Of a stretch of DNA of 64,000 nucleotides, positions 1 through 64,000 are shown in pieces (within the stretch, counting starts at the first letter, position 1; every line of letters starts with the position of its first letter). The stretch is from Microbotryum silenes-acaulis. Lineage: Eukaryota > Basidiomycota > Microbotryomycetes > Microbotryales > Microbotryaceae. A program made the translations under genes and the position numbers. The DNA lies in the NCBI GenBank assembly GCA_003665825.1, contig QPFY01000006.1, forward strand, positions 1,364,001 through 1,428,000, written 5' to 3'. Under the pieces are notes generated by a model, which saw only the letters and a list, made by a program, of their open reading frames with translations, made no database searches and was not told where the DNA came from.

Positions 1-1
1 C

Positions 2-83
2 GGCTATTTCGCCTCCTGCCTGTTCGCTCGCCGGCAACTCCCAACGGACGCCTTCGTAGTCGACTCGGGCACCACGGCACACA
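2..83 (+). pseudogene. Copia-type protease fragment, cut by an LTR
   Basis: The first bases read, in frame 2, as the N-terminal part of a Ty1/copia retropepsin. The active-site motif DSGTTAHM (D-S-G, compare D-S/T-G in aspartic proteases) is visible at about 56-85. The frame is lost where a family-A LTR begins at 84. Everything upstream is outside the window. The piece is on the plus strand, unlike the other foreign copia fragment (CopB), so it need not belong to the same element. It is too short to place in a family. Sequence shows the motif; calling it a broken copia element is inference from the LTR junction. Confidence 0.6.
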
Positions 84-865
84 TGTTGAATGTGGACTGT
101 AGGGCTTATCGGAATTTGGCGTAGCGACCGCTAGGGCTACTAGTGGAGCGTCGACGTGGCAAGGATGCGACGGACGGTCGACAGGAGAAGTCGTGAGGCG
201 GCACTGGCGCGGTCTGATGAGACGGACGCGGTGCGGCTGTTCTCTACCGAAGATTAGCTGTCTGGCTAATGTTGGGAAGCGGTAGAGAAGAGGAAGAAAG
301 GCACAGGGGCGCGCGAGTCGGGTGAGGTTCTAGCAAGGGGCCGCGCTAAGACAAACTGGGCTAGCACAATGCGAAGCTACAAGACCGAACTCCAAGCGGA
401 CCATCAAGGCTCTGAGGGGTGTCGTGTTGGACGACGTACACGAAGGGAAACTTATCTACCTTGGTCGAGTGTTGGTGAGCTGGGCAATCCGTAGCAACAA
501 GATCCAGGTTGCGAACGACGGGCGTCATGCATGGGCGATACACTGGATGGCCGATGAGACATGAGGACGGTGGCGGTAAGCTGGCGGTGGCTAGGCGGAG
601 GCAACGGCTCGGCAAGACAGGAGAAGTAGACCGACTAAGTTCCGATGTGGAGGCGGCGGCGCGCGAGCGTGAGTTGAACAGGCTGGCGCGGTGCGGCGAA
701 CAAAAGGGGGGCGGCTTGGCTGTGAAGGCGAAGGCGCCGAGGCGAAAGACTGGGGGGCGGCTTGGCAGCGAGGGCGAAGGCGCCGAGGTGAAAACTGGGC
801 GGTCCTGACAAACGGCGGCCCAAAGTTGAAGTGTTCGAACGCTTGTAGTAGAATGAAATTCAACA
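84..865 (-). mobile_element. Solo LTR of family A (GagR element), inverted
   Basis: The segment reads on the minus strand from TGTTGAATTTCATTC (at 865) to a terminal ATTCAACA complement at 84-91, with the same internal GC-rich sequence as the LTRs of the complete GagR element at 10284-13209. The two-tier hairpin of this family (CTCTACCG/CGGTAGAG arms around ATTAGC/GCTAAT) is present once. Flanking 5-mers are ACACA and GCACC, which do not match, and the two sides belong to different elements (copia protease left, chromovirus LTR right). This suggests recombination between two family-A LTRs, or a deletion, rather than a simple solo LTR. Confidence 0.8.
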
Positions 866-912
866 GCACCAACGCGTGTAGACGACGTCATCCCTGCGGA
901 CGTCGCCTGTCA
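866..912 (+). repeat. Remnant of the 5' LTR of chromovirus Gyp1
   Basis: These 47 bases match the last bases of the gypsy LTR at 6792-6838 and end in GCCTGTCA, the gypsy LTR terminus. The rest of this 5' LTR has been lost at the junction with the family-A LTR. The internal region begins at 913. Confidence 0.75.
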
Positions 913-1188
913 CTTTTTTCAAGTTCGGCATTGCCGACAACGATCCGTACCTCTACAACCGCTTCGTCCCCCGCCCTGGACGAGCATTCACACCCACTCT
1001 CTGACCCTGAGTCGTCAGCCTCCTCTCCGTTGCCGAACTCATCCGCGACGAACGCGTCGCTGTCCTTCCCGACTTCCTTCACAGAGTCCGACGACGAACG
1101 CGCTTATCCTTCCTACCCTTTCCGCCAACCGTCTCGTGCTCGTCTTCGTTCGCCCCGTAATCGCCGACGGTTGAGCCACGAGATCGCC

Positions 1189-3299
1189 ATGGCCGACGAG
1201 CGCGACATGTCCCACGCCGCCGCCGATGATCGAGACGCTCCTCTCCGCGACGAAGACCCCGGGCGCGCAAAACCGCCTAAGTCCCCGCCACCACACGCGT
1301 ACCACACCGCCACCGCCCTCTCATCCCTCGAAACCCGCCTCGAGGAATCCGAAGCACGTCGTATCGACTCCGAGGAACGCGTTCAGCACTTGGAGAAGTT
1401 GGTGGAGAGTTTACTGAAAAGCTCACCTGAACCAGTTGTGGCGCGGGCCGGATTCTCTGAACCAGCCGCAGCTCGGGCCGGGGAGTTTACGCCGGTGAGA
1501 TCGGTCCCCCTGGACGTCCCCCCGCACACATTTTTGGGACGTTCAGGCAATACCGCTGACCCCCTTGCTCGTACCCCTGGGGGGGAATCTTACAGCGCAC
1601 GAAGGGACGGCCCTTCCCCGGCGGTGATCAGCTCTCGTTGGAGAGGGACATTACCCGACCGGGAAGGGCTTTGGACCGGGGATAACCCGGATAGGTTGGT
1701 CACTTTCACTACATTTGGGAAGTCGTACTTGTCTCTACTTTGCGACATTTCGACCACCGACCGGGTCATCCAGCTCGTGGCGACTTTATTCGTTCGTTCA
1801 ACATCGCCCCAGCGCCGTCAGTCTCCGCACGACTGGGCCGTTGATACGATGACGGATGCGGTCCGGGACGAGCGACCTCATTGCTGGACGTCACTGATGA
1901 CAGCAGTAGGACGTCGTTGGCCGGATCCCGGCTTTGCCGACCGAGTGTCCCAAGATTTCTACGGGTGCCGTCAGTCTGCGTCTCGCGCCTATGACCATGT
2001 GGGCGAATGGCGTGCTCGGTACCGAGCGTTTATGCACAATAACACCAGCTTCAGCCTTTCGGCCCTTCAACTCGCCACCACCTTTTATCAATCGCTGAGT
2101 GATGGGGCTAAGCGGGAAGTGCGGGCCGGTATGCTACGGGAATATCGGGATAACTCACTTGTGACTATAGGGAGGTTCGGACGAACTGTCCCGTCCCTTG
2201 ATGAGGTTACCGACTGGGCCGCCATCGCCGACGACACCGGCACGACATCAGTTGCAACCCCGCCGATTCGTACTGCGACTTATGGAGCAATTGCGAAAAC
2301 GCCACGCACCGCCCCGTCCACGGCAAACGACGACGAGCGTACCCAGATCCGTCGAGCTCGATGGATGGACCGCGCCGGTAAATGGCAACAGGCCCACCTG
2401 TGGAAGGATCGGAAGACGTGGTTCTGGCCGGCATCGGGTGGGGTACCCGCCAGTATGGCATGTTTTAATTGTGGTCAAGCCGGCCATTTCTCGCAGCATT
2501 GTACAGCGGAGCGACAATCCCCCTCGACCGTCCAAATATCAGCAATCACCTTCGCCGACATGGACGAGGACGAATGGTCGTCGGCCTCAGGTGACGTTGA
2601 GGACCCCCAGGTGAGATTCCCCCTTCTCCTCGAGCCTGATTTGACCGAGCAGCACTTGATCGGTTATCCCTTTGTCATCGTCACCGACCATCAGGCCCTT
2701 CGCACGATAAAAACCCAAAAACTGCGCCAGACGCCTCGGCACATCCGCATGTGTCTCGAACTCAGCCGTTTCGACTTCGAATTCGAATTCATCGCGGGCA
2801 AAAACAATTCCTTAGCCGATTCGTTGTCGCGTCTGTGGGAGGTCAAGGAGGGTTCACACGAGGATCAGGTCAAGGAGAATGAGTTGGAGGACATGTTCTT
2901 TGATGGAGAACGCCACGAATTCACTACACCCGGTGAGAGCCTCCCCGAGGAACGTCCTCCCACCTCACCATCTCCCGATCGGTTGCCTCCTGTTGATTTT
3001 GCCCTCGGGCCCCAAGGCCAGGATGGTGAGGCAGGTTCTCCCGGATACTACGCGCTCAAGGAGGAATCGCAAGACGAGGACGTGAATGGACAGGAATTAG
3101 GGAAATTGTTCTTGAAGGAAGAATGCCACGAGTTCACTACGCCCGGTGAGAGCCTCCTCGAGGAACGTCCCTACACCTCACCTTCGCACGATCGGTTGCC
3201 CCCTGTTGATTGTGCCTTCGGGCCCTGGGGTCACGGTTACGATGCAGGCTCTCCCGGTTCCCATTGTGTGGCCGAGAACATTATGGACGCCGTCGACTT
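1189..3299 (+). pseudogene. Gyp1 gag joined in frame to RNase H (protease and RT deleted)
   Basis: This is the 5' part of a Ty3/gypsy chromovirus polyprotein. The start at 1189 is the Met of MADERD, which is conserved in the second copy (Gyp2, 15073). The order is an acidic, Pro-rich leader, a Leu-heptad coiled coil (about 1310-1420), a retrotransposon Gag domain (about 1620-2140) and one CCHC knuckle (CFNCGQAGHFSQHC, 2461-2502). From about 2610 the frame continues directly into the end of a gypsy RNase H (VTDHQALRTI at about 2680, and the terminal AGKNNSLADSLSR at about 2795-2835). The protease, the reverse transcriptase and most of RNase H are missing, so the element cannot replicate by itself. 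A 213-bp tandem duplication (HEFTTPGES repeats at 2914 and 3127) follows. The open frame upstream of 1189 is read-through of LTR sequence and is not included. Confidence 0.8.
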
Positions 3300-4528
3300 T
3301 GTTGAATTGCATTCTGTCAAGCCTTCGAACACTTCGACATCGGACCGCCGTTTGACGGACTTGCCCGCCTTTCGCCTCGGCGCCTCGCTCCGCGCGTCTT
3401 CGCCTCCGCAAGCCTCCACCGCGCCCCCTGTCCCTCGAGCCTCGCTGCATGATCCTCGCACCCGGCCTCGTCCCTCGACCGATGTGCACCGCTCGTCAAC
3501 TTGTCCACATCCCGGTCCGTCTGCCCGTCGTTGCCAGCTTTGCCTACTCTGCCATGCTCGCCACCACGCGCCTTTGCCTCTTGGCACTTTCACCTCGGCG
3601 CCTTTTTCGCCGCCGCGCGCCTTCGCAGCCAAGCCGCCCCCTTGTTCACCGCCCAGTTTTCGCCTCGGCGCCTCTTTCGCCGCCGCGCGCCTTCGCCTCG
3701 GCGCCTTCGCCCTCGCTGCCAAGCCGCCCCCCAGTCTTTCGCCTAGGCGCCTTCGCCTTCGCCGCCTTCGCCGCCCCCCCCCCTCCAGTCTTTCGCCTAG
3801 GCGCCTTCGCCTTCGCAGCCAAGCCGCCCCCTTGTCTCCGCCTCCGCGCCAGCCTGCTCAACTCACGCTCGCGCGCCGCTGCCTCCACGCCGGGACTTAG
3901 TCAGTCCGCACTCTCCAGCCTAGCCGAGCCAACGCCTCCGCCTCGCCACAGCCAGTTTGCCACCGCCGACCTCATGACCCATCGGCCATGCAGAACATCG
4001 CCCACTCATGATGCCCGCGGTTCGCAACCTGAAGCCTGTCGTCACGGATCGCCTCACTCAACAACTCTGGATCGTGTAGATAAGTTTCCCCTCGTGTCCG
4101 TCGTCCAACACGACACCCCTCAGAGCCTCGATGGTCCACTTGGAGTTCGGTCTTGAAGCTTCGCATTGTGTTAGCCCAGTTTGTCTTAGCGCGGCCCTTT
4201 GCTGGAACCTCACCCGACTCGCGCGCCCTCGCGCCTCTCTTCCTCTTCTCTACCGCTTCCCAACATTAGCTAGACCGCTAATCTTCGGTAGAGAACAGGT
4301 TAGTTGCAATCACATCCACCGCTTCCCAACATTAGCTAGACCGCTAATCTTCGGTAGAGAACAGATCGTCCAGCCGCACCGTGTCCGTCTCGTCAGACCG
4401 CGTCCGTGCCGCCTCACGACTTCTCCCCCCGGCCCGTCCGTCGCACACTGTAGCCACGTCGACGCTCCGCCAGTAGCCCAAGCGGTCGCTACTCCCAAGT
4501 CCGAAACCTTTTCGGCTTCCACTCAACA
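3300..4528 (+). mobile_element. Solo LTR of family A (long variant) inside Gyp1
   Basis: It starts TGTTGAATTGCATTC and ends CACTCAACA, with the target duplication GACTT on both sides (3295-3299 and 4529-4533). It splits the Gyp1 reading frame; the two flanks are in the same frame once it is discounted. At 1,229 bp it is longer than the GagR LTRs because of a GC-rich stretch of CGCC/TTCGCC-type repeats in the 5' half. The 3' half is almost identical to GagR, including two tandem copies of the 66-bp unit that carries the two-tier hairpin (4247-4294 and 4319-4365). It is almost the same sequence as the solo LTR at 29003-30230. Confidence 0.92.
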
Positions 4529-6253
4529 GACTTGTCTACCGGCCCCCTCTCCCCTCCCATCGCTGTCAATCGAGTTCACGCTATCGCTCGGGCCCCCGCC
4601 AACGACCCGCCCATTCCGGTCAATGCCGACGCCGACGAACTCAATTTGTTGGGAGTCGCCACCGATGAGGTCAATGAAGCCCCTGTAGTCCATCGACCGC
4701 CTGATCCACTGCCCCAACCCTTCCTCGACACCATCATCCGAGCATACGCCAACGATTCGCAAGCCCAGGTCATCATTACCGACCCAATATCATGGCCTAT
4801 GTTTCGGGTGACCGAGGAAGGGAGGATCTTGCGTGTACATCCAGATGAGTCTCTTTCCCTGTTTGTGCCTCGTGGTCTTGCTACCGGCGTCGTCAACTCC
4901 GACAAGGTCCCTTCGCTGCGCGAGCTCGTGCTTTCGGAGATACATCGGAGCGTCGGGCACGCGGGACATGGCATCACCTTGGCCGCCATACGTCCTTTGT
5001 ACTGGTGGTCGTCCATGTCTGCCGATTGTGCCGAGTTCTGCCGTTCATGCGAAGACTGTGCCCGAGGCAAGGCATCCACTCAAGTCCCCTATGGCCGACT
5101 GCACCCAATGCCAATCCCCTCCGGTCCTTGGGAACAAGTGGCGATCGACTTCATGACAGGACTGCCTCCGGTCGAGTTCGAAGGGATGATGGTCGCTCAA
5201 ATCATGGTGGTCACTGACACTTGGGGAAAGATGGTTCACCTGATTCCCCTCCCAGCCGATGCCGACTCTGAGCTCGTTGCCGACAAGTACTACGCCACTA
5301 TCTTTCGACTGCATGGGACGCCTTCCGCCATCGTTTCCGACCGCGATCCCAAGTTCACCTCGCAGTTTTGGCGGGCATTGCAGGCAAAGGTTGGCGCCGT
5401 CTTGCGAATGTCAACCGCGGCACACCCCGAGACGGACAGATCGAGCGAGAATCGGATCAAGATGGTCACCCAAACGCTGCGGATCATGGTGTCGTCAAAC
5501 CACGAGGCTTGGGCATCTCGTCTAGTTGAAGCTGAGTTCGCTCTTAACTCTTCTGTTGCTGTGTCCACGTCTCTGTCGGCTTTTGAGGCGACCTACGGCT
5601 ACCTTCCTCGACAATGGTCCACCGATTCCTGGCCTGTTTCGGATGTCCCTCGTGCGGAAGCGTTTGCTCGGATCCGACAATTACGGAACCTCGATGTGAC
5701 GGATGCGATCATTGGAGCACGCCTCGACCAGTCCTATCAGGCCAACAAGCGTCGACGCCCGGATGACCCCGCCTTTCGGACCGGCAGTTACGTCTACCTT
5801 TCGACAAAGAATCTGGCAGTTCCTGAAGGGATGAAGTCGAAGTTGTTGCCGCGCTACATCGGCCCTTTCCGTATTCGAGCGGCAATTCCGGCAACATCCA
5901 GCTACGACCTCGAGCTTCCTCCAGCAATGTCGCGAGTGCACAATCGCTTCCATGCTCGACTGCTTCGCCCTTACATTGAGAATGATGCTGAAAGGTTCCC
6001 TGGGCGTGACCCCGCAGTTCTTTTTGTCGAAGATGTAGCCGACGCGGCCGACAACTCTGCGATTCCGGAACGGATTGTTCGCGATCGGCGGAACGCTCGG
6101 GGCGCTCGTTCGTTCTTGGTTCGATGGGTAGGCCGTAACGACACCGACGATACTTGGATGTCGGAGCAGTCCCTTCGCCTGGACCATCCGTCCGTCCTCG
6201 ACGCCTACTTTGCGCGCCTCGATCGCTCGAACCGCCGCCTCGTCGCACGGTAG
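4529..6253 (+). pseudogene. Gyp1 integrase with C-terminal chromodomain
   Basis: This is the 3' part of the Gyp1 polyprotein, in frame with 1189-3299 when the solo LTR is ignored. It carries an HHCC zinc-binding region (HRSVGHAGHG and CRSCEDCARGK, about 4945-5072). The DDE core follows: AIDFM near 5145, SDRDPKF near 5338 and the Glu of HPETDRSSEN near 5425, where the usual GQ is replaced. A GPF-type segment (RYIGPFRIR, about 5854) and a chromodomain at the C-terminus (about 6056-6215, motif FLVRWVGR then DDTWMSEQSL) complete it. Chromodomains of this type direct integration to heterochromatin in chromoviruses. The element lacks RT, so this is a remnant although the frame is open. Confidence 0.88.
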
Positions 6254-6262
6254 ACTTCCTTC

Positions 6263-6271
6263 TGGGGGGGA
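6263..6271 (+). promoter_or_regulatory. Polypurine tract of Gyp1
   Basis: A TGGGGGGGA run lies just 3 bases upstream of the 3' LTR start (TGTCAGGATG at 6275) and just downstream of the integrase stop. This is the position of the plus-strand primer in LTR elements. Confidence 0.7.
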
Positions 6272-6274
6272 CAG

Positions 6275-6838
6275 TGTCAGGATGACAGCAATACTCGAAG
6301 GAAGCCCCCCAAGGCTATATGCGGGTAGAGTTGACTTGACCGGATGCTTGCCTTGTTTCAAGCATCGTCGGCGTGATGGCGTAGGCGTGAGGCGCGTGGG
6401 CGCGCACTCGGTGGTCGAGGGTTCGATGCGCCCAGAGCGCAATCTTCTTTTGGTTTGTTTTATCTTTTTGTTAGCCGAGGCGCGGCTTCAGGGTTTTTAC
6501 CGGTGCTCCCGCGAGCAATCCTTTTTACCCCTGAGGCGACCTCTTGGAGTGGTTGATTTGGCTAAGTCCCCTCTGTGCCTGGAGCAGTCCCTTCCTTTTT
6601 GTCTTAGCACCTTCCCCCGGAGCTTGGTCCGCTCTTCTTGTTTGGTTGCCCTTCCTCTTCTTGTCGATCGTTTGGGAATTAAGTCCGTTATACTTGATTT
6701 CCTGCGAGCCTCTCGACCGACTCCCCTCCTCGGTTGCTCCTCTGTCGACTGCCGCCGCAACAGCCGACGCTTCCTGAAATCCCCCCCCCTCGCACCAACG
6801 CGTGTAGACGACGTCATCCCTGCGGACGTCGCCTGTCA
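6275..6838 (+). repeat. 3' LTR of chromovirus Gyp1
   Basis: It starts TGTCAGGATGAC and ends GACGTCGCCTGTCA; both ends are confirmed by the inverted solo LTR at 15775-23499, which has a target duplication. About 80-170 bases into the LTR is a pair of Pol III A-box-like (TGGCGTAGGCG) and B-box-like (GGTTCGATGC) sequences at tRNA-like spacing, also present in the Gyp2 and Gyp3 LTRs. Confidence 0.85.
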
Positions 6839-6971
6839 CAAAGGCACGCAGCGAGGAGACGTCCGGGGCAACACCATGCCAGCGAGTGTCGGGAATGGCG
6901 CCGCGAATACCCGCATGGGGCATCAAGTTCTTGCAATGCACGAAGTATCTGGCAGCTTCGGCCCAGAGACG
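6839..6971 (-). pseudogene. CopB integrase fragment (C-terminal side)
   Basis: The reverse strand encodes LWAEAARYFVHCKNL, the segment that follows the integrase core in Ty1/copia elements. The other half of this integrase is at 13837-14221. Cop1a is inserted between them with target duplication AGACG, and the two flanks rejoin in frame. CopB is the oldest layer here; both its outer ends are cut by chromovirus LTRs (Gyp1 left, Gyp2 right). Confidence 0.8.
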
Positions 6972-7198
6972 TGTTGAATTCCATACACTCTTGCTTAGAT
7001 CAATCTCCAATCCGCGCCGCGCCTAGCTAGCCGCGCCGCTTGGACCTCTCTTTGGACTTAGAGATATTTCGCACACTCGCACTGCGCGCCTCTTTAGTCT
7101 TCCCCCTAACGCTCCAAACTACTCCCTTACAACCCGTACTCTGTCTCGTGTACTTACTGGTTGCCGATCCAGTCCCCTCTCGAGACATACGATTAACA
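6972..7198 (+). repeat. 5' LTR of Cop1a
   Basis: Begins TGTTGAATTCCATAC and ends CATACGATTAACA (TG...CA ends). It matches the 3' LTR at 13610-13836 at every position I compared. Confidence 0.92.
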
Positions 7199-7214
7199 GG
7201 TTATGAGCCCGAGC
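7199..7214 (+). promoter_or_regulatory. Primer binding site: half-tRNA initiator Met
   Basis: GGTTATGAGCCCGAGC directly follows the LTR. Its core is the reverse complement of the anticodon arm of fungal initiator tRNA-Met (GGGCUCAUAACC). This matches the mechanism known for Drosophila copia, where a 5' half of the initiator tRNA cut in the anticodon loop is the primer, not the usual tRNA 3' end. The embedded ATG opens a four-codon frame (M-S-P-S-stop) 16 nt upstream of the pol start. Confidence 0.8.
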
Positions 7215-7230
7215 TAAAGCTGCTCCAACA

Positions 7231-10200
7231 ATGACAGCTCCACTGACGTCATTCGCGACCATCATGATCGTCTTCATCATCATCATCGCACTGTGCCACA
7301 CCCTTGCAACCGCCCTCGCCCACGCAATCGGCCGTTACCGCATCATGACGCAACTTGACACGTCGCACCTGGACCCGACTGTGAGCGTGACAGCCCGGCC
7401 CAGCGTGAACGTCGTTGCACTCCTAGGTCGTCTGAACTCGAACCGGGAGCTTCACCTCCCCAACGACACCCTCGTACTCGACTCGGGCGCCTCCCACCAC
7501 ATGGTCAAGGACGCGTCTCTATTCGACGTCTGGCACACTCGGTCGCACATCGCCGTTGATGGCGCTGGTGGATCACTCATGGCCCAAGGAACCGGCTCGA
7601 TCACGATACGAACGTCGAAACAACGAACGATCAAGCTCTGCAACGTCTACTACGTTCCCGACCTTCCGGCAAACCTGGTCTTGGTCATGCAGCTGCGCCG
7701 CGAGCGCATTTACACCCACTTTGGCAAGACCATCGAGCTCCGGTCACAAGGTCACCTCATAGGCGTCGCATCCCTCATTGCAAACCAATTGTCGACACTG
7801 GACGCCACCCCAATCCGCTGCACACCGTCACCGGTTGCAGCCGCCGCCATCCCTCTCCTGACTCTGCATCAACGATTCGGCCACCTGTCCCTTCCCAACC
7901 TGCGAAGGGCAGTCTCGTCGGGTCAACTACAAGGTCAAACATGGACGTACTCGGCGGCCGAATGCAAGGCCTTCTCCTGCGACACCTGCAAAGCGGCAAA
8001 GGCAACCAGGAAACCTTTCCCAACGTCGGACTCTCGCGCTTCGCAACCACTCGAACTGGTCCACTCCGATGTCCTCACTCTGCCCGAACCAGCCACCAAC
8101 GGGGAACGATATGTTGTCACCTTCATCGACGATTTCTCCCGAAAGACGTGGGTCAGCGCGCTGAGAAACAAGAGTCAAGTCTTCGACACCTTCCAGCGTT
8201 GGCACACCATGATTGAACGCTCAACGGGCCTCAAGCTCCGCACGTTACGAACGGACAATGGCGGCGAATACACGTCCAAAGCCTTCATTGAGTACTGCTC
8301 TCACCACGGCATTACCAAGCAGCTCACAATCCCGTACACCCCGGAGCAGAACGGCCGAGCCGAAAGGACAAACCGCACGATCATCGAGGGGACGATCGCC
8401 CTGCTCCAGCACTCGGGACTGCCCATGACACTCTGGCGAGAGGCCCTCAGGTACGTTGTTGACACCAAGAACCTCAGCCCGCACAGCGCCATCGACCACA
8501 AGATCCCGGACGCTGTCTGGTTTGGCAAACCTCCCAGCACGGCAAACCTGAGGGTATTTGGCTGCCGCGCCTGGCACACCACCCCTCAGCACAAGCGGGC
8601 AAAACTCGACCCCAAGGCCAAACCATTCATCTTTGTTGGCATCGATAACAAATCCAAGGCCTGGACGCTGTACGACTCGGCCACAACTTCGTTCTTCCAG
8701 AGTCGCGACGTCCTATTCGATGAGAAAGTCTTCCCCGCTCGAGATGCCCCGATCAACCAACCGAAACCTCCCATGACGTCCACCACTGGCGACTGGACCT
8801 TTGTTGACGCTGCCCATGGCTCCCGCGCTGCACCACCTCCGTCCCTCCAGCCTGTCGTGCACGAAAATCGATTTGCCGCGCTTGAGACCAACGCGAGTGA
8901 CGACACAACGATCGACATGTCCGACGATGGCTTTGACACACCGTCCGACATGTCCAGGGCTCAGTTCTCGCCATCACCTCCTGCGTCGGACGTGACCGAC
9001 GACTCAGCCGACCCAATCGACTTCTTGTCATGCCCGTCTCGCGCCGCTGCCTTCGCCGCCACCACTGCTGGTTCACCGGTCGTCGAACTCGAAGGGCCAA
9101 CCGAGGACCCCCAAAATTGGTCGCAGGCGGTCAAGTCAGGTAAAGAGGAGATCTGGAGGCAAGCAGCAGCCGATGAGTTTCACTCCCTTGCCACCGAGTA
9201 CAAATGCTTCACCCCGGTCAACTCCTCCTCACTGCCCCCCGGTGCCAAAGTCCTTGGATCCAGGTTCATCTTCCGCACCAAACGCGATCAACTTGGCAAG
9301 ATCACTTCGCACAAGGGCCGGCTCGTTGCACAAGGCTTCTCCCAGCGCCCAGGTATCGATTACGATGAGACGTTTGCTCCTGTTGCCAAGTTCACCTCAA
9401 TCCGAGCTCTCATCGCACTGGCCGCCGCCAAGAACCTCCACGTCCATCAGGCCGACGTTGACAAGGCATACCTCCACGGCGAGCTGAAGGAAGACCTCTA
9501 CATGCGCGTCCCACAAGGTGTTGACATGCCCGGTAAAGTCCTCAAACTCCATCGATCGATCTACGGCCTCAAGCAGGCCGGCCGAGTCTGGAATGAGCAC
9601 ATTGACTTGACGCTGAAGAGCCTCAACTACCGCGCCACAGCCAAGGACCACTGCGTGTACGTACGACGCGACGGCGACCAATACCACTACATCGCCCTCT
9701 ACGTCGATGACTTGCTGATGGTCAGCCCTTCGGAGGACGAGATCGAGCGCATCCTCAACGGCCTGGAGCAAAAATACGGCATCAAGCGACTTGGACCAGC
9801 CCAATACATCTTGGGGATCCAGATCAAACGACAGGCCGACAAGTCCATCATCCTGTCGCAGGAGGCGTACATCACAAGTATCCTCCGCAGATTTGGAATG
9901 TCAGACAGCAGCCCCGCCTCCACGCCCATGGCCCCAAACCGCCAGCTCGAGCATTCGCTCGCGGAACCGTCAAAGATCGCTCAGACGCGCTACATGCAGG
10001 CCATTGGATGCCTCCTCTACGCCGCCACTGGTACTCGCCCAGACATCTCCTACGCCGTTGGATACCTTGCACGCTTCTCTGCCAGTCCCACACCTGAACA
10101 CTGGACGGCCATCAAGACTGTCTTCCGGTACTTACGTGGAACCGCACGTCTGGGACTGCACTACAGCTCTGAACAAGGCAAGTTCTCCGGCTTCACCGGT

Positions 10201-10283
10201 TACTCTGACGCGGACTGGGGAACCTGCACCACGTCATCACGGTCAACCATGGGGTACAGCTTCCACCTGGCTGGCTCCGTTAT
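7231..10283 (+). CDS. Cop1a Pol polyprotein, N-terminal part (no Gag)
   Basis: The first part of a copia polyprotein of about 1,140 residues. Residues 8-30 form a hydrophobic stretch (ATIMIVFIIIIALCH) that looks like a membrane segment or signal anchor. The retropepsin site LVLDSGASHH is at 81-90. The integrase zinc region (HQRFGHL, CDTCKAAKA) is at about 213-262. The catalytic triad is VHSDVL near 277, RTDNGGEY near 339 and the Glu of NGRAERTNR near 373. RT follows, with YVDDLLM near 824. No Gag or CCHC knuckle precedes the protease: only 30 nt separate the LTR and this ATG, and the protease starts about 80 codons later. The frame breaks at 10283 where GagR is inserted (GTTAT duplicated) and resumes at 13215. 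No other stop or frameshift is seen. Confidence 0.9.
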
Positions 10284-11143
10284 TGTTGAATTTCATTCTA
10301 CTACAATCCTTCGAACACTTCAACCTTGCGCCGCAACTTACCCGGCCCGCCCATCTTCTTGCCTCGAGCGCCTTTCGCCTCGGCGCACTCTCGCCTCGGC
10401 GCACTTTCGCCTCGGGCGCCTTTCGCCTTCGCAGCCAAGCCGCCCCCTTGTCTCCGCCTCCGCGCCAGCCTGCTCAACTCACGCTCGCGCGCCGCTGCCT
10501 CCACGCCGGGACTTAGTCAGTCCGCACTCTCCAGCCTAGCCGAGCCAACGCCTCCGCCTCGCCACAGCCAGTTTGCCACCGCCGACCTCATGACCCATCG
10601 GCCATGCAGAACATCGCCCACTCATGATGCCCGCGGTTCGCAACCTGAAGCCTGTCGTCACGGATCGCCTCACTCAACAACTCTGGATCGTGTAGATAAG
10701 TTTCCCCTCGTGTCCGTCGTCCAACACGACACCCCTCAGAGCCTCGATGGTCCACTTGGAGTTCGGTCTTGAAGCTTCGCATTGTGTTAGCCCAGTTTGT
10801 CTTAGCGCGGCCCTTTGCTAAGAACCTCACCCGACTCGCGCGCCCTCGCGCCTCTCTTCCTCTTCTCTACCGCTTCCCAACATTAGCTAGACCGCTAATC
10901 TTCGGTAGAGAACAGGTTAGTTGCAATCACATCAACCGCTTCCCAACATTAGCTAGACCGCTAATCTTCGGTAGAGAACAGATCGCCCAGCCGCACCGCG
11001 TCCGTCTCGTCAGACCGAGCCTGTGCCGCCGCACGACCTCTCCGCCCGGACCGTCCGTCGCAACCTTGCCACGTCGACGCTCCTACAGTAGCCCTAGCGG
11101 TCGCTACGCCAACCTCCCAAGGTCCTGCAGCCTACATTCAACA
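10284..11143 (+). repeat. 5' LTR of GagR
   Basis: Begins TGTTGAATTTCATTC, ends CTACATTCAACA. It carries two tandem copies of a 66-bp unit with a two-tier inverted repeat (first copy about 10867-10914); the 3' LTR has one copy. Confidence 0.9.
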
Positions 11144-11155
11144 GGTTATGAGCCC
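11144..11155 (+). promoter_or_regulatory. Primer binding site of GagR, overlapping the gag start
   Basis: GGTTATGAGCCC immediately follows the LTR and is the same 12-mer as in Cop1. It complements the anticodon arm of initiator tRNA-Met. The ATG inside it (11148-11150) is the first codon of the gag frame and is the complement of the CAU anticodon. Confidence 0.8.
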
Positions 11156-12299
11156 CAATCGACCTGATCTGCCCCGATTCCCTGCAGCACCTGCGAACCC
11201 TACCTCCGACGCCTCCCCGGACGCACCCGAACCCACCACCACCGCTTCTCGCGACGCCGCCGACGCCCCCATGTCCACCTCGAGCCACGTTGACCCCACC
11301 CTGGCGGCCAGTATCGACGAGCGCATACACCTCGAAGTACAACGTCGTCTGCGTGAGTTCACTACCTCCCCGACACCGGCCAACGAACGTAAACCCATCG
11401 TCTACAACATCGATATTCCACGTCACCTCTCAACCTGGCCGGCCGACGCTCTCCTCTCCGGCGTCGAGACCTTCCGAATTTGGGACCGCACGTTACAAGA
11501 CCGCGTTGGCGCCACCATCTACGAGTACATCACGACTGGCACCCTCCCCAACCGTGCGGAAGCCATCGACCACGAAAATGTCGAGATCTTCGCCGTCCGC
11601 CAAGTCTCAGATGGTGTCACCGGAAACGTTCGAAAGTCGCTGCTCACCGTTGCCACCGCCCACCGTCGCGCACAGGCCTACTATGATCACCTAAATCGGG
11701 AGTACAATCCAACGTCGTCACAGTCCACACTCCGTCTGCTCCACTCGTTCTTCAACATTCCGCGCGCACCTATCGAGGAGAAGGGCTTCGTCGAATGGAT
11801 GGCCGAATTCCTCAACCAGTCAGCCTGCCTCGAATCAGCCCAAATCACGATAATGGACGTCATCACGGCTCGAGCTCTCACCCTGATCCCCGACGAACTG
11901 GACGCATTCCGCCAATACATGGAGCTCCACAACACCGACCAGCTACCGACCCCGGCAAACCTCATGACCCTTGCACACAAGCAAGTCAAGAACCACCACG
12001 ACACTCGTAACACTGGCCCGAACGTAACCGCATTTGCGGCAGCATCACCATCGTCATCTCGTCCCTCGCAACAGTCTCCAGCTAAGTTTCCCTGCCCCGC
12101 CTGCAACAACGGCGTGCATCGAGTACGACACTGCCCCGACGACGCCGCCCGCCAACGTTACATCGAGCGACGCCACGGACACCAACGTCACACCACGGCC
12201 CCAACCATTACCGCACCGGAGGGCGCACCCGTCGTAGGCACAATCTCACGGTTCCAAGAACTCCCGGATCCCTCGACGGCCGGCGGCCAAAATTGGTAA
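11148..12299 (+). CDS. GagR Gag protein with CCHC knuckle
   Basis: A 383-residue open frame. A Pro/Ala/Thr-rich leader (1-60) is followed by a helical copia-type Gag region (about 75-290, compare the UBN2 Gag family: ETFRIWDRTL, LLHSFFNIPR, EWMAEFLNQS). A single CCHC knuckle with perfect C-X2-C-X4-H-X4-C spacing (CPACNNGVHRVRHC) lies at about 322-335. The predicted role is nucleocapsid and virus-like particle formation. The first ATG is in the primer binding site; the next in-frame Met is at residue 42, so a later start is possible. The frame ends 117 nt before the 3' LTR and no further coding sequence is seen. Its partner Pol would have to act in trans; Cop1 is the best candidate because the cis signals match. 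Confidence 0.85.
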   Translation: MSPNRPDLPRFPAAPANPTSDASPDAPEPTTTASRDAADAPMSTSSHVDPTLAASIDERIHLEVQRRLREFTTSPTPANERKPIVYNIDIPRHLSTWPADALLSGVETFRIWDRTLQDRVGATIYEYITTGTLPNRAEAIDHENVEIFAVRQVSDGVTGNVRKSLLTVATAHRRAQAYYDHLNREYNPTSSQSTLRLLHSFFNIPRAPIEEKGFVEWMAEFLNQSACLESAQITIMDVITARALTLIPDELDAFRQYMELHNTDQLPTPANLMTLAHKQVKNHHDTRNTGPNVTAFAAASPSSSRPSQQSPAKFPCPACNNGVHRVRHCPDDAARQRYIERRHGHQRHTTAPTITAPEGAPVVGTISRFQELPDPSTAGGQNW

Positions 12300-12406
12300 A
12301 GTCCGCACTCCGCCCAACACCCAGGTCCCCCTTACACCGGTCACTGCCTCGTCGATTACACCACTTGCTACAACCTCCTTTCGTGCTCTTCTGGAAGCGT
12401 TCGAAC

Positions 12407-12415
12407 GAGGGGGGG
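12407..12415 (+). promoter_or_regulatory. Polypurine tract of GagR
   Basis: GAGGGGGGG abuts the 3' LTR. With flanks it reads CGAGGGGGGGTGTTGAATT, the same as in Cop1a (13599-13617); only one position differs over 25 bases. Confidence 0.85.
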
Positions 12416-13209
12416 TGTTGAATTTCATTCTACTACAATCCTTCGAACACTTCAACCTTGCGCCGCAACTTACCCGGCCCGCCCATCTTCTTGCCTCGAG
12501 CGCCTTTCGCCTCGGCGCACTCTCGCCTCGGCGCACTTTCGCCTCGGGCGCCTTTCGCCTTCGCAGCCAAGCCGCCCCCTTGTCTCCGCCTCCGCGCCAG
12601 CCTGCTCAACTCACGCTCGCGCGCCGCTGCCTCCACGCCGGGACTTAGTCAGTCCGCACTCTCCAGCCTAGCCGAGCCAACGCCTCCGCCTCGCCACAGC
12701 CAGTTTGCCACCGCCGACCTCATGACCCATCGGCCATGCAGAACATCGCCCACTCATGATGCCCGCGGTTCGCAACCTGAAGCCTGTCGTCACGGATCGC
12801 CTCACTCAACAACTCTGGATCGTGTAGATAAGTTTCCCCTCGTGTCCGTCGTCCAACACGACACCCCTCAGAGCCTCGATGGTCCACTTGGAGTTCGGTC
12901 TTGAAGCTTCGCATTGTGTTAGCCCAGTTTGTCTTAGCGCGGCCCTTTGCTAAGAACCTCACCCGACTCGCGCGCCCTCGCGCCTCTCTTCCTCTTCTCT
13001 ACCGCTTCCCAACATTAGCTAGACCGCTAATCTTCGGTAGAGAACAGATCGCCCAGCCGCACCGCGTCCGTCTCGTCAGACCGAGCCTGTGCCGCCGCAC
13101 GACCTCTCCGCCCGGACCGTCCGTCGCAACCTTGCCACGTCGACGCTCCTACAGTAGCCCTAGCGGTCGCTACGCCAACCTCCCAAGGTCCTGCAGCCTA
13201 CATTCAACA
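12416..13209 (+). repeat. 3' LTR of GagR
   Basis: Same ends as the 5' LTR, but with one instead of two copies of the 66-bp hairpin unit (about 13000-13046). Confidence 0.9.
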
Positions 13210-13214
13210 GTTAT

Positions 13215-13587
13215 CTCCTGGTCCTCCAAAGTGCAAAACCGAGTGGCCGACTCCACCACAGACGCCGAGTACCTCGCCCTCTCGCATGCCTCGAAGGAAG
13301 CTGGCCACCTCCAAGAACTACTTATGGAGCTGGGCATCGACATCCAAGCTCCCGTCCAACTTTACGGCGACAACCAAGGAGCACTGGCTCTCGCCAAGAA
13401 CCCCACCCTTCACCACCGGTCCCGACACATTCGCATTCGCGAACATTTCGTACGCGACCAGGTCAGGCTGGGCACCATTCGAGTCGACTATGTGGACACG
13501 AAAACCATGGTCGCCGATATCTTCACCAAGGCACTTGGGCCTTTAGTGTTCAAGGTTCATCGTGAGAACCTGGGTCTCCGAGGCTAA
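13215..13587 (+). CDS. Cop1a Pol, C-terminal part (RNase H)
   Basis: It continues the Cop1a frame after Gag[21 protein letters not shown], the copia RNase H block with the ADS..DAEY motif, then the terminal [12 protein letters not shown] block (IREHFVRDQV) and [10 protein letters not shown], ending in a stop at 13585-13587, 14 nt before the polypurine tract. The codon interrupted by the insertion is restored if one copy of GTTAT is discounted. Confidence 0.9.
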
Positions 13588-13600
13588 GTAAGCTTCGAGC

Positions 13601-13609
13601 GAGGGGGGG
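13601..13609 (+). promoter_or_regulatory. Polypurine tract of Cop1a
   Basis: GAGGGGGGG directly before the 3' LTR at 13610. It is shared with GagR. Confidence 0.85.
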
Positions 13610-13836
13610 TGTTGAATTCCATACACTCTTGCTTAGATCAATCTCCAATCCGCGCCGCGCCTAGCTAGCCGCGCCGCTTGGACCTCTCTTTGGACTTAGA
13701 GATATTTCGCACACTCGCACTGCGCGCCTCTTTAGTCTTCCCCCTAACGCTCCAAACTACTCCCTTACAACCCGTACTCTGTCTCGTGTACTTACTGGTT
13801 GCCGATCCAGTCCCCTCTCGAGACATACGATTAACA
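13610..13836 (+). repeat. 3' LTR of Cop1a
   Basis: 227 bp, same sequence as the 5' LTR, followed by the target duplication AGACG. Confidence 0.92.
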
Positions 13837-14221
13837 AGACGTGTATCGGCGCCGGCCGAGTAGAGCAGAGCAAGGATACCCTCTTTGATGGTCCGATTGG
13901 TGCGTTCAACACGTCCGTTTTGTTGAGGCGTGTACGGAATAGTGAGTTCGCGACGGATGCCCTTGGTCAAACAGAAGTCGACAAAGTTGCGCAGAGTGAA
14001 CTCGCCACCATTGTCAGAGCGAATGGTTTTTACCCGATCACCCGTGGTGTTTTCTACCTCAAGAATCCAGTCGCGGAGACGGTGAAAGACGTCGCTCTTG
14101 TAAGTGAGGAGGATGCACCAATGTTTGCAGGTGTAGTCGTCGACAATCACAAGCATGTAGCGATGACCGCCAAAGCTGGCTCGAGGCATTTGGGCAACGT
14201 CGACATGGACAAGGTCCAGAC
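13837..14221 (-). pseudogene. CopB integrase core fragment
   Basis: The reverse strand encodes a Ty1/copia integrase core: LVHVDVAQM (first Asp), IRSDNGGEF (second Asp) and NGRVERTNR (Glu), ending ALLYSAGADTR at the Cop1a insertion site. It continues at 6971 downward. The upstream end is lost at the Gyp2 LTR. The coding sequence has no stops in the visible part. Confidence 0.82.
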
Positions 14222-14796
14222 TGTCAGGATGACGGCGGTACACTGACAGCAGTACTCAAAGGAAGTCCTCCCCGAGGTTGTGTGCAGGTAGCGATGACTT
14301 GACCCAATGGCGGAATTGTTTCAAGCATCGCGGGCGTCGTGGTGTAGCCGTTTGGCGTGTGGGCGCGCACCCGCTGGTTGCAGGTTCGATGCGCTGCGAG
14401 CGCAATCTTCTTTCGATTTGTTTTATCTTTTTTTTGCTAGCTGAGGCGCGGCCTCAGGGTTTTTACCGGTGCTCCCGCGAGCAATCCTTTTTACCCCTGA
14501 GGCGACCTCTTGGAGTAGTTTGATTTGGCTGAGTTCCCTCGGCGCCTGGGCAGTCCCTCCCTTCGGTTTCGACACCTTCCCCTGGAGCCTGGTCCGCTCA
14601 TCATCTTATTGGCCCCCCCCCCTCTCCTTGCCGATTGTTGGAATAAAGTCCGTTATACTTGACTTCCCGCGAGCTTTTCGGTCGACACCCCTCTTCGATC
14701 GCTCCCTCGTCGACTGCCGCCACCACAGCCGATACTCCTCGACGCCCCCATCCTTCGTCGTGTAGACGACGTCATCCCCGCCGACGTCGCCTGTCA
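14222..14796 (+). repeat. 5' LTR of chromovirus Gyp2
   Basis: Ends GACGTCGCCTGTCA at 14796. The start is ambiguous. TGTCAGGATGAC occurs at 14222, but those bases also fit the CopB coding sequence, and the LTR sequence proper is unambiguous from about 14244 (TGACAGCAGTACTC). Either a 14-bp insertion lies near the LTR start or the junction formed at a shared short sequence. Confidence 0.75.
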
Positions 14797-15072
14797 CTTT
14801 TTTCAAGTCCGGCATCGCCAACAACGATCAGAACCTCTACAAGTGCTAAGTCCCATACCCTGGACGAGCAGTCACCCCCGCTGTCTGATCTCGAGTCGTC
14901 AGCCTCCTCCCCGTTGCCGAACTCATCCCCCACGAACGCGTCACTGTCTTTCGTGACCTCCTTCACCGAGTCCGACGGCGAACGCGTTCTTCCCTCCTAC
15001 CCTTTCTTCCAGCCATCTCGCCCTCGCCACCGTTCACCCCGGAATCACCGACCGTTGAATCGCGAGCTCGCC

Positions 15073-15774
15073 ATGGCCGACGAACGTGACACGTCGCGCG
15101 TCTTTGCCGGAGACAGCGTCAGCCCTCTCCGTGACGACGAGGCCGGGCGCCCAGAATCCTTTAAGTCCCCACCGCCAAAACCGGCCCATACCGCCGCCGC
15201 TCTGATGTCGCTCGAAGCTCGCCTCGAAGAATCCGAAGCTCGACACCTCGACTCCGATCATCGAGTTCAGCACTTGGAGAAATTGGTAGAGCGCCTTTTG
15301 AAGAACTCCACTGAACCGGCTGCGGCGCGGGCTGGCTTGACTGAACCAGCCGCAGCTCGGGCCGGGGAGTTCACGCCGGTGAGATCGGTCCCCCTGGACG
15401 TCCCTCCGCACCAATTTTCGGGACGCTCCAACACTACCGCTGACCCCCTTGCTCGTGCCCCTGGGGGGGAATCTCACAGCGAAATCAGGGACGGCCCTTC
15501 CCCGGCGGTGATTAGCTCTCGTTGGAGAGGGACATTGCCCGACCGGGAAGGGTTATGGACCGGGGATCACCCGGAAAGGTTGGTGACTTTCACTGCATTC
15601 GGGAACTCGTACCTCTCACTTTTGTGCGACATCGCGATCGACGAACTGTTCACCACCGACCGCGTCGTCCAGCTCGTGGCCACCCTATTCGCTCGTTCGA
15701 CGTCTCGCCAGCGCCGCCAGTCCCCTCACGATTGGGCCGTCGACGAGTTGAGGGACGCGATCCGGGACAGGCGC
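15073..15774 (+). pseudogene. Gyp2 gag, 5' part
   Basis: A second chromovirus gag, homologous to Gyp1: MADERD start, coiled coil (EARLEESEARHLDSD), and the Gag domain (ISSRWRGTLPDREG) up to DAIRDRR, where an inverted solo LTR (Gyp3) begins. Target duplication GGCGC at 15770-15774 and 23500-23504. The frame continues at 23505. Confidence 0.85.
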
Positions 15775-16156
15775 TGACAGGCGACGTCGGCAAGGAGAGG
15801 GGGGAGGGCCAATAAGATGATGAGCGGACCAGGCTCCGGGGGAAGGTGTCGAAACCGAAGGGAGGGACTGCCCAGGCGCCGAGGGAACTCAGCCAAATCA
15901 AACTACTCCAAGAGGTCGCCTCAGGGGTAAAAAGGATTGCTCGCGGGAGCACCGGTAAAAACCCTGAGGCCGCGCCTCAGCTAGCAAAAAAAAGATAAAA
16001 CAAATCGAAAGAAGATTGCGCTCGCAGCGCATCGAACCTGCAACCAGCGGGTGCGCGCCCACACGCCAAACGGCTACACCACGACGCCCGCGATGCTTGA
16101 AACAATTCCGCCATTGGGTCAAGTCATCGCTACCTGCACACAACCTCGGGGAGGAC
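15775..16156 (-). mobile_element. Solo LTR Gyp3 (inverted), first part; hosts Line1
   Basis: An inverted gypsy LTR starting TGACAGGCGACGTC (reverse complement of the LTR end). About 150 bp present in the Gyp2 LTR (near 14630-14775) are missing here. It is interrupted at 16156 by Line1 and resumes at 23465-23499, ending CATCCTGACA. The GGCGC duplication on both outer sides proves the LTR termini. Confidence 0.88.
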
Positions 16157-16275
16157 CATCTTTCATCTTTCATCTTTCTATCTTTCATCTTTCATCTCTC
16201 ATCTTTCATCTTTCATCTTTCATCTCTCATCTTTCATCTTTCATCTCTCATCTTTCATCTTTCATCTTTCATCCC
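16157..16275 (+). repeat. Heptamer array at the 5' end of Line1
   Basis: About 16 tandem copies of CATCTTT, with CATCTCT variants recurring every third to fourth unit, start at the first base after the target duplication. It therefore belongs to the inserted element and not to the flank. It lies 70 nt upstream of ORF1 and could be part of a promoter or a product of template jumping. Confidence 0.85.
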
Positions 16276-16346
16276 AATCGCACTACCCTACCTCTGCAAA
16301 CGTCAATACATCGAATACATCAACTGCTACACCAGCTATCGACCCG

Positions 16347-18023
16347 ATGTCCGACCAGGCACCGCCTGATCCGGGCCGCGGCCCTCCGGAGCCGGCAGCG
16401 ACGGGACAACCACGTGGTGACGCGGGGGCGGAAGCCGATGCCGCCGAGGGACCAGCGAACCCCGGCCTAGCGCTGTACCAGGAAAAGCGTGATGAAGAAA
16501 AGAAGAGGAAAGAGGATGTCGCGAGAATCCTGAAGATGATCAGTGTCGAAGATGGCACACGCCAGGGCACCCGCATCCTTGTGCTCAAAGACGCACTCGG
16601 CTTCGGCAAGGACCGGGCCACCTCCCTGCGCTTCAGCGCACTCAATGCAACGAAACCAATTACCGACACGTCTGGTGCCGTTCTGGAAGTCACGTTCGAA
16701 CACACCGGCGTGGCCACCGAACGCGAGAAGTCCGAGTTGTACTCGAAGGTGCTCCGTACCCTGTCGCCCGACACGTCGTTGTGTTTTAACCTGCCCGCAG
16801 GAGTTGTCCTCCCGCCCGAGCTCCAGAAATACGCTCCAATCATCCATGGAGTCGCACCGGAATCGATCATCCAAAGCGGTAACACCCGGTTCAAGTTCGT
16901 GGTGCGCTGCGCTAGCGCAGCGGCGCTCGACCAAGTCCACGACGCGGCGACCAAGATCGAGTGGAAACGCTCCTTTGCCCAAGTCCGCAAGCGCTTGGCG
17001 TTCGTCAAAAACGTCGTCGAACTGCGTTTCATTATCAGTCCTGAGGCCGAATACACGAACGACGACCTCTGGAACAAACTGCAAGGCGTCGTCGCCAAGC
17101 TTACCGGGGACGGCCACAAGTGCGACTTGCTCCAACTCCAGCAGCCTCTAACGGTCGTTCAAGGCTCGTACCTCGTCGCTCGAGGAAACTACGCGGCCAT
17201 CGTCCAGTTCGACGACGACGACCTGTTCAAGAAGAACGCATCTCCCACAAGGGACACTAACAACTCACCACGAGTCTACCCTACTCGTTCACAAAGCTCT
17301 ACACCCATAGCATCCGCCCCTCGCGGTTTCATCGTCGCCGCAAACCCATTCGCAAGTCTGGCCGGCGACGTAGCCGAGGAGGCGCAGGAGGAGCCCGCTC
17401 AGGCCCTCGAGGACGACGAGGACGCGATGAGCGTAGTCGAGGCACAGCTGGAACAACAGCAGGAAGTGCCGCCGCTGGAGCTTTCGGATCTGTCGGATCT
17501 GCAGGACCGCGGAGCGGAGGGGAACCAGGGGGAACACACGGAGACGAGTGACGCGGAAGAAGGGGAATCGCAGTCGGCCGAGACGGGGTCTGTGCCTGAG
17601 ATTGTTTCGACGACTCCTGAGCATACCCCTGAGCTGACGCGCTCCCGATCGGCCAGTCACCATCAGCTTGATATGGACGGCCTTCCCGACGACTGGATGA
17701 ATCGTGTGTCGGATCGCGAGCGCAAACAGGATGCTGGTCTATACGATGAGATCACCGAGTTGGACCGCACCCCGTCTGTGACCGGTTGGATGCCTTCGCC
17801 GTCTCCAGGTCCAGTGTTTGATCCCGAGCCCGAGCCCAAGCAGGAGGTGGACGAAGGAAGTTCCCAGGGTCTTCGCCGGTCCGAGCGTATCCAGCGTCTC
17901 ACCAGCGTCGCGCGCACATCGGACTGGAACGAATCGACTGCTGCGGACCCGCTCCCCTCACCCACATTCGGACCTATGTTGTCCATCAAGGGAGCTGCTG
18001 CTGCAACGAAGGCGCGATCGTAA
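16347..18023 (+). CDS. Line1 ORF1 protein
   Basis: A 558-residue protein in the ORF1 (Gag-like) position. A Pro/Gly/Ala-rich start is followed by a charged helix (EKRDEEKKRKEDVARIL, about 49-65). A globular region with no motif I recognise spans about 70-290, and a long acidic, Ser/Gln-rich low-complexity tail with basic patches (LRRSERIQRL) follows. There is no CCHC zinc knuckle, unlike many LINE ORF1 proteins. The role in RNA binding is inferred from position only. Its stop TAA at 18021-18023 overlaps the ORF2 start as TAATG. Confidence 0.85.
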   Translation: MSDQAPPDPGRGPPEPAATGQPRGDAGAEADAAEGPANPGLALYQEKRDEEKKRKEDVARILKMISVEDGTRQGTRILVLKDALGFGKDRATSLRFSALNATKPITDTSGAVLEVTFEHTGVATEREKSELYSKVLRTLSPDTSLCFNLPAGVVLPPELQKYAPIIHGVAPESIIQSGNTRFKFVVRCASAAALDQVHDAATKIEWKRSFAQVRKRLAFVKNVVELRFIISPEAEYTNDDLWNKLQGVVAKLTGDGHKCDLLQLQQPLTVVQGSYLVARGNYAAIVQFDDDDLFKKNASPTRDTNNSPRVYPTRSQSSTPIASAPRGFIVAANPFASLAGDVAEEAQEEPAQALEDDEDAMSVVEAQLEQQQEVPPLELSDLSDLQDRGAEGNQGEHTETSDAEEGESQSAETGSVPEIVSTTPEHTPELTRSRSASHHQLDMDGLPDDWMNRVSDRERKQDAGLYDEITELDRTPSVTGWMPSPSPGPVFDPEPEPKQEVDEGSSQGLRRSERIQRLTSVARTSDWNESTAADPLPSPTFGPMLSIKGAAAATKARS

Positions 18024-21000
18024 TGATTGACTTCATCATCATGACCTGGAACGTCAACAGGGGCTTCAATACCCCTGAACGACGTCGTCTGCTTCTTTCG
18101 TATTTCACTTCGCTCACACCTCCCCCTTCTGCTATCCTTCTCCAGGAACACAATGTTCCTAAATCACGACAATCTCACATACGCCACGAGTACGCCCAGT
18201 CCCACCAGGGCGAGGCCTACTTTTCTCAACACTGCCTCACTTTGATTCCAAGCTCTTCTCCTCTTCTCGGTGGTCATCGTCGCACGCGTCAGTCTCTTGG
18301 CGGGCGCTTACTCGTGACCACCTTCAATGTGCGGGGTTCGACGGACGTCGTCGAACTCAACAATATCTACGCTCCGGTTCAACCCGCCGAGCGCCTCCTC
18401 TTCTTCACCTCCCTTCACTTTCGGGCGACCGTCTCCTCTCACATTCGGGTCATCGCGGGCGATCTCAACGACTGCCCTATCCCCGCGGTGGATCGAGTGC
18501 GACAGGTGGACCGCCCGAACACCCACCACTGGCCCGCGCTTATGTCTCGGCTCGACGGGGCGTACACGGATGCCATTCGGCTCATGCACCCACTGTCGCC
18601 GGCGACCACGCGCCCGCATCTCAGCAAGGACGGCCGGCTCATTTCGCGCGCGCGCATCGACTTTGTTCTGGTGCAGCGGCGACACGAGCGACGGATCGTT
18701 TCTGCTTCCACTCTGTACAATATCTCTCGATCCATGTCGGATCATCGACCGGTTACGGTCACATTTAGGCTGCGCGCAAGTGGTGCCGAGGTCGAAGCGG
18801 AGCTCTGCCTTCCCCAGGCGGCTCATTTTCTGACCCGCATCAACTCGTCGACCTTCAAACACGCCGAGTTTAAGGAGTTCGTCACTCCTCTCCTTGAGCA
18901 AGCACCGTCTGGGGATCCGGTCGCGGACCTTCAGCGCGTACTCTCGGAGTCTCGGGTCCAAGCTCTCGAGCTGTCTCGGCGTCTGTTTCGGGAGCGCAAC
19001 GCTCTCGAGATGATGCTGGTATCTCGACTGCAGGACATTGAGTCTCGTCGGGTGATGAGCCCCTTTGACGTCATCGACTGGACGAACACCCACGACGCTC
19101 TCACCAAACTTGTGAACGAGCGAGCAAGGCAGTCCCGGATCAGGGCGCACGTGCCCGAGATTGCATCCGAGGAACGTCTCAGTCGTCCGGTTCATGCCAA
19201 ACTGGCTGCTCGGTCCCGGGATGTGAAGTTTCAGAGTATCCGGCTCGCTGATGGCGAGCTCACCACTGACATTGAGCGCGCGCTCGAGCACACCCATTCT
19301 CATTTCCAGCAGCACTACCTTGTCGAAGCGAAGGATCCGGAACAGGTCGTGACGATGCGGGATGAGCTCTTGGGACCCATCAGATCAGCAAGACCTTGTG
19401 ACGACCCGCTTTCCGACGCTCGCTTCCTTCGGCGCTTCTCGAATTCGCACGTCGACATTCTTGCCGAGCCCATCAGCGAGGCCGAGGTGCTCGCAGCGAT
19501 TCGAACCACGCACGAAGGTCGATCTCCGGGTCCTTCAGGGGTCCCTTATGAGATGTATCGAGCCTGCCCCTTGCTTTGGGCCCCTCTCTTGACTCGAGCC
19601 TACAACGAGCTGATTACTCGAGGCTCCCTTACTCCACAACAGAGCCAGGCGAATGTGCGCCTCTTGTTCAAACACAACAAACCTGGTGCAGCGCGGTGCG
19701 ACCTCAAATCGTATCGTCCGATCACCTTGCGGGAATGCGACTACAAGATCTTCACCAAGGTCTACGTGGCTCGTCTGAACCGGATCCTCCCCGATGTTCT
19801 TCCGGCCGGACAGCATGGGTTCGTCAAGGGGCGAAGACCAGCGGACGCGGCTTTGCATCTGAGGCTCCTGATCGACGAGATTAGGGGTCGTGGGGCAGAG
19901 TTCCCGACAGCAGCGCTCCTCTCCCTGGATCAGAGCTCGGCTTACGACATGGTCGAGCACGATTGGGTCTTTGCGGTGTTTGAGGCTCTCGGCGCGCCGG
20001 AATCTTTCCAGCGCGTCTTGCGGATGCTCTACAACGGCGAGACGTCCACAGCGCGGTACATTGTCAACGGTTTCCTTACCGAGACGGTGCGACTCCTGTG
20101 CGGTCTTGGCCAGGGCGATCCTCTCTCTTCTTCTGTCTGGGATGTGGTATTCCAACCCTTCCTTGATTCTCTCAGTCGACGCAACATTGCGCTGACTATC
20201 ACTCTTCCGGAGCTGGCTCCTCGTCCGCAGACTCGATGCATCACCAATTTGGCGTTCGCGGATGACGCCGTCGTCGCTGTCGCTGGACCGGAAGCTATTG
20301 CTTCGCTCGAGGCGTTAGCTCGGGATTGGCGACTCGCGACGAACGGCCGTCTAAACACCGACAAAACCGTGGTGATGCCATTGGGCGCGACGTTGTGGGA
20401 TCGCGCGGACTTGTCCAAACTGTCGTTCGTGGCACCGGACGAGTCTCTTCCCTGGATCGGTCTCCAGTTTGCGCCTGACGGCAACAACAGGCTGGGATTC
20501 CATGATCTTGAGCGAAGGGTCGATCGAGTGATTCTCTCGGTGCGCGACCGATGGATGACGCATCATACCCGGGCTTTCTATCTCAACCGCTACGGCATCT
20601 CCAAGGTGCTGCACTCTCTCTCCGCCGACGTACCGCCATCCGACGTGATCAAGGCGATCGAGCGCAAGCTTGCCGACTTTGTGAAGGGAGGACCGCGGCG
20701 CAGCGACTACAAGCAATCGGTCGTCTTCACGGCACGGGCGCGAGGTGGTCTCAGCGTCGTGAGCATCCAAGATGTGGTGGATTCAGTCTCGGTACGGATT
20801 TGGGACGTGCTGGCCGGCGGGTCAACTGCGATTTGGAGCGATCTGGCTCGGAGTTCCATCCGGCGAGCGCTTCCGACCTTTGACTTTGCTACGGATCTGT
20901 GGACGTGGAGGAACGCCGACGCACCCCGGGAGCTACATCCCCGCTGGCGAGCGGTGCTCTCGGTCGCTGAACGCTACCCTGCCGTCGTCGATCCTGCCAA

Positions 21001-22063
21001 ACTTTCGGTCTCCAATTTTCTTTCTCTTTCTCCCCTCCAACCTGGTCTGCATGACTCGCGGGCGTTCTCGGAGCAGGATAAGCGTTTGGCGAAGCTTTTC
21101 AGTTTCGAACGCACCATCGCTGACATCTATGCGCGAGCCCAATACCCCGCAGCTCCAACGGTGCCCTGGACCCCTGAGAAGCATCCCCAAGGCGACGGCT
21201 CGGAGCTGTCCAACCTTTGGCAATGGAAGCGCGATCAAGTCCAGGCGTGGATCCAGGTCGCAGGCGATCGCCTCATCCCGCCGCTTCCGCCTCCTGTTCC
21301 CGTCCTCGCACGTCGACCACCCGTCATTCGTGTTGTTGGAGCACCTGGAGTCCGGCCCGGCGGTCCCCTCGAGCACATCTTGCCCAGAGCGACTCCGGTC
21401 GGCGTGCCTGATCAAAAACTTCCCCTCCCCTCCGGCCCCTTGTGTGCTGATCAGTGGAGAATGTTGAACTTGGACAGACCTTACACCATTGCGCGACTTC
21501 GACGCGTCATCAACCATCGACGTTTCGACCACACACAACGCCCTGGATCACTCGTCACACCCAAAGAAAGGCGACTCTTCTGGGTGTGGTTCCACACCGG
21601 GCCCGCCACGGCCCGCGAGCGCGAGGTGCACTTCAAGCTGGCGTACCACTTCACGCCAACGCGGAAGCGCCAGTTTGTGCAGCGGCATGGCGACTCAGCC
21701 TGCTGCCTCGTGCAGGCATGCAGCCTGGCAGGGGTGGAGGATGACTTTACTCACTTTTGGCATGATTGCCCTGACTCTTCTCAGTTTTGGCAAGCAGCTA
21801 GGTCCATTCTCTGCGACGCGCTGGGGGTCGTGTCGATCCTCGACCTCGACTACACGGCACTTCAGATCGAGCACGGCCTCCCTCGACTGCGCGCTCGCCT
21901 TCCGACGTCGAAAAAGCGCCCAATCCGCGCCTTCATTGCGCTGGCGCTCGACACTCTCAGCAACCGACGCTGGGATCTCCATCGCCACGCCAAAGCGATG
22001 TCGAGCATGGACAAGGAGATGGCGGGACTGAAGGAGAGGTTGGAGCTCAGATTGGCACGATGA
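18023..22063 (+). CDS. Line1 ORF2: endonuclease and reverse transcriptase
   Basis: A 1,346-residue protein. The N-terminal apurinic-type endonuclease has TWNVNRG (8-14), LQEH (about 40), NIYAP (about 113), GDLND (about 144), RIDFVLV (about 211) and SDHRPV (about 237), covering the expected catalytic residues. RT spans about 540-790: [15 protein letters not shown] (about 564), the SLDQSSAYD block, GLGQGDPLSSS and the catalytic FADD (about 744). Near 1229 a Cys/His cluster (CCLVQAC then HFWHDC) resembles the zinc finger at the end of many LINE ORF2s. No RNase H is recognised between 800 and 1220. The start is chosen because it overlaps the ORF1 stop. Confidence 0.92.
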   Translation: MIDFIIMTWNVNRGFNTPERRRLLLSYFTSLTPPPSAILLQEHNVPKSRQSHIRHEYAQSHQGEAYFSQHCLTLIPSSSPLLGGHRRTRQSLGGRLLVTTFNVRGSTDVVELNNIYAPVQPAERLLFFTSLHFRATVSSHIRVIAGDLNDCPIPAVDRVRQVDRPNTHHWPALMSRLDGAYTDAIRLMHPLSPATTRPHLSKDGRLISRARIDFVLVQRRHERRIVSASTLYNISRSMSDHRPVTVTFRLRASGAEVEAELCLPQAAHFLTRINSSTFKHAEFKEFVTPLLEQAPSGDPVADLQRVLSESRVQALELSRRLFRERNALEMMLVSRLQDIESRRVMSPFDVIDWTNTHDALTKLVNERARQSRIRAHVPEIASEERLSRPVHAKLAARSRDVKFQSIRLADGELTTDIERALEHTHSHFQQHYLVEAKDPEQVVTMRDELLGPIRSARPCDDPLSDARFLRRFSNSHVDILAEPISEAEVLAAIRTTHEGRSPGPSGVPYEMYRACPLLWAPLLTRAYNELITRGSLTPQQSQANVRLLFKHNKPGAARCDLKSYRPITLRECDYKIFTKVYVARLNRILPDVLPAGQHGFVKGRRPADAALHLRLLIDEIRGRGAEFPTAALLSLDQSSAYDMVEHDWVFAVFEALGAPESFQRVLRMLYNGETSTARYIVNGFLTETVRLLCGLGQGDPLSSSVWDVVFQPFLDSLSRRNIALTITLPELAPRPQTRCITNLAFADDAVVAVAGPEAIASLEALARDWRLATNGRLNTDKTVVMPLGATLWDRADLSKLSFVAPDESLPWIGLQFAPDGNNRLGFHDLERRVDRVILSVRDRWMTHHTRAFYLNRYGISKVLHSLSADVPPSDVIKAIERKLADFVKGGPRRSDYKQSVVFTARARGGLSVVSIQDVVDSVSVRIWDVLAGGSTAIWSDLARSSIRRALPTFDFATDLWTWRNADAPRELHPRWRAVLSVAERYPAVVDPAKLSVSNFLSLSPLQPGLHDSRAFSEQDKRLAKLFSFERTIADIYARAQYPAAPTVPWTPEKHPQGDGSELSNLWQWKRDQVQAWIQVAGDRLIPPLPPPVPVLARRPPVIRVVGAPGVRPGGPLEHILPRATPVGVPDQKLPLPSGPLCADQWRMLNLDRPYTIARLRRVINHRRFDHTQRPGSLVTPKERRLFWVWFHTGPATAREREVHFKLAYHFTPTRKRQFVQRHGDSACCLVQACSLAGVEDDFTHFWHDCPDSSQFWQAARSILCDALGVVSILDLDYTALQIEHGLPRLRARLPTSKKRPIRAFIALALDTLSNRRWDLHRHAKAMSSMDKEMAGLKERLELRLAR

Positions 22064-23464
22064 AGTAGACGGCGCTCCTCCCTACCCAGCCAAGAACCAC
22101 AAACCAAAAACCAAATAAAAATCACAAGTCCCCTTTCCCTCTTTCTCAATCTCCAAAATGTCTCCCAAACACGCCAGAATACTGAACCTGTTTTCTCTCG
22201 CTCTTTTTGCCATTCCTCCTCATAGGCTTCCGTACTCCCCAGGAGCCTCGGGTTCTTTGCGCCGGCGGGCATTGTCGCCCTTGGTTCGAGCTTCTGCCAC
22301 ATCACGATGACACACAGCGAAAGCGGATCCCCTTGGCCCTCTCCTGGACTACGCCGTGAGTTTTCCACTCCTCTCAAGGGCCGGGTCTGTCTTCTCTTTC
22401 GGTCGAGCGACTCCGTGATCTCCTGTTCAAGGCCGGCACAAACTGCCTGCGTGGCTCGCCTCTCCTTGCTTTGCTGCTCGCTCGGAGTCGCGGCCGCGCG
22501 GCGGGTGACTCGGGTACCGAACCGCCATACACATCCACACTCGAGCGAGGTCCCACACAATGACATCACCGTCGTGGGCCTCATGCTCCTTCTTTCCCCA
22601 GTATCTGCGGTGATTGGGAACCACCTGCACGTACAACGGGACTCGAGTGTGCGTTCCGAGATTGGGAGTACGCCGCAGGGAAGCGAGGCCCCTGCGGAAG
22701 GTATACCCCGCCTCTGGTCTCCAGCCGCGCGCCGGTGTTGTCGGCCACCCGCCCGCGCTGCAGACCGAGGCGTGTCCAATGGACTGTCACATGCTCCGTG
22801 ACTTTCCCCGGGAATCTCGGGATTGTGTGTTTTTGTGCGAAGTAGGCCTGTTTCGCAGTTGCAGTCATTGAAATGGGGGTGATCTGGGGTCGTGCGGTCG
22901 CGAGGGGGGGGCCGACTTTGGTAACCGAAAAGGGGTTTGGAATCCGCGGTGCAGATCCAGCGCAGTTGGGTACAAGGGGTAGGTGATTGCTGCGGTCGCA
23001 GGAGGTTACATCCCCCCTTTGGACCACGTGAATCATTCGGATTGAGCGGGATGTTTGTGCCATCGGAGGCCTTGTTCGACGCGTGTCAAAGAATTAAGGG
23101 GCTTCAAGGAGTAGGGCGGTCTCAGGGGGGGTCTGAAGTCAAAAGATCGAAGAAGGTTCAACTGTACAACTATAATCGGATTCGCCTGTACAACACATGT
23201 ACCACCACCAACAATTCCTCCATCGTTTCCCGATTCCTTGTGTATTATCTTCAATCTTCCTTTCATTCGTCTCTGGGAGGGAGCAACCGTGGGTGGGGGG
23301 GACTTGAACTCGGATGTATCGGGTTGGTCTGTTCTGCTAGTTACAACGCATCGAGCGGCGGTTGTGGTCATCATCGTGCATACTGGGCAGCATCTCCTTT
23401 AGTTCCGTAGGGGGTTTTCTCGTCTTGCAAATTAGCGATGAGTTTCATACAAAAAAAAAAAAAA
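22064..23464 (+). other. 3' untranslated region and A tail of Line1
   Basis: No coding sequence is recognised here; the open frames on both strands do not resemble proteins. It ends in 14 A residues directly before the target duplication. At 1.4 kb it is long for a fungal LINE. Confidence 0.75.
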
Positions 23465-23504
23465 GAGGACTTCCTTTGAGTACTGCTGTCATCCTGACAG
23501 GCGC

Positions 23505-23664
23505 CCTCACTGCTGGACGTCGCTCATGACGGCAGTGGGACGTCGTTGGCCGGACCCTGGGTTCGCCGACCGGGTGGCCGAAGAATTCTATGGGTGCCGC
23601 CAATCCTCATCTCGGGCGTACGACCATGTCGGCGAATGGCGCGCGCGCTACCGCACGTTCATGC
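23505..23664 (+). pseudogene. Gyp2 gag, 3' part
   Basis: Continues Gyp2 gag after the GGCGC duplication: PHCWTSLMTAVGRRWPDPGF and RAYDHVGEWRARYRTFM, matching Gyp1 at about 1877-2034. It is cut at 23665 by the LTR of CopC. The rest of Gyp2 (zinc knuckle, pol, 3' LTR) is absent from the window. Confidence 0.85.
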
Positions 23665-23978
23665 TATAAGATGATCACCACTACTGTCAGGAGAGGTTGA
23701 GAGTCGAACAGAAGTGATGAGAAGGAAGCTAAGAAACAGAAAGGGGGCCCGCGCTGGGATAGGCCCAGGCGCGGGTGAAATCGCTGGCGCGCTAAGGCAG
23801 TCGCGCGCGTCTAAGTCGCCACTGCAGGGGGGCGGCCCAGCGGTCGCGCGCCCGAATCCGCCGACGCCGGCGCGCTGAGGCAGTCGCGCGCGTCTAAGTC
23901 CCCTCCGCAAGGGGGCGGGCTAGCGGGCGCGCGCAACGACCGAGGCGCCCCTGTCGAGCTGAGAGTGGACTCTTCCCA
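23665..23978 (-). repeat. 3' LTR of CopC (inverted)
   Basis: Reads on the minus strand from TGGGAAGAGTCC (at 23978) to GATCATCTTATA (at 23665). It contains two tandem, diverged units of about 83 bp around GGCGCGCTRAGGCAGTCG. Outer ends are confirmed by the solo copy at 35390-35702. The next sequence toward 23990 is a C-rich run, the polypurine tract on the minus strand. Confidence 0.85.
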
Positions 23979-26684
23979 CCCCCCCCCACGCGAATGCGAG
24001 GCAGACCCAAGCCGCGGGTGTCGAGTGCGAAGGCCGAGGGCGTGGCAGTGCGTCGAGAACACCTTAGGGCCGAGAGCCTTGGTGAAGATGTCGGCCACCA
24101 TGTCGCTAGTTCCCACATGCGAGAGTGAGATGTCGCCCCGATTCACCATGTCCCGAACGAAGTGCTCGCGCAAGCGTATGTGTCGAGTGCCGGAGACGCG
24201 GACAGGGTCGTGAGCGACTGCTGCAGCGGCTTCGTTGTCAGTAAATATGTGAGCCGGTGCAACAGGGTGGACATGGAGCTCTTCGAGCAGCTGACTGAGG
24301 TATATCCCTTCCTTGCCAGCATGCGAGAGGGCGAGGTATTCAGCGTCGGTGGTGGAATCAGCGACTCGAGATTGACGCTTGGACGACCAGGACACGGCGG
24401 ATCCGGCAATGTAAAAGACGTAACCCATGGTGGACACCGAGGTATCGACGCAGGCCCCCCAATTCGCGTCGGAGTAGCCTACCACACCCGTGATGCGTGT
24501 CTTGCCGCGAGCATAGAGCAGTTCATCGCGATACGTGGCCCGGAGATAGCGCAGGACGTGCTTGACCGCGATCCAATGACGACGTCCGGGATTGTTGGCG
24601 AAGCGGGCCAGGTAGGACACGGCGAAGGCGATGTCGGGGCGAGTGCCAAGCGAGATGTAGAGGAGCGAGCCGATAGCCTGCAGATACCATGACCGGATCC
24701 GTTCGGTGCCTTGACCCGGGATGGCGGTGAGCGAAAGGCCGGGAGTCATCGGGACTGTAGTGCCGCGAGTTGTGGTGTCGAAGTGGAACCGAGCGAGCAC
24801 GTCCATGATGTACCGCTCCTGGGACAGGGCGATAGAACCGTCGTCGAGCCGCCTGATCTGGATGCCGAGGATGTACTCTGCCGGGCCGAGGCGCTTGACT
24901 CCGTAGCGTTGTTCGAGGCCCGAGATGACACGTTCGATTTCGGCCAGGTCCGGGCTGATCATCAGAAGGTCGTCGACGTACAGCGCAATATAGTGTGGGC
25001 GTTGCTGATCGTCGAGCCGAGAGTACACGCAGTGATCGGTGCCCGTCGCCGTGTAACCGAGGTTGCGAAGCGAAGCATCGATGTGTCGATTCCAGATGCG
25101 GCCAGCCTGTTTGAGCCCGTAGATGGAACGTCGCAAGCGGAGCACCTTGTCGCCAGGGAGGTCGAAACCGCGCGGTGCCGTCATCCAGATGTCGTGATCA
25201 AGGTCGCCATGAAGGTAGGCTTTGTCGATGTCCGCTTGGTGCACATGCAGGCCGTTGGCGGCCGCCAGCGCGAGGAGTGAGCGTATCGAGGAGAAGCGTG
25301 CTACCGGTGCGAACGTTTCGTTGAAGTCGATGCCGTCGCGTTGGCGGTTGCCTTGCGCCACCAGCCGTGCCTTGTGTCCAGTGACTTCGCCGAGAGCGTT
25401 CCGTTTCGTCTTCCAGACGAACTTGGATGTGACGATGGTCGCACCCGCCGGCACCGTGGATCGGTCCTCGATAGTGAAGACCTTGAAGTTGTCGCGCATG
25501 GAGGTGAATTCGTCGTTGGCAGCTTTGGCCCACACTTCACGCTTGTCGCTCGACATCGCCTCGCGCCAGGTCTGTGGGTCGCTCGTGATGGACTTGACTG
25601 GCTGGATGGCCTCAGCGTCAGAGGTGTCGTCGTCGGTCGCGATGAAAGCGCGGTGGTGTCGGGTGAGGAAATCGATTTCGTCCGGCGATTCGTCGCGAGA
25701 GTGGCGCCCAAGGAGGTCGAGTTCGTCGGGCGACTCCTCAGCCGATGCGGCCTCGCGGTACGTGCTGAAGTCCGGGCGGTGCATGTCCAGTAGGTCGAGG
25801 CGAACCTGGGGCTGTGAGCCAATGAGGTCGAGAGGATCGGCCGAGTCTTCAGAGTCGGTTGGTAAGGCCGAGGGTGACGATGACGCCGCCAACGACGGTG
25901 AGAGCGCAGGCGATGGCGCAGGCGACGGTGACGAGGGCGGCGCAGGAGACGGTGACGAGGACGGCGCAGGCGACGGTGACGAGGATGATTCGGCATCTGT
26001 GGAGTTAAGTAAGGTTCCGCCAGTGTACCCTGGGGCCACGTCAACGGCGCTCATGGCAGAATCATCAAGGGGGGATGAGACGTCCATGTGCGCCGACCTT
26101 ACTAGTGGGGTCCATGTCTTGACAACGGCTTGAGATTCGGTGGTCGATGAAGCGCTGGCGAAGTGCGTATCGACGTCGTGCTCGGTGGAGCCGCCATGTA
26201 ATCCGGGGAATTCAGTGTCGAGGAACGTGGCATTTCTGCCCAGAATGATCTTCTTTGTCGTAGTGTCGTAGAAACGGAAGGCTTTAGAAGCCAGGTCGTA
26301 GCCGGTGAAGAGAACGCGAACCGCTTTCGGGTCGAGTTTCGAGCGAAGTTCGGGCGCGACCGTGAGCCAAGCTGTGCAGCCGAACGGGTGAAGCGCCGAG
26401 GCGTTGGCGCGGTCGCCCTGCCAGACGGAGTTCGGTGTTGCCTTGTCCAGGGCCGAGTGTTGACACAGGTTCTTGCAGTATACGAAATAGGCTGCGGCCT
26501 CCTCCCAGAATGTCTTGGGTAAATGTGCGTCCGCAAGAAGCGCGAGAACGCTTTCGACGATGGAACGATTGACCCGCTCCGCACGACCGTTCTGTTGAGG
26601 CGTGCGTGGGATAGAGTATTGTCGCCGTGTGCCGCGTGCCTTGCAGAACTCCGTGAACGCTCTCGAACAATATTCGCCACCGTT
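23979..26684 (-). pseudogene. CopC pol fragment: integrase end, RT and RNase H
   Basis: A Ty1/copia polyprotein on the minus strand, open from 26684 without stops. It starts inside the integrase core at [10 protein letters not shown], with [12 protein letters not shown] carrying the catalytic Glu. A linker with acidic and SPSPAPSS repeats follows. The RT has YVDDLLMIS and the RNase H has [10 protein letters not shown] and [10 protein letters not shown]. Integrase N-terminus, protease and Gag are missing: at 26685 it is cut by Cop1b. No stop codon precedes the 3' LTR; the frame runs through the polypurine tract and ends inside the LTR at 23811. It is about as long as expected for the retained domains. 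Confidence 0.85.
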
Positions 26685-26911
26685 TGTTAATCATATGTCT
26701 CGAGAGGGGACTGGATCGGCAACCAGTAAGTACACGAGACAGAGTACGGGTTGTAAGGGAGTAGTTTGGAGCGTTAGGGGGAAGACTAAAGAGGCGCGCA
26801 GTGCGAGTGTGCGAAATATCTCTAAGTCCAAAGAGAGGTCCAAGCGGCGCGGCTAGCCAGGCGCGGCGCGGATTGGAGATTGATCTAAGCAAGAGTGTAT
26901 GGAATTCAACA
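26685..26911 (-). repeat. 3' LTR of Cop1b
   Basis: Reads TGTTGAATTCC (at 26911) to GATTAACA complement at 26685 on the minus strand. Directly preceded on that strand by GAGGGGGGG. Confidence 0.9.
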
Positions 26912-26933
26912 CCCCCCCTCGCTCGAAGCTTAC

Positions 26934-28997
26934 TTAGCCTCGGAGACCCAGGTTCTCACGATGAACCTTGAACACTAAAGGCCCAAGTGCCTTGGTGAAG
27001 ATATTGGCGACCATGGTTTTCGTGTCCACATAGTCGACTCGAATGGTGCCCAGCCTGACCTGGTCGCGTACGAAATGTTCGCGAATGCGAATGTGTCGGG
27101 ACCGGTGGTGAAGGGTGGGGTTCTTGGCGAGAGCCAGTGCTCCTTGGTTGTCGCCGTAAAGTTGGACGGGAGCTTGGGTGTCGATGCCCAGCTCCATAAG
27201 TAGTTCTTGGAGGTGGCCAGCTTCCTTCGAGGCATGCGAGAGGGCGAGGTACTCGGCGTCTGTGGTGGAGTCGGCCACTCGGTTTTGCACTTTGGAGGAC
27301 CAGGAGATAACGGAGCCAGCCAGGTGGAAGCTGTACCCCATGGTTGACCGTGATGACGTGGTGCAGGTTCCCCAGTCCGCGTCAGAGTAACCGGTGAAGC
27401 CGGAGAACTTGCCTTGTTCAGAGCTGTAGTGCAGTCCCAGACGTGCGGTTCCACGTAAGTACCGGAAGACAGTCTTGATGGCCGTCCAGTGTTCAGGTGT
27501 GGGACTGGCAGAGAAGCGTGCAAGGTATCCAACGGCGTAGGAGATGTCTGGGCGAGTACCAGTGGCGGCATAGAGGAGGCACCCAATGGCCTGCATGTAG
27601 CGCGTCTGAGCGATCTTTGACGGTTCCGCGAGCGAATGCTCGAGCTGGCGGTTTGGGGCCATGGGCGTGGAGGCGGGGCTGCTGTCTGACATTCCAAATC
27701 TGCGGAGGATACTTGTGATGTACGCCTCCTGCGACAGGATGATGGACTTGTCGGCCTGTCGTTTGATCTGGATCCCCAAGATGTATTGGGCTGGTCCAAG
27801 TCGCTTGATGCCGTATTTTTGCTCCAGGCCGTTGAGGATGCGCTCGATCTCGTCCTCCGAAGGGCTGACCATCAGCAAGTCATCGACGTAGAGGGCGATG
27901 TAGTGGTATTGGTCGCCGTCGCGTCGTACGTACACGCAGTGGTCCTTGGCTGTGGCGCGGTAGTTGAGGCTCTTCAGCGTCAAGTCAATGTGCTCATTCC
28001 AGACTCGGCCGGCCTGCTTGAGGCCGTAGATCGATCGATGGAGTTTGAGGACTTTACCGGGCATGTCAACACCTTGTGGGACGCGCATGTAGAGGTCTTC
28101 CTTCAGCTCGCCGTGGAGGTATGCCTTGTCAACGTCGGCCTGATGGACGTGGAGGTTCTTGGCGGCGGCCAGTGCGATGAGAGCTCGGATTGAGGTGAAC
28201 TTGGCGACAGGAGCAAACGTCTCATCGTAATCGATACCTGGGCGCTGGGAGAAGCCCTGTGCAACGAGCCGGCCCTTGTGCGAAGTGATCTTGCCAAGTT
28301 GATCGCGTTTGGTGCGGAAGATGAACCTGGATCCAAGGACTTTGGCACCGGGGGGCAGTGAGGAGGAGTTGACCGGGGTGAAGCATTTGTACTCGGTGGC
28401 AAGGGAGTGAAACTCATCGGCTGCTGCTTGCCTCCAGATCTCCTCTTTACCTGACTTGACCGCCTGCGACCAATTTTGGGGGTCCTCGGTTGGCCCTTCG
28501 AGTTCGACGACCGGTGAACCAGCAGTGGTGGCGGCGAAGGCAGCGGCGCGAGACGGGCATGACAAGAAGTCGATTGGGTCGGCTGAGTCGTCGGTCACGT
28601 CCGACGCAGGAGGTGATGGCGAGAACTGAGCCCTGGACATGTCGGACGGTGTGTCAAAGCCATCGTCGGACATGTCGATCGTTGTGTCGTCACTCGCGTT
28701 GGTCTCAAGCGCGGCAAATCGATTTTCGTGCACGACAGGCTGGAGGGACGGAGGTGGTGCAGCGCGGGAGCCATGGGCAGCGTCAACAAAGGTCCAGTCG
28801 CCAGTGGTGGACGTCATGGGAGGTTTTGGTTGGTCGATCGGGGCATCTCGAGCGGGGAAGACTTTCTCATCGAATAGGACGTCGCGACTCTGGAAGAACG
28901 AAGTTGTGGCCGAGTCGTACAGCGTCCAGGCCTTGGATTTGTTATCGATGCCAACAAAGATGAATGGTTTGGCCTTGGGGTCGAGTTTTGCCCGCTT
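26934..28997 (-). CDS. Cop1b Pol, C-terminal part (RT and RNase H)
   Basis: The same protein as Cop1a downstream of TPQHKRAKLD, with RT (YVDDLLM) and RNase H ([20 protein letters not shown]; Cop1a has VADIF, so the conserved Asp is changed here). Stop at 26934-26936. It joins 30236-31592 across the solo LTR with target duplication GTGCT. Confidence 0.9.
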   Translation of the reverse strand, partial: KRAKLDPKAKPFIFVGIDNKSKAWTLYDSATTSFFQSRDVLFDEKVFPARDAPIDQPKPPMTSTTGDWTFVDAAHGSRAAPPPSLQPVVHENRFAALETNASDDTTIDMSDDGFDTPSDMSRAQFSPSPPASDVTDDSADPIDFLSCPSRAAAFAATTAGSPVVELEGPTEDPQNWSQAVKSGKEEIWRQAAADEFHSLATEYKCFTPVNSSSLPPGAKVLGSRFIFRTKRDQLGKITSHKGRLVAQGFSQRPGIDYDETFAPVAKFTSIRALIALAAAKNLHVHQADVDKAYLHGELKEDLYMRVPQGVDMPGKVLKLHRSIYGLKQAGRVWNEHIDLTLKSLNYRATAKDHCVYVRRDGDQYHYIALYVDDLLMVSPSEDEIERILNGLEQKYGIKRLGPAQYILGIQIKRQADKSIILSQEAYITSILRRFGMSDSSPASTPMAPNRQLEHSLAEPSKIAQTRYMQAIGCLLYAATGTRPDISYAVGYLARFSASPTPEHWTAIKTVFRYLRGTARLGLHYSSEQGKFSGFTGYSDADWGTCTTSSRSTMGYSFHLAGSVISWSSKVQNRVADSTTDAEYLALSHASKEAGHLQELLMELGIDTQAPVQLYGDNQGALALAKNPTLHHRSRHIRIREHFVRDQVRLGTIRVDYVDTKTMVANIFTKALGPLVFKVHRENLGLRG

Positions 28998-29002
28998 GTG
29001 CT

Positions 29003-30230
29003 TGTTGAATTGCATTCTGTCAAGCCTTCGAACACTTCGACATCGGACCGCCGTTTGACGGACTTGCCCGCCTTTCGCCTCGGCGCCTCGCTCCGCGCGT
29101 CTTCGCCTCCGCAAGCCTCCACCGCGCCCCCTGTCCCTCGAGCCTCGCTGCATGATCCTCGCACCCGGCCTCGTCCCTCGACCGATGTGCACCGCTCGTC
29201 AACTTGTCCACATCCCGGTCCGTCTGCCCGTCGTTGCCAGCTTTGCCTACTCTGCCATGCTCGCCACCACGCGCCTTTGCCTCTTGGCACTTTCACCTCG
29301 GCGCCTTTTTCGCCGCCGCGCGCCTTCGCAGCCAAGCCGCCCCCTTGTTCACCGCCCAGTTTTCGCCTCGGCGCCTCTTTCGCCGCCGCGCGCCTTCGCC
29401 TCGGCGCCTTCGCCCTCGCTGCCAAGCCGCCCCCCAGTCTTTCGCCTAGGCGCCTTCGCCTTCGCCGCCTTCGCCGCCCCCCCCCTCCAGTCTTTCGCCT
29501 AGGCGCCTTCGCCTTCGCAGCCAAGCCGCCCCCTTGTCTCCGCCTCCGCGCCAGCCTGCTCAACTCACGCTCGCGCGCCGCTGCCTCCACGCCGGGACTT
29601 AGTCAGTCCGCACTCTCCAGCCTAGCCGAGCCAACGCCTCCGCCTCGCCACAGCCAGTTTGCCACCGCCGACCTCATGACCCATCGGCCATGCAGAACAT
29701 CGCCCACTCATGATGCCCGCGGTTCGCAACCTGAAGCCTGTCGTCACGGATCGCCTCACTCAACAACTCTGGATCGTGTAGATAAGTTTCCCCTCGTGTC
29801 CGTCGTCCAACACGACACCCCTCAGAGCCTCGATGGTCCACTTGGAGTTCGGTCTTGAAGCTTCGCATTGTGTTAGCCCAGTTTGTCTTAGCGCGGCCCT
29901 TTGCTGGAACCTCACCCGACTCGCGCGCCCTCGCGCCTCTCTTCCTCTTCTCTACCGCTTCCCAACATTAGCTAGACCGCTAATCTTCGGTAGAGAACAG
30001 GTTAGTTGCAATCACATCTACCGCTTCCCAACATTAGCTAGACCGCTAATCTTCGGTAGAGAACAGATCGTCCAGCCGCACCGTGTCCGTCTCGTCAGAC
30101 TGCGTCCGTGCCGCCTCACGACTTCTCCCCCCGGCCCGTCCGTCGCACACTGTAGCCACGTCGACGCTCCGCCAGTAGCCCAAGCGGTCGCTACTCCCAA
30201 GTCCGAAACCTTTTCGGCTTCCACTCAACA
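29003..30230 (+). mobile_element. Solo LTR of family A inside Cop1b
   Basis: 1,228 bp, TGTTGAATTGCATTC to CACTCAACA, target duplication GTGCT (28998-29002 and 30231-30235), opposite in direction to Cop1b. Almost identical to 3300-4528, with one C fewer in a C run and a few substitutions. It holds two copies of the 66-bp hairpin unit. Confidence 0.93.
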
Positions 30231-30235
30231 GTGCT

Positions 30236-31592
30236 GAGGGGTGGTGTGCCAGGCGCGGCAGCCAAATACCCTCAGGTTTGCCGTGCTGGGAGGTTTGCCA
30301 AACCAGACAGCGTCCGGGATCTTGTGGTCGATGGCGCTGTGCGGGCTGAGGTTCTTGGTGTCAACAATGTACCTGAGGGCCTCTCGCCAGAGTGTCATGG
30401 GCAGTCCCGAGTGCTGGAGCAGGGCGATCGTCCCCTCGATGATCGTGCGGTTTGTCCTTTCGGCTCGGCCGTTCTGCTCCGGGGTGTACGGGATTGTGAG
30501 CTGCTTGGTAATGCCGTGGTGAGAGCAGTACTCAATGAAGGCTTTGGACGTGTATTCGCCGCCATTGTCTGTTCGTAACGTGCGGAGCTTGAGGCCCGTT
30601 GAGCGTTCGATCATGGTGTGCCAACGCTGGAAGGTGTCGAATACTTGACTCTTGTTTCTCAGCGCGCTGACCCACGTCTTTCGGGAGAAATCGTCGATGA
30701 AGGTGACAACATATCGTTCCCCGTTGGTGGCTGGTTCGGGCAGAGTGAGGACATCGGAGTGGACCAGTTCGAGTGGTTGCGAAGCGCGAGAGTCCGACGT
30801 TGGGAAAGGTTTCCTGGTTGCCTTTGCCGCTTTGCAGGTGTCGCAGGAGAAGGCCTTGCATTCGGCCGCCGAGTACGTCCATGTTTGACCTTGTAGTTGA
30901 CCCGACGAGACTGCCCTTCGCAGGTTGGGAAGGGACAGGTGGCCGAATCGTTGATGCAGAGTCAGGAGAGGGATGGCGGCGGCTGCAACCGGTGACGGTG
31001 TGCAGCGGATTGGGGTGGCGTCCAGTGTCGACAATTGGTTTGCAATGAGGGATGCGACGCCTATGAGGTGACCTTGTGACCGGAGCTCGATGGTCTTGCC
31101 AAAGTGGGTGTAAATGCGCTCGCGGCGCAGCTGCATGACCGAGACCAGGTTTGCCGGAAGGTCGGGAACGTAGTAGACGTTGCAGAGCTTGATCGTTCGT
31201 TGTTTCGACGTTCGTATCGTGATCGAGCCGGTTCCTTGGGCCATGAGTGATCCACCAGCGCCATCAACGGCGATGTGCGACCGAGTGTGCCAGACGTCGA
31301 ATAGAGACGCGTCCTTGACCATGTGGTGGGAGGCGCCCGAGTCGAGTACGAGGGTGTCGTTGGGGAGGTGAAGCTCCCGGTTCGAGTTCAGACGACCTAG
31401 GAGTGCAACGACGTTCACGCTGGGCCGGGCTGTCACGCTCACAGTCGGGTCCAGGTGCGACGTGTCAAGTTGCGTCATGATGCGGTAACGGCCGATTGCG
31501 TGGGCGAGGGCGGTTGCAAGGGTGTGGCACAGTGCGATGATGATGATGAAGACGATCATGATGGTCGCGAATGACGTCAGTGGAGCTGTCAT
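30236..31592 (-). CDS. Cop1b Pol, N-terminal part (protease and integrase)
   Basis: Starts at 31592 with MTAPLTSFATIMIVFIIII, the same hydrophobic leader as Cop1a, then DSGASHH protease and the integrase (HQRFGHL, VHSDVL, RTDNGGEY, NGRAERTNR). No Gag upstream: the primer binding site and LTR start 17 nt before the ATG. The frame breaks at the solo LTR after RAWHTTPQH. Confidence 0.9.
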
Positions 31593-31608
31593 TGTTGGAG
31601 CAGCTTTA

Positions 31609-31624
31609 GCTCGGGCTCATAACC
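31609..31624 (-). promoter_or_regulatory. Primer binding site of Cop1b
   Basis: Minus strand GGTTATGAGCCCGAGC directly after the 5' LTR, the same as in Cop1a and Cop1c. Confidence 0.8.
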
Positions 31625-31851
31625 TGTTAATCGTATGTCTCGAGAGGGGACTGGATCGGCAACCAGTAAGTACACGAGACAGAGTACGGGTTGTAAGGGA
31701 GTAGTTTGGAGCGTTAGGGGGAAGACTAAAGAGGCGCGCAGTGCGAGTGTGCGAAATATCTCTAAGTCCAAAGAGAGGTCCAAGCGGCGCGGCTAGCTAG
31801 GCGCGGCGCGGATTGGAGATTGATCTAAGCAAGAGTGTATGGAATTCAACA
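31625..31851 (-). repeat. 5' LTR of Cop1b
   Basis: 227 bp, with TGTTGAATTCC at 31851 and ATTAACA at 31625 on the minus strand. Confidence 0.9.
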
Positions 31852-32156
31852 TGCCAGACGTCGAAGAGAGACGCGTCCTTGACCATGTGGTGGGAGGCGC
31901 CCAAGTCGAGTACAAGAGTGTCGTTGGGAAGGTGGAGTTCACGGTTCGGTTGTAGACAACCTAGGAGTGCGACGACGTTCACGCTGGGCCGAACTGTCAC
32001 GCTCACAGTTGGGTCCAGGTGCGACGTGTCAAGTTGCATCATGGTGCGGTAACGGCCGGTCGCATGGGCGAGGGTGGTTGCAACAGTGTGGTATAGGGCG
32101 ATGATGATGACGAAGACGATCATGACGGTCGCAAGTGACGATGGTGGTGGTGGCAT
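31852..32156 (-). pseudogene. Cop1c leader and protease fragment (diverged copy)
   Basis: A diverged relative of Cop1, starting at 32156 with MPPPPSSLATVMIVFVIII. The hydrophobic leader is conserved despite many base differences, and no Gag precedes the protease. The protease motif reads LVLDLGASHH, so the Ser after the catalytic Asp is replaced by Leu. It stops at FDVWH where Cop1b begins. This third copy shows that absence of Gag is an old trait of the family and not a recent deletion. Confidence 0.82.
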
Positions 32157-32187
32157 CGTGGAGCAGCTTTAGCTCGGGCTCATAACC

Positions 32188-32416
32188 TGTTAAGTCGTAT
32201 GTCTCGAGAGGGGACTGGATCGGCAACCAGTAAGTACACGAGACACAGTACGAGTTGTGGGAAGTATATTGGAGCGTTAGGGGAAAGACTATAAGAGGCA
32301 CGCAGTGCGAGTGCGCGAAATATCTCTAAGTCCAAAAGGGGTCCAAGCGGCGCACGGCTGGCCAGACTGGGCGCGAGTTGGAGATCGACCTAAGCAAGAG
32401 TGTATGGAATTCAACA
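32188..32416 (-). repeat. 5' LTR of Cop1c (diverged)
   Basis: About 229 bp, clearly related to the 227-bp Cop1 LTR but with scattered substitutions and small indels. TGTTGAATTCC at 32416 on the minus strand, and a primer binding site (GGTTATGAGCCCGAGC) at 32172-32187. It has landed inside a CopC LTR. Confidence 0.85.
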
Positions 32417-32537
32417 GGATAGGCCCTGGCGCGCTGAGACAGTCGCCCGCGTCTAAGTCGCCACCGCAGGGGGGCGGGCTAGCGCGCGCGCGCAACGACC
32501 GAGGCGCCCCTGTCGAGCTGAGAGTGGACTCTTCACA
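32417..32537 (-). repeat. CopC LTR fragment
   Basis: Matches the TGTGAAGAGTCC-side part of the CopC LTR (compare 35580-35702). Probably the remains of the 5' LTR of CopC, cut by Cop1c. The right neighbour is a family-A LTR fragment. Confidence 0.75.
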
Positions 32538-32627
32538 CATCGCACACTGTAGCCACGTCAACGCTCCACCAGTAGCCCAAGCGGTCGCTACTCCCAAGTC
32601 CAGAACCTTTTCGGCTTCCACTCAACA
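32538..32627 (+). repeat. 3' end fragment of a family-A LTR
   Basis: The last 90 bases of the LTR (TCGCACACTGTAGCCACG to CACTCAACA). The 5' part is missing. It abuts ordinary sequence at 32628. Confidence 0.8.
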
Positions 32628-32883
32628 GGGCCATCGCGCTGACCATGCTGTCTGTTCTACAAAACTGTATGGCGGATGCTTATGCGGGTCGCAATACCAA
32701 GATCGGTTGATTGTTGTCATTATGCACGGGGAGCGGATTCTGTTGATCGGAGCGGGGCGCCCAGCGGGCCCATGGTCTCCCATGGTACTGCGGTACGCTA
32801 TTGTACGGCGCTACCCTCGCCCCAAAGACTCGGCGCGGTTGTCACAAAAATTCGATGAGTGGGAGGGAAAAGGCGAAAATTAG
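32628..32883 (+). repeat. Diverged copy of the segment at about 41995-42340
   Basis: Non-coding sequence that aligns with 41995-42340 over its length. Best blocks are around CAATACCAAGATCGGTTG and GATTCTGTTGATCGGAGCGG, and the end resembles GGAGGGAAAA. It is truncated on the left by the LTR fragment and on the right by the mitochondrial insert. Confidence 0.65.
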
Positions 32884-33650
32884 AGAGAGCAGCGCAGAAG
32901 TATTCTATCGAATTTATTAACTGTTGCTCTGCCGTTCCTCTTATTTATTCTGAAGAACACAAAAACATTACCCCTATTTTTTGCTTGGGATAATCTTCAT
33001 TTACCAAATATTAAAGATATTATCTAGTTTAAATCTATATCATATTACTTTCCCTTTCTTTCATTTTGTTTTTTACGTTCTTCGAAAAAGCTGATTCCCA
33101 TCATTCGCGCGCGAACAGATGTTCCCATCACTTCTCCTTCTCTTTCTTTTTTTAAGCTGAAAGGTAAAAAACAGTCTTTACCAATTATGATTTGCTTTAT
33201 GTTTATCACCCTTTCTTTTTCTCAGTTTTTTATAAAAAAAAAAAAAAGAAAAACAATCGGGACAATCCCTTTAGTCACTTGATGATAATTCCACATTGTT
33301 ATCTATTCTTATGTTAATTATTCACATCGTATTTGTAATACTATTGTTCCACTATTAACCTCTTTTCCACCACTTACAACGTGTATGCAGTTACAGTTAG
33401 CTTTTCTTATTAAAGTATTAGCTGGTATGTGGATGAGTACTTTGCAGCTAGGTTTTCATCTTGGATGAAAAAGCCGAGAAAAAGAATTAACATTATCCAA
33501 TGATATTATCTCAAGATTTGTTAATCCTGTATAACCATAAATTAAACCTGAGCCTAATAAAATTAAAGCTGAAGATACTGTATTATTTTATTTTATTTGT
33601 CTCTTTTTATAAAAGCTTAAAATAAAGTGAAAGGAAATAAAGAGGCTCAC
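32884..33650. other. Nuclear mitochondrial DNA insert (NUMT)
   Basis: An abrupt block of about 770 bp that is strongly AT-rich, in a region that is otherwise GC-rich on both sides. It contains a recognisable nad2 fragment on the minus strand and a poly-A run at about 33238-33246. Other pieces do not read as proteins I recognise. Origin from mitochondrial DNA is inferred from composition plus nad2; the borders are approximate. Confidence 0.65.
33471..33575 (-). pseudogene. nad2: nad2 fragment in mitochondrial insert
   Basis: 35 codons on the minus strand read SSALILLGSGLIYGYTGLTN, then LEIISLDN. The LLGSGLIYGYTGLTN block is characteristic of NADH dehydrogenase subunit 2. No start or stop is retained, so it cannot be functional. 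Confidence 0.65.
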
Positions 33651-34124
33651 AGTGCCTGGAACTTCATGTTGTTGTTGAGCCCCTAAAACCAGTGTCGGGA
33701 TCCAAAGAATGTCACGTGATTGACGGGGCAAGCGCAGCGTAGCGCCTGCGCCCGCGCGTCAACAACAGCAAGACCACGCCTGAGCTCTGTAGAAAAAGTG
33801 TCATGCAAACCCACGCGCTTTCTATACATTAAATCCTACACAAGCTACCCAATAGCTCCCCACCATGTCAAAATTCGACAAAAATCATAGTCGCGCTGTA
33901 GCTCAACTTTTATGGTCCAGAAAATGCAGAAAGGGTCGTACATGACTTCTGGTTGGGACACCGATACCACATGCAGGTGCGGCAGACTCAACAGTATACT
34001 GATACATTCACCACTTGCGGCCCTCTGGCGCGCAACATGCAACACAGACAAAACCAGTGATCTTAGGTACATGGGTCGCGGATCGACCTGTTTATTCATT
34101 TATAAGCACCCAGACATAACCACT
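33651..34124. other. Intergenic sequence, no feature recognised
   Basis: GC returns to normal at about 33650. A short open frame on each strand (33845-34154) has no features of a protein I recognise. Confidence 0.4.
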
Positions 34125-34137
34125 CTAATCGCTCGTC

Positions 34138-34240
34138 ACTCTGGGCTCACATAAGGTCGGGTTTTGGGCCCACATACTTTGGGATCACATCCGAACACCA
34201 TTCTTGTACCACATTCATCGGGACTTTGGTACCACATAGT
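34138..34240 (-). repeat. Left subterminal repeat array of the MULE
   Basis: Five diverged units ending CACAT: CTCTGGGCTCACAT, TTTTGGGCCCACAT, CTTTGGGATCACAT, TTCTTGTACCACAT and CTTTGGTACCACAT. They are inverted relative to the array at 39949-40060. Confidence 0.65.
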
Positions 34241-34846
34241 GTAGACACCTGTATCTCTTGCAATATGTGATGTATCACTCTGGGGAATGTAGTATGATGT
34301 ATGTACAGGTCTATAGTACTTCTGGCCGGTGAGACGAGGCGGACAATGCAGTAGTTGCTACATCGGGGTTCTTCCCCGCTGTGCCGCTCCGCACCCGTGT
34401 CAGCGGTTAGACCTTACGATCGTCACAAGGCAGCAAGCGTAGCTTGCAATAAACATCATAGGGTGGAGCAAACTGTTTTTTCTTCTTGCTGACTAGAAGA
34501 CTTATGTGGTAATGACATTAGCACTACATGGGTGAGCTGTAGTGTTCCTTAGGCCTGCAATCGTTAGCACCCTTATTAGAGAAAATTGAAACATTCGGCG
34601 AAAGCCCAGGGGCCGCGCCAAAACTCGCAGGCGCTCGTCATTTGACGGGCTACACCGGCAAACTCACAAATGCCCCTGAAAGTAGCTCCTTTCCTCAGAG
34701 CTTCACACACTCACTGGGCTTTCCCCCCACTCTCCCTTTCTTCTTACACATAAAGTCCTCACCCAAACACTCCTTCCTATCCTCGTCGCGCGGAAATATT
34801 GTGCATCTCGAGCAAACGACGCCTGAAGGGTTTACCTTCAAGTTAG

Positions 34847-37800
34847 ATGGCGCCAATCACACTCATGTCGACAGGAGAAATCAGTCAACTGCTGCAAAAC
34901 AAAGGGGGCCAACCACCCATCGCGTTGCAGGAACAAGGCTCGCCAGAGGGATACACATCGGAAGTTGATGAGGATGAGGACAGTCTGCAAATCTTGGCAG
35001 CTTTGGTCCCGGTTCCCTCGAAGTCCTCGATATCTAGCACCTCCGCAGTCTCGGGGCTTTCGAACTCTCGCAAGAGCCGTTCGAGAGACTCCGACGAGGG
35101 TTACTACTGAGTCAACGACGGCGATTCGGACGAGAAATCAATTGACAACATCGTCTTGGCACTACTCCTGGCTCGGAACGACAAGAAGATCCTCGACCGG
35201 CACACGTACGAGCCCTCTCGACAGGACAAAGGGTTATCGAACACGACGCGCAAGGCAATTCTCTCAAACTTGATCCTCACGACTGCAGAGCACAACGAGC
35301 TCCGTCTCAGGCCGCTCGTTCTCAATTGTCGCAAGCCGAGGTCCGAATGGGAATTTGTACGCAAACTTCCTGTCCTGGAGCTCCCAAAGTATAAGATGAT
35401 CACCACTACTGTCAGGAGAGGTTGAGAGTCCAACAGAAGTGATGAGAAGGAAGCTAAGAAACAGAAAGGGGGCCCGCGCTGGGATAGGCCCAGGCGCGGG
35501 TGAAATCGCTGGCGCGCTGAGACAGTTGCCCGCGTCTAAGTCTCCTCCGCAGGGGGGCGGGCTAGCGGTCGCGCGCCCGAATCCGCCGGCGCCGGTGCGC
35601 TGAGGCAGTCGGGCGCGTCTAAGTCCCCTCCACAGGGGGCGGGCTAGCGGGCGCGCGCAACGACCGAGGCGCCCCTGTCGAGCTGAGAGTGGACTCTTCA
35701 CACAAAGTTCATGGCTACAGAGGTATGTCAAAGCTGCATTCTGCGCTGCGTTTTGTTTTGTCCTGTGAACGACCTAACTTTTATTGGTGCGATCTATCAA
35801 CAGAAGCATGACTGGGCTCCACGCAAATATGAACACTGTCTTGCTGTCGTCAAGCGACCTTACGGTGACGCGCCCTCGTCTACTCATCATCAACATCCGT
35901 CGGAGGTGGCAGTGGGGATCGAATGGTGTCCAGAAGTGCTTATCACCCTTCGAGAAGCTTGGAGTCAACCCGGCGAAGGTCGACCTGTTGCGGAGGTTCT
36001 ACAAATTACCCATCGTTGCTCGGGGGCCTGCAAAAAAGTTCGGGTTAAGGATGGCAAACTTGGGTACAAGAAACGAAACAATGACAAGGACCCCAGGAAA
36101 ACATGCTCTACTACTCAAGGTGATCATCCCGGATAGGAAATCAAAGGATCTTGGTTTGGGTGGCTGATAAGACTCTCTGTTACCTTCTTCGTCCCTTGTG
36201 CAGATCCTCGTTCAGGCCGACGATCTTTCATTGGCGCTGGTGTACACCCTTGGCAACCACGAACGACGCCAACCACCGCCAAACGTCCGACGTCCAGGCC
36301 CTTTCATTTGTGCGTTGGCGCATCAGGAAGTCTTTCGGCAGGCCAACACGCCCATGCTTGCATTTCAAAGTGAGTGTGTGCTCCAAGTTTGCACAGGAAG
36401 TTTTCACTTCTTAAAACTGACCATCAGTTCCTTTCTCGATGATGAACTCAATCATTTCACAGATATGAACCAGCGGATGTCGGTCTGGGAGAAACAGAAC
36501 GAGGTCATTCTCCCGCAGTACAGGAAAGTCAGCGCAAAGCAGCTGCGCAATATGTTCAGGGCAAAAGGTCGACAGAACGCGCAGCAGGGATCCTCCTTGT
36601 ACTCGCTAGCTCGCACGGCTGAGCTGAGACCGTTCACCCTTCAAAATACAACAGAGCCCAAGACACGCGGAGTGGCCTAGTGAGTGATCACGATCTAAGC
36701 TGCTTGCCGATCTGATGAGCTAACAAGTGTTGGAGGCATTTACCCTTGTCAGCTTTTAGCCTTTCAACGAGAAAACAAAGCAGCCGTTGATCTGCGTCCT
36801 TGCCTCCCTCCACTCCATTGATGTGTTGATTTCCTTCGCCACAGTTGAGAACGATTCAGGAGATTGGTCGCGGTTTGTTGGACTTGACTCAAGCTGGCAA
36901 TACCTGAACGAGAACCGCGCCCCCCTCACCATCCTCGTCGCGACTGGCTTGAAAGACAGACTTGCGCTAGGTGAGAGCCTGGGAAGCACTTGAAAGGAAG
37001 GTCCGGACGAGTACAAAGACTCATTTCAGCGCTTATGTATTGTCTTCTTCAGGTCCTATGCTTCTCTCCAGTGATGTGAAGGCAGATACTCTCATCATTT
37101 ACTTGGATACGGTAAAGAGGCTGGTCGAGGAGCGTGCCGCAATCCTTGTAAGGGGTGCGTTGTAAGATGGGTTGACCAGGGTGTGCTGCGCGTCACGACA
37201 GTTTTGAGAGGAGTCGCTCACGCCATTCTGTACCGTCGACGATTCGCATGCGCACTTCAGAAGCTCGTGAGAATGGGCCCAACCTACCCGGCTCGTCCCC
37301 CAGGTTGCCAAATCTTCTCCAAAATGCCGAATTCATCTTGGAAAATCAGTGGCAACCACCGAGTTTCATGATCGACAAATGTCGGACTGAGCTCAACACC
37401 TTGACACTCTGTAAGCGCCGATGCTTTCTAGGGCTACTATATGAGATGTGCAGACTGCTCTCACAATTTTGAATTCCTGATGATCGTCGTCTTCTGCATC
37501 GATGTTACTATAGGGAAAGAAAAGCACAACCTCAACTTTCACATACGCCTTTGCCAATTCCCCGTGGTTCAGGCCATTATTCGGTGGTTGAGTGACAGCA
37601 ATGACGGCGAAAGCGGCAACACCGTCAAGCCTTCTCGGATTTGAAACAGATGCCGAGGCGACAGCTCGGCGCTTGGCTGAGTTCGAAGGGAAGAAGCGGG
37701 CGTTCTTTGAAAAATCAGACGCATGGATCGACAAAGAGTTCCGAAGTTGTAAGTTGTTGCAAGCCAGCAGCAAACAACTCAGACGTCACCAAGAAGCCGG

Positions 37801-39121
37801 AACTGGGTCGCAACAGCCGAGAAGAAGAATAACTTTCGGGTGTATTTCAATGTCAACTGGTTCGTACAAGAGTGGATCGGTGAGTCTTACTTCTTCCTTC
37901 TTTACGTGTTCTCTCACAGTTTTTTTGGCTCACACATTTCCACAATTCTGAAGAAACATACACAGATGATGGTTTACTACCCCTTGGCGTTTCGCGGGAA
38001 GCCATCAACACCAACAATGTGACTGAACAAGCCTTCAAGACCATCCAGCAAGAGCATCTCCACGGCCGAGCCAACAAGAGGTATTGCGTAGCACCGGACT
38101 CAAGGAGCGAATCTCGACGGAAGAGCTGACAATTCTACTTGCGTTCTGCACCTGCTAGGATCGACAATCTCGTTGTGGTCTTGCTCAACAATGCTCTAGT
38201 TTATGACATTTGGAAGGACGTATCGGATGCAAAACCGGATCATGTTCTTCGAGATACTCTGGCAAATTCGATGGACATCTGGGAGCTTGGACAGTTCCGC
38301 CCTACCGAAAAGGAGGGTGAGTGGGTGCTGAGTTTACGGTGGGGTTTTATCAGGTACCAGTGCCTTGGCTACCAAGCCCTTACTGACGCGAGAATGCTTC
38401 GGATTTTAAACTCAGATCCATGGATTCATCAATCACCCTCGATACTCGCGCGCCTTATTGTCCTTGTTGCGCATTCAAGCAAACAGGAAAGAAATGCGCT
38501 CATCTTTGGGCGTGCGATCTGCTAGTTCACAATGGCGACTACCACACAGCGATGAGTGCGTCCGAAAGCTTTGATCACCCTCGTAGTGGCTTCACAACCC
38601 TACAATCTGACAATTGGCCTGGGCGTTCTCTTGCAGAGCGCATCATGGCAGCAGCAGTAGCGGCAAAAGCAATGTCGGACATGCGGGACGGAACAAAATC
38701 AAGCAAGCTCCACGACGCCTCCGTTGAAGCCTTGGTCGACAAAGTATTGGACTCTAAAACGCCATCGGCTTTGGAGGACGACAACGAGCCAGACGAGCCG
38801 TTGTCTCGACGAACGGGACAAGGTGGATTCGGAGGTTGAGGACGAGGACGTACGCGCTGCCGATATAGCCGATGTTGCTGAATTTCAGCCCAACTGCTCA
38901 ACTGTCAAAGGTGAGCAATGTCTGAACGCCTTGCCGGAACGGAGACTTCCATTCCAATCTGGTCTTGTTCTGTCACACAGGCAGATCAGCCAGGAATCGG
39001 CCATTGCAACCCCATCGTAGCAAGACAGCCAAACCGGAACTCTCATAATCGAAGTCAAATTCAGGGGTCACGCTCGAGCACTCGGGGAGAGTCGATGGCA
39101 AAGCAACGGCAGCAATCAGAT
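34847..39121 (+). pseudogene. MULE-type transposase gene, multi-exon, broken
   Basis: Protein pieces in several frames separated by probable introns. The order fits a Mutator-like transposase. An acidic N-terminus (MAPITLMSTGEISQLLQ) comes first. The first DDE block is VGLDSSWQYLNENRAPLTIL (36875-36930), then GPMLLSSDVKADT. The second Asp is in FMIDKCRTEL (37364-37393). The C.FH block is altered to RLCQFPVVQAI (about 37546-37578). A NNVTEQAFKTIQQEHLHGR block follows (38014-38070). A SWIM zinc finger CPCCAFKQTGKKCAHLWA ends it (38449-38510). There is an in-frame TGA at 35108-35110 and an LTR insertion at 35390, so it is unlikely to be functional. Identification is from motifs recognised by eye. 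Confidence 0.55.
35390..35702 (-). mobile_element. Solo LTR of CopC
   Basis: 313 bp with target duplication CAAAG (35385-35389 and 35703-35707). On the minus strand it begins TGTGAAGAGTCC and ends GATCATCTTATA, so the LTR ends are TG...TA and not TG...CA. It interrupts an exon of the MULE gene. Confidence 0.9.
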
Positions 39122-39123
39122 GT

Positions 39124-39744
39124 TTGATACGCGACAAGCTCAATCCTGATCAACTTCATCCAAAAACTTCCAAACACACCATCTTTGAGAACGGAACCAC
39201 TCAGTTTGGGAAGACCCGTGGACGCCCACGTGAGACGCAATTTTCCAACAGCTTATCCTCGACCAAAGATCACGCGGCTGCCAAGCGAATGGCGGCCATT
39301 CCCGAGGTCATAGACATCGAAGAACTGAGCGACGACGAGAGGCCACCATGCCAGCTCGCGCCGTTACAAAAAGGACGTCTTCCACTCGACATCTACGATA
39401 CAGTTCAGCCGGAGGAGCGCCGAAGCAATGTTTCCGCCGTCAAGGACATTATCAAGCGCATTCCCGACGAGGTTCAGAAGGTTGATTGGGACATATTCCT
39501 CGACATTCATGCCGGCGACCACACACCAGGCCTGAACTTGAGCTCCTTGCGTGAAATGGCCAACACCAATTTGTGGTTGAGGGCTTCGCACATCGATGCT
39601 TTCAGCAGCGCTATCAATCGGTTTCAAGGCCAATTGCCTTTCAATGGTCGGTCAAAAGAGGTTCGTGACCTTGAACCAACATGCTACGCATTCTATCTCG
39701 AAGGAGGAAAGTGCGCAAAGGGAATTGGAGGCACTCTGTTGTAA
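39124..39744 (+). pseudogene. Possible Ulp1-like peptidase remnant of the MULE
   Basis: A 206-residue open frame downstream of the transposase. It has an acidic segment (VIDIEELSDDE) and a block LREMANTNLWLRASHIDAFS, which resembles the substrate-binding start of Ulp1/C48 peptidases (WL.D..I pattern). The catalytic His, Asp and Cys region is not present before the stop. Several MULE groups carry a Ulp1 domain, which is the reason for the suggestion. It could also be an unrelated exon of the same gene. Confidence 0.35.
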
Positions 39745-39948
39745 TACCCTCCTGGTCGCCTTAACCAGTACACCAACAGTGAAGGCACCTTCAAGAGATG
39801 CATGCGCTGAATCCTCTTTCAACACACTCGACCAACCGAGCGGCAGCAGGGTGTGAGTTCGGATGGGAGTTCGCAAGCATAGCTTTATATCATCATTGAC
39901 AGGAGGCCTGCCCCTTTACCAGATTCTCCTTTCTCAAAAACCAGTTCC

Positions 39949-40060
39949 CTCCGATGTGATCTCAAAGTCCGCACCGATGTGATCCCAAAGTCCGCTCCGA
40001 TGTGATCCCAAAGTCGCCTCCGATGTGGGACCAGAGTTGCCATTTTCGGAACCAAAGTGC
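39949..40060 (+). repeat. Right subterminal repeat array of the MULE
   Basis: Three close copies of CCGATGTGATCCCAAAGTC spaced by 19-21 bp, then the diverged units CCGATGTGGGACCAGAGT and GGAACCAAAGTGCCC. Confidence 0.75.
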
Positions 40061-40189
40061 CCTGCTATTCGCGCGATTAACCTAATTCCGTTTTTATAAA
40101 GAGGTAGTAGCCAGTGGAAGTCCGTTAAATTAACGGGATGATGAAATACAAATAGCAGAATTGGATTGAGCAGAGGTAAAATAACAACA

Positions 40190-41968
40190 TTACGAAATAC
40201 AGCAAAGAAATGGTTGTTCGTTCATCGCCAAAACAGCTGTCCGTTCATTGTTGCCCATTAAAAAAACGATGTTGCAGAGTCGGTCCAACTTGGCTTCAAA
40301 TACTTGGGCAATGGTATCCGGACGGTTGCGTGCTTCGTCGTTCGGCCCCAGTGCAGCCTTGATTCCCGGCCGTTCGGGGTTACACGTCACCGTGATGAAC
40401 ATCGAAGTTTTTCCAATTCTGACAACGCACGCCACCGCGTCTTGATAACGCTGCGTGATCTCGCGCGGCCTGTTCTTGAACGTCGAGCCCAAAAGAACTG
40501 AACGTCCAATTCGATTCGGATCATTACAGCGTCGGTGATATCTTGGCCCGTGGTGAGGCGCAAGCTTTCTTGGTGATCTAAATGTAATTCAGCCGATCGG
40601 TGTTGGCTTGAAGGTCTCCGTCGATCACGGACTCGGGGAAGAGACGTTGGGTGCAATGCGGGAAACGCGAAACTTCGGTTGATCCACTCGATCCCTTCTC
40701 CCTGAATTTCGTGCTGGATGTTCAAACATTCTATGTCAGTCTGTGCTTTCGTCTCAACAGAATGGAACGCGTAAGAAAGAGCCGAAAACGCTTACGTTCA
40801 CCTTCACCATTCTCATTATCCCCTTCCTCCTCGTCTTCATCCTCTTCGTCGCGGTGTTTTGGCGCAGGCTGGCCCAGCTTGGTTGAAACCGCAAAGAGGA
40901 ATGTTGGGGAGGAAGGTATCTTCTCCTGCGGGGAACAGGAGTGGATAACGGAGAAGCATCGGGGACGGATGGAGCGAGCTAACGACTTGGTACTTGGGCC
41001 GAACGTCTGGACATTGATCACCGTAAACCTGAGGAATCAGGTCTTGCGGTCCACGAGCTCCTGTCTTAGTGTCGGAATCGCAGATAAGCATAGCATCGCC
41101 ATTTCGGTGCTCGACGTAGGAAGGTTGTGGGTGCGTCGGTCTCGACCAGCTGGTAGGCAGAGGCGCAGGACCCACTCTTTGGCCTAACCTGCGCGAGCTT
41201 TGGCCGATGCAAATTCCCTCACAAAGCGATTGCCGGTACGCAACGTAGAATCGAGCTTGGTCAACGTAGATCGTTGTATGCGACTGTCTGCGCCGTCGGG
41301 TCCAAGTCGAGCGTCGGTGGCCTCGGCCGGGTCGATGAGCCATGTCTGAGCAAAGGCTGGGCGTTCATTCACGGCAGGGATCAGGGCGCCGCGTCGATGG
41401 TAAAGGCGACCAAACACGCGAAACACGGGGGGTCCTAGCGTGCCCACTTGAGTTTGGTCCCAGTGGGCAGCGAGCGAAGTAAATGACAACGCGTTGTTGC
41501 ACGACCGGGCGTTCTCGCGGAACGCTTTAGATTCTGTGTGCGTGGGAAGATTGTCGTGGGAAAATTGTCGCACAGTTCAGCATGTGGGTCTGCTGCAGAC
41601 GAATGTTGTTGGACGAAGCAACTGACCGCTATCCGAGCCTTCAAGTAGCTGTCGATACTCGGGATTGGGCTGGGGAGGGGGAGGCGCACCTTGCCGGCCT
41701 TGCCCGCGAGCAGCACGTGCCAAAGTGTCCGGTCGACTTCGTCCTTTCGCACTTCCAGTGAGCCTTGCAGTGGGTGCACACGGCCGTCTGGGGGCCGCGG
41801 TAGTCGCGGACGGAAACGTGGGGCTTGAGTGGTTTGAGCGCGATTCGAGCCCTGCGCACGCGCCTTTGCGCACGAGGAGGTGGTGGTGGGGCGTGGGGCC
41901 GTGGGGGTTGCGCGCGAGGCGAGTCGAGGCGAGCACTTCGCCGAAAAGCAGGTATTTGCACACTTCAA
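40190..41968 (-). pseudogene. Helitron helicase N-terminal region, broken
   Basis: Minus-strand pieces in different frames resemble the N-terminal domain of Helitron Rep/helicase proteins. In order: NNALSFTSLAAHWD and VFRVFGRLYHRRGALIP (41184-41573); SYVEHRNGDAMLICDSD and LLRYPLLFPAGED (40837-41150); MGSTFKNRPREITQRYQDAV with FITVTCNPERPGI (40340-40492). The HUH rolling-circle motif and the helicase, which would come next, are absent; the homology stops near 40190. Frameshifts separate the pieces, so this is a dead 5' fragment. Confidence 0.7.
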
Positions 41969-41994
41969 CTCAGGAAACAGTCGCGTTCAGCGTC

Positions 41995-42340
41995 GGGTCG
42001 GCCGTCGCGCTGAGTCGCTGACCACGTTGTCCATTCTGCACAGCTGCACGGCGGGCTCGTATATGCAATACCAAGATCGGTTGGGCTGTTGTCATGACGC
42101 GCAGGGGGCTGATTCTGTTGATCGGAGCGGGAGTCGGGACGAAGAGGAGGGTCGAGCAGCGGGGCGCCCAGCAACGGGGGCGCTCGAGCAGCCATGGTAC
42201 GGCGCTTCCCTCGCGCCCAAGACTCGTCGAGGTTGCGATGGCCCTCCCTGGCGACCTTGGGACCGGGGCATAGTGGCGAGGGTTTGTTTTTGAATGAGTG
42301 TCACTAAAATTGGATGAGAGTAGGAGGGAAAAAGGAAAGG
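41995..42340 (+). repeat. Non-coding segment duplicated at 32628-32883
   Basis: Aligns with 32628-32883 in the same direction, with several indels. It lies directly upstream (on the minus strand) of the Helitron coding remnant, so it may be the 5' end region of that Helitron. No coding capacity is seen. Confidence 0.6.
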
Positions 42341-42904
42341 TTCGAGGGAGTGGGCAGGATTATTTACGGGTTATGATGGGCCAAAAATGTCCAAGTTTGC
42401 GGGCCGCCAGGGTAGGCCAGGGTCTGCCAGGGTTGGGCTTTCGGGGGTCCTGTTTCTAACCTTTTCGAGAGTTCCTCTCCCATCTTCACTCAACTCCGCG
42501 CGTCGACTCGCACGCACACCTTGCTTGCTTCGCGTCGCTTCACACCCATCGGATTACGCCAGCTATCCATATTGCTGTATATTCCTGCTTCACTCTGTCG
42601 CTCAAGCTCGCCGTGACCCGGTGACCAAGTGACGCCGTCGCACCTGTGAGGTGGTCGGGGTGAGTTAATTCGAGGCGACCTGCACAGCTCTCCCCGAGAA
42701 TAGCACTGAACTGATTCCTTTTGCTATGGTGGGCTGAATCGCGAATCAAGGCTTTGCATGACCCAGGAAGCCTCCATCCTTCGCTCAGGGGTTCGGTATG
42801 TGCACGCCTCAAATGAAGGCCGAAGGGGCACCGGCCCACACTCCACCCAACCATGGTGCGCTTGCGGACATCTTAGCCTCAGACGTTCGCACCGGCAGCG
42901 ATTG
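42341..42904. other. Upstream region of the coiled-coil gene
   Basis: No element or confident exon was recognised. The first exon and the start codon of the next gene probably lie here: an in-frame stop at about 42902-42904 precedes the long exon, so an intron must join it to an upstream ATG. Confidence 0.4.
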
Positions 42905-45900
42905 ACACACCCTTCTTCCTTGCCATGTCGACACAGGAGGCCCCACTGCGAACACGAGTGTCAATAGCGATGAGTGGCAACTCAGCGTGACGGAGGAGAC
43001 GTCGCTCATTTTCGAGGAGAACGACTCGAGCCTATGCGACGTCGAGGAGCAGTCAGCCCGACTCATCGAGATCAGCGAATCTTTGCCGAAACAATCGCCA
43101 ACTCCAATCTGTTTGGCGTCTTCACAACAGAGGAGCACCTCCGGTCCAGGACGCTCTCCAAGACCGCCGCAGGTGCAATTCTCCCCACTTTCCCTGGCCC
43201 CATCACCTCTGCTGGGCCTGCCGCCGCCCCCGCTTCCGGCTCTCCTCGATCCCACGAGCGCCAACAGTGACGCTACGGAGTCTCCGACTTCGTATCGGAC
43301 ACAGCAAGCATCTGCCCCGTCGGTCAGGACGATTCTGAAGGTGCCTGGAACGCCGGGCACTGGTCGATCAGTGCGCTTCACAAGTAGTGCGAGGCGCATT
43401 GAAGATCACTCTCCTAGTGCTCGACCAGATCGTTCAACTTCGCTCACCAGCGACGGCGGAAGTGGGGAACAAGAAAGGGTTCTGCGCGTTGAAAAGGAAG
43501 AGGATCGGGCGGAAGAAATTTCTTCTTCCGAAGAGGAAGTTTCCAGTCACTTGGTCGCCAGCTTCCTGTCTCGGCTACAAGCGGTTATCCCCTCGCCAGA
43601 TTCGTCCCTCGCATCGACAGTTTCTCGCTTGGCTGGTCCCGGCGATCAAAGCGTCGTCGAAGCTACTAGTCACCGCCCCGCGGTTGCCGTAACGAGTCCG
43701 ACCTCAAGCGATTATGCCATCGATTTGTCCAAGCACCTGCCGGTCGTCGGACTTGGCATTGCTCGCAGCGTGCGCGAGACACGTGACCTCTTCGACGAGA
43801 GCAACCCTTTCGCTGGAGCATCAATATCCGTGTTGGCAGCATCCACCAATCAAGATCTTGGATTTACCAGCAGGCCAACAGTTGCTCAGCTTGAAAGCGA
43901 GGGTGCTCGATTTGCACCCGGGTTGGCCGCGCTCTCCCAAGTCGACGAAGCGGCCGGCGTCAATCGTCTTTCAAGGCCATCAGCCAGCGACCCTCCTCGG
44001 TTGCCTCCGCGTATCAAGTCTTTGCAACCAAGTAACCCCGGTGCCTCGCCGCCGATGCCAGCTGATAAAGCACCGGACATGCTGGCGATGGGTCGAGATC
44101 AGGAAGCCTCGAAACCTCTCGGTTGTGCCGCTGCTCACATAACCGTCTCGGATAGCTGCTCCAACGAGAAAAATGTGACTCCATCCTCGGCAACTTCTCG
44201 TGCGAGTTGTATCGGCTCATCGCTCTACCGAATTTTTATGCAAAAGCGATCAGAGGGTAGTCGCATTGCGGCAGACGAATGGGGTCGTCTCGTCCACGGA
44301 GGTCAAGCGGGTGACAAGGAACCTGCTCGCCTGATGGAGGGCGCACAGGCCAACACTTCTCTCGGTCGCCCTCCAAATCTCTCGCCAAACCTGCGCCCCC
44401 GCGATCAATACGCCTTGGAAGAGCTGAAACACTCCGGAGAGTTTGGTACGCCGAGCTGCACCAGTATCGAAGGATGTTCGTCAGACCTCGCAAATGACGC
44501 TGGAGACCACCAGCTGGACGACTCCTACTTCGCTGCTATGCCACTTACCTATCTCTCACCCATTCCCGAATTGGTAGGCTCTGCCGCCCACACCACTGGA
44601 ATTCGCCCGATTGTGGTATATATCTGACCGCATCTCTTGTTGGTACCCTGCAGTCCGAGCCCAACACCACAGTCGAGTCTGTGCGATTGCCTTTGTGTGA
44701 TGAGGCAGCGTCCCGTATCGAAAGGGCAGCGTCATTCAGAGGAAAACCAGGATCTTTGTACATCACAAGTACGACTTCGTCTTTGGCGTCATTCACTCCC
44801 GAAGAGCACCCATCGTTCGCTCTGTCCCTTCCACCAACATCGATGAATGATACATCCTCCATCGACTTTCAAGAGAGCTTTGATGCATTCGCCTCCCTCG
44901 TCGCGACCTATGATGTGTGGCGAGGACACACGACGGCTCAAAAATCGGACATTGCTTCGCTTCTTGCGATCATACGCACCGAATGCCAACGTAAGGACGC
45001 GGTACTGGCCAAGCTCGCTGGGCGTAACGAGACGCTAGAGAGGCAGCTGCAACATATCACCGGGACCTTGGACGAGACCAACCACGAAGGAGTGCTCAAG
45101 AGGTTGCTCAGGAAAAACGAAGCGCTCGTGAGGCTTGTCTCGAAACTCACCGAAGAGTTGGAAGCTCGGATCCAGCAACAACTGAGCAACAAGAACAAAC
45201 GCGAGATGGACTTGAGGGACTTGCGAGCCGAGCTCCTCAAGGCGCAAGACGCGGCTCGCGATCGCGAAATACGTTTGCGTGTCGCCCAAGCCACCCAAGC
45301 TGATCTGAACGAGACGCACTCTCGTATGCAGCAGCAGGTATTGCAACTGGTCCGCGAGAACGAGGCTTTGCGGCAAGAACGGGATGATGCACGCGCCAAC
45401 TGGAGGCAGGATGTAAACACGATCGGCGGTCAAAGCGACGAGACTGTTCCTGGGAACGAAGGACAGCACTCTCGCGCCTCGAACGAACAGGCTCAGAAGA
45501 CATCTGCGGCAAACGCGGCCCACTCGGCAAGCACAAATATGGGCGCGCACAAGAACGCGGAGGAAATGGCAAGCGTCCGAGGCTCGCCGCACCCAGGGAT
45601 GCGGTCGACCGACGAGTTGTGCACGGCGTCGAACACAGAGCGAGGGAATATGGCGATCACATACGAGCATGCGAACGACAGAATGGAGTGGATGGAACGC
45701 GAGCTCAGGAAAGCCGAGAATACATGTCAAGATCTTCAAGCGCGTCTACTCGAGGCCACCGTTCGACTCGAGAAGCAGGACGTTCGCTCCGAACGGTTTG
45801 AAGCAGAGCTGAAGGTCAAGGATGACCAGATTGCACTTCATATCAAGGCGTGGAAGGAACACCAAGCCGAGATCACACGCCTCATGGACTCGATCTCGTT

Positions 45901-46717
45901 GATTGAGCAAGAGGCCGTCAACAAGGTCCATCTCGCTGAGTCGGAACTCAGTCGGGTCCAAAACGAGCTTGGGGCTGTGATCGAATCCAAGGAGCAACAA
46001 TTGGAGACAGTAAAGAATGACGTCTCGAGTCACGCTGCCCGTGTTGTGAAGCTTGATAACGAATGCAAGACAAACGCGATCATGGTTGGAATGCTGCGCA
46101 ATCGACTCGCAGTTCGTGAGGGTGAGTCGAGTTTGCTTCCGCTTCCCGTCCGGTGATACCCTGCTGAACGAGGAAAGCCTCTGTCCTCAGGCAAATACAC
46201 CGCGCTCAAGAACCTGAAGGCTGAGTTGGAATCCGATATCCTCGGCCTGAACATCGCACTCGAGGTGAGCAGTTGATAAAGACGGCTAACGATCAGCACA
46301 CGCTCGGCGATGCCCTGCTGACCGTGCTTCGAACGACCGCAGGCGAAGCAGCAGGAGGCTTCGGCGTGGAAGCGTCAAGTTCAGTCGTCTCGACTCTCGC
46401 AGATGTCTATTACGACCTCGAAGACCGCGCAGAATCAACATCAGGCTTCCGATCTTCCTCGAGTTGCGGCGTTTGTGGGGCAACCCCCTTTGGCGCTGAC
46501 CGACGGCGGGCTCTGCGAAGCTACCCCCTCACAGAAAGGGCGCATACGTAAGCCTAGTCTCGGCTTTGGTAGCTCGAGTCGGCGCGATGCCACCTCGTTG
46601 CCCACACTTTCAAGCACACCCAAGTCGTCTATCCATCTTGCTCGCAATGCAGGCTCTAAGGAGAATGTGGCGCCTGCCTTCGTCCGCAAGCGTGCCGCAT
46701 CACTCATCCTGGCTTAG
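42905..46717 (+). CDS. Long coiled-coil protein, four visible exons
   Basis: An unidentified gene of at least about 1,180 codons. Exons I can place: up to 44615, 44654-46121, 46191-46264 and 46343-46717 (stop TAG). All joins keep phase, with GT-AG introns of 38, 69 and 78 nt. The first half is Ser/Pro-rich and looks disordered; it has the motif LKVPGTPGTGRSVRFTS (about 43339-43389), which resembles phosphorylation-site motifs of spindle-pole and cell-cycle proteins. The second half is a long coiled coil (about 44930-46290, e.g. LLRKNEALVRLVSKLTEEL). The C-terminus is Ser-rich and basic. A role at the spindle pole or cytoskeleton is possible but not shown. The true start is not determined. Confidence 0.65.
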
Positions 46718-46831
46718 ATCGAGCTCTCTCTCTGGATGACATGAAAGACAGGACTCATGACCTTTCCTGACTATTGTTGACAATATATGCAATGCATGTG
46801 AATACGTGGCTCGATACGCATGGTTATATAA

Positions 46832-48479
46832 TCATGTCGCCACCAGAAAGCGTGTGCATATCAAGTTGATTCGCTTGACATCGCTATGTGAGTCAACCCT
46901 CACAATCTCGACGTGATGGTACGGGTGAAAAACCCATACGTCACAGCCCGCTTGAATGCGTGATAGATCAGCGGTACCTGTCGGAACGAACCCGTTGGAT
47001 GTTGCCGTGGTAGCAGTTTGTTGTCCAACCAAGTCCGACGGTAGTGGCACAATCTCACCCACACAGGTGGAATTAGAGGGACTGTCGAGTACAGAGAGCA
47101 AGACAAAACCATCCTGAATGTCGCATGTTGCATCATGGTATCGATCTGATTGCGCGTGGATGGGCGTGGATGAAAGACGGCAGTGGAGCAAGACGGATCT
47201 CTTTCCGCCGATACGCGCTGATGTCGTGGGCGGGCGTGCTAGAGAACTCGGTATTTGCCGTGGATCGTTGTCGGGCAGCACAGACAATACCCCCAGGCAC
47301 AATGAGGGCCGAACAACATCTTTGATGCTCTGTGCCAATCCCACTCCAGTACGATTGTGTGCAATTGAATGCTGCCACAGAACGTTTGCCGTGCGGGTAG
47401 ATGAGAATAGCAACGTGGCGCGCGCGGCAAATCCCATCCTGTTGTCCAAGCGAGGCTGGCGCACATCTCTTAGCGGTGAAATATTGAGCCACACCCCACA
47501 CCGCTTACTTACAAGGCTCGACTCTTGGCCTTGCGGGGACTCCATTGTTCAAGTGTCCCGTCGTGGCCTTCACCATCCCAATTCACCGTGGGCGAGGGGG
47601 GTCTCGGAATCCTCCCAGAAATGGGAATATGGGACCCGTGCATCATCGACTTTGCGTAGGGACGCAAGTCAGCTCGGTCTGTCAGAGCGTTTGACTGAAA
47701 TAGGCCAGCTCGAGAAGATATCGGGCTCGCATGGCCGCGGGTAGCAGCAGGTGCATTCGATTCTGGTTGTGTAGCGCGTGAGAACGAAGAATCGAAACGC
47801 CCGGCGGCACCCATCACTCGTCGGGGGGTTAAAGCGGGGCGGGGTGACAACTCAAGCTTGGGCACGACAGCTCGGGAAAGTGGTCTGAGCTGCCTGGCCT
47901 TGGCCGGGATGGACTGCGGCACCGATCGAGCCCCTGCTGCGACGGCGACACCGTCTGGAATGAGACGATCGGCCGGTTAGAATGACAGGCACTGGAGGCG
48001 ATGACTGAGACAACATGATCTAACCTTCTGAGCGATCTGATTCGCGCCAGATGGATCGTGCAGGTTTGGTAGATCCTAGTGCTCCGCTACGGCTGGTATA
48101 GAGAGGGACTACGACATGAGTCGGCGACGCTAGCGGAGGAGCCGTCTCGACCACGGGTGCGCGTAGAGCCTGTAGAGCTATCGAGCGATGGATACGATGG
48201 TCGCAAACACTGCGGTTTCAGTCGAGATGTTTCGAGGGAGGATCTAGTAGCCAAGTGCACCCTACATTGCAGCGGTCGGACACGACTCGTAGCGGGCCTT
48301 TGTCCATCAGTGGCGCTAGCACTGTCGGCGGGCGCCCCTCGCAGTTGCATCAACGGGAGGAGCGAACGAGCGAACGAGTCGTGACGCAGATATGTCTCTT
48401 CATCAGCAGGAGTAGTAGCGACCCGCTCGACCTGCTCTGTGGTCGCATTCGGTCTGGAGCTGGCGCGCTTGTCCGGCAT
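46832..48479 (-). CDS. Unidentified gene, at least three exons
   Basis: Three minus-strand coding stretches fit one gene: 48479 to about 48088 (starting MPDKRASSRPNATTEQVERV), about 47957 to 47514 (GVAVAAGARSVPQSIPAK, then PPSPTVNWDGEGHDGTLEQW) and an end in the frame closing at 46832 (FVPTGTADLSRIQAGCDVWV, IVRVDSHSDVKRINLIC). A consensus donor GTAAGT follows SPRKAKSRAL at about 47512. The exact join of the first two exons is unresolved because the phases I tried do not match. The N-terminus is Ser/Arg-rich. I do not recognise the family. Confidence 0.4.
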
Positions 48480-49047
48480 GATGATGATGCCGTGGCTGAC
48501 TCGGGTTTATCCCTGGGCCTGAGCGGGGTGGAGAGACGCCGACAGAGAACGCCGAGTGTTCATAGTACAGCAACGAGTGATCCCAAGTTCGTCGCCAATG
48601 GCGAGTAAGTGGAGGAACGGCTGAGAAGGCGCCGGCTGGTCCCGGCGGTAGAGGGGGAGTCGTAAAGGTGCGAGCTGGCCGTTTCCCGCCTCAGAGCGAA
48701 CGTCTTTGGACTAGAAAAGACTAAGAACTACTAAGAAGGACTGGGACGGAGTGGCACAGTGTCCGAGACTGTCGATTACGATAGCATCACGGCTCGCTTT
48801 TTTCGGCGAACGAGGAATGTAGCTCATTCTTCAATATATTGTGAGCGGGTTTCTAGAAGGCAGCCTGAAACTAACAAAAGAAGAAAGCATGAATTGATAG
48901 CTGACGTTCGTTGCGGATCAGTCAAGTTGGTCCGGGCCGGCGAGGGCTTCATGTGGTCACCACAGATATCACGGACAGAGGCGCACATGCCCACATTCAT
49001 ATCACATACACGGCGGCGCACAATATGGGCCGCTCCCAGTAACCCGT
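48480..49047. other. Intergenic between unidentified gene and HOG1
   Basis: No coding exon or element recognised. It should contain the 5' flank of the unidentified gene and the 3' flank of HOG1. Confidence 0.4.
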
Positions 49048-51221
<2,174 letters not shown>

Positions 51222-53332
51222 GATATATCGCGAATCGTCCAGGAAACGCGGGAGTGGTAGAGCCTAGGCTTGCGTGCTCTCGAGGATTGTTTGAGATCGA
51301 GATTGAGGTGGCTTCGAAACGCGAGGACGAAGGCAAGTGCAATGGTCGGATGCGCCAAGGGAATCAAAGAGGTTACGAGGCAGAATATCGACGTCCTATT
51401 AATCTGTAGCGAGATGAAGGCGGCGCCGACAAGGTAAGCCACGGCGAAGGCGGAGACCTACGTTTGGACGAGGCGCATCGACGGCCTTGCGGGCAGCGCA
51501 GGGCCTGCGTTGCAGGTTGCAACTCACGAGGACCAGTAAGCGGAGCGGATCGAGCACGCGATTGGTGATGATCACTGAACAGCAACTGGACACCTGGAGT
51601 AGGAGGTATGAAGCAGTGCACAGGAGGGACAGGCGAGATGAAAGCTAGGTGTCGCTGACGATGAGGTGGTGGCACGGGTGGCACGGTGTCTGGCAAAGGA
51701 CGGGCGAATATAAATCTGGAAGCGACTCGGGTAATCCTACAGATCCGTAGGGAGGCTAGCGGGGGCTGCACGAGGCTGCACGGGCCCCGGGGGCAACCGG
51801 AAAAGTCTACGACAAAAAGAAAGCTACCTATGGACAAAAAGAAAAAGAGATACGCGCGTCAGTAGTTGCTTTGGCCAGGTCGGGACGAAAAGATCTAAAA
51901 TCCCCCCAGGCGCGCGGCGCGTGAGGCAACGGATTGGTCAGCACCCCGGCCGAGGTGAGATCTTTTGAGTGATCGAGCTCATGAACCCCAGATGATCGAC
52001 CACCCAGTGATACAAGCAGGCTGAGCGATGACCTGATAAGCAGCAAAGTATGCAATAGTCAGCATGACGATGCATCTTGGTGGTGATGGATGAGCGGGCG
52101 AAGTCACACTCTGACTCCGAGTCAGAATCGACTCCGAGTCGGGAAGCCCCGAGTCCCACCTTGGGCGGCCGAAGTGACGACTCGGAGGGCAAGAGGAATA
52201 CATCGCACAACTCGCGACTCACCATTCTTCGACGTCTTGTGAGCTTCACCAGCGGTACATCTTACAATGTTCACATCTCCGCCTGACGTTCCAGAACCCA
52301 CCATCCCCCCTTCCAAATTTAAACACAAGTCCGAGAGCGCGAAGTGGGTCAGTCTCCGAGGAAGTTGGAAGGCTTATCCAGGTCGATCATTCACTTCTTC
52401 CCATACACGTTTACACGTTCAGAGCCCATTCAAAAGTCGGGCCAAGGCGCACTTGCGTGAGCCTGGGCATCGCTTGCTCGCGTTCTCATCGATTTAGTGC
52501 AAACTATCGAACGTGTGGAAGTGTCAGTCACCAGCTCACCGAGCCTGCTGTGCGATCGATCGACCGGTGCGGGCAGCAATGTCGCGCGGCAATCTGAGAT
52601 TCTCAAGCAGTAGGTTGCACGAGCCGGACGAAAGTAAAGTCATTGGGGATGAAGTTTGATACCCTTCACGAGGCTGTGGAAGATGGGCTCGTCCCTGTTC
52701 ATTGGACTGAGTCGTGGTCATCATCAGGTCAGCTCTTTGGAATCTTACCTTACTCTGTTCTCGTCCCTGTTCATTGGACTGAGTCGTGGTTTTTTTTTTT
52801 TTGTAGAAACTGTTCATCATATTGCCCCCAATTCCTGTTCCCCCTGATTGGCCTACGGAAAAACTAGATGGAAGTCGACGATGATAACACAAACCGCCCG
52901 TAAGATGCGAGAAACGGGCCGGTGTCCACCAATCCGATACTTGGGATTCAAGTGCCCCAGCCAAGCGGTTGCTCCCCCTCAGGAGACGAATGAGAGAGAG
53001 AGAAGGAGAGAAAGAGTAATAAAACGATTTACTAACGACAAGAGGCCCACCCCGCACCCACTTCCCAACTCGGTCGAGACAAAGACAGGAGAGCGACTGC
53101 GCAACTACCCTGACCCACGAAGCCCCAAGTCTATGCTCGGTCACAGCAAGACGCGGTGGAGGTCCCTCAAAACCTCCACCTCAGCAGTCCCTGGCCCCTC
53201 AAAGCCGACTTTCTGCCTGTGTCTGCTGATCCCTCCTTTGACTCAGAACCCCGAAGCCAAAGAGCGCGAGCCACCGTCGAGTCAATCCCAAATTGCGAGC
53301 CGGTCCATGAGCAACGAAAGCAGACCTGTAAT
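51222..53332. other. Gene-poor region upstream of HOG1
   Basis: About 2.1 kb without a gene I can support. The open frames here have no recognisable protein features. It contains a 30-bp direct repeat (CTCGTCCCTGTTCATTGGAC and onward, at about 52689 and 52766) and the HOG1 promoter side. Confidence 0.4.
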
Positions 53333-53390
53333 AGATGAAAGATGAAAGCAAGATATTTAGTATACAGTTTTGGAAGAGGAAGTGTGATGT

Positions 53391-53414
53391 GGTGTGTGTG
53401 TGTGTGTGTGTGTG
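53391..53414 (+). repeat. (GT)n microsatellite
   Basis: A run of about 12 GT dinucleotides (CA on the coding strand of Line2) within the Line2 3' untranslated region. Confidence 0.9.
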
Positions 53415-53443
53415 GGATGGTGGGGGGAAATCGAACCCAGCCT

Positions 53444-56164
53444 CTACTGCCCTCGCCCGCCCCTTGCTCCTCCCGCCCTCAACTTCATCCTCTCCTCCAG
53501 TACCGCCCTCCTCCTCTCCACGTTTTCCATCCTCGTCCCGTGCTTCTGCATCCTCCATCTCCCACTGCTGATCATCTCCAAAACCATCCCCGTGAAGATC
53601 TCGATCGTCCTGCCCGCCCCTTCCTGTTCGCTGAGCTTGGCCTTGAGCTTGGGGAGGCCAAAGAGCCGTTGCAGTGTCGTGTACTGGGCGTCCTCGATCG
53701 TGTCGCACCCGAGTGCGTCGCAGAGCACGCCCCTTGCCGCGATCCAGACGTTCCGCGAGTCAACGCAGTCGAAAAAGTAGTGGTCGGTGTCGTCCACCGG
53801 CGCTTTGCAGACGAGGCACGCGGGAGAAGTGTCGTGGTTTTGTTGGTGCTGCAGCTTGCGCGTCGGGGTGAAGCGGAGAATCAGCTTGAACCAAACTTCC
53901 CTCTCCCTCGCCGTCAGTGCCTTCGAGTTGACCGCCTTCCAGAAGCTCCTGAGATCGTCCGGCTGCGGTGGTCCCTTGAGCCCGAGCGTGTTGGTAAAGG
54001 CCTTCGCGTTCAGGACCCGGCGGATGCGACGGATCGTGTAGGGTCGAGCCATGTTCAGCAGCTTGTACTGGCTCGCCTGTTGTGGAAGCACCGGGTCCGG
54101 AAGGCGCTGCTCCATTGCGAAGCGGGCCACGGGCTTGGGGAGGATCGCCTCGAGCAGTGCGCTGGTGCCGATCCGGGGAGGCACGTTGAGCCGTCCCGCC
54201 GCCACCGCCGCCGCCAAGGGCGTGTTCTTGTGTCGATCGACAGTGAACCGGTACCAGGCCGCGAATGCCAGTCGCTGTGGGAGCCCGCGTCGATCGTACT
54301 CGCTGTTGTCGCCGAGCACATCCGCCGGCGGCGTCCAGAGGTGAAACCCCCCACCCGCATACAACTCGCGCCGATAGAGATCCGCCACCTTCGGGTAGCC
54401 CTGGAGACGAAGGTAGTCAGGTACATGAACCGCGTCGATGGTCTGTTTCCCTCTGATGGGGGTGTGGAGGCTGCCGAGCAGGGTGGGCAGCGCGAGCAGG
54501 TTCGCGGTGGTCAAGGCCCTCGGGTTGACCTGCGCGTCGTGATGTTTCGGAACGCCCAGTGCGGCGTGCCATCGGGGATGAAGGTCGTTGGGGATGGGAG
54601 TGGATGGATGTGGCCAGAGATCGGTGGCCAGGTCGAGGTCGGGCTGAGCTCGCTGGAGTGCCGCGCGCGCAAGTCCTTGCCAGATCGCGCCAGAACCGCT
54701 GAGAAGAACGTCCCAGATCCGTGCCGCAACCGCGTCCACGACGTCCTGCATCCTGATCACCCCCAGTCCCCCCTTGAGCTTGGCTGTGAACACGATGTCT
54801 CTGCCGTAGCTGGTCCTGCCCTTGCCCCCACGGACGAAATCGACGAGCATGTCATCGAGCTTCTTGACGACTTCGGGCGGCGGGATGTCGGCTGCAAGGA
54901 AGTGCAGGATCTTGGGGATGGCGTACCGATTGACGTAAAAGGCACGGGTGTGGTGCGTGAGCCAGCGATGCTGGACCGCCTCCAGCATTGCCTCGAGGCG
55001 TTCGATGAGATTCGCGTAGGCGAGTTCGGTGTCGCCGCTGGGGTCGAAGGGGAGGCCGATCCACTCGAGCGACTCGCCTGCGGCCTTGACGACGAGCGGG
55101 CGTTCCCCCGGGTCCCAGCGGCGTCCGATCGGTAGGACGACCGTCTTGTCCGTGTTGAGCCGGCCATTCGTTGCCTGCCTCCAGTCGAGCGCCAGGTCAT
55201 CAAGCAAGTTGAGTGACTCCAAGCCCGCGACGGCGACGACAACGTCATCGGCAAATGCAAGTGATGTAATGGCGCGGCTCTGTGGGTACGGATAAAGGGC
55301 AGGGATTGCAAGATTCAGCGCGATGTTTCGACGGTGTAGAGCATCCAGGAACGGCTGAAACACGATGTCCCAGACCGATGACGACGCCGGGTCCCCTTGG
55401 CCGAGCCCACACGTCAGTCGCACCGGCGCCGTCAGGAAACCATTGATGATGTAGCGGGCTGAGGTCGAGTCACCCGAGTAGAGCATCCTCAGCACGCGAA
55501 GAAAAGTGGCAGGAGCGCCCAGAGCGTCGAAGATGGCAAAGATCCAGTCATGCTCGACGAGGTCGTAGGCGGATGATTGGTCAAGAGACAAGAGCGCGGC
55601 CGCGGGGAACTCGGTCCTGCGCGCGCCAAGTTCCTCGACCAGGAGACGAAGGTGTAGCGCAGCGTCGGCCGATCGGCGGTCCTTGACGAATCCGTGCTGC
55701 TGCGGCGGGAGGAGATCGGGCAGAAGGTGGTTGAGTCGGGCGACGTAGACCTTGGTAAAGATCTTGTAATCGCACTCGCGCAGGGTGATAGGCCGGTACG
55801 ACGAAAGGTCGGCGCGATCGGCATGTTTCTTGTGGGGCTTGTAAATCAGGCGCACGAGTCCCTGCCCCTGCTTGGGAGAGAGTGAGCCTCGCTCGATCAT
55901 CGCGTTGTAGGCCTTGGTCAGCACCTTGGCCCACGCCTCGGGTGCGGTCTGGTACAGTTCGTAGGGCACGCCCGACGGTCCCGGCGATCGCCCCGGGTGC
56001 GTCGTCCCGATCGCGGCCACGACCTCGTCCTCGGTGATCGGTCGCTGGAGTAAGTCGATCTGCGATTCCGAGAGTCGGCGCAGAAAGAGCGGATCCGAGC
56101 GCGGGTCGTCGCAAGTCCGCGCCGCCCCATCATCAGTTACCACTCGAGAACATTTCTGCGACAT
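53444..56164 (-). pseudogene. Line2 ORF2 fragment: RT and zinc finger
   Basis: A 906-residue open frame, homologous to residues about 455-1346 of Line1 ORF2. RT blocks: [41 protein letters not shown] and FADD. At the C-terminus is a zinc-finger-like [18 protein letters not shown]. The endonuclease domain and ORF1 are missing, so it cannot move by itself although the RT frame is intact. The first Met is only the first one after truncation. Confidence 0.85.
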
Positions 56165-56200
56165 GTTGAAGGTGTTAGTAGACCTTGCACTGATATCAGG

Positions 56201-56272
56201 GGCCGGATAGCTTAGTTGGTCAAAGCTTTTCTAATGAATGGAAGCGACCCAGGTTCGACTCCTGGTCCAGCC
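56201..56272 (+). tRNA. tRNA-like Pol III gene, isotype unclear
   Basis: A 72-nt sequence folds as a tRNA: acceptor GGCCGGA/TCCAGCC (one C-A mismatch), D stem GCTT/AAGC, anticodon stem TTTCT/GGAAG, T stem CCAGG/CCTGG with loop TTCGACT. The internal promoters match exactly: A box TAGCTTAGTTGG and B box GGTTCGACTCC, and T runs follow at 56274. The anticodon loop reads AATGAAT, so position 33 is A and not U and the anticodon position reads TGA, which would mean Ser, yet there is no long variable arm. Either a decayed tRNA gene or a tRNA-like element; 36 bases from the Line2 truncation point. Confidence 0.55.
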
Positions 56273-56423
56273 GTTTTTCTTCTTTTGTTGATCATTTCGG
56301 GATCATCGTTGATTCCAACAGGTCAAAGCTTTTCTAATGAATGGAAGCGACCCAGGTTCGACTCCTGGTCCAGCCGTTCTTCTTCTTTTGTTGATCATTT
56401 CGGGATCATCGTTGATTCCAACA
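56218..56423 (+). repeat. 103-bp tandem duplication of the tRNA 3' part
   Basis: Two copies with period 103 (56218-56320 and 56321-56423). Each contains the tRNA-like sequence from the D loop onward, the T-rich terminator and a tail ending TTGATTCCAACA. The second copy has no 5' part (acceptor and A box). They are nearly identical, so the duplication is recent. Confidence 0.9.
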
Positions 56424-58996
56424 CGACACATGGCATAATGCAGAGCCCGGCCGATGGAGAGAAAAAACGAGTGCGAGGTGGTAGTTCGGGGTGGGCTACC
56501 CGCGCGCCTGAGCAGGTGAGTCATATCGATCACGCCACTGCTTCCGATCTTCTCCAACTCTGCCCAGCACCAAGCGCCGGATGCCGAAGGCCAGCGCGGT
56601 GCGGATCTGAAGCGAGATCGCGGACAGGGGACTGTGCGTCCAGCATCGACGCCAGCGATCCACCCCTCGAATACGCCGAAGATTGGGTCGATCAAGCTCG
56701 TTCGAGTTTGAGACAGTAGGTTAAGCTCTACTAATCACACCCCAGAGTTGAGATCGCCGCCATTAACACTGTGGTTATTGCTCCGGTAGCTTTGTGTTCG
56801 AGCTGGGGAGACCTCGCTTCCACCTCGATTCAGTGCGAATTATGACGGAGCTGGGTTGCGGGGCCTCAAGAGCTCCGACGCCGCGAATTGAGCCGAGAAG
56901 AACTGGAGAGTAGTCCGGTGTACTTCAAGACAAGGAAGCAATATCAACTAAGTGTTTTCATGATCGGAGGGGCATCAGCTGCGTGGCAGCTGCTCCGCTG
57001 CTCAACGGTCGAGGGCCGCAGAACAGTAACTCGGTTTTTTTGGAATACACCATGCTTGCGCATGGGCATACATAATTTTGCGTGGGTTTCATGGGTGATC
57101 CAATTGATATGCACGCGTGTGCACTCTCACGCAATGTCATGCACGCGGGTGCATGCGCTGGGAATCGGGCCCGAGTATCCCGCACTGGATCCACTGAGCT
57201 TAGAACGGTTCGCAGCCGAGACCGAGGCTGCATCGCGGTGCATAAAACGGGTGCATTGCTATGCGTCAAGGGAAAAGGTTATTATTGGTATTTCTGAGTG
57301 TTACGCAGGGGTCTACGCGAGCGTGGACTTGATTCGACTTCATCTCAGCTGACTCCGAAAGTGTTAGGGTGCCTGAAGAGCCGAGAACCTCAGCACAGTG
57401 CCCTACAATCGATGCACTGCCTCCTTACGGGCTCCTGCCATATGTCCCATAGAAATTATCATTCCGTGTCTGACTCACCATAAGTCTATGTCTCCGCCGT
57501 TCAATCCGCATGCAACATTCACTGATGGGTCGGGGTCCTCGGCCTGCGCCTCTCCTCCGGGTCAGCAGGTCGCGAGAGGCCAATTCGATTCAAGCGTACA
57601 CGAGCCTGGTGCATAGTTGTGCAATGTCGTGCAGACACCTTTTGACTGAGACAAACCAGTAGGTATGAATCTCCACAGATGTGCACGTGCATGCACGCGT
57701 ATGCAGGGGCCACAGACTCGGAGGCTGTACTGGTCTCGTCTGCCAACGACGGCGACCGAGAGGGGGGGTGCGGGCGTGGAAAGGAAACGTCACGGGCGAG
57801 TCCGGGGTCGGGGTGTGTTTGCTTGAAGTAAAGGGAGGGTGGGTACTCACCCATCAGGTTTAAATTACACAAGATGCAGTAGATTGTTGGACCTCAAGGG
57901 TTGCTTTGATTGATGGTCCCTTTGTTTGATGATTCCTTGAATCGATGACTCACCCTTGGGTCCGTGACCGTCCGAATACCACGCCATATTCAGGCGCCAG
58001 CGGTATGAGTGCGAGGATAAAAACCCCACAGAAGTGGTCACTAATCATCCTGAAAGTATTGTGAGGTGGAAAGCGACTTCCGCGCTTCGTACTTCGCTCT
58101 CAACGAGCGAAATCAAGCGATCGACTCGGAGCGAGCTCTTTTTTTATTTATTTGATAGACTTCATTAACAGCATAATTATATTAATACCTAGAAATCTTC
58201 GGAAAAGTCGGAGGGAATGCTGTTACGCACACTGGCAGAAGCCAGTAGTGTAGGACTCATTGACCCTGAACCAGGATCAACCAGACCCACTAAAACCCCC
58301 TTTGGTGGCTTACAGAGACACTAGGCGACCCTTGGACTCCTGAATAGAGGCTCGAAGCCCCTCGAAGTCCGTTTCGGCGATCGGTTCCAAAAGATCCGAC
58401 GAGAATCGGCGACGGCGACAGAGCTTCCAGAGCGAGTGAAAGAAGAGGACTCGTAGTTCGACAAGTCGACGTTCCGAGCGAGACACGACCGGACATACAA
58501 AGTCCACAAAGACTGGGTGGGGGGGTCGGGGACAGAGCAGACCAGAGACGCCGGGCAAATGGGCAGCCGACGGCGCGACGGCGACCATAATGATGCAGGC
58601 CCTTCAGTTAGGCAGATTTAGGCGGAAGCGTTTCGACGCGGGTTTAGTAAAAGTAAAACGTCCTCTTTATTAACCATCTCTGTTGACTTCCTGTGGGTTT
58701 CTTTCGGGAATTGCTCGGTCGCAGTCGGCAATCGAGGCAGACAGGGACTACTTTATATTTGGGCCAAAGCTTGCCAGCTCAGTCTACTAGGACCGGCGAG
58801 AAGGCGCTGCATCTGACAGCAGCGCGCCACAATTCATCAGCCAAGGAAAATCCAATATACTTGCTAGTTGCTGTCCGAGACTTCCCTAGATGCCTCTGGT
58901 CAGTGGAAACCCGAGACAAGCCCCGACCGGAGTTAAGCAAACTCAGCAGGCAACCTCTCCGGGGTAAGACCAGTGATGGTTTCAGAGATAGGTTTC
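56424..58996. other. Region without recognised genes
   Basis: Open frames are short and have no features of known proteins. 57100-57290 and 57600-57710 are rich in GTGCA/TGCAC words. An AT-rich patch lies at about 58139-58200. A tRNA- or rRNA-like match was looked for and not supported. Confidence 0.4.
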
Positions 58997-59127
58997 ATCA
59001 GCAACTTTGCCACTCGCGCTTAGTGCAATTTAGCGCACCGGAGATTATAGAAAACGAGCTAAATTTCACAAAAAGTGCGCTAAATTGCACTAAATTGCAC
59101 TAAAGCGCGAGTGGCAAAGTTGCTGAT
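58997..59127. mobile_element. MITE-like foldback element
   Basis: 131 bp with long terminal inverted repeats. ATCAGCAACTTTGCCACTCG at the left matches the reverse complement at the right, and the arms continue through GCGCTT(T)AGTGCAATTTAG..GCGCAC for about 42 bases. The right arm has one extra GTGCAATTTA-type unit. There is no coding capacity. A dinucleotide target duplication (AT) is possible but cannot be separated from the repeat. Confidence 0.8.
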
Positions 59128-59297
59128 GTTCGTGCCCATTGCTAGGCAAGCACTGAGCTCCAACCCATCAAAGTGTTGAGTTAATTGTGGGTACCTAGTA
59201 GAGGCGGGCGCAAGTTGCTACCTTTCACAAGTTTTCAGGTCTTCGCGAGCTCCGGCCTAGGACATTGCATGATATCATGATTCGAAGTTGAGGCCAA

Positions 59298-59573
59298 TCA
59301 GACCCCGAAGTCGCTAATATGTTGCTTCCACTGGTGTGAGCAGGAGATCATGGCAATCATTTGCATCACCTGTATTCCAAATCGCTTCAGACCGATTCCT
59401 CCTCCACTCTTTGCAAAGCGACTCGCAGACCAATCTGTCCCATCAAAATGGGTAACTCGGCCAAGCATAAGCTCGTGCATCCTCTCGTAGCCGTCAAAAA
59501 AGCCCTGCGAGCCTATACGCACATCGTAACCAAGTACCCCACAACCTGCAATGTAGCCGCTCGAAACACGCGC
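59298..59573 (-). pseudogene. Type II dehydroquinase, 3' part after hAT insertion
   Basis: On the minus strand the frame continues from the TSD as ARVSSGYIAGCGVLGYDVRI, the end of a type II 3-dehydroquinate dehydratase (pattern G.I.G.G..GY). After that the frame runs to a stop at 59298 with sequence unlike the family, so the true end or a last intron may be just after GYDV. It belongs with 63338-64000. Confidence 0.75.
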
Positions 59574-59581
59574 GGTCACAG

Positions 59582-62500
59582 CAGGGCTTCGCATTAGATC
59601 AGATAGATGCCTATCTATATCTACACCTCCTATAACTATCGTTCATCTATCTATATGGCCATAGATCATAGATAGACAGATACGCTTGGACGTAACTACG
59701 CAGATATCTAAAGCATCTGCCAGGAATACACATTGAGGAGACAGGTTGTCCATGGTCAGAGGGGTTCAAGCATATTCAAGAAGCATATCCGCTTAAGTTT
59801 CCAAGACCTTATCAAGTCATTGGCTTGGCTCCGAACGGTGGCGGTGAGACAGAGGCCGCCCTCCTGGCTGCCCAAGGCCGCCCTCCCGGCTGCCCGTTGT
59901 GCCCTACTAGTTCGGTCGGCTTCTATCTCGGAAGCGAAGCAAAACATTGCCTATCTTGAAGGCATGAGGCCTGAGACCTGAGCTCCTGAAAGGAAATGGG
60001 CAAATGAGCCAGAATATTTTGGAGTCCGCATATTGCCACTGGTCGTCTGCCGGTTTCACTTCTCCCCTTTCTAGTACCTCCCCGTCTTCTCTCTCTCTAG
60101 CTCATAAATCCCCAAACTCCTCATCTTGCTACAACATGGCTACTCCTACTGCCGCAGAAGATCTTGTCGCCACTGTCTTCAGCACGGAGGCGGAAGCAAA
60201 AGTGTTCTACACCGAGCTTCGGTCTGCTGGCCCCGAAGACCGATTGCAAGCGAGGTGCGCCGACGTTGCTCGGCGGGCCTTCCTTTTCTCCCGGACCTCG
60301 GGAAAGTGGGATCATTTCGATGTCGTCGTGTTTCGATCGAATGGCAAATTGAAGATCCGAGCAACGTGCAAGACTCGTCCAGCCTCTCATTGCGAAACTG
60401 TTGACTTCGAGACCGCACACCAACACGGCGTATCGAACTGGAACAGGGGCATCAAACAATGCCTGGCATCCAGGGGGGAAGGGGTGAACACGGTTAGTTC
60501 GCTTGAAATAATGTTTGCAGGCTGTTACAGCAGGTCACTAAAGATTTTTCTGTCTTGTACTTTCAGAACGTGTAACCATTGCTTTCTGCTGCAATCTTCG
60601 ACAATGCGTTGTTCATGTTATACATCGTTCTTCACGTTGCAATCTCGAAGGAAGCGTTCACCCACGTAGACCCCCAACTTCAAACCTGGCTCGCCTACTC
60701 CTATCACGTCGCCAATGTGAATGCTATCCTCGGTAGTCACGACACCGTCAAGAGGCTACTCGTTCATCTACATAGGGAGCTGTCGGTTCAATTCGGCGAA
60801 TTTCTTGTCAAGCGAAATCGCGGGATTCATCTGGTTATCGATGGTTGGGCCGCTCCCAACTGCATCAGTGTTCTCGGGGTCGTCGTAGTGTATGAACAAG
60901 ATGGCGTCGTTCATCGTCACATACTCAAGTTCATCGAGTCGAAAGGTCGCCACGGCGGGAAAGAGCTCGCAGCGTCGCTTCATGAATGCGTCGAAGAGTT
61001 CAAGATCTCGCATCTCGTTCGAACCCTCGTGATGGACAACGCCTCGAACTGCAACAAGATGGCGGTGGAGTACAAGAACCTCAATGACTCGTGGTGGGGA
61101 CCCGAGATGCGAGTTCGCTGCTTCGCCCACATTCTCCAGCTAGTGATGGGCGCACTTTACGCTGCCTTTTCCATGGCCCCTGCTCGTCCGCCTACTCCTC
61201 GGGCGCGCAAGAACACGACTGGCAAGCATATATCTGCTTTCGACGGTTATCCCAACGTCGAAGATGATTCGGATGCTGAAGATCAGAGGATCGACGACGA
61301 GATTGCTCAAGCTCTGTCCATTGCGACTGCCTCTGGTGACTACGACATTTCAGCATTGGAATTTACGGTGAACAATTCGAAGACTTGCTTGAGAGAGGCT
61401 TTGGATTAGGGCGAGTCGGTCGGCATCAAGATTCAACCCATCCTTCGACGAAACTGCATGACCATCATTCCTACGATCGCCGATTTTGCACAACATGTTT
61501 CGGGACTGAGAGTCAAATCCTCCGACAAACACAGATGGCAGCAGTCGGTCGTTGCCACCGCCAAGGACCGACCCGATTCCAAGGCGACGGAGCTTTCCCG
61601 CAAAAACGACTCGGAGACGTGTTGGAACTCTATTCACCTCTGCCTTCAGAGCCATGTTCTGTTCTCGAGTGCCATCGACTACTATATGGCGCGCGACGAC
61701 ACACCCTCGAACATCATGGACAAATTCGCCCTTCCTGATGACGCACTTGATATCGTTAAAGAGCTCCTTGACATTGGCGAATACCTCAAGACCCTGACGG
61801 TTCAGTTCCAAGATGCAACGCCTCGCACTTGGGATGTCATCGCCGAGTTCGAACGAGTTGAAGGCATGCTTGACAACAAAGCTCAAACCGCTTCTCCCAT
61901 GGTGCGCATCGCAGCCAAGTCCGCTTTGATTGTTCTGGGCAACTACTACTCGAAGGTTGGCGACGATTCGATTGCTGCATTTGGGTCGATGTTCTTTCAT
62001 CCTCGTCACCATCTGCGATTCTTTCAGCGACCTGGAACTGCTTGGGCCGAAACCGATATCAATGAGAAGCAGAAGAAGCTCCATGAAATCTACAAGAAGG
62101 TGTACCTTCCTCTCTATGAGGACATCCCCGAAGCTGGTCCTCCGTCCCCGATTGATTCCGATGCTTGCTCCGACCACGATTTGTATGGTGATGAAGGAGG
62201 TGACACACAAGGCTCTCACAACTACTACGAGCCAGATGCCTTCCTCCAGTACTGGGCTAGGGGATGCGTCAGACTGAACAAGAACGACGCCTACAAGGGG
62301 TGCCCTATCAAGTATTGGGTGACACAACGTGCGATTCTAGGGCAGAAGGCTCTTGCCGAGATGGCAATTGACTTCATCACAATTCCACCAACTGCGTGCG
62401 ATGCGGAACGCGCTTTCTCCACCGGCCGCCGGACGATCAACCATATGCAGCACAGTACCTCTGCCGAAGTTCTGAACGCCAAGATGTGTCTCGGTAGCTG

Positions 62501-63329
62501 GGCTAACCCGACCGCTCCTATCTTCGGGGGCACCCCCGAGGGCTTCGCTCGTCATGCCCGACCCATCATCGCAAGTGAGTTCAAATGAGAGGAGTCATGC
62601 TAGCCCCAGCTACTTGCAGCGACTGAGGACCCAATAATCTTTCTTGCAGGCAAGCTCCGTGCTCCATCGAAGCGTGTCGTGGCAAAGAAGAGTTCTTCGG
62701 CAGTCCACAAAGCGAATAAGCGGCAGCGCCACAACGTCACTGGAGAATCCTCGCGATCGACCTCGCTCTCGCAAAATTCGCCGATTGAGGAGCTGGAACT
62801 CTCAGACACGGACGAAGAATCGTCTTGAGCGCTACCCAAGTATGCAACAGAGTAAATCTTCGTTTCTCCCATGTACATAATAAACCCTCAACAACTTATT
62901 TTCTCTCTGTTTCTCTGTTTCTGCCCCTTCATAGATTTTCCAACCGAGTCCTCTAGCTTTCCCTCATTTGCACTTGCTCTCCGTCGTCTGTCAATAGAAT
63001 ACAAGGCACGGCTGCCATTCTGCCACTTCGTCGAGTTTTTCTGGCGGCAGCTGGAGAGATCTTGTCATGGCTGCAACGGCCTTTTGTGTCGAGGACAAGG
63101 GAACAAGGGTCCGCCCTGTCATATCTATACACGCACATCTATGCATGCCTCCACACATCTAGTCATCATCTATCAAGTGGCGTTTATCTACGTAGATATC
63201 CACTAGATATCTATCTTTCATCTATCTGTTCTGCTGTAGATGACAGATCTATAGATAGCCCGAAAAAAGGCAAAATTATAGATAGATAAAAGATATCTAC
63301 GCGCATATCTGATCTAATGCGAAGCCCTG
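59582..63329 (+). mobile_element. hAT transposon inserted in the dehydroquinase gene
   Basis: 3,748 bp with perfect 24-bp terminal inverted repeats beginning CAGGGCTTCGCATTAGATCA and an 8-bp target duplication GGTCACAG (59574-59581 and 63330-63337), the size typical of hAT. Subterminal regions are rich in TATCTA/TAGATA words on both sides. It encodes one hAT transposase on the plus strand. Confidence 0.95.
60136..62828 (+). pseudogene. hAT transposase gene, with an in-frame stop
   Basis: The first exon starts at 60136 (MATPTAAEDL). A GT-AG intron follows at about 60490-60567, but the frame after it hits stops, so the exact second-exon start is unresolved. The core has VIDGWAAPN (about 60838, the DDE Asp region) and LVMDNASNCNKM (about 61028). 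RCFAHILQLV lies near 61112. The C-terminal dimerisation domain is at about 62305-62500 (DFITIPPTACDAERAFSTGR). A last exon at 62650-62828, after an intron 62575-62649, has a basic patch and an acidic end. A single in-frame TAG at 61407-61409 interrupts the core. Transposition would need an active copy elsewhere. Confidence 0.8.
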
Positions 63330-63337
63330 GGTCACAG

Positions 63338-64000
63338 ACTTGTGCCGGAACTCTTCTCGGGCGTAGACATTTGAGATGTGGACTTCGATGACGGGTGAGG
63401 TGCAAGCTTCAATCGCATCGTGCAGAGCATATGAATAATGAGCAAACGCCCCAGCTGTGTCATAGGCGTGAAGGTGCAAGTTGTTAGGTGATCAGTGATG
63501 AGGCATTGGGTTTACAGCCAAACGGCAGTTTTTGAACTGTTCCGGGGCGTGAGTCCTCACGATTCATCACAATTCCTTCGAGACATCTCGCATAGTGGAC
63601 CTGCGGTGTCGAGCGATTCATCAGTGTCCGATGAATTCATGATTGAAGTGGTCGGACCGCTGCACTCACAAGCTCGATCATTTCGCCTTCGTAATTCGAC
63701 TGAGCGCACACAATCTTGACACCAAGTTCGTCGCCGAATTTCGTAACTCGTTCTTCGATGTCCGCGAGTGTCATTGTCCCATATCTGGACAGAAAGGACG
63801 TGGCAGCAAAAATTCAAGGATTCAGTGTGTGACCCTGCGCATCATGGATACTGTTGCTTACTGCTTGGGATCCCTCGTCCCGAAAAGGTTGAGATTGGGT
63901 CCAGATAGAAGTAAGAACGTCTTTATGTCGCGAGGCTGGGTCTTGTATGCGTTTGCATCAACTTTGGTAATGCGAGAAACCCCTTTGTCGTCCTGTGGTA
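63338..64000 (-). pseudogene. Type II 3-dehydroquinase, 5' part, cut by hAT
   Basis: A catabolic-type (quinate pathway) dehydroquinase that removes water from 3-dehydroquinate. Exons on the minus strand: 64000-63862 (open at the window edge), 63784-63670, 63600-63561 and 63454-63338; all joins keep phase. Motifs: LLLSGPNLNLFGTRDPKQYG (substrate loop, catalytic Tyr region), [34 protein letters not shown] (catalytic His region) and [19 protein letters not shown]. The hAT element starts directly after the TSD that encodes part of SVT. About 29 residues upstream of LLLSGPN (PQDDKGVSRITKV and onward) are not typical of the family, so there may be an N-terminal extension outside the window. In fungi the shikimate step is normally covered by the AROM type I enzyme, so loss would be tolerated. 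Confidence 0.85.

What the first reader, a model, noticed from the sequence alone, without database searches (positions are those of the whole stretch)
6972..32416. Gag and Pol on separate mobile units: a two-component copia retrotransposon
Cop1 (copies 6972-13836, 26685-31851 and diverged 31852-32416) encodes protease, integrase, RT and RNase H but no Gag. GagR (10284-13209) encodes only a CCHC Gag. They share the primer binding site (GGTTATGAGCCC directly after the LTR), the polypurine region (CGAGGGGGGGTGTTGAATT, one difference in 25 bases) and the outer LTR ends (TGTTGAATT(C/T)CAT ... AACA). Those are the signals that RT, RNase H and integrase must recognise. Both have intact frames apart from insertions, and both have moved recently (Cop1a LTRs identical; many GagR-family LTRs). 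TR-GAG elements are known in plants as parasites of autonomous elements; here the presumed partner itself lacks Gag, so each would need the other. Mutual dependence is inference.
Basis: partly seen in the sequence, partly recalled or inferred. Interest (0 to 1): 0.88.

Follow-up and report, generated by a model that had tools for sequence, protein, structure and literature searches.

The report
Split Gag and Pol copia pair
In an anther-smut-like fungus, the shell gene and the enzyme genes of a jumping element sit on two separate mobile units that carry matching end signals and look as if each needs the other to move, which would be a retrotransposon with a divided genome.

Summary
Cop1 is a Pol-only copia family: in 30 of 30 loci read, Pol starts 27-31 nt after the AUG in the PBS, leaving no room for Gag; 15 of 35 copies that match the whole N-terminal query keep 1,141-1,150 aa frames. 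GagR is Gag-only: 21 near-full copies, 19 without stops. The shared polypurine/LTR junction occurs at 70 sites: 39 Cop1-type, 21 GagR, 10 a third short family ("mini"; the one copy read has neither gag nor pol). No site was found to be a Gag-Pol element, though 14 of the 39 Cop1-type sites have no identified Pol start. Both coding parts are under purifying selection (dN/dS 0.16 Gag; 0.10-0.32 Pol, one outlier aside). GagR moved very recently: 14 of 14 copies of one subfamily have identical 885-nt LTR pairs. Proteins of both halves occur in M. saponariae and M. silenes-dioicae. The shared primer site is not evidence: other copia families here use the same initiator-tRNA half. Mutual dependence remains inference: long-frame Gag-Pol families coexist, no Cop1/GagR recombinant was seen, Gag phylogeny is unresolved. 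Tos17/BARE-2 (Gag-less) and TR-GAG (Gag-only) are known singly; my searches listed no complementary pair.

The parts
6972..7198 (+). Cop1a 5' LTR (227 nt)
   Evidence: identical to 13610-13836; TSD AGACG on both sides
7199..7230 (+). Cop1a PBS (complement of initiator-type tRNA-Met anticodon region) and leader; the PBS AUG opens a 4-codon uORF MSPS
7231..10283 (+). Cop1a Pol ORF, first part: hydrophobic N-terminus, protease-like, integrase, SH3-like, RT; no Gag
   Evidence: Pfam RVT_2, rve, SH3_retrovirus, Pol_BBD
10284..11143 (+). GagR 5' LTR (860 nt)
   Evidence: TSD GTTAT
11148..12299 (+). GagR Gag ORF, 383 aa, start codon inside the PBS, CCHC pattern
12416..13209 (+). GagR 3' LTR (794 nt), preceded by CGAGGGGGGG
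13210..13609 (+). Cop1a remainder: RNase H end of Pol, 3' leader, polypurine tract
13610..13836 (+). Cop1a 3' LTR
26685..31851 (-). Cop1b, interrupted by a solo LTR; LTR pair differs at 2 positions; no matching TSD
29003..30230 (+). solo LTR of the third ('mini') family inside Cop1b, TSD GTGCT
31852..32416 (-). Cop1c, diverged 5' fragment (LTR, PBS, Pol N-terminus) into which Cop1b is inserted
3300..4528 (+). second solo LTR of the 'mini' family (TSD GACTT)

Best explanation
Cop1 and GagR are the Pol segment and the Gag segment of one split copia system. Cop1 RNA makes protease, integrase and RT/RNase H. GagR RNA makes the capsid protein, which would package both RNAs and the separately made Pol; all are primed by the same initiator-tRNA half and inserted by Cop1 integrase through the shared LTR ends. 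A third short family with the same junction would ride along as a satellite. Shown: the division of genes, common end signals, intact and selected frames, recent insertions of GagR, and proteins of both halves in two named species besides this genome. Inferred: co-packaging, use of Cop1 enzymes by GagR, use of GagR Gag by Cop1, and dosage control by the AUG in the PBS (Gag start in GagR, 4-codon uORF before Pol in Cop1).
For: 30 of 30 Cop1 loci read run LTR end-PBS-Pol without Gag. Of 70 junction sites, 34 of 39 '..TTCCAT' have RT within 2 kb upstream, the window's Cop1a has its RT beyond nested GagR, 4 have none; 21 of 21 '..TTTCAT' have gag ending 109-111 nt upstream; 10 of 10 '..TTGCAT' have neither in the lists. 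21 of the 39 trace to a Pol start that was read, 4 to one listed but unread, 14 to none. dN/dS GagR1 vs GagR2 0.16 at dS 0.97; Cop1 pairs 0.10-0.32, L055 aside. 14 of 14 GagR2 copies have identical LTR pairs and 10 of 10 insertion units matching, mutually different 5-bp TSDs. Some Cop1 LTR 3' ends equal GagR's: 5 Cop1 and 23 GagR among 39 exact sites. Both halves in M. saponariae (P0001, P0002 / P0007, P0008) and, as partial proteins, M. silenes-dioicae (P0003, P0006 / P0127). A GagR profile finds Gags mostly of elements whose Pols are close to Cop1 (top P0015) and scores P0009's 6.5 bits. Cop1 (36/39), GagR (18/21) and mini (9/10) sit in the same clusters; F7-type sites 1/14.
Against: Many copia copies with long Gag-Pol-sized frames (1,395-1,591 aa) coexist and could supply Gag or Pol. 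LTR type and coding content do not swap at the sites assigned, so no recombinant attests co-packaging. GagR1 and GagR2 are old (dS 0.97) while the sampled Cop1 copies are young (dS under 0.12, L055 aside): no one-to-one co-divergence. Two of the better GagR-profile hits, P0029 and P0022, lie outside Cop1's 12-row Pol clade, and Gag AU tests reject no placement (p 0.14-0.40). Outside their ends the LTRs are unlike. How unfused Pol enters particles is unexplained.
Confidence: 0.58

Rival explanations
1. Two independent parasites: GagR borrows Pol from full-length copia families (its Gag co-assembling with their Gag-Pol), and Cop1 borrows Gag from one of them, as Tos17 is thought to borrow Lullaby's. 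The shared LTR ends are inherited or convergent.
For: Long-frame copia families are numerous in the same clusters (F5, 1,591 aa frames) and in the arms (F7, LTR start TGTTGAGTT, with Gag and Pol hits in one 1,425-aa frame). Families whose PBS was read use the same tRNA half, so primer use is no barrier. Lullaby and Tos17 share the PBS region but not the integrase signal (PMC3977881, passages read).
Against: The 34-column junction is shared by Cop1, GagR and mini and by none of F1, F4 or F5; F7's sites lie elsewhere than GagR's; P0009, F7's relative, has a Gag that scores only 6.5 bits with the GagR profile. F7's own Gag and LTR DNA could not be read.
Confidence: 0.3
2. An autonomous Gag-Pol parent with this LTR exists but is missing from the assembly, was missed by capped searches, or was lost recently; GagR and Cop1 are complementary deletion derivatives.
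For: 88 contigs, many small and repeat-filled; 14 of 39 Cop1-type junctions have no identified Pol start and 4 no RT within 2 kb; 2 of 39 exact LTR-end/PBS sites unassigned; RT and Gag lists were capped.
Against: All 41 RT hits of 225 bits or more lie in frames of at most 1,150 aa; Gag-less N-termini also in M. saponariae and M. silenes-dioicae proteins, though gene models may be cut; GagR lineages are old.
Confidence: 0.1
3. Cop1 is a dead family kept visible by segmental duplication, and GagR alone is active.
For: One Cop1 with GagR beside it, about 15 kb upstream, looks like a duplicate of the window's nested pair (coordinates); Cop1b has no matching TSD and C12:1130k gave GATGG/GTGTG.
Against: Identical Cop1a LTRs with TSD AGACG, TSD TCACG at C7:1524k; 15 of 35 copies with 1,141-1,150 aa frames; low dN/dS.
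Confidence: 0.02

Closest known systems
Tos17 (rice copia element; PMC3977881, passages read)
   Same: Active copia element with a Pol ORF and no gag in either genomic copy; needs Gag in trans.
   Different: Its proposed Gag donor (Lullaby) is a full Gag-Pol element sharing the PBS but not the integrase signal; here the candidate donor is a Gag-only element that shares the PPT/LTR ends.
BARE-2 with BARE-1 (barley; PMC3735527, passages read)
   Same: Gag-defective, Pol-bearing subfamily whose RNA is packaged in another element's particles.
   Different: BARE-2 carries an 8-bp deletion of the Gag start codon and lives off its close relative BARE-1; Cop1 has no gag, and no autonomous relative with its LTR was found.
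TR-GAG elements (plants; PMC8704663 and PMC6022998, passages read)
   Same: LTR element with a single Gag ORF; one has been seen to transpose in Arabidopsis ddm1.
   Different: That mobile TR-GAG has a highly similar, potentially autonomous relative in its own subfamily; GagR's closest end-signal relative found is Pol-only.
Drosophila copia / Ty5 half-tRNA priming (recalled, no call)
   Same: PBS complementary to the anticodon arm of initiator tRNA-Met.
   Different: Complete Gag-Pol elements.
Multipartite viruses and their satellites (recalled, no call)
   Same: Genes divided over separately packaged units, with non-coding hangers-on.
   Different: Here the segments are integrated retrotransposons; co-packaging is not shown.

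Membership tests
Ty1/copia superfamily (Cop1) | protease, integrase, RT in copia order with RVT_2 RT | tested here: met
   Pfam Pol_BBD 82-158, rve 271-371, SH3_retrovirus 431-502, RVT_2 667-901
Ty1/copia superfamily (Cop1) | own Gag upstream of Pol | tested here: not met
   absent in 30 of 30 loci read, of 35 copies matching the whole query
Gag-less Pol elements (Tos17 type) | LTRs, PBS, PPT, intact Pol frame, no gag in the family | tested here: met
   15 of 35 copies with 1,141-1,150 aa frames; LTR end-PBS-Pol in 30 of 30 read; copies not read remain untested
BARE-2 type | gag present but start codon deleted; autonomous close relative | tested here: not met
   only 27-31 nt separate the PBS AUG from the Pol AUG; no autonomous relative found
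TR-GAG (GagR) | LTRs flanking a single Gag ORF, no Pol domains | tested here: met
   Gag between LTRs in the 17 of 21 loci with both LTRs in reach; gag ends 109-111 nt before the 3' LTR junction in 21 of 21 junction sites
TR-GAG (GagR) | related autonomous element in the same family | tested here: not met
   none found among 70 junctions or 39 exact LTR-end/PBS sites, 2 unassigned
TRIM-like short non-autonomous element (mini) | short, LTRs, PBS, PPT, no Gag/Pol domain | tested here: met
   one internal region read (L079, 871 nt); PBS-to-junction spacing 553-569 nt in 10 of 10 pairs; no Pfam scan of its ORF was made
Split/bipartite replicating system | both RNAs and both proteins in one particle; neither moves alone | not testable with these tools
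   needs particle or strain data

The most novel reading that the evidence does not exclude
A retrotransposon with a segmented genome: a Pol segment, two old Gag segments and a non-coding satellite, each a separate LTR element, kept together by common replication signals across several Microbotryum species, with no autonomous form left.
Probability: 0.5. Interest if true: 0.88.

Novelty: new variant of a known kind. Interest (0 to 1): 0.72.

Why it matters
Selfish elements are usually pictured as autonomous masters with parasites. A stable pair in which the capsid gene and the enzyme genes move separately would show that multipartite organisation, known from viruses, can arise inside a genome, and would raise a testable question: how Pol gets into particles and how the Gag:Pol ratio is set without a Gag-Pol fusion. 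It also warns annotation pipelines that 'non-autonomous' copies may be the only working form of a family.

Tried and rejected
Shared PBS as evidence of partnership: rejected. The extended PBS (about 33 nt, in GagR locus L013, Cop1 L056 and L065, and family F4 in L069) first looked like Cop1/GagR recombination. It is the complement of the 5' half of an initiator-type tRNA-Met gene (C12, 18-nt intron), so it was most likely copied from the primer and does not show template switching.

TGTTGA at the LTR start as unique to the pair: rejected. F7 and P0009-type elements begin TGTTGAGTT or TGTTGAAGT. The longer junction remains specific among the families read.

Phylogenetic congruence: the Gag-profile ranking broadly agrees with the Pol tree, except that P0029 and P0022 score well and lie outside Cop1's clade. 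The Gag tree is unresolved and AU tests rejected neither the congruent placement nor two others. I do not claim proven common descent from one element.

Gag structure prediction with 7 sequences failed to give a usable model (mean pLDDT 36.5); no fold search was run. An Rfam scan of window 1-34000 gave nothing. LTR-wide BLAST of Cop1 against GagR found only the 13-nt terminal match and chance-level pieces. One search also printed uORFs in a wrong frame (off by one); one search replaces that part. One search stopped with an error after the GagR table and three Cop1 rows; the fourth Cop1 row was not computed. L055 was kept in the dN/dS table as an outlier (0.54-0.66).
Full report
Setting. The window is part of contig C6 of a 29.85-Mb genome in 88 contigs. 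The nearest named proteins are from Microbotryum (anther-smut fungi): GagR's Gag matches four M. saponariae proteins at 57-81% and two M. silenes-dioicae proteins at 76% and 58%, the latter over 65% and 49% of its length. Cop1's Pol matches M. saponariae at 87-89% and M. silenes-dioicae at 79% over the 455-aa N-terminal part. From M. intermedium these lists show only more distant Pols (40-46%) and no GagR; the lists are capped. I do not name the species of the window.

The two elements. Cop1 has a PBS directly after the LTR and one Pol frame with protease-like, integrase and RT domains. In the 30 loci read the LTR measures 227-229 nt in 17 and 288-308 nt in 7; in 6 the start motif was not found. 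A genome search with its first 390 residues returned 107 matches; 35 cover the whole query (counted). I had DNA for 30 of these: in all 30 the PBS AUG lies 27-31 nt before the Pol AUG, with no Gag. Of the 35, 15 keep frames of 1,141-1,150 aa and 21 at least 1,097 aa (open-frame column). GagR has LTRs of 794-885 nt where both were in reach, and a Gag AUG inside the PBS. Its search gave 109 matches: 21 near full length in two groups (7 at 95-100%, 14 at 75%), 19 of them without stops; 8 are fragments; the other 80 are 21-28% identical hits, several of them in frames with Pol. Only 107 of 368 first-look candidates were scored there.

Genome-wide partition. The pattern GAGGGGGGGTGTTGAATTYCAT with up to 2 mismatches gave 70 sites (backward control 0). 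Of 39 with ..TTCCAT, 34 have an RVT_2 hit within 2 kb upstream on the same strand, 4 have none, and one (the window's Cop1a) has its RT on the far side of nested GagR. Three of the 34 (C3, C8, C55) have it unusually far, with lower RT scores, and may be fragments or another family. All 21 with ..TTTCAT have gag ending 109-111 nt upstream; the 10 with ..TTGCAT have neither in my lists. I gave that script 46 of the 150 RT rows, namely the Cop1-like ones and a few others, so 'none' is provisional. Linking Pol starts to junctions: 21 of 39 trace to a start that was read, 4 to one listed but unread, 14 to none within 3-9 kb. All 41 RT hits of 225 bits or more lie in frames of at most 1,150 aa. One 'mini' copy read (L079) has a GagR-type LTR, the PBS, and a short frame that starts like Gag but then differs; PBS-to-junction spacing is 553-569 nt in 10 of 10 pairs. 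Two solo LTRs of this family lie in the window. On the 5' side, 39 exact matches to the LTR-end+PBS pattern are 23 GagR, 9 mini, 5 Cop1 and 2 unassigned; 17 one-mismatch sites are 10 Cop1, 1 GagR, 1 mini and 5 unassigned.

What the shared signals mean. The PBS is complementary to a tRNA-Met gene with an 18-nt intron and an A:U first pair; it stands after the LTR in F1, F3 and F4 as well, and with changes in F5. It is therefore not evidence of partnership. The junction is: Cop1 and GagR align over 34 columns with 2 substitutions and 1 gap (score 24), against 10-12 with F1, F4 and F5. F7, a long-frame family with Gag and Pol hits, has TGTTGAGTT. Of 14 such sites (10 confirmed; one of the other four reads TGTTGATTT) 1 lies within 100 kb of an F5 copy, against 36/39 Cop1, 18/21 GagR and 9/10 mini; 10 other one-mismatch sites, 7 of them at P0009-type elements, score 0/10 (one F4 hit was added as a marker for C6; copies are not independent). 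Copia and Ty3 elements make up 77-94% of centromeric TEs in Microbotryum (PMC10502011, passages read), so the clusters may be centromeres, which I did not test.

Activity and selection. All 14 GagR2 copies have LTR pairs identical over 885 nt. They form 6 single insertions and 4 dimers (LTR-gag-LTR-gag-LTR); all 10 units have matching 5-bp TSDs at their outer ends, each different. Of 7 GagR1-type loci, 3 had both LTRs in reach; 1 (the window's) showed a TSD. For Cop1, TSDs were seen at the window's Cop1a and at C7:1524k, none at C12:1130k or Cop1b; C20 could not be scored. dN/dS is 0.16 between GagR1 and GagR2 (dS 0.97) and 0.10-0.32 among 13 Cop1 copies for pairs with more than 20 changes; the fourteenth, L055, gives 0.54-0.66. 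Cop1's first 71 codons are less constrained (0.35-0.54) than the rest (0.09-0.20) in four comparisons.

Relatives. A profile of GagR Gags hit 21 of about a hundred Gag regions at E up to 10. The best is P0015, a Gag-Pol protein from an unnamed source whose best Pol stretch is 55% identical to Cop1, followed by P0029, P0016, F1 and F3; P0027 and P0030 got no hit and P0009 scored 6.5 bits with filters off. In the Pol tree Cop1 lies in a 12-row clade (100/99) with P0015, P0018, P0026 and the F1 group, without the P0009 clade. So the Gags nearest GagR and the Pols nearest Cop1 come largely from the same elements, with P0029 and P0022 as exceptions. The Gag tree itself is unresolved: AU p is 0.387 for the congruent place, 0.138 and 0.401 for two others. 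GagR2 groups with an M. saponariae Gag (96/87), which suggests that the Gag lineages predate that species split.

Mechanism proposed. Gag from GagR packages Cop1, GagR and mini RNAs; Cop1 Pol processes, reverse-transcribes and integrates all three. The AUG complementary to the CAU anticodon is the Gag start in GagR, but in 28 of 30 Cop1 loci it opens a 4-codon uORF before Pol; the other two have a 52-codon overlapping uORF. This could keep Gag high and Pol low without a frameshift. Packaging of unfused Pol is the weakest step. All of this paragraph except the sequence features is inference.

Known or new. Tos17, BARE-2 and TR-GAG cover each half singly. Library searches listed, by titles and abstract beginnings, no report of a Pol-only and a Gag-only family as mutual partners; the library lacks most subscription journals, and only the cited passages were read. 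I call it a new variant of a known kind.

Noticed in passing
L013 (C5:1600705-1601853), L056, L065, L069: PBS extended to about 33 nt of complement to initiator-type tRNA-Met; in GagR locus L013 this replaces the first Gag codons in frame (MSPTSYQLLQ instead of MSPNRPDLPR), so part of a protein appears to be copied from a tRNA primer.
   Followed up: partly
GagR 11148; F1 loci L036-L038: The Gag start codon is the complement of the CAU anticodon of the primer tRNA; F5 (L074) has ATA there instead.
   Followed up: partly
C7:1594456/1596630, C18:54567/56741, C19:37675/39849, C34:19741/21915: Four GagR2 dimers sharing the middle LTR, each with one matching 5-bp duplication around the whole dimer; a mini pair at C37:16023/17602 has the same spacing pattern.
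   Followed up: partly
window 16347-22063 +: LINE-like element: 558-aa ORF followed by a 1,346-aa ORF with endonuclease and RT domains, sharing one base.
   Followed up: no
window 23811-26087 -: Another copia Pol fragment (RVT_2, 758 aa).
   Followed up: no
window 4532-6253 +: ORF that looks like a gypsy-type integrase with a chromodomain-like end (judged by eye, no search).
   Followed up: no
G000 C3:12806-43799: RVT_2 hits at regular 6.04-6.06 kb steps (one step doubled), suggesting a tandem array of copia units near the contig start.
   Followed up: no
G000 C12, locus L075: Initiator-type tRNA-Met gene with an 18-nt intron after position 37.
   Followed up: partly
window 7231-7450 and homologues P0007, P0127: Cop1 Pol begins with a hydrophobic stretch (about 20 residues) kept here and in proteins of two named species though that part evolves faster.
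   Followed up: partly
G000 C6:1356393 / C6:1360294: A second Cop1 with GagR downstream at nearly the same offset, about 15 kb upstream of the window's pair; apparently a segmental duplicate.
   Followed up: no
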